From Bacteroides sp. (lineage in GTDB: Bacteria; Bacteroidota; Bacteroidia; Bacteroidales; Bacteroidaceae): a stretch of 42,924 bases of DNA. The DNA lies in assembly GCA_015060735.1 (NCBI GenBank), contig SUXX01000014.1, positions 1 to 42,924 of the forward strand. Reading direction: 5' to 3'. The notes beneath the pieces were generated by a model. It saw nothing but the letters and a program-made list of their open reading frames with translations. It had not been told where the DNA came from and ran no database searches. Below are positions 1 through 42,924 of the stretch, piece by piece. The position numbers and the translations under genes are program-made. How positions within the stretch are numbered: the stretch's first letter is position 1; the number at the start of each line of letters is the position of its first letter.

Positions 1-19
1 AAGCGTTTTGCTTATGTAT

Positions 20-47
20 CAGATTCTTCGCATTGCTCAGAATGACA
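20..47. repeat. REP-like repeat arm, copy 1
   Basis: This 28-base stretch (CAGATTCTTCG...CAGAATGACA) is nearly the reverse complement of the arm at 405-432 and resembles the arm at 454-480. It looks like the right half of a palindromic intergenic repeat whose left half lies outside the window. Two potential start codons of the next gene (TTG at 33, ATG at 42) fall at or inside this repeat, which argues against using them as starts. Confidence 0.6.
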
Positions 48-65
48 GATAAAAACTTTAAGATT

Positions 66-359
66 ATGAAATCAGTAATGATAACTTTCGACCAGGCCTT
101 CTACGAACGTATCATCAAGACGCTCGACCGCTTGAATTGCCGTGGATTCAGCTATTTCCAGCAGGTTCAGGGTCGTGGTAGCAAAACGGGCGAACCTCAC
201 TACGGTAGCCATGCTTGGCCTAGTATGTGTTCGGCCATCATCACCATCGTTGATGATAACCGTGTAGATCCGTTGCTCGAAGCTCTCCATGCCATGGACA
301 AGGAAACCGAAATGCTTGGTCTCCGTGCCTTTGTTTGGAACATAGAAAAGACTATTTGA
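66..359 (+). CDS. PG0541-like, PII-fold-type small protein
   Basis: This encodes a 97-residue protein resembling the PG0541 family of transporter-associated proteins. These are small proteins, thought to have a PII-like ferredoxin fold, found beside RND-type efflux genes in Bacteroidales. The upstream neighbour is outside the window, so that link cannot be checked here. The start MKSVMITFDQ at 66 is preferred over in-frame TTG 33 and ATG 42 because those lie in a REP-like repeat. No signal peptide or membrane segment is visible. The segment SMCSAIITIVDDN followed by a C-terminal strand (LRAFVWNIEKT) fits a small alpha/beta sensor-like fold. The family assignment is from recognition of the sequence, and the function is unknown. 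The gene stands alone, flanked by repeat arms on both sides. Confidence 0.6.
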   Translation: MKSVMITFDQAFYERIIKTLDRLNCRGFSYFQQVQGRGSKTGEPHYGSHAWPSMCSAIITIVDDNRVDPLLEALHAMDKETEMLGLRAFVWNIEKTI

Positions 360-404
360 TAAGACTTTCGTTATATTGTTATTCAGGATGAATCCTCTCT
401 GTAG

Positions 405-480
405 TGTCATTCTGAACGAAGTGAAGAATCTGGATACGTAAAATGAATGTATTCAGATTCTTCGCTTTTACTCAGATTGA
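405..480. repeat. REP-like imperfect palindrome, copy 2
   Basis: Two arms, 405-432 (TGTCATTCTGAACGAAGTGA...) and 454-480 (CAGATTCTTCGCTTTTACTC...), are imperfect reverse complements separated by about 21 bases, so the RNA could fold into a long hairpin. The same arm type occurs at 20-47. Similar TCATTCTGA...GAAGAATCT motifs are, to my knowledge, a recurring intergenic repeat in bacterial genomes. No ORF of its own is present, so any mobilisation would need a partner elsewhere. Confidence 0.65.
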
Positions 481-517
481 TACTTTTATCGTATAATCAA
501 AACAATGATATTATTTA

Positions 518-601
518 TTCAAAGCATTGTGGGTGTTTGTCCAAAACATATTGAATGAACATCCATAATACTTTGAATGATTGTTCAAAGTGTTGTGGAC
601 A
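518..601. repeat. Three TTCAAAG-type repeats forming a 16-bp hairpin
   Basis: Three copies of a roughly 20-base unit occur here: forward at 518-538 (TTCAAAGCATTGTGGGTGTT), reverse at 557-577, and forward at 583-601 (GTTCAAAGTGTTGTGGACA). The last two form a stem of 562-577 with 584-599 (16 pairs including two G-U) around a 6-base loop. No T-tract follows on either strand, so this is not a classical terminator. Together with the REP-like palindrome it accounts for most of the 311-base gap between the PG0541-like gene and nadK. Confidence 0.55.
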
Positions 602-670
602 GGATTTTTGTGCGGTTTAAAATGTTTTTTTATGCTTATCTTGGAGAAATACCGGATGTTATCGGAACGT

Positions 671-1558
671 CTATCCTCTGCTATCCGCTCCCCACATCAT
701 TTTGTCTCTCAATGTATGGAAAAAAATGTGGTTGGTGCGTTTGACTACTTGGATTTGGTAATCGGCCTTGCGGATGGTGAGGCGACTTCCTTCGCGGCAT
801 GTTTCGCTTCGTCCATCGATAGCTACCAGGAAGTTGTGGCTACGGCTCTCTACATCGAGGGTGATTTCCCAATCATCGTTGATAACGATGGGGCGGACGT
901 TGAGACTATGTGGAGCTACCGGTGTAATGGCTATGGTGTTGCTGGTAGGCACAATGACGGGACCGCCAACGCTCAATGAATAGGCGGTAGAGCCGGTAGG
1001 AGTGGCGATGACAAGTCCGTCGGCTTGATAGGTTGTCAGGTAAGCTCCGTTGATAGAGGTGTGGATGGTAATCATGGATGAACTATCGCGTTTCAGAATA
1101 GCGATTTCGTTCAGTCCGAAAGGATTGCCTTTCAAGGGCTGCCCGTTGCTGGTGGCTTGAAGGATACTCCGGCTTTCCACTCTGTAGTTTCCCTTATAAA
1201 TATCTGCAAAGGTTTCTTCCATTTCTTCCGGCGAGACATCGGCCAGAAAGCCGAGGCGTCCGGTATTGATGCCTAGAATGGGAATGTTTTTGTTGCCTAC
1301 ATAGCTGGCGGCTTTCAGAAAAGTACCGTCGCCTCCCATGCTGAGCACCATGTCTGCTTCGAACTGATTATCATCGAAGATGCCGGCTACCTGAATGTCC
1401 AGTTTTTGTTCCTTGGTGAGAAATTGATAGAAATCACGGTAAACATAAACTTCTGCTTTTCGTTTCTCTAATATGGAGAGTAAGCGAAGGATATGAGCCG
1501 ATTTCTTGACTTGATAGGTGTTTCCGAACAACGCAAATCGCATGGGAACTGTATTCAT
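671..1558 (-). CDS. nadK: NAD kinase
   Basis: NAD kinase phosphorylates NAD+ to NADP+ using ATP in the cytoplasm and is the sole route to NADP in most bacteria. The 295-residue protein has the diagnostic GGDGT motif at residues 75-79, the NE pair at 150-151 and the glycine-rich segment [15 protein letters not shown] around residues 186-200. The length is normal. The first ATG gives [16 protein letters not shown]; Bacteroidales homologues usually begin at the equivalent of [11 protein letters not shown], so translation may start five codons later, at 1543. It is divergent from pdxJ, pairing NADP and PLP synthesis around one promoter region. No terminator with a T-tract is visible downstream. 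Confidence 0.95.
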
Positions 1559-1595
1559 TAGCTTATTTTATATCTTTTGTTTAACAAAAAGGGTG

Positions 1596-1612
1596 ACGTT
1601 TTAAGAAAACGT
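1596..1612. promoter_or_regulatory. Palindrome in nadK-pdxJ promoter region
   Basis: A perfect inverted repeat, ACGTTTT-AAG-AAAACGT, ends three bases before the -7 element of pdxJ and so occupies its spacer and -33 region. Its position suits an operator, but its spacing also suits a small hairpin. The binding protein, if any, is unknown. Confidence 0.35.
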
Positions 1613-1614
1613 GT

Positions 1615-1622
1615 TAACTTTG
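1615..1622 (+). promoter_or_regulatory. -7 element of the pdxJ operon promoter
   Basis: TAACTTTG matches the Bacteroidota primary-sigma -7 consensus TAnnTTTG and lies 37 bases before the pdxJ start. A clear TTTG at the expected -33 distance is not present. It is the only promoter-like site ahead of the seven-gene operon. Confidence 0.5.
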
Positions 1623-1659
1623 CATATCGTATTGCAAAGATAATAATATATTGGTAAAG

Positions 1660-2373
1660 ATGACAAAGTTAAGTGTAAATATAAACAAAATAGCTACGCT
1701 TCGTAATGCACGAGGAGGTAATAATCCCGATGTGTTGAAGGTGGCTCTGGATTGTGAAAGGTTTGGTGCCGAAGGTATTACGGTGCATCCACGTCCGGAC
1801 GAACGTCACATCCGTCGGAGTGATGTATATGCTTTGCGTCCGGCTATTTCGACTGAATTCAATATCGAAGGTTATCCTAGCCAGGAATTCATTGATTTGG
1901 TGTTGAAGGTAAAGCCACATCAGGTCACTTTGGTGCCGGATGCTCCTGACCAGCTTACTTCTAATGCCGGATGGGATACCAAGACTCATTTCTCTTTCTT
2001 GTCCGATTTGATGGAAACATTCAGTAATGCCGGTATCCGTACATCCATCTTTGTAGGGACGGATAAGGAACTGATAGAGTATGCGGCCAAGACGGGAGCG
2101 GACAGGGTGGAATTGTATACAGAACCTTATGCGACGCTTTATCCTGAAAATCCGGAAGAAGCCATTGCACCATTCGTGGAAGCAGCCAAGTTGGTTCGTA
2201 GCTTGGGTATGGGCTTAAATGCCGGTCATGATTTAAGCTTGGAAAACTTGAAATACATGCACGACAATATTCCTTGGCTGGACGAGGTTTCTATCGGTCA
2301 TGCCTTGATTTGCGATGCCTTGTATTTGGGATTGGAAAAAACAATTGAAGAATATAAAAAATGTCTCCGATAA
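1660..2373 (+). CDS. pdxJ: Pyridoxine 5'-phosphate synthase
   Basis: PdxJ condenses 1-deoxy-D-xylulose 5-phosphate with 3-amino-2-oxopropyl phosphate to give pyridoxine 5'-phosphate, the ring-closing step of the DXP-dependent vitamin B6 pathway. The 237-residue protein has the family's N-terminal strand ([17 protein letters not shown]), the HPRPDERHI loop, the [17 protein letters not shown] segment and C-terminal [12 protein letters not shown], all typical. The ATG at 1660 is chosen over TTG 1651 because [10 protein letters not shown] matches the family's start. It is the first gene of an operon, and its stop overlaps the first possible start of the exbB-like gene by 13 bases. Confidence 0.95.
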
Positions 2374-3086
2374 TGATGAATGTCTTTTTGCAGGCCACTA
2401 CGCTGGCTGATACTTTGTCCGGTGGAAATCCGGTACTTACTCCATTGACAAGCGGTGAGCCGCAGATGAACCTTTGGGATATGGCTTTGAAAGGTGGTTG
2501 GATAATGGCCGTATTGGCCTTGCTTTCCATCGTGTGTTTCTATATATTCTTTGAACGCTTGACGGTTATTCGCAAAGCAGGTAAGGATGATCCTTTGTTC
2601 ATGGAGCGTATCCGCGACTATATCCGTACCGGCGAGGTGAAGTCGGCCATCAACTATTGTCGTATCACGAATACCCCCTCGGCTCGAATGATTGAAAAGG
2701 GAATAACCCGCATGGGACGTCCGGTTGCCGATGTGCAAGCTGCAATTGAAAATACGGGTAATATCGAAGTAGCCAAGTTGGAAAACGGATTGCCAATTGT
2801 GGCAACGATTTCGGGAGGTGCACCGATGATTGGTTTCTTGGGAACCGTTACCGGGATGGTGCAAGCCTTTTGGGAAATGGCCAATGCTGGAAATAACATT
2901 GATATTACTCTCTTGTCGGGAGGTATCTATGAAGCTATGATTACTACCGTTGGTGGTTTGGTCGTAGGTATTGCGGCTATGTTTGCCTATAACTATCTAG
3001 TGACTCGTGTGGATAAGGTAGTCAGTCAGATGGAAGCCCGCACGATGGCTTTTATGGACTTGTTGAACGAACCCGAACAAAAGTAA
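2361..3086 (+). CDS. exbB: MotA/TolQ/ExbB proton channel protein
   Basis: This is the ExbB/TolQ-type subunit of an inner-membrane proton channel that energises TonB, and so the many SusC-type outer-membrane transporters of these bacteria. The 241-residue protein has a first membrane helix near residues 47-65 ([20 protein letters not shown]), then a cytoplasmic domain and two C-terminal helices with the family motifs [21 protein letters not shown] and [19 protein letters not shown]. The start is ambiguous. ATG 2361 overlaps pdxJ, whereas ATG 2373 or 2376 (MNVFLQATT) would remove most or all of the overlap. The adjacent exbD and tonB genes mark a complete TonB energising module. Confidence 0.9.
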
Positions 3087-3092
3087 AGGCTT

Positions 3093-3509
3093 ATGGCATT
3101 GAAAAGAAGACATAAAATATCACCCAACTTCAGTATGGCGTCCATGACGGACATCATATTCCTGTTGCTGATATTTTTCATGATAACCTCTACCATGGTA
3201 TCGCCCAATGCCATCAAGGTGTTGCTTCCTCAAGGCAAGCAACAAACTTCGGCCAAGCCATTGACTCGGGTTATCATTGATAAACATTTGAATTATTACA
3301 CCGCATTCGGAAACGAAGACGAAATGCCTATCGCTTTGGATGAACTCCCGGCTTTTCTGCAAGAATGTGCCGAAAAAGAACCCGAGATGTATGTGGCACT
3401 TTATGCGGATGAGGCCGTTCCGTATCGGGAAATTGTGAACGTGCTGAACATAGCAAACGAAAATCACTTCAAGATGGTGTTGGCAACACGCCCGCCGGAA
3501 AGGAAATGA
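3093..3509 (+). CDS. exbD: Biopolymer transport protein ExbD/TolR
   Basis: ExbD is the single-span partner of ExbB. The 138-residue protein has a short cytoplasmic N-terminus, one membrane helix (MTDIIFLLLIFFMITSTMV, about residues 18-36) with the conserved Asp of the proton path at its start, and a periplasmic domain ending in VNVLNIANENHFKMVLATRPPE. It begins 6 bases after exbB stops and ends 12 bases before tonB. The length is normal for the family. Whether the pair serves TonB or a Tol-like role cannot be settled from sequence, but the tonB gene next door favours TonB. Confidence 0.92.
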   Translation: MALKRRHKISPNFSMASMTDIIFLLLIFFMITSTMVSPNAIKVLLPQGKQQTSAKPLTRVIIDKHLNYYTAFGNEDEMPIALDELPAFLQECAEKEPEMYVALYADEAVPYREIVNVLNIANENHFKMVLATRPPERK

Positions 3510-3521
3510 TAACTGAAAGGA

Positions 3522-4406
3522 ATGAAAAAGAATAAAATAACAGGATTGATCGGAACCTTGGCATTGCATGCCATTCTTTTGCTTCTGCTTTTTCTGGTAG
3601 CTATCCGTACGCCGATGGCTCAGGAGGAAGGAGGAGTTCCTGTCATGTTGGGTGAAGTACCGATGGCACAAGGCAATGCAGACCCTTATACCTTGACGGA
3701 TGTGGATATTTGGGACGAACCGGAAATTCCTACAGAAGTAGCTGAACCTGAACCTATCCCGGAAGTAGAAACGAAGACGGAAATAATCACTCAGGAGGAG
3801 GAACCGACGGTAGCTGTTCCTGAAAAGAAAGAAAAGCCAAAGCCAACTCCTAAAGAGGTGAAGGCGAAAAAAGAATCCGTGAAGGCGAAAGAACAACCGG
3901 TAAAGCCCAAAGAAAAAACGGAAGCCGAAAAGCGTGCTGAAGCCGAACGACTGGCAGCTGAAAAGAAAAAGGCCGAAGAAAAAGCTGCGGCAGAAGCAGC
4001 AGCTAAGCGGGTAGCCGGTGCCTTTGGAAAAGGATCGCAGATAGGAAGCAAAGGTACAGGAACCACCGGTGAAGGGATACAAGGAAGTCCGACCGGCAAT
4101 GCCGCTGAAGGCAAGTCGACTGGAGTGGGCGGATATGGTACTTTCGATTTGAACGGACGTTCGCTGGGGCCGGGTGGATTACCCAGACCTATATATAATG
4201 TACAGGATGAAGGCCGTGTCGTGGTAACTATTACGGTAAATCCGGCCGGACAGGTCATCGGTACAAGCATCAATAAACGGACAAACACCATGAATGCCGC
4301 TCTTCGGAAAGCAGCGGAAGATGCGGCACGGAAGGCTCGCTTCAATACAGTGGATGGAGTGAATAACCAAACAGGTACGATTACTTATTACTTTAAATTG
4401 AAATAA
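3522..4406 (+). CDS. tonB: TonB-family energy transducer
   Basis: TonB spans the periplasm and passes the energy of the ExbBD channel to outer-membrane transporters. The 294-residue protein shows one N-terminal membrane helix (about residues 8-26, ALHAILLLLLFLVAI), a long Pro/Glu/Lys/Ala-rich linker (about 65-165) and a Gly-rich stretch. It ends in a TonB C-terminal domain (about 215-294; RVVVTITVNPAGQVIG, then KARFNTVDG and a final TITYYFKLK strand). It follows exbB and exbD and lies four bases before the DJ-1 gene. Bacteroidales carry several TonB paralogues, so which SusC proteins it serves is unknown. Confidence 0.88.
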   Translation: MKKNKITGLIGTLALHAILLLLLFLVAIRTPMAQEEGGVPVMLGEVPMAQGNADPYTLTDVDIWDEPEIPTEVAEPEPIPEVETKTEIITQEEEPTVAVPEKKEKPKPTPKEVKAKKESVKAKEQPVKPKEKTEAEKRAEAERLAAEKKKAEEKAAAEAAAKRVAGAFGKGSQIGSKGTGTTGEGIQGSPTGNAAEGKSTGVGGYGTFDLNGRSLGPGGLPRPIYNVQDEGRVVVTITVNPAGQVIGTSINKRTNTMNAALRKAAEDAARKARFNTVDGVNNQTGTITYYFKLK

Positions 4407-4409
4407 CTT

Positions 4410-4961
4410 ATGAAAACCATTTTTGTATTTTTGGCAACAGGCTTTGAAGAAATTGAAGCATTGACCCCGGTAGATGTATTGAGACGTGCGGGATTGAACG
4501 TGCAGACGGTTTCTGTCATGGACGAACAAACAGTAACAGGAGCACACGGTGTACCTGTAGTAGCAGATAAAATGTTTGCGGAAATTGCTTCTGAAGATGC
4601 AGAAATGATACTGCTTCCGGGAGGTCTTCCGGGTGCAACCAATTTGGATGAACACATCGGATTGGAAGAAATGATTCTGCAATTTGCTTCGGCAGGAAAA
4701 CCTCTTGCTGCAATATGTGCAGCCCCTTTGGTCTTGGGTAACCGAAATCTGTTGGAAGGAAAGAAGGCCACTTGCTATCCGGGCTTTGAAACATACTTGA
4801 AAGGAGCAGAATATACCGCCAACTTGGTGGAAGTAGATGGAAACATCATTACCGGAAAAGGCCCGGGTGCCGCTATGGAATTTGCATTTGCCATTGTCGA
4901 AAAGTATTGCGGTGCAGCCAAGGTGCAAGAACTGAAACAAGGCATGATGATTGAAGTCTGA
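4410..4961 (+). CDS. DJ-1/PfpI family protein
   Basis: This 183-residue cytoplasmic protein belongs to the DJ-1/ThiJ/PfpI family, within the DJ-1/YajL branch, whose members are linked to protection against oxidative or carbonyl damage. It has the Glu of [10 protein letters not shown] (about residue 15-16), the GGLPGATNL loop and the nucleophile elbow with Cys in [11 protein letters not shown] (about residue 104), then KATCYPGFE and the [13 protein letters not shown] segment. The full catalytic set for the family is present. It is embedded in the pdxJ-recG operon with 3-base spacing on either side, suggesting co-transcription. The substrate is not known. Confidence 0.9.
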
Positions 4962-4963
4962 AC

Positions 4964-5647
4964 ATGAAGAAGTATATCATCATTGTTGCAGGAGGAAAAG
5001 GATTACGGATGGGCGGAGACATCCCTAAACAGTTTCTGCCCGTCTGTGGGAAGCCTGTGCTGATGCGTACTATCGAGGCTTTTCATCGGTATGATTCGGA
5101 TATTCATGTGGTTTTGGTCCTTCCGGTCAGCCAACAGGCTTATTGGAAGGATTTGTGTAATACATATGACTTTGATTTGCCCCATCAAATAGCAGATGGT
5201 GGCGAAACTCGTTTCCATTCGGTGAAGAATGGTTTGGCATTGATCGAAGGCGAAGGCCTTGTCGGGGTACACGATGGGGTACGTCCTTTTGTTTCGCAAG
5301 AAGTGATAAGCCGTTGTTATGCTGAAGCGTCCTTGAAAAAAGCGGTGATCCCCGTGATTGGAGTGGTAGAGACGGTGCGTCGTTTGACAAACGAGGATAG
5401 CGAGACGGTGCCTCGTGACCAATATAAATTAGTGCAGACTCCACAAGTCTTTAAAGTTTCGTTGTTGAAAAAAGCATATTGTCAGGATTTTACAGAGATG
5501 TTTACTGACGATGCTTCCGTGGTGGAAGCCTTGGGAGAGAAAGTGCATTTGGTCGAAGGAAACAGAGAAAACATCAAGATTACTACTCCTTTTGACTTGA
5601 AATTGGCAGAAGTGCTGATAGAAGATGTTCGACCTAAAAACTCGTGA
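4964..5647 (+). CDS. ispD: 2-C-methyl-D-erythritol 4-phosphate cytidylyltransferase
   Basis: IspD transfers CMP from CTP to methylerythritol phosphate in the MEP isoprenoid pathway. The 227-residue protein opens with the nucleotide-binding motif [28 protein letters not shown], and carries HDGVRPFVS (metal/substrate loop, about residue 102-110) and [11 protein letters not shown] followed by [14 protein letters not shown] near the C-terminus, all signature positions. The length is normal. Its last 23 bases overlap the start of recG, so the two are probably translationally coupled. Placement of an MEP-pathway gene with pdxJ is metabolically sensible, because both pathways start from deoxyxylulose 5-phosphate. 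Confidence 0.95.
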
Positions 5648-7721
5648 CATAAAGTTTTTACAAGGAGTCGGTCTGCAACGGGCGACTCTGTTGGGCAAGG
5701 AACTGGAGATTTTTTCTTTGCAGGATTTGTTGTATTATTTCCCCTATAAGTATGTTGATAGAAGCCGCCTGTATTACATCCATGAGATAGACGGAAATAT
5801 GCCTTATATTCAGTTGAAGGGTGAAATCTTGAGCTTTGAAACGATTGGAGAGGGACGAAACCGTCGTTTGGTGGCTCACTTCTCCGATGGGACGGGCGTT
5901 GTCGATTTGGTATGGTTTCAAGGAATCAAGTATCTGACTGGTCGTTATAAGGTACATGAAGAATATATCGTTTTTGGCAAGCCAACAGTTTTTAATGGTC
6001 GGGTAAATGTAGCTCATCCGGATATTGAACCGGCCGGGAATCTTACCCTTTCATTGATGGGGTTGCAACCTTATTATAATACAACGGAAAAAATGAAGCG
6101 TGCCGGATTGAATTCGCACGCCATGGAAAAACTGGTAAAGAATGCGTTTGCTCTTTTGAGAGAGCCTGTCCGGGAAACTTTGAGTCCGGGGATTGTAGAA
6201 AAACATCATTTAATGGCCTTGGATGATGCTTTGCGTCAGATTCATTTCCCTCAAAATCCGGAGTTGTTGAGAAAGGCTCAATATCGCTTGAAGTTCGAGG
6301 AGTTGTTTTATGTGCAGTTGAATATTTTACGATATGCCAAAGACCGACAACAGAAATACCGAGGACTATATTTCGAACGGGTCGGAGAAATATTCAATAC
6401 GTTTTATACGCAGAACTTACCTTTTCAATTGACCAATGCTCAAAAACGTGTTATCAAGGAAATCCGGAAAGATGTGGGTAGTGGCCGACAAATGAATCGT
6501 TTGTTGCAGGGGGATGTAGGCAGTGGAAAGACATTGGTGGCATTGATGTCCATGCTGATAGCGTTGGATAATGGCTTTCAGGCTTGTTTGATGGCTCCTA
6601 CCGAAATCCTGGCCACTCAGCATTATGAAACAATTTCCCAATTGCTCTTTGGCATGAATGTAAGCGTGGAATTGTTAACAGGTTCTGTGAAAGGGAAGAA
6701 GCGTGAACATATATTGAGAACACTATTAACCGGCGAAACCCGGATTTTGATTGGTACTCATGCGGTGCTGGAAGATACGGTTGGTTTTTCATCGTTGGGA
6801 ATGGTGGTGATTGATGAGCAGCATCGGTTTGGTGTGGCACAACGTGCTAAGTTATGGAACAAGAATATTACTCCTCCTCATGTGTTAGTGATGACGGCTA
6901 CTCCGATTCCTCGTACATTGGCCATGACGCTTTATGGCGATTTGGATGTTTCGGTGATTGATGAACTCCCCCCGGGTAGAAAGCCTGTTCAAACAATTCA
7001 TCAGTTTGATAACAGACGTGCCGGCTTGTATGCCGGTATTCGTAAACAAATAGCAGAAGGACGGCAAGTTTATATCGTCTATCCGCTTATCAAAGAAAGC
7101 GAGAAAATAGATATCAAGAATTTGGAAGAAGGGTATGCACATGTTTGTGAAGAATTTCCGGATTGTCGAGTAAGTAAGGTACATGGGAAAATGAAACCGT
7201 CCGAAAAGGACGAAGAAATGCAACGCTTTGTGAATGGAGAAACACAGATTATGGTTGCAACAACGGTTATCGAGGTTGGTGTAAATGTGCCGAATGCATC
7301 GGTGATGGTGATAGAGAATGCCGAGCGTTTTGGCTTGTCTCAGTTGCATCAGCTACGTGGGCGTGTGGGACGTGGGGCCGAACAGTCTTATTGCATTTTG
7401 GTTACTTCCTATAAATTATCGGAAGATACACGCAGACGGTTGGAAATAATGGTACAAACCAATGATGGATTTGAAATAGCCGAGGCTGATTTGAAACTTC
7501 GAGGACCGGGTGACTTGGAAGGTACGCAGCAAAGTGGAATTGCCTTCGATTTAAAAATTGCAGACCTTGCAAGGGATGGACAATTGTTGCAATATGTTCG
7601 CAACGTGGCTGCTGAATTACTGGAACATGATCCTTCCTGCTCGTCAACTGAAAATGAAATAGTCTGGAGGCAATTATATGCATTGAGAAAAACTCATGTA
7701 AATTGGGCTGCTATTTCATAA
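5625..7721 (+). CDS. recG: ATP-dependent DNA helicase RecG
   Basis: RecG remodels stalled replication forks and branch-migrates Holliday junctions. The 698-residue protein has an N-terminal wedge/OB domain (to about 260) and a superfamily-2 helicase core. Walker A is GDVGSGKT near residue 295, DEQHRFG is near 397, ATPIPRT follows, and the arginine-finger motif QLRGRVGRG is near 580. It ends in a C-terminal TRG-like segment ([16 protein letters not shown]). Length and motif order match the family. It is last in the pdxJ operon, its start lies inside ispD, and an AT-rich hairpin follows 29 bases after the stop. Confidence 0.96.
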
Positions 7722-7749
7722 AAAGGGAACAAAGTGTTAAATAATGAAT

Positions 7750-7772
7750 ATATGTTGTGAAACATATTTTTA
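7750..7772 (+). terminator. Probable terminator after recG
   Basis: ATATGTT (7750-7756) and AACATAT (7761-7767) form a perfect 7-bp stem with a GTGA loop, followed by a T-rich run. The stem is short and AT-rich, so it may be weak. The position fits the end of the seven-gene operon. Confidence 0.45.
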
Positions 7773-7879
7773 TATAAATTCTCCGTTCTGTGGCTTGTGG
7801 CTTGTATTTTGCAATCGTTCTTATCCTCTCTCGATTGAAAAATAGTTAAAGAAATGACTTTTTTCTCGGATAAAAATAT

Positions 7880-7887
7880 TACCTTTG
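7880..7887 (+). promoter_or_regulatory. -7 element of ndk promoter
   Basis: TACCTTTG matches TAnnTTTG and lies 49 bases before the ndk start. A T-rich stretch at about 7859-7864 is near the -33 position but is not a clean TTTG. Confidence 0.5.
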
Positions 7888-7936
7888 AACGATTTTTGGA
7901 AGAGCGTACTTCGTAACCTTATTAAGAAGCAATATT

Positions 7937-8401
7937 ATGTTAGAAAAAACACTTGTAATTTTGAAGCCTTGCACCATTCAAAGAGCTTTGATTGGTGAAG
8001 TTATAAACCGATTTGAACGCAAGGGATTACGTCTTGCCGGTATGAAAATGGTTCAGTTGACTGATGAGGTGCTCAGTGAGCATTATGCTCATTTGAGTGA
8101 GAAGCCTTTCTTCCAACGTGTGAAAGATGCAATGATGGTATGTCCTGTGATTGTATGCTGCTTTGAAGGCGTAGGTGCAATCGAGGCTGTACGTATGATT
8201 ACTGGTCCTACAACAGGTCGTAAGGCTCCTGCAGGTACCATTCGCGGAGATTATAGTATGAGTTTCCAGGAAAATATTGTTCACGCATCGGATTCTCCTG
8301 AAACAGCAGAAGCTGAATTGAAGAGATTCTTTAAGCCGGAAGAAATTTTTGAATACAAGCAGTCTACTTTTGACAACTTGTATGCTAACGACGAATTTTG
8401 A
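7937..8401 (+). CDS. ndk: Nucleoside diphosphate kinase
   Basis: Ndk equilibrates nucleoside di- and triphosphates by a phospho-histidine intermediate. The 154-residue protein shows the N-terminal strand KTLVILKPCTIQRALIG, the MITGPTTGRKAPAGTIRGDY segment and the catalytic His at about residue 116 in NIVHASDS. The C-terminal tail (FEYKQSTFDNLYANDEF) is slightly longer than in the shortest bacterial forms but typical of Bacteroidales. It has its own promoter-like site and precedes an M23 peptidase gene by 19 bases, so the two may be co-transcribed. Confidence 0.95.
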   Translation: MLEKTLVILKPCTIQRALIGEVINRFERKGLRLAGMKMVQLTDEVLSEHYAHLSEKPFFQRVKDAMMVCPVIVCCFEGVGAIEAVRMITGPTTGRKAPAGTIRGDYSMSFQENIVHASDSPETAEAELKRFFKPEEIFEYKQSTFDNLYANDEF

Positions 8402-8420
8402 TTGAAGAAGATAGATACCA

Positions 8421-9293
8421 ATGATTTTGAAGTGTATTAAAATAATTGTAGTTGCTGCATTTACTTTGGTGAGTTTGAACGTGTCGGGGCAAGACTTGCT
8501 AGCCAGACAGGCTCCAATCGATCGAAAGTTGAAAGCGATTGATTCCGTTGCTTTGATTCGTCAGATTCATAAGGAAATGGCTGCATATCCAGCATATAGC
8601 CTTTATCCGGATTGGAATAATGAACGTGTACATGCATACGGTAAGACGGTTAATATACCGGATAGTTTCCGTATTGATATGACAGGGTTCTGTATGCCAA
8701 CTACCAATACAAAAATTACTTCAAAGTTCGGTCCGCGTCGTCGTCGTATGCACAATGGCTTGGATGTGAAGGTGTATATCGGTGATACCATTCGTGCAGC
8801 ATTCAGTGGAAAGGTCCGTATGGTAAAATATGAACGTCGCGGTTATGGTCAATACGTGGTGATTCGTCATGATAATGGATTGGAAACTGTTTACGGTCAT
8901 TTGTCGAAGCAGTTGGTTAAGGAAGATCAATACGTGGAGGCTGGCGATGTGATTGGGTTGGGTGGTAATACCGGTCGTTCTACCGGATCACATTTGCATT
9001 TTGAAACTCGGTTCCTGGGACAAGCTATTAATCCGGCTTTGCTCTTTGACTTTGAAAAGCAGGATATTGTTGCAGATTCATATTTATTCCAGAAAGGGCG
9101 GAATCGATATCGTAACGGTAGAACTACTACAGTTGCTTCCAATGGCGATATTCAATATTATAAAGTCCGCAAGGGTGACAATCTGTCGCGTATTGCCAAA
9201 CGTACTGGAACCTCGATTGATGCTTTGTGTAAGTTGAATAGAATTAGCCGAAGAACTACGCTTCGAATCGGACAAGTATTGAGATGTTCTTAA
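8421..9293 (+). CDS. M23 peptidase with C-terminal LysM
   Basis: This is a secreted peptidoglycan-binding metallopeptidase-type protein of 290 residues. A signal peptide covers about residues 1-23 (ending NVSGQ). An M23/LytM domain (about 95-205) contains the HNGLDV and HLHFE zinc-ligand motifs near residues 111 and 191, plus VIRHDNGLETVYGHL. A single LysM domain (about 247-289, YYKVRKGDNLSRIAKRTG) ends the protein. The zinc ligands His and Asp of HxxxD-type M23 enzymes and the HxH motif both appear intact, so an active endopeptidase is plausible. Roles in cell-wall remodelling or division are known for the family. A strong terminator follows. Confidence 0.9.
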   Translation: MILKCIKIIVVAAFTLVSLNVSGQDLLARQAPIDRKLKAIDSVALIRQIHKEMAAYPAYSLYPDWNNERVHAYGKTVNIPDSFRIDMTGFCMPTTNTKITSKFGPRRRRMHNGLDVKVYIGDTIRAAFSGKVRMVKYERRGYGQYVVIRHDNGLETVYGHLSKQLVKEDQYVEAGDVIGLGGNTGRSTGSHLHFETRFLGQAINPALLFDFEKQDIVADSYLFQKGRNRYRNGRTTTVASNGDIQYYKVRKGDNLSRIAKRTGTSIDALCKLNRISRRTTLRIGQVLRCS

Positions 9294-9313
9294 GAATGCA
9301 ATAAAACATCAAC

Positions 9314-9349
9314 AAAAAGGCGGAAAGGTATTCTTTTCCGCCTTTTTTA
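9314..9349 (+). terminator. Rho-independent terminator after M23 gene
   Basis: AAAAAGGCGGAAA (9314-9326) pairs perfectly with TTTCCGCCTTTTT (9335-9347) around an 8-base loop, ending in a T-tract. Confidence 0.9.
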
Positions 9350-9373
9350 TTGACTACATAAGCAGAAAATTTG

Positions 9374-9381
9374 TAACTTTG
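9374..9381 (+). promoter_or_regulatory. -7 element upstream of the DUF1599 gene
   Basis: TAACTTTG matches TAnnTTTG, 20 bases before the ATG. A TTG at 9350-9352 is at roughly the -33 distance. This gives a very short 5' leader. Confidence 0.5.
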
Positions 9382-9401
9382 TTGCCTATTCATGGATAAA
9401 G

Positions 9402-9944
9402 ATGAAAGATACAAAACAACAATTTGAACACGTTATCGCGATTTGTCGCGATTTGTTTGCCAAGAAACTGCACGATTATGGTGCAGCATGGCGTATCATG
9501 CGTCCATCTTCGGTTACGGATCAGATATTCATTAAAGCTAATCGAATTCGTAGCATTGAGATTAAGGGTGTAACGATGGTAGACGAAGGTATTCGTCCGG
9601 AATTTATTGGTATCGTGAATTATGGTATCATCGGTCTGATTCAGTTGGAATTAGGCTATGCTGAAAAAGATGACATGACGGAACAGCAGGCTTTGGCTTT
9701 GTATGATAGATATGCTAATCAGGCATTGGAGTTGATGTTGGCGAAAAATCATGATTACGATGAAGCTTGGAGAAGTATGCGGATAAGTTCTTATACCGAC
9801 CTTATTTTGATGAAGATATATCGAACCAAACAGATTGAAGGTCATGATGGTGCCACATTGGTATCAGAAGGTATTGATGCCAATTATATGGATATGATAA
9901 ATTATTCGGTTTTTGGTCTGATTAAGTTAGAGTTTGGAGAATGA
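9402..9944 (+). CDS. DUF1599 protein with internal duplication
   Basis: This 180-residue protein belongs to the DUF1599 family, of unknown function. It is visibly a tandem duplication. Residues about 20-85 (KLHDYGAAWRIMRPSSVTDQIF... ending GIIGLIQLELG) and about 113-180 (KNHDYDEAWRSMRISSYTDLIL... ending SVFGLIKLEFG) align along their whole length. The repeated HDYxxAWRxMRxSSxTD core suggests two equivalent binding sites or a pseudo-dimer. There is no signal peptide or membrane helix. It is the first gene of the block with the DoxX-like gene, tpiA, the SPOR gene and folE, an arrangement familiar from Bacteroides (BT_3927-BT_3931 region, from memory). Confidence 0.8.
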   Translation: MKDTKQQFEHVIAICRDLFAKKLHDYGAAWRIMRPSSVTDQIFIKANRIRSIEIKGVTMVDEGIRPEFIGIVNYGIIGLIQLELGYAEKDDMTEQQALALYDRYANQALELMLAKNHDYDEAWRSMRISSYTDLILMKIYRTKQIEGHDGATLVSEGIDANYMDMINYSVFGLIKLEFGE

Positions 9945-11229
9945 TTTGCGACATAAGGTGATTGGGGCCAGTGCAACGACATGCCGTTTTATCTTGGCTG
10001 TAGTCTTTATATTTTCCGGTTTTGTGAAGGCTATCGACCCGTTAGGTACTCAATACAAAATTCAGGATTATTTGGATGCCTTTGGATGGGGGAATGTGTT
10101 TCCCGACTTTTTCTCTCTGATGACTTCCATTGCGATAGGCTGGATTGAGTTTTGTTTAGGAGTGTATTTGTTTTTTGGTATCAGAAGGCGAATTGCACCT
10201 AGAGCTGTTGTGATTATCATGTCGGTGATGACACCGCTGACCTTTTGGTTGGCTATTGATAATCCGATTTCGGATTGTGGTTGTTTTGGTGATGCGATAG
10301 TGTTGAGTAATTGGGGAACCTTTTGGAAGAATGTGTTCCTTTTGGGAATGGCTATCTTTCTGTTGAAACATCGTAAGCAGATATTTCCGCTTGTGACGGT
10401 GCGTTTAGATTGGTTGATTGCCTTATATTCTTCTCTATACATTTTTTGCATGATTGTTTATTGTCTTCATCATCTGCCTGTTTTCGATTTCAGGCCTTAT
10501 CATATAGGTGCCAATATTGGGGAGAATATGCAGATTCCAGAAGGGGAGAAGCCTACTGAATATGAAACGCTTTTTGTGCTTGAGAAGGATGGAGTTAAAA
10601 AAGAATTTTCGTTGGAGAATTATCCGGATAGCACCTGGACTTTTGTTGATTCGAAGACAATTGTAAAGGAAGAAGGATATGAACCACCCATACAGGATTT
10701 TGTGATGCTGAGTAGGGAAGATGGGGAAGATATTACGGAACAAGTGTTGTCGGATGATAATTATACATTCTTATTGATTTCCCATCAGATGAATTGGGCT
10801 GATGAAGACTATATGGATGTTATTAATGATGTATATGATTACTGTTTTGTGTATGGTTACCCGTTCTATTGTTTAACCTCTTCGTCTGATGAGGATATTC
10901 AAAAATGGATGGAGAATACAGGTGCTGAATACTCGTTCTGTATGATGGACAACATCACTTTGAAAACAATGATACGGTCGAATCCGGGATTGATGTTGCT
11001 GAAGAAAGGAGTCGTGGTGAACAAATGGGGGAACGGAAATTTGCCTAACGAAGACGTGTTGCAGGGACCGTTAGAAGAATTGTCGATAGGCAAGGTGAAC
11101 CGTCGTTCATTTGTACTTCAGACAGTGATTGTGATTTTATGGTTTGTACTTCCTTTGTGCTTGATTTGTTATATGGACCTTTATTGGGAAAGGCGTCGGA
11201 AGCGGGAGGAAACAATGGAGAAAATATAA
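9934..11229 (+). CDS. BT_3928-like membrane protein with DoxX/MauE-type domain
   Basis: This 431-residue inner-membrane protein has an N-terminal four-helix DoxX/MauE-like region (about residues 14-150; FILAVVFIFSGFVKAIDPLG, then a CGCFGD motif). A periplasmic segment (about 180-395) follows, then one C-terminal helix (QTVIVILWFVLPLCLICYMDLYW). MauE/DoxX proteins act in disulfide or methylamine-dehydrogenase maturation, and the Cys-Gly-Cys motif is consistent with redox chemistry, but no function is proven. No in-frame ATG exists near the N-terminus: TTG 9934 overlaps the DUF1599 gene by 11 bases, and TTG 9946 or GTG 9958 are alternatives. It is in the same orientation as tpiA, which follows 38 bases later. 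Confidence 0.75.
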   Translation: MENDLRHKVIGASATTCRFILAVVFIFSGFVKAIDPLGTQYKIQDYLDAFGWGNVFPDFFSLMTSIAIGWIEFCLGVYLFFGIRRRIAPRAVVIIMSVMTPLTFWLAIDNPISDCGCFGDAIVLSNWGTFWKNVFLLGMAIFLLKHRKQIFPLVTVRLDWLIALYSSLYIFCMIVYCLHHLPVFDFRPYHIGANIGENMQIPEGEKPTEYETLFVLEKDGVKKEFSLENYPDSTWTFVDSKTIVKEEGYEPPIQDFVMLSREDGEDITEQVLSDDNYTFLLISHQMNWADEDYMDVINDVYDYCFVYGYPFYCLTSSSDEDIQKWMENTGAEYSFCMMDNITLKTMIRSNPGLMLLKKGVVVNKWGNGNLPNEDVLQGPLEELSIGKVNRRSFVLQTVIVILWFVLPLCLICYMDLYWERRRKREETMEKI

Positions 11230-11267
11230 TTTAAATAAATATTATTAACCTTTTAACAACAAACAAA

Positions 11268-12023
11268 ATGAGAAAGAACATTGTTGCAGGAAACTGGAAA
11301 ATGAACAAGAACCTTCAAGAAGGTATTGCTCTTGCAAAAGAATTGAATGAAGCTTTGACAGCTGATAAGCCTAATTGTGACGTAGTAATCTGTACTCCGT
11401 TTATTCATTTGGCTTCTGTAACTCCTATCGTTGATGCTGCTATTATTGGTGTTGGTGCTGAAAACTGTGCAGACAAGGTTTCAGGTGCTTATACAGGTGA
11501 AGTCTCAGCTGAAATGGTTGCTTCTACAGGTGCTCAATATGTTATCTTGGGTCACTCAGAACGTCGTTCTTACTATGGTGAAACCGTAGAAATCTTGGAA
11601 GAAAAGGTGAAGTTGGCTTTGGCTAACAACTTGACTCCGATTTTCTGTATTGGTGAAGTGTTGGAAGAACGTCAGGCTGAAAAGCAAAATGAAGTGGTAG
11701 CTGCTCAGTTGGCTTCTGTATTTACTTTGTCTGCAGAAGATTTTGGTAAGATTATCTTGGCTTACGAACCGGTTTGGGCTATCGGTACAGGTTTGACCGC
11801 TACTCCAGAACAAGCACAGGATATTCACGCTTATATCCGTTCTTTGATTGCTGAAAAGTATGGTCAGGAAGTGGCTGAAAATTGTTCTATCCTTTATGGT
11901 GGTAGCTGCAAGCCTTCTAATGCAAAGGAATTGTTTGCTAATCCGGATGTAGACGGTGGTTTGATTGGTGGTGCTGCTTTGAAGGTTGCAGACTTCAAGG
12001 GCATTATCGATGCATTTAAATAA
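11268..12023 (+). CDS. tpiA: Triosephosphate isomerase
   Basis: TpiA interconverts dihydroxyacetone phosphate and glyceraldehyde 3-phosphate in glycolysis. The 251-residue TIM barrel has the start [14 protein letters not shown] (Asn and Lys of the active site), the catalytic His in ILGHSERR near residue 95, the catalytic Glu in [11 protein letters not shown] near residue 167, and the phosphate-binding [12 protein letters not shown] and [10 protein letters not shown] segments. The length is normal. Frequent AAG, GGT and GCT codons suggest high expression. A perfect 10-bp inverted repeat follows the stop. Confidence 0.97.
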
Positions 12024-12040
12024 TAATTAGGTATATGAAT

Positions 12041-12070
12041 AAGGCATAGCTCTCAAATGGGCTATGCCTT
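12041..12070 (+). terminator. Hairpin between tpiA and SPOR gene
   Basis: AAGGCATAGC (12041-12050) pairs perfectly with GCTATGCCTT (12061-12070) around a 10-base loop. It is followed by GTTAAA rather than a T-tract, so it may act as a partial terminator or mRNA-stabilising end. It would lower expression of the SPOR and folE genes relative to tpiA. Confidence 0.5.
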
Positions 12071-12085
12071 GTTAAAGGATTGAAT

Positions 12086-12544
12086 ATGAGGAATATTTTT
12101 ATTTGCTTGTTTTTGCTTTGTGGAGTATCTGTTTTTGCTCAACGTGGTATTGTAAATGAACTGAAGAAGACGGTTCCTGGGCAAGGAGTCGTTACCATTC
12201 AGCAGGATGAAAAAATTGCTGCTCTATTGGGTGATGTTTATGTAAAGACAGATAATGATGAAGAACCCAAAGTGTTGAAAGCCAGAGGTTATCGTGTGCA
12301 AGTGTATGCGGGTAATAACTCCCGTGTAGCTCGTAAAGAAGCCAATGATATTGCGGATAAAATTAAGATGGAATTTCCGGAAATGCCCGTATATGCCTTT
12401 TTCCAACCTCCTCGTTGGTTGTGTAGGGTAGGAGATTATCGAAGCATTGAAGAAGCAGATGCAGTAATGCGTCGTTTGAAGGCAACCGGTGATTTTAAAG
12501 AAGTTTCAATTGTTCGTGAACAAATAAACATTCCTCTAGATTGA
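12086..12544 (+). CDS. SPOR-domain periplasmic protein
   Basis: This 152-residue exported protein has a signal peptide (about residues 1-18, ending SVFAQ) and a C-terminal SPOR domain (about 70-150; [40 protein letters not shown]). SPOR domains bind peptidoglycan with denuded glycan strands, often at division sites. The ATG at 12086 is preferred over TTG 12080 because [13 protein letters not shown] is a canonical signal-peptide start. The stop overlaps a potential TTG start of folE, and the folE ATG is 2 bases past the stop, so the two are likely translated together. Its physiological partner is unknown. Confidence 0.85.
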
Positions 12545-12546
12545 TT

Positions 12547-13137
12547 ATGGAAGATTTGTTACATCCGGAGTGGTCTGCCGAAAAGATTGGTAAGTTGAAA
12601 GGCCATTATGAGGCGATTCTGTCGCTATTGGGTGAAGATGTGAATAGGGAAGGGTTATTGAAAACACCGGAACGCGTCGCGAAGGCTATGCTGACGTTGA
12701 CTCGTGGATATGATCAAGATCCTCATGCGATATTATTGGGGGCCAAGTTCAAGGAGGAGTATAGTCAGATGGTGATTGTGAAGGATATTGATTTCTTTTC
12801 TTTGTGTGAACATCATATGCTACCATTCTATGGTAAAGTGCATGTGGCATATATTCCTAATGGCTATATAACGGGGCTTAGTAAGATAGCTCGTGTGGTG
12901 GATGTGTTTTCTCATCGTTTGCAGGTACAAGAACGTATGACTCTTCAGATTAAAGAGTGTATTCAGAAGACTTTGAACCCGCTAGGTGTCATGGTGGTGG
13001 TAGAGGCCAAACACATGTGTATGCAGATGAGGGGAGTCGAAAAACAGAATTCGGTAACTACGACATCTGATTTTACCGGGGCTTTTAATCAAGCAAAGAC
13101 TCGTGAAGAATTTATGAATTTGATACAGCATAACTGA
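12547..13137 (+). CDS. folE: GTP cyclohydrolase I
   Basis: FolE converts GTP to 7,8-dihydroneopterin triphosphate, the first step of folate and queuosine-type pterin synthesis. The 196-residue protein has the zinc and active-site region [18 protein letters not shown] near residue 88, [23 protein letters not shown], and the second zinc Cys in [11 protein letters not shown], so it is the zinc-dependent type IA enzyme. The ATG 12547 (MEDLLHPEW) is used; the upstream TTG 12541 overlaps the SPOR stop. It converges on dnaG with only 11 bases between the two stops, and a hairpin spans both. Confidence 0.96.
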
Positions 13138-13158
13138 TTTTTGCTCAGTTATGCTTTT
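13128..13158. terminator. Shared hairpin between folE and dnaG
   Basis: GCATAACTGA (13128-13137) and TCAGTTATGC (13145-13154) form a perfect 10-bp stem with a 7-base loop. The stem contains the folE stop and the last codons of dnaG. A TTTT follows on the plus strand only, so it terminates folE best. Confidence 0.7.
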
Positions 13159-15203
13159 AATATGACGCGGTCTCCTGCTCTTTTAGCCATTTCTTTCAGT
13201 GTTTCCGTTAGTTTTTTGTAATGCTCCATGATTTTCAGTGCCTGTTGTGGGTCGCTGGCAATTTCTGGCAAACTAAGTGTTTGGATAGTTTGTTTCATGT
13301 CTTCCTCTAGAATAGCCAGTTTGAAGTCTATTAATAGGTGAGGAATTAGTTCGTGCAGTCGTTCTTCGTCTTTGGTTATTGCTTTCTCATTGCTTTTGCT
13401 CAAACGGTAACGGTCACTAATCATATCAGCGGCCATTCGACTGATGTTGGGGTTGGGGTGGGCCAGAAAATAGCGTTCTGTACTGAAGTTTGGTTCATGC
13501 AAATGTATTTTTGCTTCGTCTAATAGTTGGCGATGCAGTGGGTTCTGAAACTGAAGTGAGTCTTGTCTCAAATCCATGACTATGTATTCTGTAACAGTCA
13601 GTTCTATTTCTTGTCCGTTTTCGTCTTCTATGCAGCATACCGTTTTTTCTCCATACCGAATCAATGCTTTGACCAATTGCAATTCTTTGGCATAGAAAGT
13701 CATCTTTTCCCATCCGCTGGTTGGTAGATAGCTTTCAATCGTGTTCTCTACAGGAGTTTCTTCCGGTGGGAATGGGGGTGGGGGGATTAATTCATCATCT
13801 GGGATATTACCCTGAGTAGTAGAAGATGATGCTGAGTTAATTCTTTCCGAGGCTTCTTTCTCCTTCAGTCGCTTTTCCAAATATTCATCTTTGCGTTGGC
13901 GTACAATCTTCTTGATTTCATTTTGAATGATTTGTTCGTCTATCTGAAGAATGCCTGCACATTCCTTTAGACAAGCATAGCGGATGATTTCATTCGGAAT
14001 AAGCCCAATACTTCTAGCCATGTCGGCTATTAGCCCGGCTCGCTTAATAGGGTCGTTCTGGGTGTCTTTTAGCAAAAGATTTGTCTTGAATCGGATAAAG
14101 TTTTCTTCTTTCTCGTTGATATATTGTTGAAATTCGGCTGCATTATGTTTTCTGGAAAAACTATCAGGGTCGTCTCCGTCAGGAAGTAAGACAACCTTTA
14201 CGTTCATACCTTCGGATAACAGCATGTCTATCCCTCGGATGCTGGCTTTGATACCGGCTTCGTCACCGTCATATAATAAGGTAATGTTTGAGGTGAAGCG
14301 GTGAAGCAGGCGTATTTGTTCTTCCGACAACGCGGTGCCCGAGTTGGCGACCACATTAGCTAGTCCACATTGGTGCATGGCTATCACGTCTGTATAGCCT
14401 TCTACCATGTAAACGCAGTCGGCTTTTACGATGGCACTTTTTGCTTGATAAATACCGTATAATTCTTTCCTTTTACTAAAAATTTCTGATTCGGGTGAGT
14501 TAATGTATTTTTGACTGACTCCTTTGGTGCGGCTATCCAGAACTCGTCCACCAAATCCTAAGATTTTTCCACTGATGTTAAACCAAGGGAAGATGACACG
14601 TCCCCAAAAACGGTCACGTATGCTTCCATCTTCTTTTTCGTAACATAAACCGGTTTTTACAAGGAATTCTTTTTTATAACCTTTTCGGGTAGCCTCTTTG
14701 GCGAGTCCATCGTTGGCTGATGTACTGTATCCTAACTGGAATTTCTTGACAATGTCGTCACGAATACCTCGTTGGCGGAAATATTGCATGCCGATTGACT
14801 TCCCGTCAATATGGTTGTAGAGGATGTTTTGAAAATAGTCGCGTGCAAATTCGTTGACAACGAACAAACTTTCCCGGACAGTTTGTGCTTCCTTCTCTTC
14901 GCTGGTTAGTTCTCTTTCCTTGATTTCGATGTGGTATTTTTGAGCCAGCCAGCGTAATGCTTCCGGGTATGACATTTGTTCATGTTCCATGATGAAATGT
15001 ACGACGTTTCCTCCTTTACCACAAGCAAAGCATTTGCACAAACCTTTTGCTGGTGAAACATAGAAAGAAGGGGTTTTGTCATTATGGAAGGGACATAAGC
15101 CCACAAAGTTGACTCCTCGTTTCCGAAGGGTAACAAATTCAGATACCACATCCACAATTTGTGCAGCATCCAATATTCGATCTATAGTGGGTTGGTCTAT
15201 CAT
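13149..15203 (-). CDS. dnaG: DNA primase
   Basis: DnaG makes RNA primers for replication. The 684-residue protein has a CHC2 zinc-binding domain with Cys37, His40, Cys58 and Cys61, and a Toprim catalytic core with the acidic motif MVEGYTDVIA (about residue 260) and LLYDGDEAG (about 310). A less conserved C-terminal region that should contact the replicative helicase follows, with a Pro-rich break (PPPPFPPEE) near residue 475. Length is typical for Bacteroidota. The ATG is only about 20 bases downstream of the tRNA-operon terminator on this strand, leaving almost no room for a normal promoter and leader. Confidence 0.96.
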   Translation of the reverse strand: MIDQPTIDRILDAAQIVDVVSEFVTLRKRGVNFVGLCPFHNDKTPSFYVSPAKGLCKCFACGKGGNVVHFIMEHEQMSYPEALRWLAQKYHIEIKERELTSEEKEAQTVRESLFVVNEFARDYFQNILYNHIDGKSIGMQYFRQRGIRDDIVKKFQLGYSTSANDGLAKEATRKGYKKEFLVKTGLCYEKEDGSIRDRFWGRVIFPWFNISGKILGFGGRVLDSRTKGVSQKYINSPESEIFSKRKELYGIYQAKSAIVKADCVYMVEGYTDVIAMHQCGLANVVANSGTALSEEQIRLLHRFTSNITLLYDGDEAGIKASIRGIDMLLSEGMNVKVVLLPDGDDPDSFSRKHNAAEFQQYINEKEENFIRFKTNLLLKDTQNDPIKRAGLIADMARSIGLIPNEIIRYACLKECAGILQIDEQIIQNEIKKIVRQRKDEYLEKRLKEKEASERINSASSSTTQGNIPDDELIPPPPFPPEETPVENTIESYLPTSGWEKMTFYAKELQLVKALIRYGEKTVCCIEDENGQEIELTVTEYIVMDLRQDSLQFQNPLHRQLLDEAKIHLHEPNFSTERYFLAHPNPNISRMAADMISDRYRLSKSNEKAITKDEERLHELIPHLLIDFKLAILEEDMKQTIQTLSLPEIASDPQQALKIMEHYKKLTETLKEMAKRAGDRVILKA

Positions 15204-15221
15204 TGCGGATGCGAAGATAAT

Positions 15222-15260
15222 AAAAAAAGAGAAGATGTCTATAAAACATCTTCTCTTTTT
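15222..15260 (-). terminator. Terminator of the tRNA operon
   Basis: On the minus strand a 15-bp perfect stem (15246-15260 with 15224-15238, 7-base loop) ends in a long U-tract. It separates tRNA-Thr from dnaG. Confidence 0.9.
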
Positions 15261-15261
15261 G

Positions 15262-15335
15262 AGCCTCTTGTCGGATTCGAACCAACGACCCCGAGATTAC
15301 AAATCACGTGCTCTGGCCAACTGAGCTAAAGAGGC
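15262..15335 (-). tRNA. tRNA-Thr (anticodon TGT)
   Basis: On the minus strand the acceptor GCCTCTT pairs with AAGAGGC. The D arm is GCTCAGTTGG, the anticodon stem-loop is CGTGA-TTTGTAA-TCTCG with anticodon TGT, and the T arm contains GGTTCGAATCC. The discriminator base is T and no CCA is encoded. Last of four tRNAs in the operon. Confidence 0.93.
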
Positions 15336-15340
15336 AATGG

Positions 15341-15413
15341 AGCGGAAAACGAGGCTCGAACTCGCGACCCTAACCTTGGCAAGGTTATGCTCTACCAACT
15401 GAGCTATTTCCGC
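15341..15413 (-). tRNA. tRNA-Gly (anticodon GCC)
   Basis: On the minus strand the acceptor GCGGAAA pairs with TTTCCGC. The anticodon stem-loop TAACC-TTGCCAA-GGTTA carries anticodon GCC, and the T loop is TTCGAGC. The discriminator T is followed by an encoded CCA. Third in the operon. Confidence 0.93.
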
Positions 15414-15420
15414 AAATTAG

Positions 15421-15492
15421 TAGTCCGTGGGGGAATCGAACCCCCCTTGCAAGAATGAAAATCTTGAGTACTAACCGATATACGAACGGACC
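15421..15492 (-). tRNA. tRNA-Glu (anticodon TTC)
   Basis: On the minus strand the acceptor GGTCCGT pairs with ACGGACT (one G-U). The anticodon loop TTTTCAT sits in a CAAGA/TCTTG stem and gives anticodon TTC. The T arm is GGGGG-TTCGATT-CCCCC. The discriminator is A and no CCA is encoded. Second in the operon. Confidence 0.93.
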
Positions 15493-15502
15493 ATCCTTCA
15501 TT

Positions 15503-15520
15503 GTATCGCCTAGACGATAC
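15503..15520 (-). other. Spacer hairpin between tRNA-Asp and tRNA-Glu
   Basis: GTATCG (15503-15508) pairs with CGATAC (15515-15520) around a 6-base loop in the spacer of the tRNA transcript. It may help processing; nothing more can be said. Confidence 0.35.
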
Positions 15521-15534
15521 TTGTTCAATATTGG

Positions 15535-15608
15535 CGGTATGGACGGGACTCGAACCCGCGACCCCCTGCGTGACAGGCAGGTATTCTAACCAGCTGAACT
15601 ACCACACC
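15535..15608 (-). tRNA. tRNA-Asp (anticodon GTC)
   Basis: On the minus strand the acceptor GGTGTGG pairs with CCATACC. The anticodon stem-loop CCTGC-CTGTCAC-GCAGG gives anticodon GTC, and the T arm is GCGGG-TTCGAGT-CCCGT. The discriminator G is followed by an encoded CCA. It is first in the four-tRNA operon, 37 bases downstream of a near-consensus promoter. Confidence 0.94.
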
Positions 15609-15645
15609 AATTTAAAAGAACTTACTTCCTTTTTGAAAGCGAGTG

Positions 15646-15677
15646 CAAAGATAGGATATTTGTTTGAATCTGCCAAA
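15646..15677 (-). promoter_or_regulatory. Promoter of the tRNA operon
   Basis: Reading the minus strand, TTTG (15674-15677) is followed after exactly 20 bases by TATCTTTG (15646-15653), matching the Bacteroidota -33/-7 consensus in both sequence and spacing. Confidence 0.8.
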
Positions 15678-15696
15678 TAAAACGCGGTTTTTTTAT

Positions 15697-15735
15697 AAAA
15701 GAGAGGGAGAGAAATATATTCTCTCCCTCTCTTTT
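15697..15735 (-). terminator. Terminator of pgk
   Basis: A 17-bp stem (15697-15713 with 15719-15735) with a 5-base loop lies just past the pgk stop on the minus strand. T-runs flank it on both strands, so it would stop transcription in either direction. Confidence 0.85.
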
Positions 15736-15754
15736 TTTTATTTTAAAAGCAATA

Positions 15755-17008
15755 TTATTCGCCCTTAATGGCAGCTACACCCGGAAGAACCTTACCTTCG
15801 ATGGCTTCCAACAAAGCACCACCACCAGTAGAAATGTATGATACTTGGTCAGCCATACCGAACTTGTTGATACAAGCTACAGAGTCGCCACCGCCAATCA
15901 ATGAGAATGCACCATCAGCAGTTGCCTTAGCGATAGCTTCGGCGATAGCACGAGAACCAGCTGTGAAGTTATCGAATTCGAATACGCCTGCAGGGCCATT
16001 CCAAAGGATAGTCTTGGCACCTTCGATAGCTGCAGCAAATGCCTTCTGAGTTTCAGGACCTGCATCCAAGCCTTCCCAACCTTCAGGAATTGCATTAGCT
16101 GGGCAGATTTGAGTGTTACAGTCGTTCTTGAAATCATCACCGGCTTTACAGTCAGTACCTAATACCAAGTTTACGCCTTTAGCCTTAGCTTGTTCGATGA
16201 TGTTGAGAGCCAAATCCAACTTGTCCATTTCAACGATTGAGTTACCGATTTCGCCACCTTGAGCCTTAGCGAAAGTATAAGTCATACCACCACAAAGAAT
16301 CAAGTTATCTACCTTGTCCATCAAATTTTCGATGATACCAATCTTAGTAGAAACTTTAGAACCGCCCATGATTGCAGTAAACGGACGCTTGATATCCTTC
16401 AAGATGTTGTCAACAGCCTGAACTTCTTTTTCCATCAAGTAACCGAGCATCTTGTTGTCAGCGTCGAAATAGTCAGCAACTACGGCTGTAGAAGCGTGAC
16501 GACGGTGAGCTGTACCGAATGCATCGTTGATGTAGCAATCAGCATAAGAAGCCAAAGTTTTAGCGAATTCCTTTTGAGATTCCTTCATAGCCTTCTTTGC
16601 ATCGTTGTATGCAGGATCTTCCTTGTCGATGCCTACCGGCTTGCCTTCTTCTTCAGGATAGAAACGGAGGTTTTCGAGCAACAACACTTCGCCTGCCTTC
16701 AAAGCAGCAGCAGCTTCAGCAGCCTTTGCACAATCTGGAGCAAACTGAACTGGAGCACCCAACTTTTCAGATACAGCGTCTACAATCTGGCTCAAAGAGA
16801 ACTTTGCGTTCACTTTACCTTTGGGCTTACCCATGTGTGACATAATAATCAAAGCACCACCTTCAGCCAATACTTTCTTCAAAGTAGGGAGGGCACCGCG
16901 GATACGAGTGTCGTCAGTAATCTTGCCTTCTTCGTTCAAAGGTACATTGAAGTCTACGCGAACGATTGCCTTTTTACCGGCAAAGTTGTAATTGTCAATA
17001 GTCATCAT
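15755..17008 (-). CDS. pgk: Phosphoglycerate kinase
   Basis: Pgk makes ATP from 1,3-bisphosphoglycerate in glycolysis. The 417-residue protein has the N-terminal substrate motif [14 protein letters not shown], the basic-patch segments MSHMGKPKG and [10 protein letters not shown], the hinge segment [10 protein letters not shown], and the nucleotide-binding NGPAGVFEF and IGGGDSVAC motifs. It ends in [20 protein letters not shown]. The length is typical of Bacteroidota. Codon choice is strongly biased, as expected for an abundant glycolytic enzyme. It is monocistronic, with its own -7 element and a strong terminator. Confidence 0.97.
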
Positions 17009-17057
17009 AATTTTGTTATTTTTTATAGTGTTAAAGTTAAATTCTTGTCACAATATG

Positions 17058-17065
17058 CAAAACTA
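17058..17065 (-). promoter_or_regulatory. -7 element of pgk promoter
   Basis: On the minus strand this reads TAGTTTTG, matching TAnnTTTG, 49 bases before the pgk ATG. The -33 position is only T-rich. Confidence 0.5.
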
Positions 17066-17181
17066 CGAAATTTTTCATTAAAACAGTTCTACTTACTTAT
17101 AAAAATAAAAAAGAATTTCTTGATGGTCGAATATTGAAATGAGAAAACAGGAATTGTGATGTAAAGTTTTTAGTAATCTTT

Positions 17182-17213
17182 ATTGGCTGATTTGAGGATA
17201 TGCATTATATTTG
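17182..17213 (+). promoter_or_regulatory. Promoter of the fimbrillin pair
   Basis: TATATTTG (17206-17213) matches the -7 consensus. ATTGG at 17182-17186 lies 19 bases upstream, close to a -33 TTTGG. The start codon is 19 bases downstream. Confidence 0.55.
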
Positions 17214-17232
17214 ACCCGTTAAAATTAATTTT

Positions 17233-18192
17233 ATGAAAAGAAAAACATTTGCCACAGCTTTATGCTGTGTTTGTAGCTTGTTTGCAGGATGCGAACAGGT
17301 TGATGATTTGAACGCATCGGGGGAAGATTTAAGAATGTCATTGGTGGCTGGAATAGGACTGTCTGCCAGTCGTTATGCAGGTAATTCTCCTAATGAGATA
17401 GTTTTTGCAGCCAATGATGTTATCGGTTTGAAGGTCAATGAGGAGGACTTTGTTCAATGGAAGTTTGATGGAGCCAAATGGAGAACAGTAGGGAATGCTG
17501 TTTATTGGGAAGATAAGACAAGCTCTCATTCTTTTTATGCTTTCTATCCTTATGCAGCTAATGCTTCATTGGGAAATGTACCGATGCCTTATTTGGATGG
17601 TCAAGATGGAAGCATGGCCAAATTGGGGAAACATGATTTTCTAGTGGCATCCAAAATACAGTCTTATGGTGACGATGGGACGGTTTCTTTTACTGATGGG
17701 AATACTTTTACTCATGTATCATCATTAATTAGTTTAACAATAAAAGGAGGTGGTGACTTGAATAACGCTAGTTTAAGTAAAATATCTTTTAGGGGAACAA
17801 ATCTTATTACGTCTTCGACTTATTCGTTTGAAGATAAAAAGATTAAGTTAGTAAATGAAAATCAAGATGAATTAAGTATGGCACTGACAAACTGTGTTAT
17901 GAGCTCCGGTGATAAAACATTTTATTTCATTCTGAATTCGGGAACAGTTTACTTGTCGGCAGTTACTTTATCCATTCATTATACGGTGGATAATGTTAAA
18001 TATAAAGCGGAAAAAATAGGAATTCAAAAGGATGTGAATGATAAGTTTGAGAGTGGAAAACGATATGACTATATCGTTACTATCGTTGACAATTCGTTGA
18101 AAATGACCGGAAACGAAATAAAGGATTGGGAAGCTGGAAATTCTTTAGGCAATATAACGATTAACGGTGAAAAAGAGGAAACACAATCATGA
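17233..18192 (+). CDS. Fimbrillin-family (Mfa-like) lipoprotein
   Basis: This 319-residue protein has a lipoprotein signal peptide with lipobox LFAGC (Cys20), followed by the acidic stretch EQVDD that resembles surface-export signals of Bacteroidota lipoproteins. The body fits the Mfa-like fimbrillin family, with an N-terminal beta domain (FAANDVIGLKVNE, HSFYAFYPY) and the characteristic C-terminal repeat-like end (GKRYDYIVTIVDNSLKMTG, IKDWEAGNSLGNITI). Such proteins form or decorate type V pili after proteolytic cutting by a gingipain-like protease at Arg. The downstream lipoprotein gene overlaps by 4 bases (ATGA), so the two are translationally coupled. Whether it polymerises is not known. 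Confidence 0.75.
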   Translation: MKRKTFATALCCVCSLFAGCEQVDDLNASGEDLRMSLVAGIGLSASRYAGNSPNEIVFAANDVIGLKVNEEDFVQWKFDGAKWRTVGNAVYWEDKTSSHSFYAFYPYAANASLGNVPMPYLDGQDGSMAKLGKHDFLVASKIQSYGDDGTVSFTDGNTFTHVSSLISLTIKGGGDLNNASLSKISFRGTNLITSSTYSFEDKKIKLVNENQDELSMALTNCVMSSGDKTFYFILNSGTVYLSAVTLSIHYTVDNVKYKAEKIGIQKDVNDKFESGKRYDYIVTIVDNSLKMTGNEIKDWEAGNSLGNITINGEKEETQS

Positions 18193-19508
18193 AGAAGAAA
18201 ATCTTTTATTTATTGACTATTAGTCTGTTGGTACTCAGTTGCCAACAGTTGCCTGATGATGATGTTTTGATGGACGAGGAGATGGAAGAATCCCTAAAGG
18301 TGGAAGTTCGTTCGGCTGAAGGAGCCAAAATCATTTATCCGCTTCAGCTGTATGCTTTCGGAGAGGATGGGCAGCTGGTTGCTTCTCAGACAGTCAAGAA
18401 GGTTGAAGATGAAATGTCGTTGCCTATGGCTGGAGGAGATTATCAGGTGGTAGCTGTTTCTGGATTGTCAGATGCTTATCAGATGCCTGAAAAACTAGCT
18501 TTGGATGAGGAAATTGTTTATTTAGGTTCTGAAGCGGCAGATACCCCGTTAATGATGGGAAGAGCGGATGTAAATATTGGTCGAAGTGCAGATGAAACAG
18601 TGGAGTTAACTCTTTCTCACGTTGTAGCGGCTTTAAATGTTACTTTGAAGAATGTGCCGAAAGGGGTGTCTGAGGTGCAATTGACACTTTCGCCCTTATA
18701 TTCTTCCATTTCAATGGATGGAACGTATGGTGGAAAACCGCAAAAGGTGAAAGTTGATTGTATTCAAACTTCCACCGGAGTATGGATTGGTGAAACTTCC
18801 TATGTTTTTCCAGGATGTGGGAAGGAGACGGTCTTCTCTATTGAATTTAAGTCAGAAAACGGGACAGAGGTGACTTATGGTTATACTTATAAGGGAATTC
18901 CTGAAGCCAACAAGCCATTTAATGTGACAGGTAGTTATTCTGATGGTGTAATTATAGGCGGAGATTTCGATGTAAACGATTGGGAAGGAGGCATTGAGGT
19001 GGAATTTGAATTCGGTGCAAGCGTAACTCCGGATGAGGAAGAGGAGAATGAAACCGATGGGCCGACAACAGATTTGACCGGTGTACCCGAAGTGGGTACT
19101 ATTTGGAACGATATGATCGTAGCTGATATAAATGAAGCAGAAGATGGGGGAGTGGACTTGTTATTGATGTCACTGGATGAATGGGAAATTATCACTTCGC
19201 AAGCCGATGAGGTGACGGAAGGATATACCGTAAATGGTCTTTCGGGTTGGCGTTTTCCCAATCATGATGAAGCGGCATTACTTCGGGCTAGATTCAGTGG
19301 TAGTAAACGTTTGGAACTGAATGATTTGATTGCGACCTACGATGCTCGATTGTATGGCCTAGCCGGTGGAGAGAAAGAGCGTTATCTGTGTTTGAAGGAA
19401 GATGTGTTTTATTCGTTCCAGTTCATTAGTGGAACTCGAACAACCAAGGCCGGTGAAAAGCGATCTTATTATGCTCGTCTAGTCAAAACTTACCGCTATG
19501 AGGATTGA
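18189..19508 (+). CDS. FimB/Mfa2-like lipoprotein with C-terminal lectin-like domain
   Basis: This is a 439-residue lipoprotein with lipobox LVLSC (Cys18) followed by a highly acidic stretch (PDDDVLMDEEMEE) that resembles surface-localisation signals. Residues about 36-275 resemble the FimB/Mfa2 pilus anchor family: LQLYAFGEDGQLV, YQVVAVSGL, then a second domain ending VNDWEGGIEVEFEFG. An acidic linker (about 280-300) leads to a C-terminal domain with LSGWRFPNHDEAALLRARF, YLCLKEDVFYSFQF and a final YYARLVKTYRYE. That domain recalls the DUF1566/C-type-lectin-like domains often fused to Bacteroidales adhesins. It is probably an anchor or tip of a pilus made with the upstream fimbrillin. Domain calls are by eye. 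Confidence 0.65.
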   Translation: MKKKIFYLLTISLLVLSCQQLPDDDVLMDEEMEESLKVEVRSAEGAKIIYPLQLYAFGEDGQLVASQTVKKVEDEMSLPMAGGDYQVVAVSGLSDAYQMPEKLALDEEIVYLGSEAADTPLMMGRADVNIGRSADETVELTLSHVVAALNVTLKNVPKGVSEVQLTLSPLYSSISMDGTYGGKPQKVKVDCIQTSTGVWIGETSYVFPGCGKETVFSIEFKSENGTEVTYGYTYKGIPEANKPFNVTGSYSDGVIIGGDFDVNDWEGGIEVEFEFGASVTPDEEEENETDGPTTDLTGVPEVGTIWNDMIVADINEAEDGGVDLLLMSLDEWEIITSQADEVTEGYTVNGLSGWRFPNHDEAALLRARFSGSKRLELNDLIATYDARLYGLAGGEKERYLCLKEDVFYSFQFISGTRTTKAGEKRSYYARLVKTYRYED

Positions 19509-19509
19509 A

Positions 19510-19552
19510 AAAGAAACTTCCTGTTGGAGCATGTCCAGCAGGAAGTTTCTTT
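19510..19552. terminator. Two-way terminator
   Basis: A 19-bp stem (19510-19528 with 19534-19552, one G-U pair, 5-base loop) lies between the convergent FimB-like and FadL-like genes. On the minus strand it runs into TTTTTTC. It probably serves both genes. Confidence 0.85.
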
Positions 19553-19583
19553 AATTTATCTAATTATTCTCTCTTTTCTCCAA

Positions 19584-20930
19584 TTAGAATGTGATATCCA
19601 ATGAAGCACCTACTACGTCATTCTTGCGAGTGTAGTTGCGAGTAACCTTGCTGGCAGCGTTTGTAACTTCATGTTCGCCATAGAATGAGTGCATGTAACC
19701 TACGTTCAGCTTCATCTTTTCAGAGAACTTGTATGCACCACCGACGCAAAGAGCTGTAGAGCTGATGTTGAAATTGATGTCAGACATGTCTGTGTCATCG
19801 AAGCCATACTGAGTACGTTGTCCACCGAGGCTCAACAATACTTTGTCGTTTACATCCCATTCAATACCCAAGTTTGCTTCCCAAGTATTGTCGCCGTTCT
19901 TGATTGGAGTACCTTGAGCTTTCTTGTCCCAATAGTAGTGGAAACCACCCATTGCACGGACAGCATCAGTGATTTGGTATTGAGCACCCAAAGTTAAGAT
20001 AGCTGGAATGTCTGAGCGAACCTTTGCACCATCCTTGTAAGCAGCCATCATAGCATCAACGTTTGCACTGTTGTTTGCGTCATTTTCTAGATTAATCTTA
20101 GTGCGGAATTCGTACTTGGCAGCCAAGTTCAACTTGCCCAAGTTCCAATCCAAACCAATAATCGGAGTGATACCGAAACCGCTTTGTGAACAGTCAAGGG
20201 TCAAATCTGTTGATGTTGCTACACCTGGCATGGTTACGTTTGTGCCAGCAACAGGATGAACAAATGTTACATCGCCAGAAATGCCTGTAATGGCACCTTC
20301 GTATGCACAATTAGCCAAAACGCCACGGAGACCACCGAATACAGAGAAGTTGTCTGCTAATCTGTAAGTTCCACCTACTTGGAAACCGTAGAAGTACTGC
20401 TTGCCGATAAGGCTTTGATTCATGGCATATTTTGAAACCATTGCACCAGCAGGCAATTGGCTGTTAGCTGCTACCCCTTGTGCGAGAGCTCCATAAACCA
20501 ATTCTTCAAACATAGGTAAGCCGTTTTCGAACTCGCACTTACCACCACCGCCACCAACAGCGAACTGAGCAGAAACCGACCACTTGTCGTTGATTACATA
20601 AGCTGCTTGGATAGAAGGAATTACTGGAGCTTTGGCCACACCTTCGAAGTATTTGTCTGTTGCTCCGCCGTTCAATTGGAACATTTGGCCGGTTGCATCG
20701 ATTTGACGCTTTTGCCAAGCTGCTTGCCAGCTGATAGACAAATGAAAACCTTGCGGCATGAAGGCAATACCTGCTGGGTTGCTGTATACACCGTCAATAG
20801 CGATAACAGCATCGCGTGCCGGGTTACGAAGGAAAGCTGCATTCTGATTAGTGTTGGTTAAAATACCACCTGCGAAAGTTGAATTTGAAACCATTAGTGC
20901 CGTTGCACCGATTAAAAATAATTTCTTCAT
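19584..20930 (-). CDS. OmpP1/FadL-type outer-membrane protein
   Basis: This 448-residue beta-barrel has a signal peptide (about residues 1-20, ending STFAG) and an N-terminal plug-like segment typical of FadL transporters (GGILTNTNQNAAFLRNPARDAV, then GVYSNPAGIAFMPQGFHLSIS). FadL proteins take up hydrophobic compounds such as long-chain fatty acids. Alternating aromatic barrel strands and a terminal strand ending in Phe (VVGASLDITF) support outer-membrane insertion. Its substrate in this organism is unknown. It has the best-matching promoter in the region and ends at a two-way terminator, so it is monocistronic. Confidence 0.88.
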   Translation of the reverse strand: MKKLFLIGATALMVSNSTFAGGILTNTNQNAAFLRNPARDAVIAIDGVYSNPAGIAFMPQGFHLSISWQAAWQKRQIDATGQMFQLNGGATDKYFEGVAKAPVIPSIQAAYVINDKWSVSAQFAVGGGGGKCEFENGLPMFEELVYGALAQGVAANSQLPAGAMVSKYAMNQSLIGKQYFYGFQVGGTYRLADNFSVFGGLRGVLANCAYEGAITGISGDVTFVHPVAGTNVTMPGVATSTDLTLDCSQSGFGITPIIGLDWNLGKLNLAAKYEFRTKINLENDANNSANVDAMMAAYKDGAKVRSDIPAILTLGAQYQITDAVRAMGGFHYYWDKKAQGTPIKNGDNTWEANLGIEWDVNDKVLLSLGGQRTQYGFDDTDMSDINFNISSTALCVGGAYKFSEKMKLNVGYMHSFYGEHEVTNAASKVTRNYTRKNDVVGASLDITF

Positions 20931-20959
20931 TTCTTCTAATTAATTTGAATTTGCGGGTG

Positions 20960-20991
20960 CAAAGATAGATTAAAATTACACATAAACCAAA
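20960..20991 (-). promoter_or_regulatory. Promoter of FadL-like gene
   Basis: On the minus strand TTTG (20988-20991) and TATCTTTG (20960-20967) are separated by exactly 20 bases, a full match to the Bacteroidota consensus, about 30 bases before the start codon. Confidence 0.8.
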
Positions 20992-21142
20992 TAAATGTGC
21001 ATTATTTTATAGAATCATCCAAATAACCAACCGTTTCAAGAGAAACTTTTAAATAAATTAGGTTGCTGTGTGTATGGAATGATGTCTTGTGGATTCTTTA
21101 TATTTGCTTGCTGTTTGATATCGTTATTTCCCATCTTTGTTG

Positions 21143-21150
21143 TACCTTTG
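21143..21150 (+). promoter_or_regulatory. -7 element upstream of MATE gene
   Basis: TACCTTTG matches TAnnTTTG, 24 bases before the ATG. A TTTG at 21114-21117 is 25 bases upstream, longer than ideal. Confidence 0.45.
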
Positions 21151-21174
21151 TACCTCATTTGATATTTTGCATTT

Positions 21175-22500
21175 ATGTACTATTCAAACAAAGAAATCTG
21201 GAATGTCAGCTATCCCATTTTGTTGGCATTGTTAGCTCAAAATATAATAAATGTGACCGATACAGCTTTTTTAGGGCATGTAGGCGAAGTGGAATTAGGG
21301 GCATCCGCAATGGGTGGGCTGCTTTATATCTGTATTTTTACGGTGGCATTTGGCTTTAGTGCAGGTTCGCAAATCATGATTGCCCGACGAAACGGGGAAG
21401 GGCGATACCGGGATGTAGGGCCTGTGATGATGCAAGGATGCCTGTTCTTGTTGGCTATGGCAGCTGTGGTCTTTGGCTTATGTCGATGGTCGATGCCTAT
21501 TATCGTACGGATGCTGATTTCATCCGATAATATTTATGATGCTACGTGTGAATTTCTGCATTGGCGAATGTTCGGTTTCTTTTTCTCTTTCGTGAACGTG
21601 ATGTTCCGTGCTCTTTATGTAGGAATTACCCGAACGAAGGTGTTGACCATCAATGCGGTAGTGATGGCGATGGTGAATGTATTCCTCGATTATGCTTTGA
21701 TATTCGGACAATTTGGTTTTCCGGAAATGGGCCTGAAAGGAGCAGCGGTAGCTTCGGTTATAGCAGAGGCGGCTTCTACGATGTTTTGTTTAATTTATAC
21801 CTGGTTCTGTATCGACTTGAAGAAGTATGGCATGAATCGTTGGCCGCAACCGGATATTGTTTTGTTGGGTCGTATTCTTAGCATTTCTTGTTTTACGATG
21901 GTGCAATATTTCATTTCCATGGCTACTTGGTTTGTGTTCTTTATGGCGGTTGAACGCTTGGGTGAGCGGGAACTGGCCATCGCCAACATTGTACGAAGCA
22001 TCTACATCGTATTATTGATACCAGTGCAAGCCCTCTCCACGGCTGCCAACACGTTAGTGAGTAACCTGATTGGTGCCGGAGGTATCGGCGGAGTGATGAA
22101 TTTGATGAAGAAGATAGCCAAGGTGTCGTTGGCCATTGTAGCGGTTTGTGTTGTGTTGATGGTGATTTTCCCAAAATTGTTCCTTTCGATATATACGAAT
22201 GAAGCGACTTTGCTGGCGGAATCCGTATCCTCGCTATATATTATCGGGGTAGCGATGTTGGTAGCAGCCGTAGCTAATATTTACTTCAATGGTATTTCCG
22301 GTACGGGGAATACTCAGGCTGCACTTTGGTTGGAAACAGCAACCTTGGTTGTGTATGGAGTTTATATATTTGTCGTAGGTTGGTGGGTACAGGCACCGGT
22401 AGCTGTTTGTTTCACTACCGAGATACTTTATTATTCGTTATTGCTTGTAGCAAGCCTTATTTACTTGAAAAAAGCAAAATGGCAGAATAAAAAGGTATGA
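21175..22500 (+). CDS. MATE-family efflux transporter
   Basis: This 441-residue inner-membrane protein belongs to the multidrug and toxic-compound extrusion family, in the DinF-like branch by appearance. It shows twelve hydrophobic segments, the N-terminal MATE pattern (WNVSYPILLALLAQNIINVTDTAFLGHVG), the GFSAGSQIMIARRNGEG loop, FRALYVGITRT, and the duplicated half-repeat in the second half (IPVQALSTAANTLVSNLIGAG). The length is normal. MATE proteins export cationic drugs or metabolites in exchange for Na+ or H+. The substrate cannot be inferred. Its promoter is divergent from that of the FadL-like gene; ffh follows in the same direction with its own promoter-like site. Confidence 0.92.
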   Translation: MYYSNKEIWNVSYPILLALLAQNIINVTDTAFLGHVGEVELGASAMGGLLYICIFTVAFGFSAGSQIMIARRNGEGRYRDVGPVMMQGCLFLLAMAAVVFGLCRWSMPIIVRMLISSDNIYDATCEFLHWRMFGFFFSFVNVMFRALYVGITRTKVLTINAVVMAMVNVFLDYALIFGQFGFPEMGLKGAAVASVIAEAASTMFCLIYTWFCIDLKKYGMNRWPQPDIVLLGRILSISCFTMVQYFISMATWFVFFMAVERLGERELAIANIVRSIYIVLLIPVQALSTAANTLVSNLIGAGGIGGVMNLMKKIAKVSLAIVAVCVVLMVIFPKLFLSIYTNEATLLAESVSSLYIIGVAMLVAAVANIYFNGISGTGNTQAALWLETATLVVYGVYIFVVGWWVQAPVAVCFTTEILYYSLLLVASLIYLKKAKWQNKKV

Positions 22501-22517
22501 TTTACAGATGTTTTTTG

Positions 22518-22525
22518 TAATTTTG
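22518..22525 (+). promoter_or_regulatory. -7 element of ffh promoter
   Basis: TAATTTTG matches TAnnTTTG, 42 bases before the ffh start. No clear TTTG lies at -33. Confidence 0.45.
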
Positions 22526-22567
22526 CACTCCAAATTGTTTAGAATAAAATAATAACACATAAAATAT

Positions 22568-23902
22568 ATGTTCGATAATTTAAGTGAAAGACTGGAACGG
22601 TCTTTTAAAATTCTGAAAGGTGAAGGTAAGATCACCGAAATTAATGTCGCGGAAACATTGAAAGATGTACGTAAGGCGTTGTTGGATGCCGACGTAAATT
22701 ATAAGGTAGCGAAGAACTTTACAGATACCGTAAAGGAAAAGGCTTTGGGACAGAACGTATTGACTGCCGTGAAGCCGAGCCAGTTGATGGTGAAGATTGT
22801 ACATGATGAATTGACCCAATTGATGGGCGGTGAAACAGCCGAACTGAAGTTGGAAGGACGTCCGGCTATTATCTTGATGTCGGGTCTTCAGGGTTCGGGT
22901 AAGACTACCTTCTCTGGAAAGTTGGCTCGTATGCTCAAGACCAAGAAGAACCGCAAGCCGTTGTTGGTGGCTTGTGACGTATATCGTCCGGCGGCCATTG
23001 AACAGCTGAGAGTACTTGGCGAACAAATCAATGTGCCTGTATACAGTGAATTGGAAAGCAAGAATCCGGTACAGATAGCCTTGAATGCCATTCACGAAGC
23101 CAAGGCAAAGGGATATGACTTGGTGATTGTCGATACAGCCGGTCGTTTGGCTGTCGACGAGCAGATGATGAATGAAATTGAAGCTATTAAGAAAGCCATA
23201 AACCCGGATGAAACACTTTTTGTGGTTGACTCCATGACTGGTCAGGATGCAGTAAATACTGCCCGCGAATTTAATGAACGTCTCGACTTTGATGGTGTTG
23301 TATTAACTAAGCTCGATGGTGATACTCGTGGTGGTGCTGCCCTTTCTATCCGTACGGTGGTGAACAAACCTATCAAGTTTGTAGGTACTGGCGAAAAGTT
23401 GGAAGCTATCGATCAGTTCCACCCATCGCGTATGGCCGACCGTATCTTGGGGATGGGCGATATTGTTTCGTTGGTAGAACGTGCCCAAGAGCAATATGAT
23501 GAAGAAGAAGCCAAGCGACTTCAGAAGAAGATTCAGAAGAATCAGTTCGACTTCAACGACTTCATGTCCCAGATTCAGCAAATCAAGAAGATGGGTAACT
23601 TAAAGGAACTCGCCTCGATGATTCCGGGGGTAGGCAAGGCTATTAAGGATATTGATATTGACGATAATGCCTTCAAGAGCATCGAAGCCATCATCAATTC
23701 CATGACACCGGAAGAACGTAAGCGTCCGGAAATCTTGAACGGAAGCCGTCGTCAGCGTATTGCTAAGGGTAGCGGAACGAATATTCAAGAAGTGAACCGT
23801 CTTTTGAAGCAGTTCGATCAAACTCGTAAGATGATGAAGATGGTGACAGGTAGCAAGATGGGCAAAATGATGATGCCGGGAATGCCGAAAATGAAACGAT
23901 AA
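22568..23902 (+). CDS. ffh: Signal recognition particle protein
   Basis: Ffh (SRP54) binds signal sequences on ribosomes and, with 4.5S RNA and FtsY, targets membrane proteins. The 444-residue protein has the N domain, a G domain with [15 protein letters not shown] near residue 105, DTAGR near 190 and [13 protein letters not shown] near 245, and a methionine-rich M domain at the C-terminus ([19 protein letters not shown]). The M domain includes the SRP RNA-binding segment [16 protein letters not shown]. Length is normal. No SRP RNA gene was recognised in the window. folD follows 19 bases later. Confidence 0.97.
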
Positions 23903-23921
23903 CTTTATACCTTATTTATAT

Positions 23922-24803
23922 ATGCAACTGATAGACGGAAAAGCAATCTCGGAACAAGTGAAGCAAGAAATTGCTGCAGAAGTAGCCGAAATCGTAGCCA
24001 ATGGTGGCAAACGCCCTCATTTGGCCGCTATCCTCGTGGGACACGATGGAGGTAGCGAAACTTACGTAGCCGCCAAAGTAAAGGCTTGTGAAGTTTGTGG
24101 TTTCAAATCGACATTGATTCGATATGAAGCTGATGTAACTGAAGAAGAATTGTTGGCTAAGGTGCAAGAGTTGAATGAAGATGCCGATGTAGACGGTTTC
24201 ATTGTGCAACTCCCGCTGCCGAAGCACATTTCGGAACAGAAAGTTATCGAAACCATTGATTATCGCAAGGATGTGGACGGTTTCCATCCCATCAATGTAG
24301 GTCGAATGAGTATCGGTCTTCCTTGTTATGTGTCTGCTACCCCTAATGGTATCCTTGAACTGCTAAAGCGTTATAACATCGAGACGCAAGGAAAAAAATG
24401 TGTCGTGTTGGGTCGTAGTAATATCGTGGGTAAGCCAATGGCTACTCTCATGATGCAAAAGGCTTATCCGGGCGATGCTACCGTAACGGTTTGCCATAGT
24501 CGAAGCCGTGACTTGGTGAAGGAATGTCAGGAAGCTGATATTATTATTGCAGCTTTGGGACACCCCAATTTTGTAAAGGCTGAAATGGTAAAAGAAGGTG
24601 CAGTCATTATCGATGTGGGTACTACCCGTGTGCCGGATGCTACTAAGAAGTCTGGTTTCAAACTCACCGGTGATGTGAAGTTCGACGAGGTAGCCCCTAA
24701 GTGTTCTTACATTACTCCGGTTCCCGGTGGAGTAGGCCCAATGACCATTGTATCATTGATGAAGAATACATTGTTAGCCGGTAAAAAGGCGATTTATCAA
24801 TAA
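23922..24803 (+). CDS. folD: Methylenetetrahydrofolate dehydrogenase/cyclohydrolase
   Basis: FolD is the bifunctional enzyme that oxidises 5,10-methylene-THF and hydrolyses methenyl-THF, feeding one-carbon units to purine and formyl-Met synthesis. The 293-residue protein has the conserved Tyr/Lys catalytic segment ([14 protein letters not shown], Lys near residue 51-53), [15 protein letters not shown], the NADP-binding [14 protein letters not shown] loop and the terminal [15 protein letters not shown] signature. The length is typical. It is probably co-transcribed with ffh, as spacing is 19 bases with no hairpin between them. The tRNA-His promoter begins about 35 bases beyond its stop. Confidence 0.96.
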
Positions 24804-24838
24804 AAGGAAACTTTAAAGATAAAAAAGTTGCTTGAAAG

Positions 24839-24869
24839 TTTGCAGGTTCAAGAAAAAGTCGTACCTTTG
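24839..24869 (+). promoter_or_regulatory. Promoter of tRNA-His
   Basis: TTTG (24839-24842) and TACCTTTG (24862-24869) are separated by 19 bases, a full consensus match, placing the start of transcription about 30 bases before the tRNA. Confidence 0.75.
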
Positions 24870-24906
24870 CATCGCTTTCGGAAAGGAAAGCACAAGCAAC
24901 TAACAT

Positions 24907-24981
24907 GGTGACTATAGTTCAGTCGGTTAGAGCGTCAGATTGTGGTTCTGAATGTCGTGGGTTCGAATCCCACTAGTCACC
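24907..24981 (+). tRNA. tRNA-His (anticodon GTG)
   Basis: The acceptor GTGACTA pairs with TAGTCAC. The anticodon stem-loop TCAGA-TTGTGGT-TCTGA gives anticodon GTG, and the T arm is GTGGG-TTCGAAT-CCCAC. The extra G at 24907 (position -1), required by histidyl-tRNA synthetase, pairs with C73. The bases after C73 are CAA, so CCA is not encoded. Confidence 0.94.
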
Positions 24982-24985
24982 CAAA

Positions 24986-25029
24986 GAAATCCTTGATAAT
25001 CAAACGATTATTGAGGATTTTCTTTTTTA
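24986..25029 (+). terminator. Terminator after tRNA-His
   Basis: A 15-bp stem with two G-U pairs (24987-25001 with 25006-25020) and a 4-base loop is followed by TCTTTTTTAT. Confidence 0.75.
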
Positions 25030-25092
25030 TATGACTTTCTTGTTTTAGCGGAATCTTGACAAAAACACCCCGAAAACGGCTGATTTTTATCC

Positions 25093-25122
25093 TTTGTTTC
25101 CTATTTGTTTCCTATTTGTTTC
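25093..25122. repeat. 11-bp tandem repeat downstream of tRNA-His
   Basis: TTTGTTTCCTA is repeated about 2.7 times with a period of exactly 11 bases. It lies in the 356-base gene-free stretch between tRNA-His and the PUL. The rest of that stretch holds the tRNA terminator, AT-rich sequence without ORFs of merit, and the promoter at 25280. A tRNA 3' side next to an accessory locus is a classic integration spot, but no second copy of the tRNA end was seen. Confidence 0.5.
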
Positions 25123-25279
25123 AGCAAAAAAACATATTTAACATGTTGACAATCAGAAGTGATATTGATGTTGTGGCATTAATGCCTGATTTTGTGGAAC
25201 CTGTTTCTTGTATATCTGGGTGTATCTGGTGAAAGGTGGTTTTTTGCTGAAAAACAAGTGCTTTATTAAGGATTTTTTC

Positions 25280-25287
25280 TATCTTTG
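25280..25287 (+). promoter_or_regulatory. -7 element of mannosidase operon A
   Basis: TATCTTTG matches TAnnTTTG, 51 bases before the first gene of the operon. A canonical -33 TTTG is not found at the proper distance, as often seen for promoters needing an activator. Confidence 0.5.
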
Positions 25288-25337
25288 GCAAAATTATAGG
25301 GCACATTGATGTTTTGTAAAACTTATTAAATGTTAGG

Positions 25338-26156
25338 ATGAAAAGGATTTTTGGTTTGATTGTTTGTTTTTTGGTGCTTGGTTGGGGACTTGTGGAGGCA
25401 ACAGAATCGCAGTTACAGCGTGAAAAGTCAAAAAAAGTATATTATAATGCATTCTCACACAATGATTATGAGCATGAGCGGCCTTTGTTCGATGCATTGG
25501 ATTTGGGATTTAACTGTGTAGAAGCTGATTTGTGGTTGATTGATGGAGAACTTTATGTGTCTCATGATAAGCCGGAAGTCAGCCCGGAGATTACTTTTGA
25601 GAAGTTATATTTGCTTCCTTTGGCCGAAAGGATTGCTGCAAACAACGGGAAGGTGCATCGGAAAGGGAAGAAGCCATTTTTTTTGATGATTGATTGCAAA
25701 TCAAATGGTGAAGAGATGTTGCCTGTTTTGAAGAAGAAATTGGAACCTTATCGTTATCTGTTTTGCTCATTGGAAAGTGGAAAATATAAAGAAGGAGCCG
25801 TACTTTTGTTCTTGTCCGGCGACAATCCTCGGCAAACAATTCTTTCGTCGGAGGATGGATACATTTTCCTGGATGGACGTATCAAGGATTTGGGCAAGAA
25901 CATCGATTCAAGACTGATGCCGGTTATCAGCGATAGCTATCCTAGCTACATGACATGGAAAGGCGAAGGAGAAATTCCCGAAGCCGAATTGGAAAAGATG
26001 CGAGGATACATTCACCAGGCACATAAAGAAGGTAAGCTTTTCCGCTGGTATAGTGCTCCGGATACCCCGCAATTCAAGCGTTTCTTTCTCGAAGAAGGAG
26101 TGGACTTGGTTGGTGCGGACGATTTGCAGAGCATGCATAAAGTGTTGCAAGAATAA
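25338..26156 (+). CDS. PLC/GDPD-like phosphodiesterase (exported)
   Basis: This 272-residue protein has a signal peptide (about residues 1-21) and a TIM-barrel phosphodiesterase fold of the PI-PLC/glycerophosphodiesterase superfamily. The visible catalytic pattern is His41 in SHNDYEHERPLFDAL, Glu62 and Asp64 in CVEADLWLIDGELYVSHD (with His76), an Asp in FFLMIDCKSNGE near 118, and a C-terminal LVGADDL strand. The sequence most resembles the AIM6-like branch, whose substrate is not established. It is the first gene of a mannosidase operon, 15 bases before a GH92 gene, and is followed by an alkaline phosphatase two genes on. Cleavage of a phosphodiester on a mannose glycan or an inositol-phosphate link is plausible but unproven. 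Confidence 0.75.
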   Translation: MKRIFGLIVCFLVLGWGLVEATESQLQREKSKKVYYNAFSHNDYEHERPLFDALDLGFNCVEADLWLIDGELYVSHDKPEVSPEITFEKLYLLPLAERIAANNGKVHRKGKKPFFLMIDCKSNGEEMLPVLKKKLEPYRYLFCSLESGKYKEGAVLLFLSGDNPRQTILSSEDGYIFLDGRIKDLGKNIDSRLMPVISDSYPSYMTWKGEGEIPEAELEKMRGYIHQAHKEGKLFRWYSAPDTPQFKRFFLEEGVDLVGADDLQSMHKVLQE

Positions 26157-26171
26157 TGTAAAAAAGAATAT

Positions 26172-29093
26172 ATGAAGAAAATTAACTTATTACCTTTGTT
26201 TCTAATCCTTTTGTCGGCATGTAGCATGTCACAAAAGTCGCCAATCGATTATGTCGATCCTTTCATCGGTACCGGATTTCATGGACATACTTATCCTGGT
26301 GCAACTGTTCCTCAAGGTGCGGTTCAGTTGAGTCCTGATACTCGTCGAGGAGGTTGGGATGGCTGTTCGGGCTATCATTATAGCGATTCTACCATTTTAG
26401 GTTTTTCGCATACTCACTTGAGTGGTACCGGTTGTGCCGATTTGGCGGATGTACTTCTTCGTCCGACTTCCCAGTCTGTAACTTTGGGAGGAGAAGGCGA
26501 TATCTATCAACCGGCATCGTTCTCGCATCAGAAAGAACAGGCTCGCCCAGGGTATTATTCAGTAGAACTGCTTGATGAACAAATCAAAGCCGAGTTGACT
26601 GCTACTACCTATGCCGGTATGCATCGATATACCTTTAAAGGTGGAAAGGAAGCATCCATTATTTTGGATTTGGCTCACTCCATAGCCGATTGGGAACAAA
26701 TCTATAACACGTCGGTTGAGCAGACAGGTGCTGCTGAAATCACCGGTATGCGTCATACTTTGACTTGGGTAGACAATCAATACGTTTATTTTGTGGCTCA
26801 ATTCTCCAAGCCTATTCAGAAGGTTCTTTATGTAAAAGATAATAAGGAAGTTGCTGTGGATGGTAAATTGGAAGGTTCGGATGTGCAGGCTGTCCTTTCT
26901 TTTGGAAACGAAGAAGAGATTATCGTGAAAGTAGGTTTGTCGATTGTCAGTGCAGAGAATGCTCGCGAGAATTTGGCTCACGATATGCCTGATTTCAACT
27001 TTGATGCTATCAGTCAGCAAGCTCATGCTACTTGGAATGAAGTGCTTTCTAAAGTACAAGTGAAGGGTGGTACAGAAGACCAGTTGAAGAATTTCTATAC
27101 AGCATGGTATCATGCATTGGTGGTACCGAATACCGTGAGTGATGTGAACGGACAATACCGTCGTCACGATATGTCCATAGGAACGTTGGGACAAGGCAAG
27201 AAGATGTATTCTACTTTCTCCATTTGGGATACTTTCCGTGGCTGGCATCCATTGATGACTTTGACCAATACTGACTTTGTGAATGACATGGTTCAGTCCT
27301 TTTTGAATATGTACGAAGCTACGGGAGAACTGCCTATCTGGCCACTTTCTGCCGGCGAAACGTGGTGCATGATTGGTTACCATTCGGTTTCGGTCATTGC
27401 GGATGCTTATTTGAAAGGTATTCGTGGCTTTGATGCGGAAAAGGCGTTGGAAGCCATGATTGCTTCTTCTGAAATCAACAAGAAGAATGCTGCAGAGTAC
27501 ATCCAGTACGGATATATTCCTTCCAACCGTCGTGAATCCGTATCTTGCTTGTTGGAGTATGCTTACGACGACTGGGCTATCGCACAAATGGCTAAGGCCA
27601 TGGGTAAGATGGATGTTTACGAAACATACATTACCCGTTCACAAAATTATCATCATGTATTTGATGGTGTAACCCGTTTCTTCCGTGCAAAGCGAATGGA
27701 CGGAAACTGGGAGGAAAACTTTGTACCCGAAGCTGTTGGTCGTGAATTTACCGAAGCAACTGCTTGGCAATATCGTTTCTTTGTACCACACGATGTGAAT
27801 GGTATGGTTAACTTGTTTGGTGGAACCGAAGACTTTACCCAAGCATTGGATGATTTGTTCTCAACCACCAAAGGGGTAGAAGGCCATCAGTCGGACATTA
27901 CCGGTTTGATTGGTCAATATGCCCATGGAAACGAACCGAGCCACCACATGGCTTACTTATATAATTATATCGGTCAGCCTTGGAAAACTCAGGCATGGAC
28001 ACGCCGCTTGTTGGATGAAATGTATCAGCCTACACCGGAAGGTATCAGTGGTAATGAAGACTGCGGTCAGATGTCAGCATGGTATATCTTGAGTGCTTTG
28101 GGCTTTTATCCGGTTTGTCCGGGTAGTAATGAATTTGTCTTGACTACTCCGCAATTTGATCAGGTTGATTTGAAGTTGGCGAATGGAAAGACATTGACCA
28201 TTACGGCGAACAATCCGAAGAAGAATGTCTATATTGATCAAGTAACCTTGAATGGTCAGGCCATCGATAAGAACTTCATCACTTATGAACAGTTGATGGA
28301 AGGCGGTACGTTGGCATATACCCTGGTCGACCAACCGAATACGGATCGTGGTACATCGGTTGAGGCCTTCCCTTATTCGTATACAGCAGGCAAAGTCGTT
28401 TCTATCCCTTCCATCTCAAAGGACTTGAATTTGTTTATGGATGAAATCACGTTCAGTATCGTCTCAGCTACCGAAGGTTGCCGCATTTATTATACATTGG
28501 ATGGAACAGAACCAACCGAAAAGTCGATGTTGTATGAAAAGCCAATCACATTGACAGAAAGTAAGACCATCAAGGCTAAGGCTTTCAAGGAAGGATATGA
28601 ACCGAGCCATACCTATACTGCCCAAGCTACCAAGACCAAACTTCGTCCGGCTCGTTCGGCACAAGGTGTACAGAACGGAGTGAACTACGAACATGTATTG
28701 GGTAAGTTCAGCAAGGTAGCCGAGTTTGTTCAAGCCAAGGTTGTAGATAAGGGCATCTTGCCGGAACCTTCTTTGGAAAAGGCCCAGCAGGAAGACCGTT
28801 ATGGATTCACCTTTACGGGAGTGATTCAAGTACCGGAAGATGGTGTCTATACATTCAGCGTAAAATCGGATGATGGTAGTATGCTGTATATCGACGATGA
28901 AATGGTAGTGGACAATGACGGTTCTCATGCGGCAGTAGCAGCCATGGGTAAAATACCTTTGAAAAAAGGATTCCATTCTTTCCGCTTGCTCTATTTGGAG
29001 GACTATGAAGGACAGGAGTTGAGTTGGGCTTGGAAGTTACCTTCTAAGGAGCAATTGGAACCCATTCCTGCATCAGTGTTGTATGTTAAATAA
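26172..29093 (+). CDS. GH92 alpha-mannosidase lipoprotein with Hex_C-like and PA14 domains
   Basis: This 973-residue exo-alpha-mannosidase belongs to glycoside hydrolase family 92, calcium-dependent inverting enzymes that trim mannose from N-glycans and mannans. The lipobox LLSAC places the lipid on Cys17; no acidic run follows, so a periplasm-facing location is likelier than the surface. GH92 motifs are YVDPFIGTGFHGHTYPGA, GFSHTHLSGTGCADL, GETWCMIGYHSVS, HGNEPSHHMAYLY and GNEDCGQMSAWYILSALGFYP (catalytic acidic residues). After the catalytic region (to about 735), residues about 740-820 resemble a chitobiase/hexosaminidase C-terminal domain (IYYTLDGTEPTEKS), and about 825-973 a PA14 domain (FSVKSDDGSMLYIDDEMVVDNDG). 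The linkage preferred cannot be read with certainty. Its stop overlaps the next start (TAATG). Confidence 0.92.
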   Translation: MKKINLLPLFLILLSACSMSQKSPIDYVDPFIGTGFHGHTYPGATVPQGAVQLSPDTRRGGWDGCSGYHYSDSTILGFSHTHLSGTGCADLADVLLRPTSQSVTLGGEGDIYQPASFSHQKEQARPGYYSVELLDEQIKAELTATTYAGMHRYTFKGGKEASIILDLAHSIADWEQIYNTSVEQTGAAEITGMRHTLTWVDNQYVYFVAQFSKPIQKVLYVKDNKEVAVDGKLEGSDVQAVLSFGNEEEIIVKVGLSIVSAENARENLAHDMPDFNFDAISQQAHATWNEVLSKVQVKGGTEDQLKNFYTAWYHALVVPNTVSDVNGQYRRHDMSIGTLGQGKKMYSTFSIWDTFRGWHPLMTLTNTDFVNDMVQSFLNMYEATGELPIWPLSAGETWCMIGYHSVSVIADAYLKGIRGFDAEKALEAMIASSEINKKNAAEYIQYGYIPSNRRESVSCLLEYAYDDWAIAQMAKAMGKMDVYETYITRSQNYHHVFDGVTRFFRAKRMDGNWEENFVPEAVGREFTEATAWQYRFFVPHDVNGMVNLFGGTEDFTQALDDLFSTTKGVEGHQSDITGLIGQYAHGNEPSHHMAYLYNYIGQPWKTQAWTRRLLDEMYQPTPEGISGNEDCGQMSAWYILSALGFYPVCPGSNEFVLTTPQFDQVDLKLANGKTLTITANNPKKNVYIDQVTLNGQAIDKNFITYEQLMEGGTLAYTLVDQPNTDRGTSVEAFPYSYTAGKVVSIPSISKDLNLFMDEITFSIVSATEGCRIYYTLDGTEPTEKSMLYEKPITLTESKTIKAKAFKEGYEPSHTYTAQATKTKLRPARSAQGVQNGVNYEHVLGKFSKVAEFVQAKVVDKGILPEPSLEKAQQEDRYGFTFTGVIQVPEDGVYTFSVKSDDGSMLYIDDEMVVDNDGSHAAVAAMGKIPLKKGFHSFRLLYLEDYEGQELSWAWKLPSKEQLEPIPASVLYVK

Positions 29094-30247
29094 TGAAAGA
29101 TATGAAAAAAACATTGTTGAAATTAGGAGTAGCTTGTTTGTTGCTTGGAGTAACAAGCATGGTTAATGCACAAGAAAAGGCTGCCAAACTTCACACATAC
29201 GTGATGGAGCATCCTTATGAAGTGCAACAGATTCTTCCTCCCAAAGGAAAAAAAGTAAAGAATGTCATTCTGATGATTGGCGACGGCATGAGTTTGATGC
29301 ATGTATATTCGGCATGGACTGCCAATCGCGGTAAACTCTTTTTGGACAATGCACAGGCAATCGGTCTTTCAAAGACTTATTGTGCCGATAAATTGATTAC
29401 CGACTCGGGTGCTGGTGGTACAGCCATGGCAATCGGTCAGAAAACCAAATATCACAGTGTAGGGGTGGATGTGAATGGCAATCCGCAACCTTCTTTAATC
29501 ACCTTGGCTAAGCAAAAAGGCATGTCAGCCGGTGTTGCGGTAACTTGCCGTTTGTGGGATGCAACCCCTGCCGACTTTTGTTGCCACGATGTAGACCGTG
29601 ATAATGAATATGGGATTATTGCCGACTATGTGGAGTGTGATGCCGATTATGTGGTAGGAGGTGGTGCCGAGAAGTTTGTAAACCGCCCGGACGGACGCGA
29701 CATCTTCAAGGAACTGGAAGCAAAAGGTTATCAGGTAGCCCGTAGCTGGGAAGAATGTCAAGCCTTGGAAGGTGGACGAATCTTTGCGGTAACCGAACCG
29801 AGAGATACACCGCTTCCGGCAGAAAGAGGGGATCGTTTGGCCGCATCTGCATTGAAAGGGATGGACATCATGGATAAGAACAAGAAAGGGTTTTTCATGA
29901 TGATTGAAGGTTCTCAATTGGACGACTATGGTCATTTCAATGATTTGGACCTCTTGATGCAAGAAACACACGACTTCGACCGTACCGTAGGTAAGGTGTT
30001 CGAATGGGCTGCTAAAGATGGAGAAACATTGGTGATAGTTACTGCCGACCATGAAACCGGTGGTTTGACTTTGGTGGATGGTGACTTGAGCAAAGGTGAA
30101 ATTCAATGCCGCTTCTCTACAACCAGTCACTCGGGTGTGATGGTTCCGGTATATGCCTTTGGCCCGGGAGCCGAAAACTTCACAGGAATGTATGAAAACT
30201 CGGATATATTTCATAAGATTGTTAAACTATTAAAACTTAATAAATAA
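29093..30247 (+). CDS. Alkaline phosphatase
   Basis: This exported phosphomonoesterase of the alkaline phosphatase superfamily has 384 residues. A signal peptide ends at about VNAQ. Metal-binding and catalytic motifs are VILMIGDGMSL, DSGAGGTAMAIG with the nucleophile Ser at about residue 105, MIEGSQLDDYGHFND, TADHETGG and TTSHSGVMVPVYAFGPGA. All the zinc ligands expected for a PhoA-like enzyme appear present. ATG 29093 overlaps the GH92 stop; ATG 29102 (MKKTLLKLGV) is an equally good start. Inside a glycan-degrading operon it probably removes phosphate from phosphorylated sugars released by the phosphodiesterase or mannosidases; that link is inference. Its stop overlaps the GH63-type gene by TAATG. 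Confidence 0.88.
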   Translation: MKDMKKTLLKLGVACLLLGVTSMVNAQEKAAKLHTYVMEHPYEVQQILPPKGKKVKNVILMIGDGMSLMHVYSAWTANRGKLFLDNAQAIGLSKTYCADKLITDSGAGGTAMAIGQKTKYHSVGVDVNGNPQPSLITLAKQKGMSAGVAVTCRLWDATPADFCCHDVDRDNEYGIIADYVECDADYVVGGGAEKFVNRPDGRDIFKELEAKGYQVARSWEECQALEGGRIFAVTEPRDTPLPAERGDRLAASALKGMDIMDKNKKGFFMMIEGSQLDDYGHFNDLDLLMQETHDFDRTVGKVFEWAAKDGETLVIVTADHETGGLTLVDGDLSKGEIQCRFSTTSHSGVMVPVYAFGPGAENFTGMYENSDIFHKIVKLLKLNK

Positions 30248-31854
30248 TGAAAAACACAGTATTTGTATGTTTGGTGGCTCTGATGAGCCTGTTGGCTGTC
30301 ACTGCTCGGGCACAGAGCTGCGGTAATGACAGTATTTATAAGATTCCTTATAAGAATACGTATGTAAAGTCTACATTGGCTGCTGATAATGAATTCCGCA
30401 CCATGCGTCCTAATTATATGGAAATCCCTACTTTCGAACAAGCTAAAAAGATTCTTCCGGTACCCATCTGGGCAGGTCACGACAAGGAAGTAGAAATGTA
30501 TTGGAAAGCATGGGAAATCGGTGTGGGTAATATCCGTAATCCGCAACCGGGTTCTGGTTTTGTAAGCCCTTATATTGATACTGCTTATAATGGCAACATT
30601 TTTATGTGGGACTCGGCTTTCATCTTGATGTTTGCCCGTTATGGCGAACGTTTCTTCCCATTCCAGAAGACTTTGGATAACTTCTATGCAAAGCAACATC
30701 CAGACGGCTTTATCTGTCGCGAAATCATGGCGAACGGTGCCGACTGTTTCGAACGTTACGACCCAACCAGCACTGGCCCGAACTTGTTGCCATGGTGCGA
30801 AATGGTCTACTATCATCAGTTTGGAGATACCGAACGTTTACACAAGATTTTCCCGGCACTTTGTGGCTACTATGAATGGCTGAGATTGAACCGTACTTGG
30901 CGTAACGGTACTTACTGGACTAGTGGTTGGGGTACAGGTATGGACAATATGCCACGTGTAAAGAGCGAATATAATCCTATTTACAGCCACGGTCACATGA
31001 TTTGGTTGGATACTAACTTGCAGCAGATTTTCACAGCCGGTTTGTTGTTGGAACTCGGTTTCTATACAGAACGTTGGCAAGAAATTGAAACCTTGGAAGA
31101 TGAAGCCAAGATGTTGAAGAAGTATGTCCGTGAAAATTTGTGGGATGAAAAGACTGGTTTCCTCTATGACCAATATGCAGATGGCTCTTTGTGTACAACC
31201 AAGGGTATCGGTGCATTCTGGGCATTGCATGCCGATGTCTTGACAGACGACCAATTGAAGCGTTTGGTAGCCGAATTGGATAATCCGGAAACTTTCAAGA
31301 GACCTTTCCGTGTGCCATCATTGGCTGCTAACCATCCTCGTTACAAAGAAAATGGCCGCTATTGGCAAGGTGGTATTTGGCCGGGTACCAACTACATGAT
31401 TATGCGTGGTTTGATGGATAAGGGATTCCGCAAGCAAGCTCGCGAAATCGCTTTGAGCCATTACGACCAAATTTTCCAGGTATACAAGAAGACCGGTACT
31501 TTCTATGAATACTATGCTCCGGAAGCTGCTGAACCGGGATTTATGGCTCGCGATAACTTTATCGGTTGGACAGGTTTGGCTCCAATTGCTGAATTTATTG
31601 AGTTCATCATTGGTATCCGTGGTGATTATCCTACCAAGACCATTGTATGGGATGTGAACTTGACAGAAGCAAACGGTATTGAACGTTATCCTTTCGGTCC
31701 GGAAGGCAATATCAGTTTGAAGGCGGCTGCCCGTCGCTCGGCTACAGAAAAGCCACGTATTGAAGTAGATTCAAATATTCCGTTCAAGTTGGTTGTACGT
31801 TACGGGGATAAGGAAGAAACTTATCAAGTAAATGCTGGTAAATCCAATTATTAA
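30247..31854 (+). CDS. GH63-type (MGH1-like) glycoside hydrolase
   Basis: This 535-residue exported enzyme has a signal peptide (about 1-22, ending ARAQ) and an (alpha/alpha)6 barrel of the GH63/mannosylglycerate-hydrolase-like group. Typical segments are FMWDSAFILMFARYGERF (about residue 119), GTGMDNMPR with candidate acid Asp233, YWQGGIWPGTNYMIMRG near 373 and TFYEYYAPE with candidate base Glu421. GH63 enzymes include processing alpha-glucosidase I, which removes the glucose cap of newly made N-glycans, and bacterial enzymes acting on mannosylglycerate or glucosides, so the substrate is open. It sits between an alkaline phosphatase and a ROK kinase with overlapping or close spacing. Confidence 0.72.
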   Translation: MKNTVFVCLVALMSLLAVTARAQSCGNDSIYKIPYKNTYVKSTLAADNEFRTMRPNYMEIPTFEQAKKILPVPIWAGHDKEVEMYWKAWEIGVGNIRNPQPGSGFVSPYIDTAYNGNIFMWDSAFILMFARYGERFFPFQKTLDNFYAKQHPDGFICREIMANGADCFERYDPTSTGPNLLPWCEMVYYHQFGDTERLHKIFPALCGYYEWLRLNRTWRNGTYWTSGWGTGMDNMPRVKSEYNPIYSHGHMIWLDTNLQQIFTAGLLLELGFYTERWQEIETLEDEAKMLKKYVRENLWDEKTGFLYDQYADGSLCTTKGIGAFWALHADVLTDDQLKRLVAELDNPETFKRPFRVPSLAANHPRYKENGRYWQGGIWPGTNYMIMRGLMDKGFRKQAREIALSHYDQIFQVYKKTGTFYEYYAPEAAEPGFMARDNFIGWTGLAPIAEFIEFIIGIRGDYPTKTIVWDVNLTEANGIERYPFGPEGNISLKAAARRSATEKPRIEVDSNIPFKLVVRYGDKEETYQVNAGKSNY

Positions 31855-31865
31855 TAAGGAATGCC

Positions 31866-32825
31866 ATGAAAAATTACGTAATAGCTTGTGATTTAGGTGG
31901 TACCAATACCGTGTTTGGCGTAGTTGATAAGGAAGGGAATGTATTGCATCAAACTTCTTTTAAAACCCAGACTTATCCGAATCTTTCGGATTTTGTCAGC
32001 CGTTGTGGAGAAGCCATCCGTTTCTTGCTAGAAAAGATTGGAGGGACAGAGACGGTGAAAGCCATTGGCATCGGAGCACCGGATGTGAATTATTGGGATC
32101 GTACTATTGAGAATGCAACGAACTTGCCTTGGAAGGGTGTTGTTCCATTGGCTGAATTATTGGAACAGGAAATTTCACTTCCTGTTCGTATTACTAATGA
32201 TGCCAAGGCAGCCGCTTTGGGAGAAATGCTATATGGTGCTGCAAGGGGAATGAATGATTTCATTATGCTTACTTTGGGTACAGGTGTAGGCAGTGGTATC
32301 GTTGTAAATGGCAAATTGGTTTATGGCCGTAAAAGTTTTGCCGGCGAATTGGGACATGTATCTATACGCCCGGAGAGTGGACGTCCTTGTCCTTGTGGTC
32401 GTAAAGGATGTTTGGAAACATACTGCTCGGCTACAGGAGTTGCTCAAACAGCTCGTGACTTATTGGCATCGTATACAGATAGTCCATTGCATGAGATGAA
32501 TCCGGCTGATATTACTTCTAAGGATGTATATGATGCAGCTATGCAAGGCGATGCTTTGTCCTGTGAAGTTTTCCGTTTGACAGGAGAGTGGCTAGGTGAA
32601 GCTTGTGCTGATTTTGCAACTTTCTCTGACCCTGAAGCATTTATTTTCTTCGGAGGGTTGACAAAGGCTGCCAACTGTTTTATGCCTCATCTGATAGAGA
32701 CTTATCAAAAAACAGTGTTTGATAATTATAAGGGTACTGCCAAATTCTTAATTTCTCAGTTGGAAGATGGTAATGCAGCTTTATTGGGTGCTGCCGCGTT
32801 GGCTTGGTTGGATGAAATTGAATAA
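31866..32825 (+). CDS. ROK-family sugar kinase
   Basis: This 319-residue cytoplasmic kinase of the ROK family phosphorylates hexoses (glucose, mannose, fructose or N-acetylated sugars). It has the ATP-binding CDLGGTNTVFG loop, catalytic Asp in RITNDAKAAALGE (Asp112), the phosphate motif TLGTGVGSGIV, His164 in GELGHV, and a complete zinc motif CPCGRKGC at residues 175-182. There is no DNA-binding domain, so it is an enzyme, not a repressor. In this operon it would phosphorylate the mannose or glucose released by the hydrolases. The substrate is not readable from sequence. Confidence 0.88.
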   Translation: MKNYVIACDLGGTNTVFGVVDKEGNVLHQTSFKTQTYPNLSDFVSRCGEAIRFLLEKIGGTETVKAIGIGAPDVNYWDRTIENATNLPWKGVVPLAELLEQEISLPVRITNDAKAAALGEMLYGAARGMNDFIMLTLGTGVGSGIVVNGKLVYGRKSFAGELGHVSIRPESGRPCPCGRKGCLETYCSATGVAQTARDLLASYTDSPLHEMNPADITSKDVYDAAMQGDALSCEVFRLTGEWLGEACADFATFSDPEAFIFFGGLTKAANCFMPHLIETYQKTVFDNYKGTAKFLISQLEDGNAALLGAAALAWLDEIE

Positions 32826-32842
32826 AAATTTAAATAAAAAAA

Positions 32843-34303
32843 ATGATGGATAAGAAATTATGGATAACAGCAGCTTTGGCACTGAGTATGTCATCCGCTG
32901 ATGTTGTAGCCTCTACTTTGGAAGAAGGCAATTTGATCGCAGTATGCGATAATGTGGGTAAGTTTGTCAGTCAACGTCCTAAACAGTCAGAACGTTTGTT
33001 TAAGTCTGATGCAGTTGAAAAGAAAATTCAGGAAATCAAGAAGATGTTGACCAATCCTTATTTGGCTTGGATGTTCGAAAATTGTTTCCCTAATACCTTG
33101 GATACTACCGTTCACTACCGCAAGTTGGATGGTGAAGATGATACTTTCGTTTACACTGGTGATATTCACGCCATGTGGTTGCGTGACTCGGGTGCACAGG
33201 TTTGGCCTTACGTTCAGTTGGCCAACGAAGACCCTGAATTGAAAAAGATGCTTCGCGGGGTTATCTTGCGTCAATTTAAGTGCATCAATATCGACCCGTA
33301 TGCAAATGCGTTCAACGATGGCCCGGTAGGTGGACATTGGCAATCGGATATGACCGATATGAAGCCGGAATTGCATGAACGTAAATACGAAATCGACTCT
33401 TTGTGTTATCCTATCCGTTTGGCTTACCATTATTGGCAAGTAACCGGTGATAATTCTATCTTTACTTCAGGCATTTGGGTGCAAGCGGTAGAAAACGTTT
33501 TGAAGACTTTCAAGGAACAACAACGTAAAGATGGTCCTGGTCCGTACAGATTCCAACGTGTGACTGAAACAGCTACTGATACGGTAGAAAATAGCGGTAA
33601 GGGTCATCCTGCTAATCCGGTTGGCTTGATTGTATCAGTGTTCCGTCCGTCTGATGATGCAACAACTTTCCCATTCTTGGTTCCTTCAAACTTCTTTGCG
33701 GTTACTTCTTTGCGTAAGGCTGCTGAGATTTTGACAACAGTCAATAAGAATGAGGTATTGGCGAAGGAATGTAAGGATTTGGCTGATGAAGTAGAAGAAG
33801 CATTGCGTAAATATGCTACTTACAATCATCCGAAGTATGGTACAATCTATGCTTTCGAAGTGGATGGTTACGGCAATCACATGTTGATGGACGATGCCAA
33901 TGTACCTAGCTTGTTAGGTTTGGCTTATTTGGGTGATGTGGAATTGAACGATCCGATTTATCAGAACACCCGTCGTTTCGTTTGGAGCGAAGATAATCCC
34001 TATTTCTTTAAAGGTAAGGCCGGAGAGGGTATTGGAGGTCCGCACTGTGGCTACGACATGGTATGGCCAATGAGTATCATGATGAAGGCATTTACCAGCC
34101 AATGTGATGAAGAAATTGCTGAATGTATCACCATGTTGATGAAGACAGATGCTGGTACAGGTTTTATGCACGAATCCTTCCATAAGGACGATGCTAAGAA
34201 GTTCACTCGCGAATGGTTTGCATGGCAAAACACCTTATTTGGTGAACTGATTATCAAGTTGGTGAATGACGGAAAATTGGATTTGCTGAATAGCTTGAAA
34301 TAA
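32843..34303 (+). CDS. GH125 exo-alpha-1,6-mannosidase
   Basis: This 486-residue exported enzyme of glycoside hydrolase family 125 (formerly DUF1237) comprises inverting exo-alpha-1,6-mannosidases acting on N-glycan core branches and yeast mannan backbone. A signal peptide covers about residues 1-24. Recognisable segments are YTGDIHAMWLRDSGAQVWPY near residue 110, PVGGHWQSDMTDMKPELHERKYEIDSLCYP (candidate catalytic Asp near 183), DDANVPSLLGLAYLG and GTGFMHESFH (candidate Glu near 443). Candidate residues are by comparison with memory of the family. It is last in operon A and followed at once by a strong terminator. ATG 32843 and 32846 are both possible starts. Confidence 0.93.
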   Translation: MMDKKLWITAALALSMSSADVVASTLEEGNLIAVCDNVGKFVSQRPKQSERLFKSDAVEKKIQEIKKMLTNPYLAWMFENCFPNTLDTTVHYRKLDGEDDTFVYTGDIHAMWLRDSGAQVWPYVQLANEDPELKKMLRGVILRQFKCINIDPYANAFNDGPVGGHWQSDMTDMKPELHERKYEIDSLCYPIRLAYHYWQVTGDNSIFTSGIWVQAVENVLKTFKEQQRKDGPGPYRFQRVTETATDTVENSGKGHPANPVGLIVSVFRPSDDATTFPFLVPSNFFAVTSLRKAAEILTTVNKNEVLAKECKDLADEVEEALRKYATYNHPKYGTIYAFEVDGYGNHMLMDDANVPSLLGLAYLGDVELNDPIYQNTRRFVWSEDNPYFFKGKAGEGIGGPHCGYDMVWPMSIMMKAFTSQCDEEIAECITMLMKTDAGTGFMHESFHKDDAKKFTREWFAWQNTLFGELIIKLVNDGKLDLLNSLK

Positions 34304-34315
34304 AATGGTGAAAAT

Positions 34316-34348
34316 AAAAAAGGAGGAATTTGATTTCCTCCTTTTTTT
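34316..34348 (+). terminator. Terminator of mannosidase operon A
   Basis: AGGAGGAA (34321-34328) pairs with TTCCTCCT (34335-34342), extended by A-T pairs, with a 6-base loop and a long T-tract. Confidence 0.85.
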
Positions 34349-34377
34349 GTTTTTATATCTAAATTATTGTAAGTTTG
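34346..34377 (+). promoter_or_regulatory. Promoter of operon B
   Basis: TTTG (34346-34349) at the end of the terminator T-tract is followed after 20 bases by TAAGTTTG (34370-34377), matching the Bacteroidota consensus. The GH92 start is 23 bases downstream. Confidence 0.7.
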
Positions 34378-34400
34378 CATATCGTAAAAATAATAATACC

Positions 34401-36632
34401 ATGAAACGCATGCTTCTTTCATTTTGGGCTGTTTCTCTAGCCTTGGCTATGGCATATGCCTCTCCTCAACAGAAACTTCTTACTCGTTATGTAGACCCAT
34501 TTATTGGCACAGATTATGTTGGACATACGTATCCGGCTGCCACTTTACCTTTTGGTATGGTGCAAGTCGGCCCAGACAACTTTCCTAAATGGACGTGGGA
34601 TTATTGTGCCGGTTATAACTTTGATTCAGATTTTCTCCGGGGATTTTCACATACCCATCTCAGCGGTACAGGATGTGCCGACATGGGAGATGTACTGTTC
34701 ATGCCGGTTACTGGTGAAGTACCTTTCGTTCACGAATCGGAAGAAAAAAGCTACGGTTCGCACTATTCGCACAAAACTGAGGCTGCTTGGCCGGGGTATT
34801 ACGGAGTGCATCTGACCGATTATAATATCAAAGTGGATTTGGCAGCTACTCGGCGGGCAGCATATCATCGTTATCAATACCCTCGCCACGAACAATCGGG
34901 TATTCTTATCGATTTAGAACATGGCATCAACGATCAGGTTATCGAAAGTTTTGTCCGTGTTGTGGATTCTCAAACCGTGGTAGGCTTCCGTCGCTCCAAG
35001 GGTTTTGTCAAAGATCATCAATATTATTTCTATGCACGTTTTTCGAAACCGTTCGAACAGGTTACTACTTATGTAGACGGTAAAACCGGAATATCAAGCG
35101 ATGTAAAAGGGAAGGCTGTAAAGATGTTGCTTCGCTTTGCTACTGAAATGGGAGAAAATGTGGACATCAAGGTCGGACTTTCTACAATCAGTACGGAGGG
35201 AGCCAAGCATAATGTGGAAACCGAAATTCCGGTGTGGGGGATTCAGAAGGTAATTCGTGAAGCAGAAGAAACATGGCATAGCTATTTGAGCCGTATTGAG
35301 ATGGAAGAACTCACAGAAGGACAGAAAGTATCGTTTTATACTTCATTATATCATTCACTTATCATGCCGAATCTGGTGACAGACATAGATGGTCAGTATG
35401 TAGGTTGGGATCATAAGCCCCATCATTGTGAGGAAGGTGAACTTTTTACCAACTTCTCACTGTGGGATACCTATCGTGCACAACACCCGTTCCTCAATCT
35501 GATGTATCCGGAAATGAATAGTGCGATGATTCGCTCCATGCTTGAAAAATATCGCCAGACAGGTTTATTGGTTACCAATGAATATGGTTTGTGTGAAACC
35601 TGGTGTATGATTGGAAACCATGCAGTGAATCCGATAGTGGATGCCTATCTGAAAGGTGACCGTTCTTTCGATGCCGAATTGGCTTATGAGGCAGTGAAAA
35701 AATCGATGACTCATGATCATAATAAAGCCGATTGGACTAAATACAATCAATATGGTTATTTCCCATACGACGATAGTTATATCGAAAGCGTATCGCGTAC
35801 GTTGGAATCATGTTACGATGATTATTGCGTAGCCATGATGGCTAAAGCTATGGGAAAGATGGCTGATTATAGGTTCTTCTTAAAACGTGCTGAAAATTAC
35901 CGTAACTTGTTTGATAAAGAAACTGGATTCATGCGTGCCCGCGATACTCAAGGACAATGGTATGAACCATTCAACCCGGCTGCCCTTATCACTCCAACGC
36001 CTAACAAACGTCGTGATTATACGGAAGGTAATGCTTGGCAATGGACTTGGCATGTGCAACACAATCCGGAAGGTTTGATTAAATTGTTCGGAAATAAGCA
36101 GGCCTTTGTTGCTAAGCTGGATTCTTTATTCCAACAAGACCCCAGCAAAATTCCGGGTGCTGAAGAAATTCCAGATGTAACAGGGCTTATCGGACTTTAT
36201 TCACACGGAAACGAACCAAGCCACCATGTCGCTTATCTTTATCCTTACGCGGATCGTCGCGACCGTACGGCCGAGATTGTTCGTCGTGTATTCGATGAGT
36301 TTTATCTCGCCTCACGTGATGGTCTCTGTGGTAATGATGATTGTGGACAAATGTCAGCCTGGTATATGTTCTCCGGAATGGGGTTCTATCCTGTAGATCC
36401 GGTTTCTGGCCAATACGTGTTCGGTGCTCCTCAGTTTAAGTTTATGAAGTTATCGCTTCCGAACGGCAAATCATTGGAGATAAAGGCTAACAATATCAGT
36501 AAAGAAAATCTGTACGTGAAATCTATCCGTTTTAATGGTAAATTATTAAAGGGACGTACTATCAGTTACGAAACCATTATGCAAGGCGGTGTACTGGAAT
36601 ATGACATGACACACGAACTGATAAAGAAATAA
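34401..36632 (+). CDS. GH92 alpha-mannosidase (periplasmic)
   Basis: This is a second GH92 exo-alpha-mannosidase, 743 residues, without the extra C-terminal domains of the first. The start ATG 34401 gives a signal peptide (MKRMLLSFWAVSLALAMAYA); an in-frame ATG at 34305 lies before the terminator and promoter and is rejected. GH92 motifs are YVDPFIGTDYVGHTYPAA, GFSHTHLSGTGCADMGDVL, CETWCMIGNHAVNPIVDAYLKG, HGNEPSHHVAYLYPY and GNDDCGQMSAWYMFSGMGFYP. No lipobox is seen, so it is probably a soluble periplasmic enzyme. Differences from the first enzyme near WTWDYCAGYNF suggest a different linkage preference. It is first in operon B, 6 bases before a ROK kinase. Confidence 0.93.
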   Translation: MKRMLLSFWAVSLALAMAYASPQQKLLTRYVDPFIGTDYVGHTYPAATLPFGMVQVGPDNFPKWTWDYCAGYNFDSDFLRGFSHTHLSGTGCADMGDVLFMPVTGEVPFVHESEEKSYGSHYSHKTEAAWPGYYGVHLTDYNIKVDLAATRRAAYHRYQYPRHEQSGILIDLEHGINDQVIESFVRVVDSQTVVGFRRSKGFVKDHQYYFYARFSKPFEQVTTYVDGKTGISSDVKGKAVKMLLRFATEMGENVDIKVGLSTISTEGAKHNVETEIPVWGIQKVIREAEETWHSYLSRIEMEELTEGQKVSFYTSLYHSLIMPNLVTDIDGQYVGWDHKPHHCEEGELFTNFSLWDTYRAQHPFLNLMYPEMNSAMIRSMLEKYRQTGLLVTNEYGLCETWCMIGNHAVNPIVDAYLKGDRSFDAELAYEAVKKSMTHDHNKADWTKYNQYGYFPYDDSYIESVSRTLESCYDDYCVAMMAKAMGKMADYRFFLKRAENYRNLFDKETGFMRARDTQGQWYEPFNPAALITPTPNKRRDYTEGNAWQWTWHVQHNPEGLIKLFGNKQAFVAKLDSLFQQDPSKIPGAEEIPDVTGLIGLYSHGNEPSHHVAYLYPYADRRDRTAEIVRRVFDEFYLASRDGLCGNDDCGQMSAWYMFSGMGFYPVDPVSGQYVFGAPQFKFMKLSLPNGKSLEIKANNISKENLYVKSIRFNGKLLKGRTISYETIMQGGVLEYDMTHELIKK

Positions 36633-36638
36633 AGAATC

Positions 36639-37601
36639 ATGAAAAATCTGATAGGAATTGATATAGGCGGCACCAAGTGTGCTGTCACATATGGTCGTTG
36701 TGAGGGTAGTTCTGTCGAATTGGTAGATAAACTTCGGTTTGATACGACTCATGTGCAAGAAACACTTGGAAACCTTTTGGACACAACAGCCCAATTGATG
36801 AAACGTCACGGTTTGACGCCTGAAAATGTGAGTGCTATCGGTATCAGTTGTGGTGGTCCATTAGATAGCAAACGTGGGATAATACTTTCACCACCTAATC
36901 TGCCGGGTTGGGATTCTATTGAGATTGTGAAATTATTTCAGGATCGTTTCTGTATACCTGCTGCTATACAGAACGATGCCAATGCTTGTGCATTAGCTGA
37001 ATGGACTTTTGGTGCCGGAGTAGGTACGCAAAACATGATATTTTTGACTTTCGGTACGGGACTGGGAGCGGGGTTGATATTAAATGGTAAACTATATGCC
37101 GGTACTAATGATAACGCCGGTGAAGTAGGGCATGTGCGATTAAGTGATTACGGCCCAGTTGGCTATGGAAAAAGCGGCTCCTTCGAAGGATTTTGTAGTG
37201 GAGGAGGTATTCGTCAGCTTGCCATTAGCAAAGCCAAGGAACAATTGCAAATGGGGTTGACAGTGAGTTGGTGTCCCAATGGAGATGTAGAAAGCATAGA
37301 TGCTCGAATCGTAGCTGAGGCTGCCCGTGCAGGTGATGAATTGGCTCTTGCTGTTTATCGTGACTCTGCTTTGCAACTCGGCCGAGGATTGGCTTTCCTT
37401 GTGGACATTCTTAATCCCGAAAAGATTGTCATCGGTAGCATTTATACTCGTTGCGAAGATCTCATGGCACCTTATGTTGCAGAAGTATTGGAACGCGAGG
37501 CTCTGCCTTTAGCTAACGCTGTCTGTCAGGTTGTTCCGGCAGTTTTAGGAGAAACAATTGGAGATTATGCAGCTTTGTCTGTGGCGGCAGCTCATTCATG
37601 A
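36639..37601 (+). CDS. ROK-family kinase lacking the zinc motif
   Basis: This is a second ROK kinase, 320 residues. It has the ATP loop GIDIGGTKCAV, catalytic Asp in IQNDANACALAEW (Asp113), the TFGTGLGAGLI loop and His155 in GEVGHV. The usual Cys-x-Cys-Gly-x-x-Gly-Cys zinc site is replaced by a Gly-rich stretch (residues about 161-178, YGPVGYGKSGSFEGFCSG). ROK kinases without this site exist, for example among N-acetylmannosamine or allose-type and mannokinase groups, so specificity may differ from the first kinase. It lies between a GH92 and a GmhA-like gene with 6- and 15-base spacing, implying one transcript. The substrate is unknown. Confidence 0.85.
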   Translation: MKNLIGIDIGGTKCAVTYGRCEGSSVELVDKLRFDTTHVQETLGNLLDTTAQLMKRHGLTPENVSAIGISCGGPLDSKRGIILSPPNLPGWDSIEIVKLFQDRFCIPAAIQNDANACALAEWTFGAGVGTQNMIFLTFGTGLGAGLILNGKLYAGTNDNAGEVGHVRLSDYGPVGYGKSGSFEGFCSGGGIRQLAISKAKEQLQMGLTVSWCPNGDVESIDARIVAEAARAGDELALAVYRDSALQLGRGLAFLVDILNPEKIVIGSIYTRCEDLMAPYVAEVLEREALPLANAVCQVVPAVLGETIGDYAALSVAAAHS

Positions 37602-37616
37602 TTAATGATTCATCTA

Positions 37617-38198
37617 ATGAAAGAACAAATCATAGCGAATAGTCTTGCGGAAGCCCGCGATACATTAGAAAGATTCTTAGCCCATCCTCATACGATAAAC
37701 AGTATCGGTGAAATGGTAAATGTCATGTCGGCAGCTTTAAAACAGGGAGGTAAAATTTTAAGTTGTGGTAATGGTGGTTCTTTATGCGATGCTATGCACT
37801 TTGCAGAAGAATTGACCGGACGATTTCGTAAGAATCGACGTCCATTACCTGCTATGGCCATCAATGATCCTGCTTACCTGACTTGTACAAGCAACGATTT
37901 TTCTTATGAAGAAACTTTTTCCCGTTGGGTAGAGGCTTTTGGGTGTCCGGGGGACGTTCTGTTGGGAATTAGCACTAGCGGAAACTCTGAAAATGTATTA
38001 CGGGCAGTCCGTATGGCACATGAAAAAGGATTGAAAGTTATAGCTTTGACTTGCGAAAGTGATAATCCTCTTTGTCGGGAAGCCGATGTATCTGTCTGTG
38101 CTCCTTGTTCTCGCTATTCAGATCGTATACAGGAAATCCATATCAAGGTTATTCACATAGCTATTGAGGCGTTGGAGACAGAAATGGGTTTTGAATGA
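37617..38198 (+). CDS. gmhA: GmhA-type SIS-domain sugar-phosphate isomerase
   Basis: This 193-residue protein closely resembles E. coli phosphoheptose isomerase, which converts sedoheptulose 7-phosphate to D-glycero-D-manno-heptose 7-phosphate. Shared segments, from memory, are GGKILSCGNGGSLCDAMHFAEELTGR, SNDFSYEETFSRWVEA, GDVLLGISTSGNSENVLRA and DRIQEIHIKVIHIAIE, which include the zinc and catalytic residues. The ATG 37617 (MKEQIIANSLAEA) matches the E. coli start and length (192); ATG 37605 would add four residues. It is last in operon B, an unusual place for an LPS-heptose gene, beside a ROK kinase. It may act on another manno-configured sugar phosphate here. Confidence 0.85.
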   Translation: MKEQIIANSLAEARDTLERFLAHPHTINSIGEMVNVMSAALKQGGKILSCGNGGSLCDAMHFAEELTGRFRKNRRPLPAMAINDPAYLTCTSNDFSYEETFSRWVEAFGCPGDVLLGISTSGNSENVLRAVRMAHEKGLKVIALTCESDNPLCREADVSVCAPCSRYSDRIQEIHIKVIHIAIEALETEMGFE

Positions 38199-38402
38199 TT
38201 AGACAATTTTCTCGCAAACAACTATTTCTGTTCCCCGATATACTACCACAATCTTGTGTAGGGTAGTGGTGCCGATATGGCGTCGAACCACTTTGCTTGC
38301 GGTATAGCGATTAGCTTGGGCAAATGCTGTATTGTAGAGGTCGTATTTTCCATATGTGTTATCTGAATCCAATGAGAAACTGGAGATATAAAGGAGAAAC
38401 AA

Positions 38403-38436
38403 AAAAATCCCTGCTCCAAGTGGAGCAGGGATTTTT
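38403..38436. terminator. Two-way terminator between operon B and susD
   Basis: A perfect 15-bp stem (38403-38417 with 38422-38436, 4-base loop AAGT) is flanked by T-runs on both strands, so it ends operon B and the SusCD transcript. The 269-base gap between the two operons otherwise holds a minus-strand reading frame (38199-38441) discussed in the findings. Confidence 0.9.
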
Positions 38437-38467
38437 ATCATAAATAAACTTTGTTCAAAGCGGATGA

Positions 38468-40090
38468 TTAATAACCCGGGTTCTGAGTTAAGTTCGGGTT
38501 GCGTTGGATTTCATTTAATGAAAGCGGCCACAACAAGTCTGAATCCTTAAATGTTCCACCTGAACCATTCTGTGCACCTACCAAGTTTACATATGTAACT
38601 TTACCCTTTTCGGTAGCATCAACTACAGGGAATTTACCTGTACGAACGCAGTCATCCCAAATCTTGAATTCTAATGGGAATTCACGAAGACGTTCGGTCC
38701 AAACTGCTTCAATGAAAGCTTCCTTAGAAAGTCCTTGCAATTCTGTTGCGATTTGAGCTTCAGTCTTACCTTCCATGTTTGCACGAGCCTGAACTTTAGC
38801 CAAATAACCGGCTGCTTCAGCAGTTACACCTTCTGTCTGTGCAATAGCTTCTGCACCGTACAGCAAAGCTTCTGCATAACGCCATACATCACGGTCCTTT
38901 GCACCACGGCCTGAAGAAAGTACAGCTTGTTCATCATACCAATACCAGCAACCTGCCCACAAGTATTCACCTGTTGTGGCATCCTTATCTGCACTCCAAG
39001 TTAAGCCAGATTCAGGGTGAGTGTATTCCCAGTGGAAGAACTGATTAGGTTGGATACGCATATCATTAGCTTCATAGATATTCAAGAACTGGTTTGAAGG
39101 AGTAAATACACGTTCAAAAATAGAATATGTACCGAAAAGACCTGTAGCCTTAGTATCAAATGCATAAGTCGGCCACCAACCACCATTAGAGATAGTCGTG
39201 TTAAATTCATATGCATAAATAGTTTCAGCCAAACCATCTTCCTTACGAAGGGTATTGTAAGCTGTTTCGTAACGAGTTGCATCGAAGTTATTTACATCGA
39301 ATGCTGCATTGTGAGGAGTCAAGCCATGAGCAGAAGAATTGATGACAGCCTTTACTGCAGAAGCTGCATTTGAATAATCACCTTGATACATGTACACTTC
39401 AGCCAACAACATTGAAGCAGCAGCACTAGGAACTCTCATGCCATTCTCAGCTTGTGTACCAGCTGGCAATCCTGGGATAGCATCCTTCAAATCGCTTACG
39501 ATAGCAGCCAAAACTGTTGCTTTCGGAGAACGTTCCAATTGCATTTCACTTGCGTCTACACCATATACATCAGTATAGAATGGGATATCGCCCCACATCT
39601 TAACCATTGCAAAGTAGTTCCATGCACGGAAGAATTTTGCTTCAGCAATCATTTGTGACTTAGTAGCATCGCTGTCAAAGTCCACTTCTGGAGCTGACTT
39701 AAGAACCATATTAGCAGAGTTGATGGCACGATAACAAGCATCCCACAAATCATCCATAGATTTTGAAATAATCTGTTCGTTACCTTGTCTGGTCAACTTA
39801 CGAGCATATTCACAAATAGACTCCTGACCTTCGTAAATGTTCTGGAAATAACCTGTCAACATGCTGTTAACAGTTGAAATATTACCCATATATGCAGAAC
39901 CTGCACCTGTCAATTTATTAGGAGCACCGGTACGATACAAATAGTTCACAGCCTGCTCTATCTGAATTTGATCTTGGTAGAAGAGATTGGATGTCATTGT
40001 TGATTTTGGTTCTTCATCCAAGAATGAGTCACATGCACTGAAGCCGATAAGGCATGCACATGCCATCATTGAGGTTAATATCTTTTTCAT
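38468..40090 (-). CDS. SusD/RagB-family glycan-binding lipoprotein
   Basis: SusD proteins are surface lipoproteins that bind the target glycan and close over a SusC transporter. The 540-residue protein has lipobox GFSAC (Cys20) followed by DSFLDEEPKS, an acidic surface-export context, and the SusD N-terminal pattern (SNLFYQDQIQIEQAVNYLYRTG). Next are TPR-type helices (AEAKFFRAWNYFAMVKMWGDIPFYT) and the typical C-terminal region ending LRWPLS-like: DLLWPLSLNEIQRNPNLTQNPGY. It lies 33 bases downstream of the susC-like gene and ends at a two-way terminator shared with operon B. The glycan bound is inferred from the neighbouring mannosidases, not visible in the protein. Confidence 0.94.
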   Translation of the reverse strand: MKKILTSMMACACLIGFSACDSFLDEEPKSTMTSNLFYQDQIQIEQAVNYLYRTGAPNKLTGAGSAYMGNISTVNSMLTGYFQNIYEGQESICEYARKLTRQGNEQIISKSMDDLWDACYRAINSANMVLKSAPEVDFDSDATKSQMIAEAKFFRAWNYFAMVKMWGDIPFYTDVYGVDASEMQLERSPKATVLAAIVSDLKDAIPGLPAGTQAENGMRVPSAAASMLLAEVYMYQGDYSNAASAVKAVINSSAHGLTPHNAAFDVNNFDATRYETAYNTLRKEDGLAETIYAYEFNTTISNGGWWPTYAFDTKATGLFGTYSIFERVFTPSNQFLNIYEANDMRIQPNQFFHWEYTHPESGLTWSADKDATTGEYLWAGCWYWYDEQAVLSSGRGAKDRDVWRYAEALLYGAEAIAQTEGVTAEAAGYLAKVQARANMEGKTEAQIATELQGLSKEAFIEAVWTERLREFPLEFKIWDDCVRTGKFPVVDATEKGKVTYVNLVGAQNGSGGTFKDSDLLWPLSLNEIQRNPNLTQNPGY

Positions 40091-40123
40091 TGTTTAATTC
40101 TTGTTTAATTTATTAGTAAATCA

Positions 40124-42924
40124 TTAGAATGATACATTAACACCGAATGTAAATGTTCTAGCTCTTGGATAAGAGAAGAATGCCAAGTTCTGACCGAATT
40201 GGTTAGTACCTTGTGAAGTTGCTTCAGGGTCGAAACCTTCGAACTCATCCGAGCAAATCAAGAACAAGTTGTTAGCAGAAGCATACAAACGCAAAGCAGA
40301 CAAGCCAAGAGGTTCAATCACCTTAGAGTCGAATGTATAACCCAACTGAAGCATGTTCATACGGAGGTAAGAACCATCAACTACCCATGCAGAGTCGTTC
40401 ATTGAATCCTGACCAGACTTAGGAGCAATGAAGATTGCCTGTTGCATAGTTGTTGGATTGGTACCGTCATAAGCATCATAAAGAATGTTGTCCAAACCGT
40501 TTGTCATACCGAAACGGTCGTATGTAGAGTGATAGAACTGTTGAGTAGTTTCAACACCCAATACAAACTGCATATCTACTGTCAAGTCGAAATTCTTGTA
40601 ACGGAAGTTGTTGATCCAGCTACCTGTCCAGTCTGGAGTACCTTTACCCAAAATAGACTTGTTAGCTTCACGCTTAGCACGACCAATCTTCTTTTGTTCA
40701 CACAAACCATTCTGATAATCTTCTACAGTCCATACGCCCAAACGCTTGTAGCCATAGAATGCACCCATTGATTCACCTACACGCAAGATCGCATTAGCAC
40801 CTGATACGAAACCAATTTGTTCGATATCTGCATTGGTGTCACCCAACGCCAAGATTTCGTTCTTATTGTAGTTAGCACTCAATGTAGAGCTCCAGCTGAA
40901 ATCTTCAGTATCGAATGGACGACCTGAAATCATGATGTCGAAACCTTGGTTACGTACAGAACCGATATTCTTATAAATAGAAGTAAAACCTGTTGAGTGA
41001 GGAACCGGACAGTCGAGCAACAAGTCGGTAGTCTTCTTGTTATAGTAAGATACATCGAATGTCAAACGGTTTTGCCACAAGCCCAATTCAACACCGAAGT
41101 CGATTGTTGCAGTCTTTTCCCACTTCAAATCTTGGTTAGCCAACGAACTCATGTAAGCATAAGGATTACGTGCATCGTCCAGCAACAATGTACCTGAACC
41201 AATACGACCCAATGAACGGTATACACCGATTTCAGAGTTACCGGTCAAACCGTAAGAACCATGAACTTTCAAGTTACTGATAGTTTGGTTGTCAATCAAC
41301 CAAGATTCACGAGAAACATTCCATGCCAAACCTACTGAAGGGAAGAACGCATACTTGTTACTTTCACCGAACTTAGAAGAACCATCATAACGACCGGTAG
41401 CGGTTACAGAGTAACGATCTTTGTAGTTATACATCAAACGCAAGAAGTATGAGTTCATTGCCCAACGAGTCCATTCCGATTCCGGAGATGAAGGATTGGT
41501 ACCTGCACCCATGTTGTTGTCTTCAAAGAAGTCATCTGAGAAACCTTCTGTATACGAACGGTTACGTTGGTAAACGCGTTCCTGCCAAGATAGACCAAGC
41601 ATTGCGTTCAAACGATGGTCATCGTTGAAAGTCTTGTTGTAAGTCAAGTAGGTTTCTTCTTGCCAATAAGTTGTACCGTAATGAGTATAATCAGCCCAAC
41701 CATTAGGCATAGAGATATTATTCAATGTGATTGAAGAATAACCTCTGTATTCACGGTTAGAGTGGTCGATACCAAACTGAGTCTTCAAATCCAAACCTTC
41801 CATCAAATGGAATGTCAAAGCTGCATTACCGAAAATCTTTGTGTTGTAATTTCTACGCTTTTGCAAATCCAAAATCATAACAGGGTTAGACATACCTTCC
41901 AAACCAGAGAAGCTTGGAGTTGCAGCTGTAGTATATTTGCCATCATACTTCACCGGTAACCAAGGTACCATTTCAATTAATGTACGACGAGCATCCTGTC
42001 CACCACCAGTTTCAGGACTATAACGTCCCCAAGTGTGATTCACCATCAAGTTTACAGAAGTCGACAACCACTTAGTTGGCTTAGCATCGTATGCAATCTT
42101 GCCGCTGATACGCTTGCTGTAAGTGTTGTTAACAACACCTTGTTGGTCAGTATAGTTCAAGAATGCACCCATAGATGAGTTACCGCTAGCCTGCTGGATA
42201 TTCAACTGATGGTTGTGAGAAACAGCTGTACGGGTAGCTTCATCTTGCCAATTAGTGTCATAGATCGGGTTACCGTTAGAATCGAAGAAGCGTCTGTCGC
42301 TGAAATAGTCGTTTGCCCAGTCTGTTGAATAACCAGCATCGTACCATTTGTTAGCATTTTCAATACCAATTTTGTAAGCTTCCACCCATTCCTGAGCGTT
42401 CATGGTATCCATCTTACGAGCCATAGAAGCAACGCTTACAGAACCTTGATAAGAGATTTGAGTACCGTCGCCACCCTTCTTACCACGCTTGGTAGTTACC
42501 ATGATAACACCGTTAGCACCACGAGCACCGTAGATAGCAGTTGCAGAAGCATCCTTCAATACTTCCATTGATTCGATGTCGTTCGGGTTTACCAAGTAGA
42601 AGTCTTCCATTACCACACCGTCCACTACATACAATGGGTCTGAAGAAGCATTGATGGTAGACTGACCACGGATAATAACGCGGCTAGCTTGTGCACCCGG
42701 CTGAGAAGAGTTAGAGAAGATGTTTACACCGGCAGCCTTACCACGCAATGCATCCAATGCACTAAATTCCTGACCTTTGATCAAGTCTTCACCTTTGGCT
42801 ACAGAGATAGAACCGGTAACGTCTGACTTACGCATCACACCGTAACCTACTACTACCAATTCGTCCAAAGCCTGAGTGTCTTCGGTCAAAGTGATGTTCA
42901 AGGCTTGACCGTTCCATGCTACTT
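40124..42924 (-). CDS. SusC/RagA-family TonB-dependent transporter, 5' end outside window
   Basis: This is a partial gene; 933 codons lie in the window and the reading frame stays open to the edge (VAWNGQALNITLTEDTQ). The missing part should hold the signal peptide and most of the N-terminal carboxypeptidase-like extension. Visible are the end of that extension, the motif LDELVVVGYGVMRKSDVTGSIS, the plug domain (LRGKAAGVNIFSNSSQPGA, VIIRGQSTINASSDPLYVVDGV, VLKDASATAIYGARGANGVI) and a 22-strand-type barrel ending in FTFGVNVSF. It imports glycan fragments with energy from TonB-ExbBD; an ExbBD-TonB module lies at 2.4-4.4 kb. It pairs with the SusD lipoprotein downstream. Substrate inferred from neighbours only. 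Confidence 0.95.
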   Translation of the reverse strand, partial: VAWNGQALNITLTEDTQALDELVVVGYGVMRKSDVTGSISVAKGEDLIKGQEFSALDALRGKAAGVNIFSNSSQPGAQASRVIIRGQSTINASSDPLYVVDGVVMEDFYLVNPNDIESMEVLKDASATAIYGARGANGVIMVTTKRGKKGGDGTQISYQGSVSVASMARKMDTMNAQEWVEAYKIGIENANKWYDAGYSTDWANDYFSDRRFFDSNGNPIYDTNWQDEATRTAVSHNHQLNIQQASGNSSMGAFLNYTDQQGVVNNTYSKRISGKIAYDAKPTKWLSTSVNLMVNHTWGRYSPETGGGQDARRTLIEMVPWLPVKYDGKYTTAATPSFSGLEGMSNPVMILDLQKRRNYNTKIFGNAALTFHLMEGLDLKTQFGIDHSNREYRGYSSITLNNISMPNGWADYTHYGTTYWQEETYLTYNKTFNDDHRLNAMLGLSWQERVYQRNRSYTEGFSDDFFEDNNMGAGTNPSSPESEWTRWAMNSYFLRLMYNYKDRYSVTATGRYDGSSKFGESNKYAFFPSVGLAWNVSRESWLIDNQTISNLKVHGSYGLTGNSEIGVYRSLGRIGSGTLLLDDARNPYAYMSSLANQDLKWEKTATIDFGVELGLWQNRLTFDVSYYNKKTTDLLLDCPVPHSTGFTSIYKNIGSVRNQGFDIMISGRPFDTEDFSWSSTLSANYNKNEILALGDTNADIEQIGFVSGANAILRVGESMGAFYGYKRLGVWTVEDYQNGLCEQKKIGRAKREANKSILGKGTPDWTGSWINNFRYKNFDLTVDMQFVLGVETTQQFYHSTYDRFGMTNGLDNILYDAYDGTNPTTMQQAIFIAPKSGQDSMNDSAWVVDGSYLRMNMLQLGYTFDSKVIEPLGLSALRLYASANNLFLICSDEFEGFDPEATSQGTNQFGQNLAFFSYPRARTFTFGVNVSF

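Follow-up and report, generated by a model that had tools for sequence, protein, structure and literature searches.

A mannosidase and phosphoesterase locus of Bacteroides that may dismantle a phosphoinositol-mannose glycan such as the GPI anchor

Genes and transcription units between 25338 and 42924

The window analysed here is the whole 42,924-nucleotide stretch of contig SUXX01000014.1 from a Bacteroides sp. (assembly GCA_015060735.1). On its forward strand, a putative PLC/GDPD-like phosphodiesterase with a leader-like N-terminus (PDE; 25338..26156) is followed by GH92a, an exo-alpha-mannosidase assigned by profile match that carries a lipobox as well as CHB_HEX_C-like (chitobiase-C-like) and PA14 modules (26172..29093), an alkaline phosphatase of a locus-specific orthologue group (AlkP; 29093..30247), a GH63/mannosylglycerate-hydrolase-like glycosidase (30247..31854; PF22422), a first ROK sugar kinase, again by profile match (31866..32825), and a GH125 protein with a leader-like N-terminus (32843..34303), whose family is one of exo-alpha-1,6-mannosidases. 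An intrinsic-terminator-like hairpin, matched by consensus and folded, closes this first unit on the forward strand (34316..34347) and is directly followed on the same strand by the motif TTG-N20-TAAGTTTG (34347..34377), which resembles Bacteroidota promoters by consensus and which has six forward-strand matches in the whole window against 2.65 per strand expected from mononucleotide shuffles; a sigma-70 scan was uninformative (35 sites against 38.9 expected). Behind it on the forward strand lie a second exo-alpha-mannosidase, GH92b (34401..36632; the listed open reading frame starts at 34305, 34401 is the likelier start, and searches were run from 34305 or 34404), a second ROK sugar kinase (36639..37601) and a GmhA-like SIS phosphosugar isomerase (37605..38198). 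A SusD-like protein (38468..40090) and a SusC-like TonB-dependent transporter (40124..42922), cut by the contig end so that its N-terminus lies beyond, are convergent on the reverse strand. A scan of the 11 proteins between 25338 and 42924 found no linked regulator, and the contig ends inside SusC.

A sequence-only reading of this DNA had put a PLC/GDPD-like phosphodiesterase and an alkaline phosphatase together with GH92 and GH125 mannosidases in a PUL, and profile searches confirm both GH92 proteins, AlkP, GH125, SusD and SusC at the coordinates above. That reading had missed the GH63-like glycosidase, the two ROK kinases and the GmhA-like isomerase. AlkP matches PF00245 with 206.7 bits against a cut-off of 24.4, and its closest solved sequence is 2w5v, to which its TDSGAGGTA nucleophile and metal-ligand stretches align. 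The proposed alpha-1,6-mannosidase family likewise stands, given the GH125 match of 585 bits, with the activity presumed from the family. A single operon from 25338 to 38198 was dropped, because the hairpin and promoter motif, both consensus matches, fall at 34316-34377 and because genome G100 has the first unit without the second; 25338-34303 and 34401-38198 are thus probably two transcription units.

The SusC/SusD pair sits on the opposite strand, is convergent and comes from a different lineage, being 73% and 60% identical to the pair of a Parabacteroides distasonis mannosidase locus. Genome G100 carries a 55% identical SusD convergent beside its first unit, whereas a search of G000 and G100, two incomplete genomes, did not find the SusD that normally accompanies this locus. 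Neither the SusC/SusD pair nor the second GH92 unit is clearly in the same system as the first unit. As for the SIS protein, a housekeeping heptose role is unlikely because only 4 of 61 genomes of the genus have matches with E below 1e-10, and it is not needed as sole mannose-6-phosphate isomerase, with a type I enzyme encoded on G000:C22.

The alkaline phosphatase and its conserved neighbourhood

The AlkP orthologue group is present in 8 of 61 genomes of the genus, and GH92a adjoins it in seven of these eight, with GH125 within 10 kb in six. The gene order GH92-phosphatase-GH63-like-GH125/ROK is found again in other genomes, a recurrence that is beyond chance. Phocaeicola faecicola AGMB03916 (L074, L149, L201) has GH92a, AlkP, the GH63-like glycosidase, GH125 and ROK in one row, with ROK after GH125 and not before it as in the window; its locus lacks PDE and adds a PI-PLC, an EEP protein, two calcineurin-like enzymes, a GH20 and two SusC/SusD pairs. 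In Parabacteroides distasonis TSDC17.2 (L276), a row annotated by family only and headed by its own SusC and SusD continues with GH92, AlkP, a "trehalase family glycosidase" and a "PI-PLC/GDPD family protein" that is 57% identical to PDE, and is without GH125 or ROK. AlkP of genome G008 follows SusC/SusD with no adjoining glycosidase.

We compared 79 loci of relatives (the best 80 of 163, leaving out L112, where the AlkP frame was not found) and named protein clusters from scanned representatives, except for the EEP proteins, all 39 of which were scanned and 11 of which match the PGAP2IP domain. Their operons carry the GH63-like enzyme, the commonest partner of AlkP, in 62 cases, a further phosphoesterase in 67, GH92 in 44, GH125 in 20, a GH20-type cluster (one member checked) in 12 and a true GDPD cluster in two; GH92 and GH125 are both missing from 34 of the 79 operons as delimited, with some contigs short and some GH92s just outside. 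These relatives reach Gelidibacter and Sunxiuqinia, which are marine, so that an animal host is not required.

The same counts could be read as a locus for another phosphodiester glycan, for example an alpha-glucose glycerol-phosphate teichoic acid, which the GDPD-like enzyme, other phosphodiesterases, AlkP and the GH63-like alpha-glycosidase would take apart, the mannosidases being add-ons in some lineages. Such a target would suit a commonest shared set of AlkP, GH63-like enzyme and phosphoesterases, the many operons without GH92 and GH125, and the occurrence of true GDPD clusters, but it leaves unexplained the PI-PLC in or near the locus, the locus-specific GH92 clade, GH125 and GH20, and we regard it as rather unlikely.

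Among GH125 loci of the genus, a further phosphoesterase lies within about 12 kb in all six beside AlkP but in only 1 of 18 others, a comparison that leaves out two fragments (G010, G005) of 26 and for which the controls were widened to roughly 15 kb on contigs long enough, because the flanks had been unequal at first; with narrow flanks of about 9.4 kb, the counts are 3 of 6 and 1 of 18 (p 0.035). The alpha-mannan PULs of Bacteroides thetaiotaomicron, described in part in PMC5930347 and PMC10167667, share SusC/SusD, GH92, GH125 and a ROK kinase with the window. They use GH76 and GH38, whereas the scan of 11 proteins between 25338 and 42924 found neither GH76 nor an endo-glycosidase. Here AlkP and PDE are added, and the window's relatives further add EEP, calcineurin-like and PI-PLC enzymes. 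Because of this missing GH76 and endo-glycosidase, yeast mannan or N-glycan, the alternatives offered by the sequence-only reading, are disfavoured as main target. A phosphomannan, that is, yeast mannan with Man-1-phosphate or N-glycans with Man-6-phosphate, would fit the abundance of GH92s in this genome and a convergent SusC/SusD resembling the pair of a mannosidase locus, but would need no PI-PLC or GH20 and sits poorly with the 17 of 18 other GH125 loci that do without the phosphoesterases; we consider it improbable.

Phosphodiesterases and PI-PLC

PDE alone matched nothing in Pfam, NCBIfam or the PDB sequences, and profile comparison (hhalign) with a two-sequence GDPD and an eight-sequence PI-PLC alignment gave no match. 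A distant homologue (28% identity) clears the GDPD_2 cut-off with 27.9 against 27 bits, the RefSeq record of a 57% identical homologue reads "phosphatidylinositol-specific phospholipase C/glycerophosphodiester phosphodiesterase family protein", and residues H41, E62, D64, H76, D119 and K121 are invariant in 18 aligned sequences, the window's included. Motif, homologue and record name thus keep 25338-26156 as a putative PLC/GDPD-like phosphodiesterase, as had been proposed, albeit for a protein with no profile match of its own. PDE is rare in the taxonomic family: matches occur in 20 of 399 genomes of a family sample, six of them weak (neighbours were examined in three of the 20, G000, G004 and G030), and PDE adjoins AlkP in only two of the eight AlkP-bearing genomes of the genus. 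Among relatives, AlkP-PDE fusions occur, and in P. barnesiae and Parabacteroides homologues of PI-PLC or of PDE are joined to the same kind of calcineurin-like phosphoesterase domain, the domains being 63% identical. These fusions suggest that PI-PLC and PDE interchange, and the idea of a phosphorylated mannose glycan such as a GPI anchor gains support from them.

PI-PLC itself is encoded in seven of the eight AlkP genomes of the genus and in 1 of the 53 remaining ones. In four of the eight it shares a contig with AlkP, and the AlkP genomes are scattered by DnaG identity. The PI-PLC of G050 is a distant subtype (28%) unlinked to the AlkP locus and that of G051 is also a distant subtype; with both excluded, the count becomes six of eight against none of 53. 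Order-wide, the link is weak, at 2 of 9 against 16 of 384 (p about 0.06). The window's own genome is among the two, and the AlkP limit of 400 bits was set after the scores were seen. Seven of the 80 named loci (best 80 of 163) contain PI-PLC. The window's genome has a PI-PLC on a different contig, where two calcineurin-like enzymes and a Porin_O_P protein adjoin it. This last arrangement would fit a main gain of phosphate or lipid, with PI-PLC, phosphodiesterases and AlkP scavenging phosphate from phosphoinositides and other phospholipids and the glycosidases secondary. SusC/SusD together with GH92, GH125 and GH20 in the same operons point instead to glycan import, and although both gains could coexist, we give the primacy of phosphate a similarly low, marginally smaller chance than a phosphomannan target.

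A GPI anchor as candidate substrate

The genome encodes 17 GH92s, and in a motif alignment neither GH92a nor GH92b has the His-Glu and Trp positions of the alpha-1,2 signature, which three other GH92s of the same genome carry (4 of the 15 GH92s outside the window are without the landmark used). An alpha-1,2-mannosidase role for either was rejected by motif, contrary to the sequence-only reading. Its claim that everything needed for a GPI-type glycan is here therefore holds for the families (GH92, GH125, AlkP and a PDE-like protein are present) and does not extend to the four required activities, because GH92 is not readable here as an alpha-1,2-mannosidase. This speaks against GPI, whose Man2-Man3 linkage would need alpha-1,2 activity. 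According to PMC5930347, the alpha-1,4-mannosidase BT3965 of B. thetaiotaomicron is a GH92 that, like those of the window, does not belong to the alpha-1,2 group, and alpha-1,4-mannosides are remarked to occur in GPI; GH92a aligns without P520 and W526 of BT3965 (positions as numbered in that paper). A different GH92 of the genome (L236:14124-16367) has a BT3965-like loop and groups apart from GH92a. In a quick tree that includes ORF L234_3778, taken in by length and not among the GH92 matches, 10 of the 11 locus GH92s that were sampled fall into the GH92a clade and L122 falls outside it.

Judged from these families and their neighbourhoods, the first unit (25338-34303) could supply the enzymes of a conserved carbohydrate-and-phosphate locus of Bacteroidales. 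The glycan taken apart would be of the phosphoinositol-mannose kind, with the GPI anchor of eukaryotic cell-surface proteins as the likeliest case, a reading to which we give just short of even chances. The original idea of a phosphorylated mannose glycan, GPI being the leading candidate, gains support from the conserved linkage of the phosphatase, from PI-PLC being linked to it and co-occurring with it within the genus, from the fusions, and from the GH20 and PGAP2IP-like members of related loci, though without the alpha-1,2-active GH92 and without settled membership of SusC/SusD and the second GH92 unit. Phosphoesterases near the GH125 loci beside AlkP speak for GPI as well. Against it stand, besides the GH92 motifs, the operons that carry neither GH92 nor GH125, the AlkP of G008 with no glycosidase next to it, the rarity of PDE and of its pairing with AlkP, the weak order-wide PI-PLC link, the unlinked PI-PLC of G050, the profile comparisons of PDE that gave no match, the usual SusD not found in G000 and G100, and the relatives in Gelidibacter and Sunxiuqinia. 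Calcineurin-like and PGAP2IP-like EEP domains of these loci, outside the window, recall at family level only the eukaryotic GPI-remodelling proteins PGAP5/MPPE1 and PGAP2IP/CWH43, with PGAP5 presumably of the calcineurin-like family.

In the order of steps that we envisage, PI-PLC (which the window's genome has on a separate contig and some relatives have inside the locus) would cut inositol-phosphate from the lipid, and phosphodiesterases (PDE here, EEP and calcineurin-like enzymes in relatives) would open the diesters still left, such as ethanolamine-phosphate on mannose or cyclic inositol phosphate. AlkP would then take off phosphomonoesters, and GH92a, GH125 and the GH63-like enzyme would release mannose as well as glucosamine or some related sugar in alpha linkage, while GH20 of some relatives may remove a beta-GalNAc side chain (GPI core as given in PMC7125958). 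The N-termini predict export, and imported sugars would be phosphorylated by the ROK kinases. A bacterial phosphatidylinositol mannoside or lipoarabinomannan would equally need a PI-type phosphodiesterase, a phosphatase and alpha-mannosidases. GH20 would not be needed for it, however, and PI-PLC should be blocked because the inositol of these molecules is mannosylated at O-2, making them very improbable targets.

Returning to the GPI anchor, the pairing of phosphate- and mannose-removing enzymes, with PI-PLC in several relatives to cut off the lipid, suggests that these bacteria may feed on it where it tethers proteins to animal and fungal cells. A bolder version, in which we place somewhat less confidence, is that the family of loci is dedicated to GPI, the bacteria shaving GPI-anchored proteins or free GPI from eukaryotic cells and absorbing both glycan and phosphate. 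A GH92 clade particular to the locus would serve this together with the GH63-like enzyme, the two having new specificities (e.g., for Man-alpha-1,4-GlcN or GlcN-alpha-1,6-inositol). Among the matches listed, no open-licence paper was, by title and start of abstract, on a bacterial locus feeding on GPI anchors. Eukaryotic cells widely carry such anchors on their surfaces, gut epithelium and fungi among them, and the proposal, if true, would open a route to protein anchors for gut bacteria, offer a toolkit for GPI analysis and perhaps explain what GH92s of unusual linkage are for. Should the substrate be a different one, this phosphoesterase-rich locus, which ranges from Phocaeicola to Prevotella and Parabacteroides, is still a defined and testable system.

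Gene order of the locus

The locus belongs to a metagenome-assembled, 81%-complete genome of 2.45 Mb and lies downstream of tRNA-His and the housekeeping genes ffh and folD. Its first unit encodes, in order, a putative PLC/GDPD-like phosphodiesterase (PDE, 25338-26156), GH92a (26172-29093), an alkaline phosphatase (AlkP, 29093-30247), a GH63-like glycosidase (30247-31854), ROK1 (31866-32825) and GH125 (32843-34303), with successive intergenic gaps of 15, -1, -1, 11 and 17 bases. Leader-like N-termini, judged by eye and a simple pattern, are present on all of these enzymes except ROK1, which the pattern also picked in a plainly false match, and GH92a starts with a lipobox. A hairpin and T run (34316-34347) lie 3' of GH125 and are followed by a TTG-N20-TAAGTTTG motif (34347-34377) and by a second group ending at 38198 that comprises GH92b (start likely 34401, end 36632), the ROK kinase ROK2 (36639-37601) and an adjoining GmhA-like SIS isomerase (37605-38198), after which SusD and SusC, convergent to the preceding genes, extend to the contig end. 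The locus is of the PUL type but unusually rich in phosphoesterases, and we saw no description of it among the open-licence PMC papers listed by our literature searches.

The SIS isomerase has matches at E < 1e-10 in 4/61 genus genomes (the window's own, G027, G100 and G052), adjoining in G027 a ROK2 homologue of 57% identity, and the isomerase-kinase pair could have a role in a heptose or odd mannose route. Elsewhere in the window, a Mfa1/Mfa2-like pair of fimbrillin and anchor is encoded at 17233-19508. The 2.45 Mb assembly holds 17 GH92 genes in total, five of them on one contig (C61), and a single GH125 gene.

Phosphoesterases accompany the AlkP

Scanning named genomes yielded 163 relatives, of which the best 80 were taken and 79 could be mapped, with operon content defined as the same-strand run around AlkP. 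Among these 79 operons from the best 80 of 163 relatives, a GH63-like enzyme was most frequent (62), followed by SusD (50), SusC (46), GH92 (44), EEP phosphoesterases (37), type 2 calcineurin-like enzymes (32), ROK (24), type 1 calcineurin-like enzymes or phosphatidylinositol-specific phospholipase C (PI-PLC; 21), GH125 (20), a PDE domain (17) and GH20 (12). The sequence-only reading had proposed looking for conserved co-occurrence of phosphodiesterase, phosphatase, GH92 and GH125 in other Bacteroidales. A further phosphoesterase beyond AlkP is encoded in 67/79 operons and GH92 or GH125 in 45/79, leaving 34/79 with neither mannosidase. Over the whole fetched stretches, several from short contigs, GH92 occurs in 48 loci and GH125 in 22. 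A protein of ca. 268 residues (e.g., L138:9100-9903) is encoded in 14/79 loci, directly after the EEP enzyme in 12 of the 14, and had no Pfam match in the two relatives scanned (L138 and L201). With purE, gcvH, dut and rpoN among its genes, the Parabacteroides distasonis TSDC17.2 replicon labelled "plasmid 4" (L276) looks like chromosomal DNA that was given a plasmid label.

Within the genus, 8/61 genomes have an AlkP orthologue (68-100% identical), while the remaining matches mostly share 30-39% identity, rising to 47% in short pieces. GH92a adjoins the orthologue in seven of the eight genomes, an EEP intervening in G050, and in G008 only SusC and SusD are next to AlkP. GH125 occurs 26 times across 25/61 genomes, six times within 10 kb of an AlkP orthologue, and no copy has another kind of AlkP on its contig at a distance of 20 kb or less. 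Among 18 genus GH125 loci without AlkP searched with the same profiles, a single one has an enzyme from these phosphoesterase classes (an EEP), and widening the flanks to ca. 15 kb where contigs allowed (26 extra stretches) added none. All six GH125 loci beside AlkP have a phosphoesterase within ca. 12 kb (3/6 within ca. 9.4 kb), and these enzymes therefore go with the AlkP type of locus and not with mannosidase loci generally.

At the DNA level, GH92a, AlkP and the GH63-like gene (26172-31854) are 98.1%, 99.7% and 98.9% identical between the window's genome and G100. Identity is lower for PDE (86.7%), GH125 (93.6%) and ROK1 (77.3%), as it is for another contig pair (79.8%), and the pattern looks like a recent between-species transfer of the block.

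PI-PLC and the interchange of phosphodiesterase domains

PI-PLC (PF00388) scored above cut-off in 8/61 genus genomes, seven of which carry the AlkP orthologue (Fisher p = 1.4e-7, uncorrected for kinship); the AlkP genome without it, G010, is 54% complete. DnaG identity to the window's genome varies widely among the AlkP genomes (84% for G010 and G037, 61% for G024 and G008, 55% for G050 and 67% over two thirds of the length for G035; none found in G100), these being identities and not a tree, while neither the AlkP orthologue nor PI-PLC is present in 11 genomes at 75-82%. Counting against the link, PI-PLC was present in an order-wide sample in 2/9 AlkP genomes versus 16/384 others; one of the two is the window's genome and the other has the genes on different contigs. 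PI-PLC was also detected in 7/80 named loci (best 80 of 163 relatives).

Four genomes have PI-PLC on the AlkP contig, ca. 6-15 kb apart. The enzyme stands alone in G008, is fused in G037 to a PA14-bearing calcineurin-like enzyme immediately upstream of SusC, and in Phocaeicola faecicola (G024) belongs to a row that also contains EEP, calcineurin-like enzymes and GH20. In Phocaeicola barnesiae (G035) it is fused to calcineurin-like domains, with a borderline PI-PLC score of 26.6 bits in one scan and 22.5 in another against a cut-off of 23.1. The window genome's copy lies on contig C91 beside two calcineurin-like enzymes and Porin_O_P. Also against the link, the copy of G050 is a distant subtype without neighbors of these kinds.

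Profile comparison gave no match for the putative PDE fold. Of the genus genomes, just two, the window's and G100, have PDE in one row with AlkP. At the same locus, Parabacteroides have either a stand-alone PDE, recorded as a PI-PLC/GDPD family protein, or a fusion that joins a calcineurin-like domain to a PDE domain sharing 54-59% identity with that of the window. The P. barnesiae version of this calcineurin-like domain (63% identical) has PI-PLC as its fusion partner instead, and that PI-PLC is 56% identical to the one of the window's genome. Because both occur fused to the same calcineurin-like domain, PDE and PI-PLC may act on the same substrate. PDE is also found fused to AlkP (L080:9985-11946 and L081:9836-11791), and a G030 copy of this fusion, directly after a SusC/SusD pair and in a fetched stretch of 20 kb where neither GH92 nor GH125 was matched, is perhaps a simpler phosphodiester uptake system.

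Mannosidase linkage and the candidate substrate

Bacterial alpha-1,2-mannosidases are described as having a His-Glu pair and a Pro-Trp motif (PMC12858847). Both features are absent from GH92a and GH92b, so the earlier assignment of GH92 as the alpha-1,2-mannosidase falls. GH92a clusters with 10/11 sampled locus GH92s in a quick tree (SH-aLRT 100), and the His-Glu loop is absent from 42/44 locus GH92s (one has it and one is not scorable) and present in 3/11 scored GH92s elsewhere in the window's genome. One other GH92 of this genome has the loop type of BT3965, an alpha-1,4-mannosidase whose authors name glycosylphosphatidylinositol (GPI) anchors among the sites of its linkage (PMC5930347). The C-terminal module of GH92a recurs in a type 2 calcineurin-like enzyme (37% over 165 residues), as if the two were bound to the same surface. 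The loci encode 39 EEP proteins, every one of which matches the general EEP family and 11 of which match the PGAP2IP C-terminal domain at E <= 0.01 (best 5.4e-13).

The GPI core is given in PMC7125958 as EtNP-6Man-alpha-2-Man-alpha-6-(EtNP)2Man-alpha-4-GlcN-alpha-6-myoIno-P-lipid, and in many proteins Man1 also bears beta-GalNAc. Across the locus family, the enzyme set comprises PI-PLC, several phosphodiesterase types, a phosphatase, GH125 (alpha-1,6), GH92, a GH63-like enzyme and GH20, and among the substrates considered GPI alone would call for all of it. Two points count against GPI: the window's locus lacks an alpha-1,2 enzyme, and 34 of the 79 operons (best 80 of 163 relatives) lack mannosidases. 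Judged from gene content, the chance that GPI glycan is the substrate seems to us about even, and the locus very probably targets a phosphorylated glycan of some kind.

Follow-up and report, generated by a model that had tools for sequence, protein, structure and literature searches.

A candidate operon for phosphorylated alpha-mannosides in a Bacteroides sp. and its relatives among Bacteroidales

In the gut, bacteria meet eukaryotic cells that commonly carry mannose glycans with phosphate (GPI anchors, phosphomannans and inositol-phospho-glycolipids). According to the available part of PMC10704324, the number of described phosphodiesterases that remove zwitterionic phosphate groups from sugars is small. 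In a Bacteroides sp. contig, a phosphodiesterase and an alkaline phosphatase lie among alpha-mannosidases, which raises the question what this locus serves (25338-42922 of the window, i.e. of the whole stretch of 42,924 nucleotides that was analysed). A mannoside-utilisation operon, probably dedicated to an alpha-mannose glycan carrying phosphate ester or diester groups, is supported by the genes present and their intact catalytic residues, by the likely limits of the units, and by the conservation and fusion of parts. Among the literature matches listed for phospho-mannoside PULs, in the parts of those papers that were accessible, no description of this locus type was found.

Gene content and unit limits

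The set of GH92, GH125, alkaline phosphatase (ALP) and phosphodiesterase (PLC) genes reported by the first-pass annotation was recovered with Pfam scores of 604 and 574 bits for the two GH92, 585 bits for GH125 and 207 bits for ALP. The annotation had left a GH63/MGH1-like enzyme, two ROK kinases and a SIS isomerase unnamed. The features are as follows.

25338..26156, + strand: PLC, GDPD-fold phosphodiesterase, signal peptide by eye (fold search; conserved H41, E62, D64, H76)
26172..29093, + strand: GH92a, alpha-mannosidase with a lipoprotein-like signal (by eye) and tails of the CHB_HEX_C and PA14 types (Pfam, clade survey)
29093..30247, + strand: ALP, alkaline phosphatase, signal peptide by eye (PF00245; catalytic positions)
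30247..31854, + strand: GH63/MGH1-like (alpha/alpha)6 glycosidase, signal peptide by eye (PF22422, 123 bits)
31866..32825, + strand: ROK1 sugar kinase, no signal peptide by eye (PF00480)
32843..34303, + strand: GH125 (PF06824)
34316..34347, + strand: terminator-like hairpin closing the six-gene unit (stable fold with T-run, z = -6.1)
34346..34377, + strand: Bacteroides-type promoter-like match (TTTG...TAAGTTTG) upstream of GH92b (consensus match only)
34401..36632, + strand: GH92b, start reassigned from 34305 to the ATG that precedes the signal peptide (Pfam; no alpha-1,2 His-Glu pair)
36639..37601, + strand: ROK2 sugar kinase (Pfam)
37605..38198, + strand: SIS-domain isomerase, GmhA-like (252 bits, cut-off 265)
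38403..38436, no strand assigned: terminator-like hairpin between convergent units (folds stably on both strands)
38468..40090, - strand: SusD-like lipoprotein (Pfam; 21-27% identity to the SusDs of the compared GH92a loci)
40124..42922, - strand: SusC-like TonB-dependent transporter, truncated at the contig end (sequence)

Six genes, in the order PLC, GH92a, ALP, GH63/MGH1-like, ROK1 and GH125, form one tight unit (25338-34303). GH92b, ROK2 and the SIS isomerase form a second unit downstream of the hairpin at 34316-34347; because this hairpin and the promoter-like match at 34346-34377 separate both units, the stretch is not a single operon. In a goat-colon relative (L010), a hairpin-like repeat, read by eye, lies directly 3' of GH125, as in the window. 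The window holds seven Bacteroides-type promoter-like matches (2.0 expected in shuffles), with none just upstream of 25338.

SusC and SusD are convergent to the mannosidase units, beyond the hairpin at 38403-38436; in many relatives SusC/D lies directly upstream of GH92a. The window SusD falls outside all SusD groups of the related loci, groups that are themselves diverse. In the same-genus locus L083, the SusD beside PLC-ALP shares 68-73% identity with its counterparts at four GH92a loci (L152, L153, L023 and L028); the L070 SusD shares 49-50% with the ones in L154 and L072. An L153-type SusD gave no match in the own, 81%-complete genome, in a search run without positive control. No PUL regulator (HTCS, ECF sigma/anti-sigma or SusR) was found by Pfam among the 11 ORFs of 25338-42922, the contig ending at 42924.

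Catalytic sites and linkage signatures

The PLC matched neither a Pfam nor an NCBIfam model at 1e-3, nor any PDB sequence. Its AlphaFold model (pLDDT 91) had its best fold matches in GDPD, GlpQ and sphingomyelinase D (E ~1e-6, TM ~0.5); sequence identity to the 34 top-ranking solved structures is 10-17%. H41, E62, D64 and H76 are invariant in 36 aligned sequences, and the catalytic positions are kept in 56 of 60 rows, the other four being partial; a few rows in this count and in those for ALP and GH63 below are duplicate contigs. This His/Glu/Asp/His set is what we take to be the GDPD-superfamily site. The modelled TIM-barrel fold and the site place the PLC in the GDPD superfamily, at superfamily level only because TM is ~0.5. 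A Rhodopirellula relative does match PF13653.

The five catalytic positions of ALP (Asp, Ser, Asp, His, His) are kept in 28 of 30 rows, i.e. in all rows with a residue there. For the GH63-like protein the nearest solved chain by sequence is 2z07 (E 4e-9), and D233 and E421 are present in 27/27 rows; its structure model, built from 11 sequences, reached a pLDDT of only 60.

GH125 is a family of exo-alpha-1,6-mannosidases. In GH92a the catalytic acid Glu is retained in the alignment. Neither GH92a nor GH92b has the alpha-1,2 +1-subsite pair His584-Glu585 (BT3990 numbering), nor does any of the 19 distinct rows of the GH92a-clade alignment (window included; the two clade members of G220 and G152 left out). 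In some clade rows a lone Glu or His stands at the second +1 column, within a gapped loop. The pair is present in three aligned GH92 of the own genome (L084, L086, L089). An alpha-1,2-mannosidase, which had been claimed for the operon, can therefore not be assigned; on the +1-loop alignment this specificity was rejected for both GH92a and GH92b. GH92a also lacks the GAHDIQ loop of the BT3965 type (alpha-1,4), a motif that is the author's alignment reading and not a published test. Profiles gave no phosphoesterase label in the neighbourhoods of two BT3965 relatives at 91-92% (L103, L104). CcMan5 is not known to carry the catalytic acid Glu; mannosyl-phosphate uncapping of the CcMan5 type was rejected for GH92a, where this residue is still present.

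Conservation and fusion among relatives

Full-length members of the GH92a clade were found in 12 of 393 Bacteroidales genomes, the own genome included. Scoring covered only the two best candidates in each genome; members reached at least 1124 bits and the next listed GH92 844. At least one phosphoesterase (ALP, PLC, calcineurin-like MPP or EEP) lies alongside at all 12 loci, and most loci have more than one kind. Across the 12 stretches, ALP occurs in 10, MPP in 9, PLC in 8 (one a 119-aa piece; missing from the other four) and EEP in 7; the glycosidase partners are GH63-like in 10 and GH125 in 5. The window holds only PLC and ALP, and MPP and EEP occur in relatives. The search for co-occurrence of the four families that the first-pass annotation had proposed came out positive, but GH125 is optional and the GH63-like enzyme is the more constant partner.

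Searched with the same profiles, none of 13 near-neighbour GH92 has an adjacent phosphoesterase (Fisher p 1.9e-7); these controls are 13 of the next 15 GH92 by score (44-50% identity; G138 and G404 left out), and some of their stretches are short. Pfam was used to check 26 control neighbours. In control L203 a SurE gene lies two places off and was not counted as a partner. A few loci of the survey stand for one contig listed more than once (L019/L065 and L035/L066/L161), and L083 and L105 overlap. The own genome has 17 GH92 genes. Nine of its stretches (L084-L092) were examined for phosphoesterases; the 15 other GH92 genes lie in eight of them. Two EEP genes adjoin GH92 in L084 and a Metallophos gene adjoins GH92 in L089, so that phosphoesterases are not unique to the GH92a clade. 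The own-genome GH92 are a weaker control for this reason, and reliance was therefore placed on the 13 from other genomes.

Close relatives of the GH63-like enzyme (at least 59%) have ALP in the stretch at 10 of 11 loci, where chance would give ~0.15-0.2 loci if the 393 genomes, taken as 3.5 Mb each, are assumed to hold 300-400 ALP genes. None of five stretches around more distant GH63 (41-47%) has any phosphoesterase or GH92 label. Fusions recur: ALP-PLC in L029 and L030, PLC-ALP in eight loci (L070, L075, L078-L083), MPP-PLC in ten (L041 with broken frames) and MPP-EEP in L195. In L079, PLC, ALP, MPP and a PA14-type tail form a single ORF of 1128 aa. The EEP of L078, the one core-locus EEP tested, matches PDB 4c1r ("mannosyl-6-phosphatase") at 152 bits, its best match being 3g6s at 242 bits; we take 4c1r to be the EEP of the B. 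thetaiotaomicron yeast-mannan system. One MPP compared with PDB sequences gave no match.

Among 32 named PLC-relative loci, 20 show no ALP and one of the other 12 has an ALP fragment only. The nearest kin of the window PLC after L010 (L012, L011, L013, L027) are without ALP or GH92 nearby. Judged from these neighbourhoods, the PLC family is not tied to mannosidases. Some SusCD loci combine PLC and ALP with no glycosidase label (L070, L071, L075, L083), and the closest ALP of G152 adjoins SusC/D, again without such a label (L162); these findings count against the main reading.

Conservation and repeated gene fusion across Bacteroidales give good support to the view that the phosphoesterases and alpha-mannosidases jointly attack a phosphorylated mannose glycan. 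Since relatives keep and fuse these parts, a phosphate-bearing mannose sugar is the suggested food. From signal peptides read by eye we infer the location of the enzymes; an order of reactions can also be proposed. In the periplasm, the GDPD-fold PLC would open a sugar phosphodiester, leaving a phosphomonoester for ALP to dephosphorylate. GH92a, GH125 and the GH63-like enzyme would next trim the alpha-linked sugars, and a ROK kinase would phosphorylate the freed hexose in the cytoplasm. If this is true, the locus family would offer glycan analysis a toolkit of phosphodiesterases and phosphatases specific for sugars, and it could be tested directly which gut bacteria live on phosphate-bearing mannose glycans.

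Candidate substrates and known systems

For the exact substrate two proposals can be made, each tentatively, beside possible other phospho-mannosides. It may be a GPI-anchor glycan or related inositol-phospho-mannoside, a possible but doubtful assignment. PLC would cut the inositol or ethanolamine phosphodiester, MPP, EEP and ALP would clear phosphate and ethanolamine-phosphate, GH125 would cut alpha-1,6 and GH92a with the GH63-like enzyme the remaining linkages. Several phosphoesterase kinds in most loci fit a glycan with several phosphate sites, and the enzyme set is small and exo-only, with GH125 at five of the 12 loci. The available part of PMC5930347 suggests that GH92 alpha-1,4-mannosidases may serve GPI cores, and that of PMC10704324 describes metallophosphoesterases such as PGAP5 that remove eukaryotic GPI ethanolamine-phosphate. 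However, both GH92 lack the alpha-1,2 pair, the GH92a loop is unlike that of BT3965, a relative of which (79%) is encoded elsewhere in the own genome, and no glucosaminidase or inositol gene was identified. Among the literature matches listed, as far as their text was available, no paper on GPI use by a PUL was found. It is likewise a speculative possibility that a widespread Bacteroidales system for eating GPI or inositol-phospho-mannosides exists, in which PA14-tailed GH92 and the GH63-like enzyme are combined with as many as four unrelated phosphoesterase folds, in part fused into one polypeptide.

The other proposal, also held with low confidence, is phosphomannan or a mannosylphosphorylated N-glycan (Man-alpha-1-P-6-Man), fungal or bacterial. 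PLC would split the diester and ALP or EEP remove Man-6-phosphate before the mannosidases act. The likeness of the tested EEP to 4c1r, the mannan families GH92 and GH125, and the wealth of GH92 in the own genome agree with it; against it, the operon has no alpha-1,2-type GH92, and a Pfam scan of the 11 ORFs in 25338-42922 found no GH76, GH38, GH99, GH18 or GH85. The yeast-mannan hallmark, GH76 or GH99, is thus missing there, and the lack of an endo-mannanase argues against polymeric yeast mannan.

Phosphate scavenging, with PLC and ALP as a PUS-like acquisition pair for ordinary organophosphates beside the mannosidases, is unlikely, yet a real rival because a published low-phosphate system joins SusCD to a GDPD-domain ALP: in Flavobacterium PUSII, PusCD lies beside PhoA1 (PF00245 + PF13653) and is induced by low phosphate (PMC8115612, available part). 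SusCD with PLC and ALP but no glycosidase label also occurs in L070, L071, L075 and L083. The contrast between GH92a-clade loci and controls speaks against scavenging, as do the tight layout with GH92, GH63-like, GH125 and ROK and the separation that the Flavobacterium paper draws between PUS clusters and SusCD clusters with carbohydrate enzymes. Most improbable is a neutral alpha-mannoside PUL with phosphoesterases as idle passengers, which would suit the GH92-rich genome and the often solitary PLC relatives but not four phosphoesterase folds repeatedly fused or replaced in one locus type with catalytic residues kept.

The proposed operon for a phosphorylated alpha-mannoside can be set beside several known systems. 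GH92a shares the acid Glu with the GH92 enzymes BT3990 (alpha-1,2), 7ZGM (alpha-1,3), BT3130 and BT3965 (alpha-1,4), but its clade has a TEATA[WY] acid motif (17 of 19 rows) and a PA14 tail, and a +1 loop unlike those of BT3990 and BT3965. The PLC resembles the GDPD/GlpQ/sphingomyelinase D superfamily in fold and conserved site, and differs in the absent Pfam match and the low identity to solved members. The Flavobacterium PUS, as presented in the available part of PMC8115612, is alike in joining a SusCD-type transporter to a PhoA bearing a GDPD-type domain, but answers low phosphate and is distinct from SusCD clusters with carbohydrate enzymes, whereas the window unit includes mannosidases (GH92, GH125), the GH63-like enzyme and a ROK kinase. 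The B. thetaiotaomicron PULs for yeast alpha-mannan and high-mannose N-glycan (PMC5930347, available part) share SusCD-linked GH92 and GH125. In contrast to them, the window locus is without GH76, GH38 and GH18, and this locus type has the PA14-tailed GH92 clade, GDPD-fold, ALP and calcineurin-like enzymes and the GH63-like partner.

The operon and its limits in the window

The window is the complete contig C27 (42924 bases) of an assembly of 2.45 Mb that is 81% complete, and the features of the operon region are the following.

From 25338: genes for a PLC-like phosphodiesterase (PLC), a GH92 with PA14 tail (GH92a), an alkaline phosphatase (ALP), a GH63/MGH1-like glycosidase (GH63-like), ROK1 and GH125; six genes head to tail, gaps of at most 17 bases
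34316-34347: hairpin with T-run between GH125 and the second GH92 gene (GH92b), -22.4 kcal/mol, z -6.1
Same space between GH125 and GH92b: match to TTTG...TAAGTTTG
37605-38198: SIS protein just below the GmhA cut-off, paired with the ROK kinase behind GH92b

The GH92b ORF as listed begins at 34305, and an ATG at 34401 precedes the signal peptide as judged by eye. Since a hairpin and a promoter-type match lie before GH92b, and since the related locus L010 carries these six genes in this order with a hairpin-like repeat (by eye) directly 3' of GH125, the unit that matters is 25338-34303. GH92b, ROK2 and SIS probably form a second unit, in which the SIS protein perhaps acts in sugar-phosphate isomerisation. 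SusD and SusC are encoded on the opposite strand, past a hairpin stable on both strands. A tRNA-His gene (24908-24982) is located just upstream of the operon, and Fimbrillin-like and Mfa2-like anchor genes form a fimbrial pair at 17233-19508.

Phosphoesterases beside GH92 genes

The second conservation set comprised 393 Bacteroidales genomes, sampled under the same settings for each query, and matches were obtained in 18 genomes for PLC, 16 for GH63-like, 274 for ALP and 52 for GH92a (at E 1e-240 or better). Scoring was confined to the two top-ranking GH92 candidates of each genome, and the GH92a matches split cleanly into 12 full-length members of at least 1124 bits and 42 places of at most 844 bits, four of which align past residue 940. 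A phosphoesterase was present by all 12 members.

Labels around the GH92a-clade members (G000, own genome; MPP, calcineurin-like phosphoesterase; EEP, fourth phosphoesterase fold; ~, fused in one ORF)
G000: PLC, ALP, GH63, GH125
G094: EEP, ALP, GH63, GH125, MPP
G163, G386: EEP, PLC~ALP, MPP, GH63
G231: PLC~ALP~MPP in one ORF, GH63, ROK
G307: ALP, GH63, MPP
G321: PLC, GH63, GH125, EEP, ALP
G290: EEP, GH63, PLC; MPP, ROK, ALP further on
G263: PLC piece, MPP, GH63, GH125, ALP, ROK
G382: PLC~ALP, GH63, MPP
G220: EEP alone of the phosphoesterase and partner labels
G152: MPP~EEP (593 aa), GH125

A PA14-type tail closes several of the MPP proteins (identified by Pfam in L078, by our own profiles in the others). 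The one MPP~EEP ORF, in which a calcineurin-like phosphoesterase is combined with an EEP domain, lies in L195 (6933-8711) beside a PA14-clade GH92. As controls, 13 of the next 15 GH92 genes by score were used (L196-L208, several on stretches short at contig ends; G138 and G404 were left out), and the same profiles detected a phosphoesterase in 0/13 stretches. Pfam analysis of 26 control neighbours returned none of the four phosphoesterase folds, the hits being GH2 mannosidases, EamA transporters, GH20, others and one SurE. For 12/12 versus 0/13, Fisher's test gave p = 1.9e-7, which is a guide only, as the genomes are not independent draws. Adjoining GH92 in the control L200 (4742-6661) is a fusion of glucosamine-6-phosphate isomerase and PIG-L de-N-acetylase domains.

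ALP was found in the stretch in 10 of the 11 genomes with a GH63-like enzyme of at least 59% identity. This is far from chance, because the probability is 0.013-0.017 per 60 kb if the 393 genomes are taken to be 3.5 Mb each and to carry 300-400 ALP genes in total; G410 (L155, 12 kb), with a close GH63-like gene, showed no phosphoesterase label. At 41-47% identity, 0/5 genomes had an ALP, PLC, MPP, EEP or GH92 label, two stretches being shorter than 12 kb. Across the 393 genomes, the close GH63-like group and PLC occur together in 7 and alone in 4 and 11, respectively (p 3.5e-8).

The phosphoesterase link is not exclusive to the GH92a clade, because phosphoesterases also adjoin GH92 genes in L084 and L089 of the own genome. 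Its 2.45-Mb assembly holds 17 GH92 genes, 15 of them outside the window on contigs C64, C49, C61, C79, C23, C33, C44 and C93, and the C61 cluster includes a relative (79%) of BT3965, an alpha-1,4 enzyme. In L084 (12549-14319), a tandem pair of EEP genes adjoins two GH92; for each EEP the nearest PDB entry is 3g6s, with mannosyl-6-phosphatase 4c1r as a further match, and L084 is perhaps a second phospho-mannose locus. In L089, a Metallophos-domain gene (10355-11488) lies directly 3' of an alpha-1,2-type GH92.

The predicted phosphodiesterase and its fusions

The window PLC gave no family match in Pfam or NCBIfam and no sequence match in PDB, and its structure model (pLDDT 91, high confidence) resembles GDPD, GlpQ and sphingomyelinase D. 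All 36 sequences of one alignment share H41, N42, D43, E62, D64 and H76, and H41, E62, D64 and H76 are conserved in 56 of 60 aligned PLC domains, the other four being partial. The closest named relative, from a goat-colon Bacteroidaceae MAG, is 90% identical, and the nearest kin after L010 stand alone.

Among 32 loci of named genomes with a PLC relative, the first conservation set, ALP was near or fused in 12 (in L041 as a fragment only) and not seen in the other 20, some of these on short contigs. The GH92a clade and GH63-like were each present in 10/32, and in fusions PLC was preceded by a calcineurin-like domain in 10 loci and by ALP in 2. The typical Parabacteroides order is SusC-SusD-GH92a-ALP-GH63-MPP~PLC (L023, L024, L026, L028, L033).

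Phosphoesterase fusions
ALP-PLC: L029, L030
PLC-ALP: 8 loci
MPP-PLC: 10 loci, L041 in broken frames
MPP-EEP: 1 locus
PLC-ALP-MPP: 1 locus, counted within the 8 PLC-ALP loci

On the best PLC tree the fusion labels require 8 changes, some of which may be losses; well-supported branches alone force fewer (MPP-PLC 2, PLC-ALP 2, ALP-PLC 1), and a fully supported split separates the PLC-ALP fusions from MPP-PLC and ALP-PLC. That a diesterase and a phosphatase were joined more than once, and in either order, is consistent with successive reactions on a single substrate, in which the diesterase would convert a phosphodiester to a monoester and the phosphatase would release free phosphate from the latter.

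Candidate substrates and related systems

The activities of the locus enzymes are predicted. The presence of several phosphoesterases in one locus speaks for multiple phosphate sites or for enzymes that can replace one another. Of the core-locus EEPs, that of L078 was compared with solved structures by sequence; it matches the mannosyl-6-phosphatase 4c1r with 152 bits, its best match being 3g6s with 242 bits. GH92a retains the acid Glu and in the alignment is without the His-Glu pair that marks alpha-1,2 enzymes (excerpt of PMC5930347); its loop is unlike those of BT3965 (alpha-1,4) and 7ZGM (alpha-1,3; excerpt of PMC9522356), although it is gapped in the alignment and single residues there are not to be over-read. 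No endo-mannanase was present among 11 scanned ORFs of the stretch. GPI cores are suggested for alpha-1,4 GH92 enzymes in the excerpt of PMC5930347, and eukaryotic phosphoesterases trim GPI ethanolamine-phosphate according to that of PMC10704324; the comparison with GPI is one of superfamilies by analogy and no proof. Another substrate candidate is a bacterial phosphorylated polysaccharide, e.g. that of Porphyromonas gingivalis A-LPS (PMC13086638).

The window SusD is 21-27% identical to the SusDs of related loci and fits none of their groups, and a search of the incomplete own genome with the L153 SusD type, run without positive control, gave no match. Several groups are formed by the SusDs of the compared loci: that of L083 is 68-73% identical to those of four GH92a loci (L152, L153, L023, L028), that of L070 is 49-50% identical to those of L154 and L072, and those of L078, L081 and L194 cluster apart, with 77-80% identity among themselves and 25-28% to the L083/L152/L153/L023/L028 group. 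We take these cross-links to mean that a single family of phospho-ligands probably supplies both types of locus; alternatively, they could reflect phosphate scavenging. L070, L071, L075 and L083, which combine SusCD, PLC and ALP with no glycosidase label, resemble the phosphate utilisation systems of Flavobacterium, where, according to an excerpt of PMC8115612, PusCD lies by a PhoA1 with an extra GDPD-type domain.
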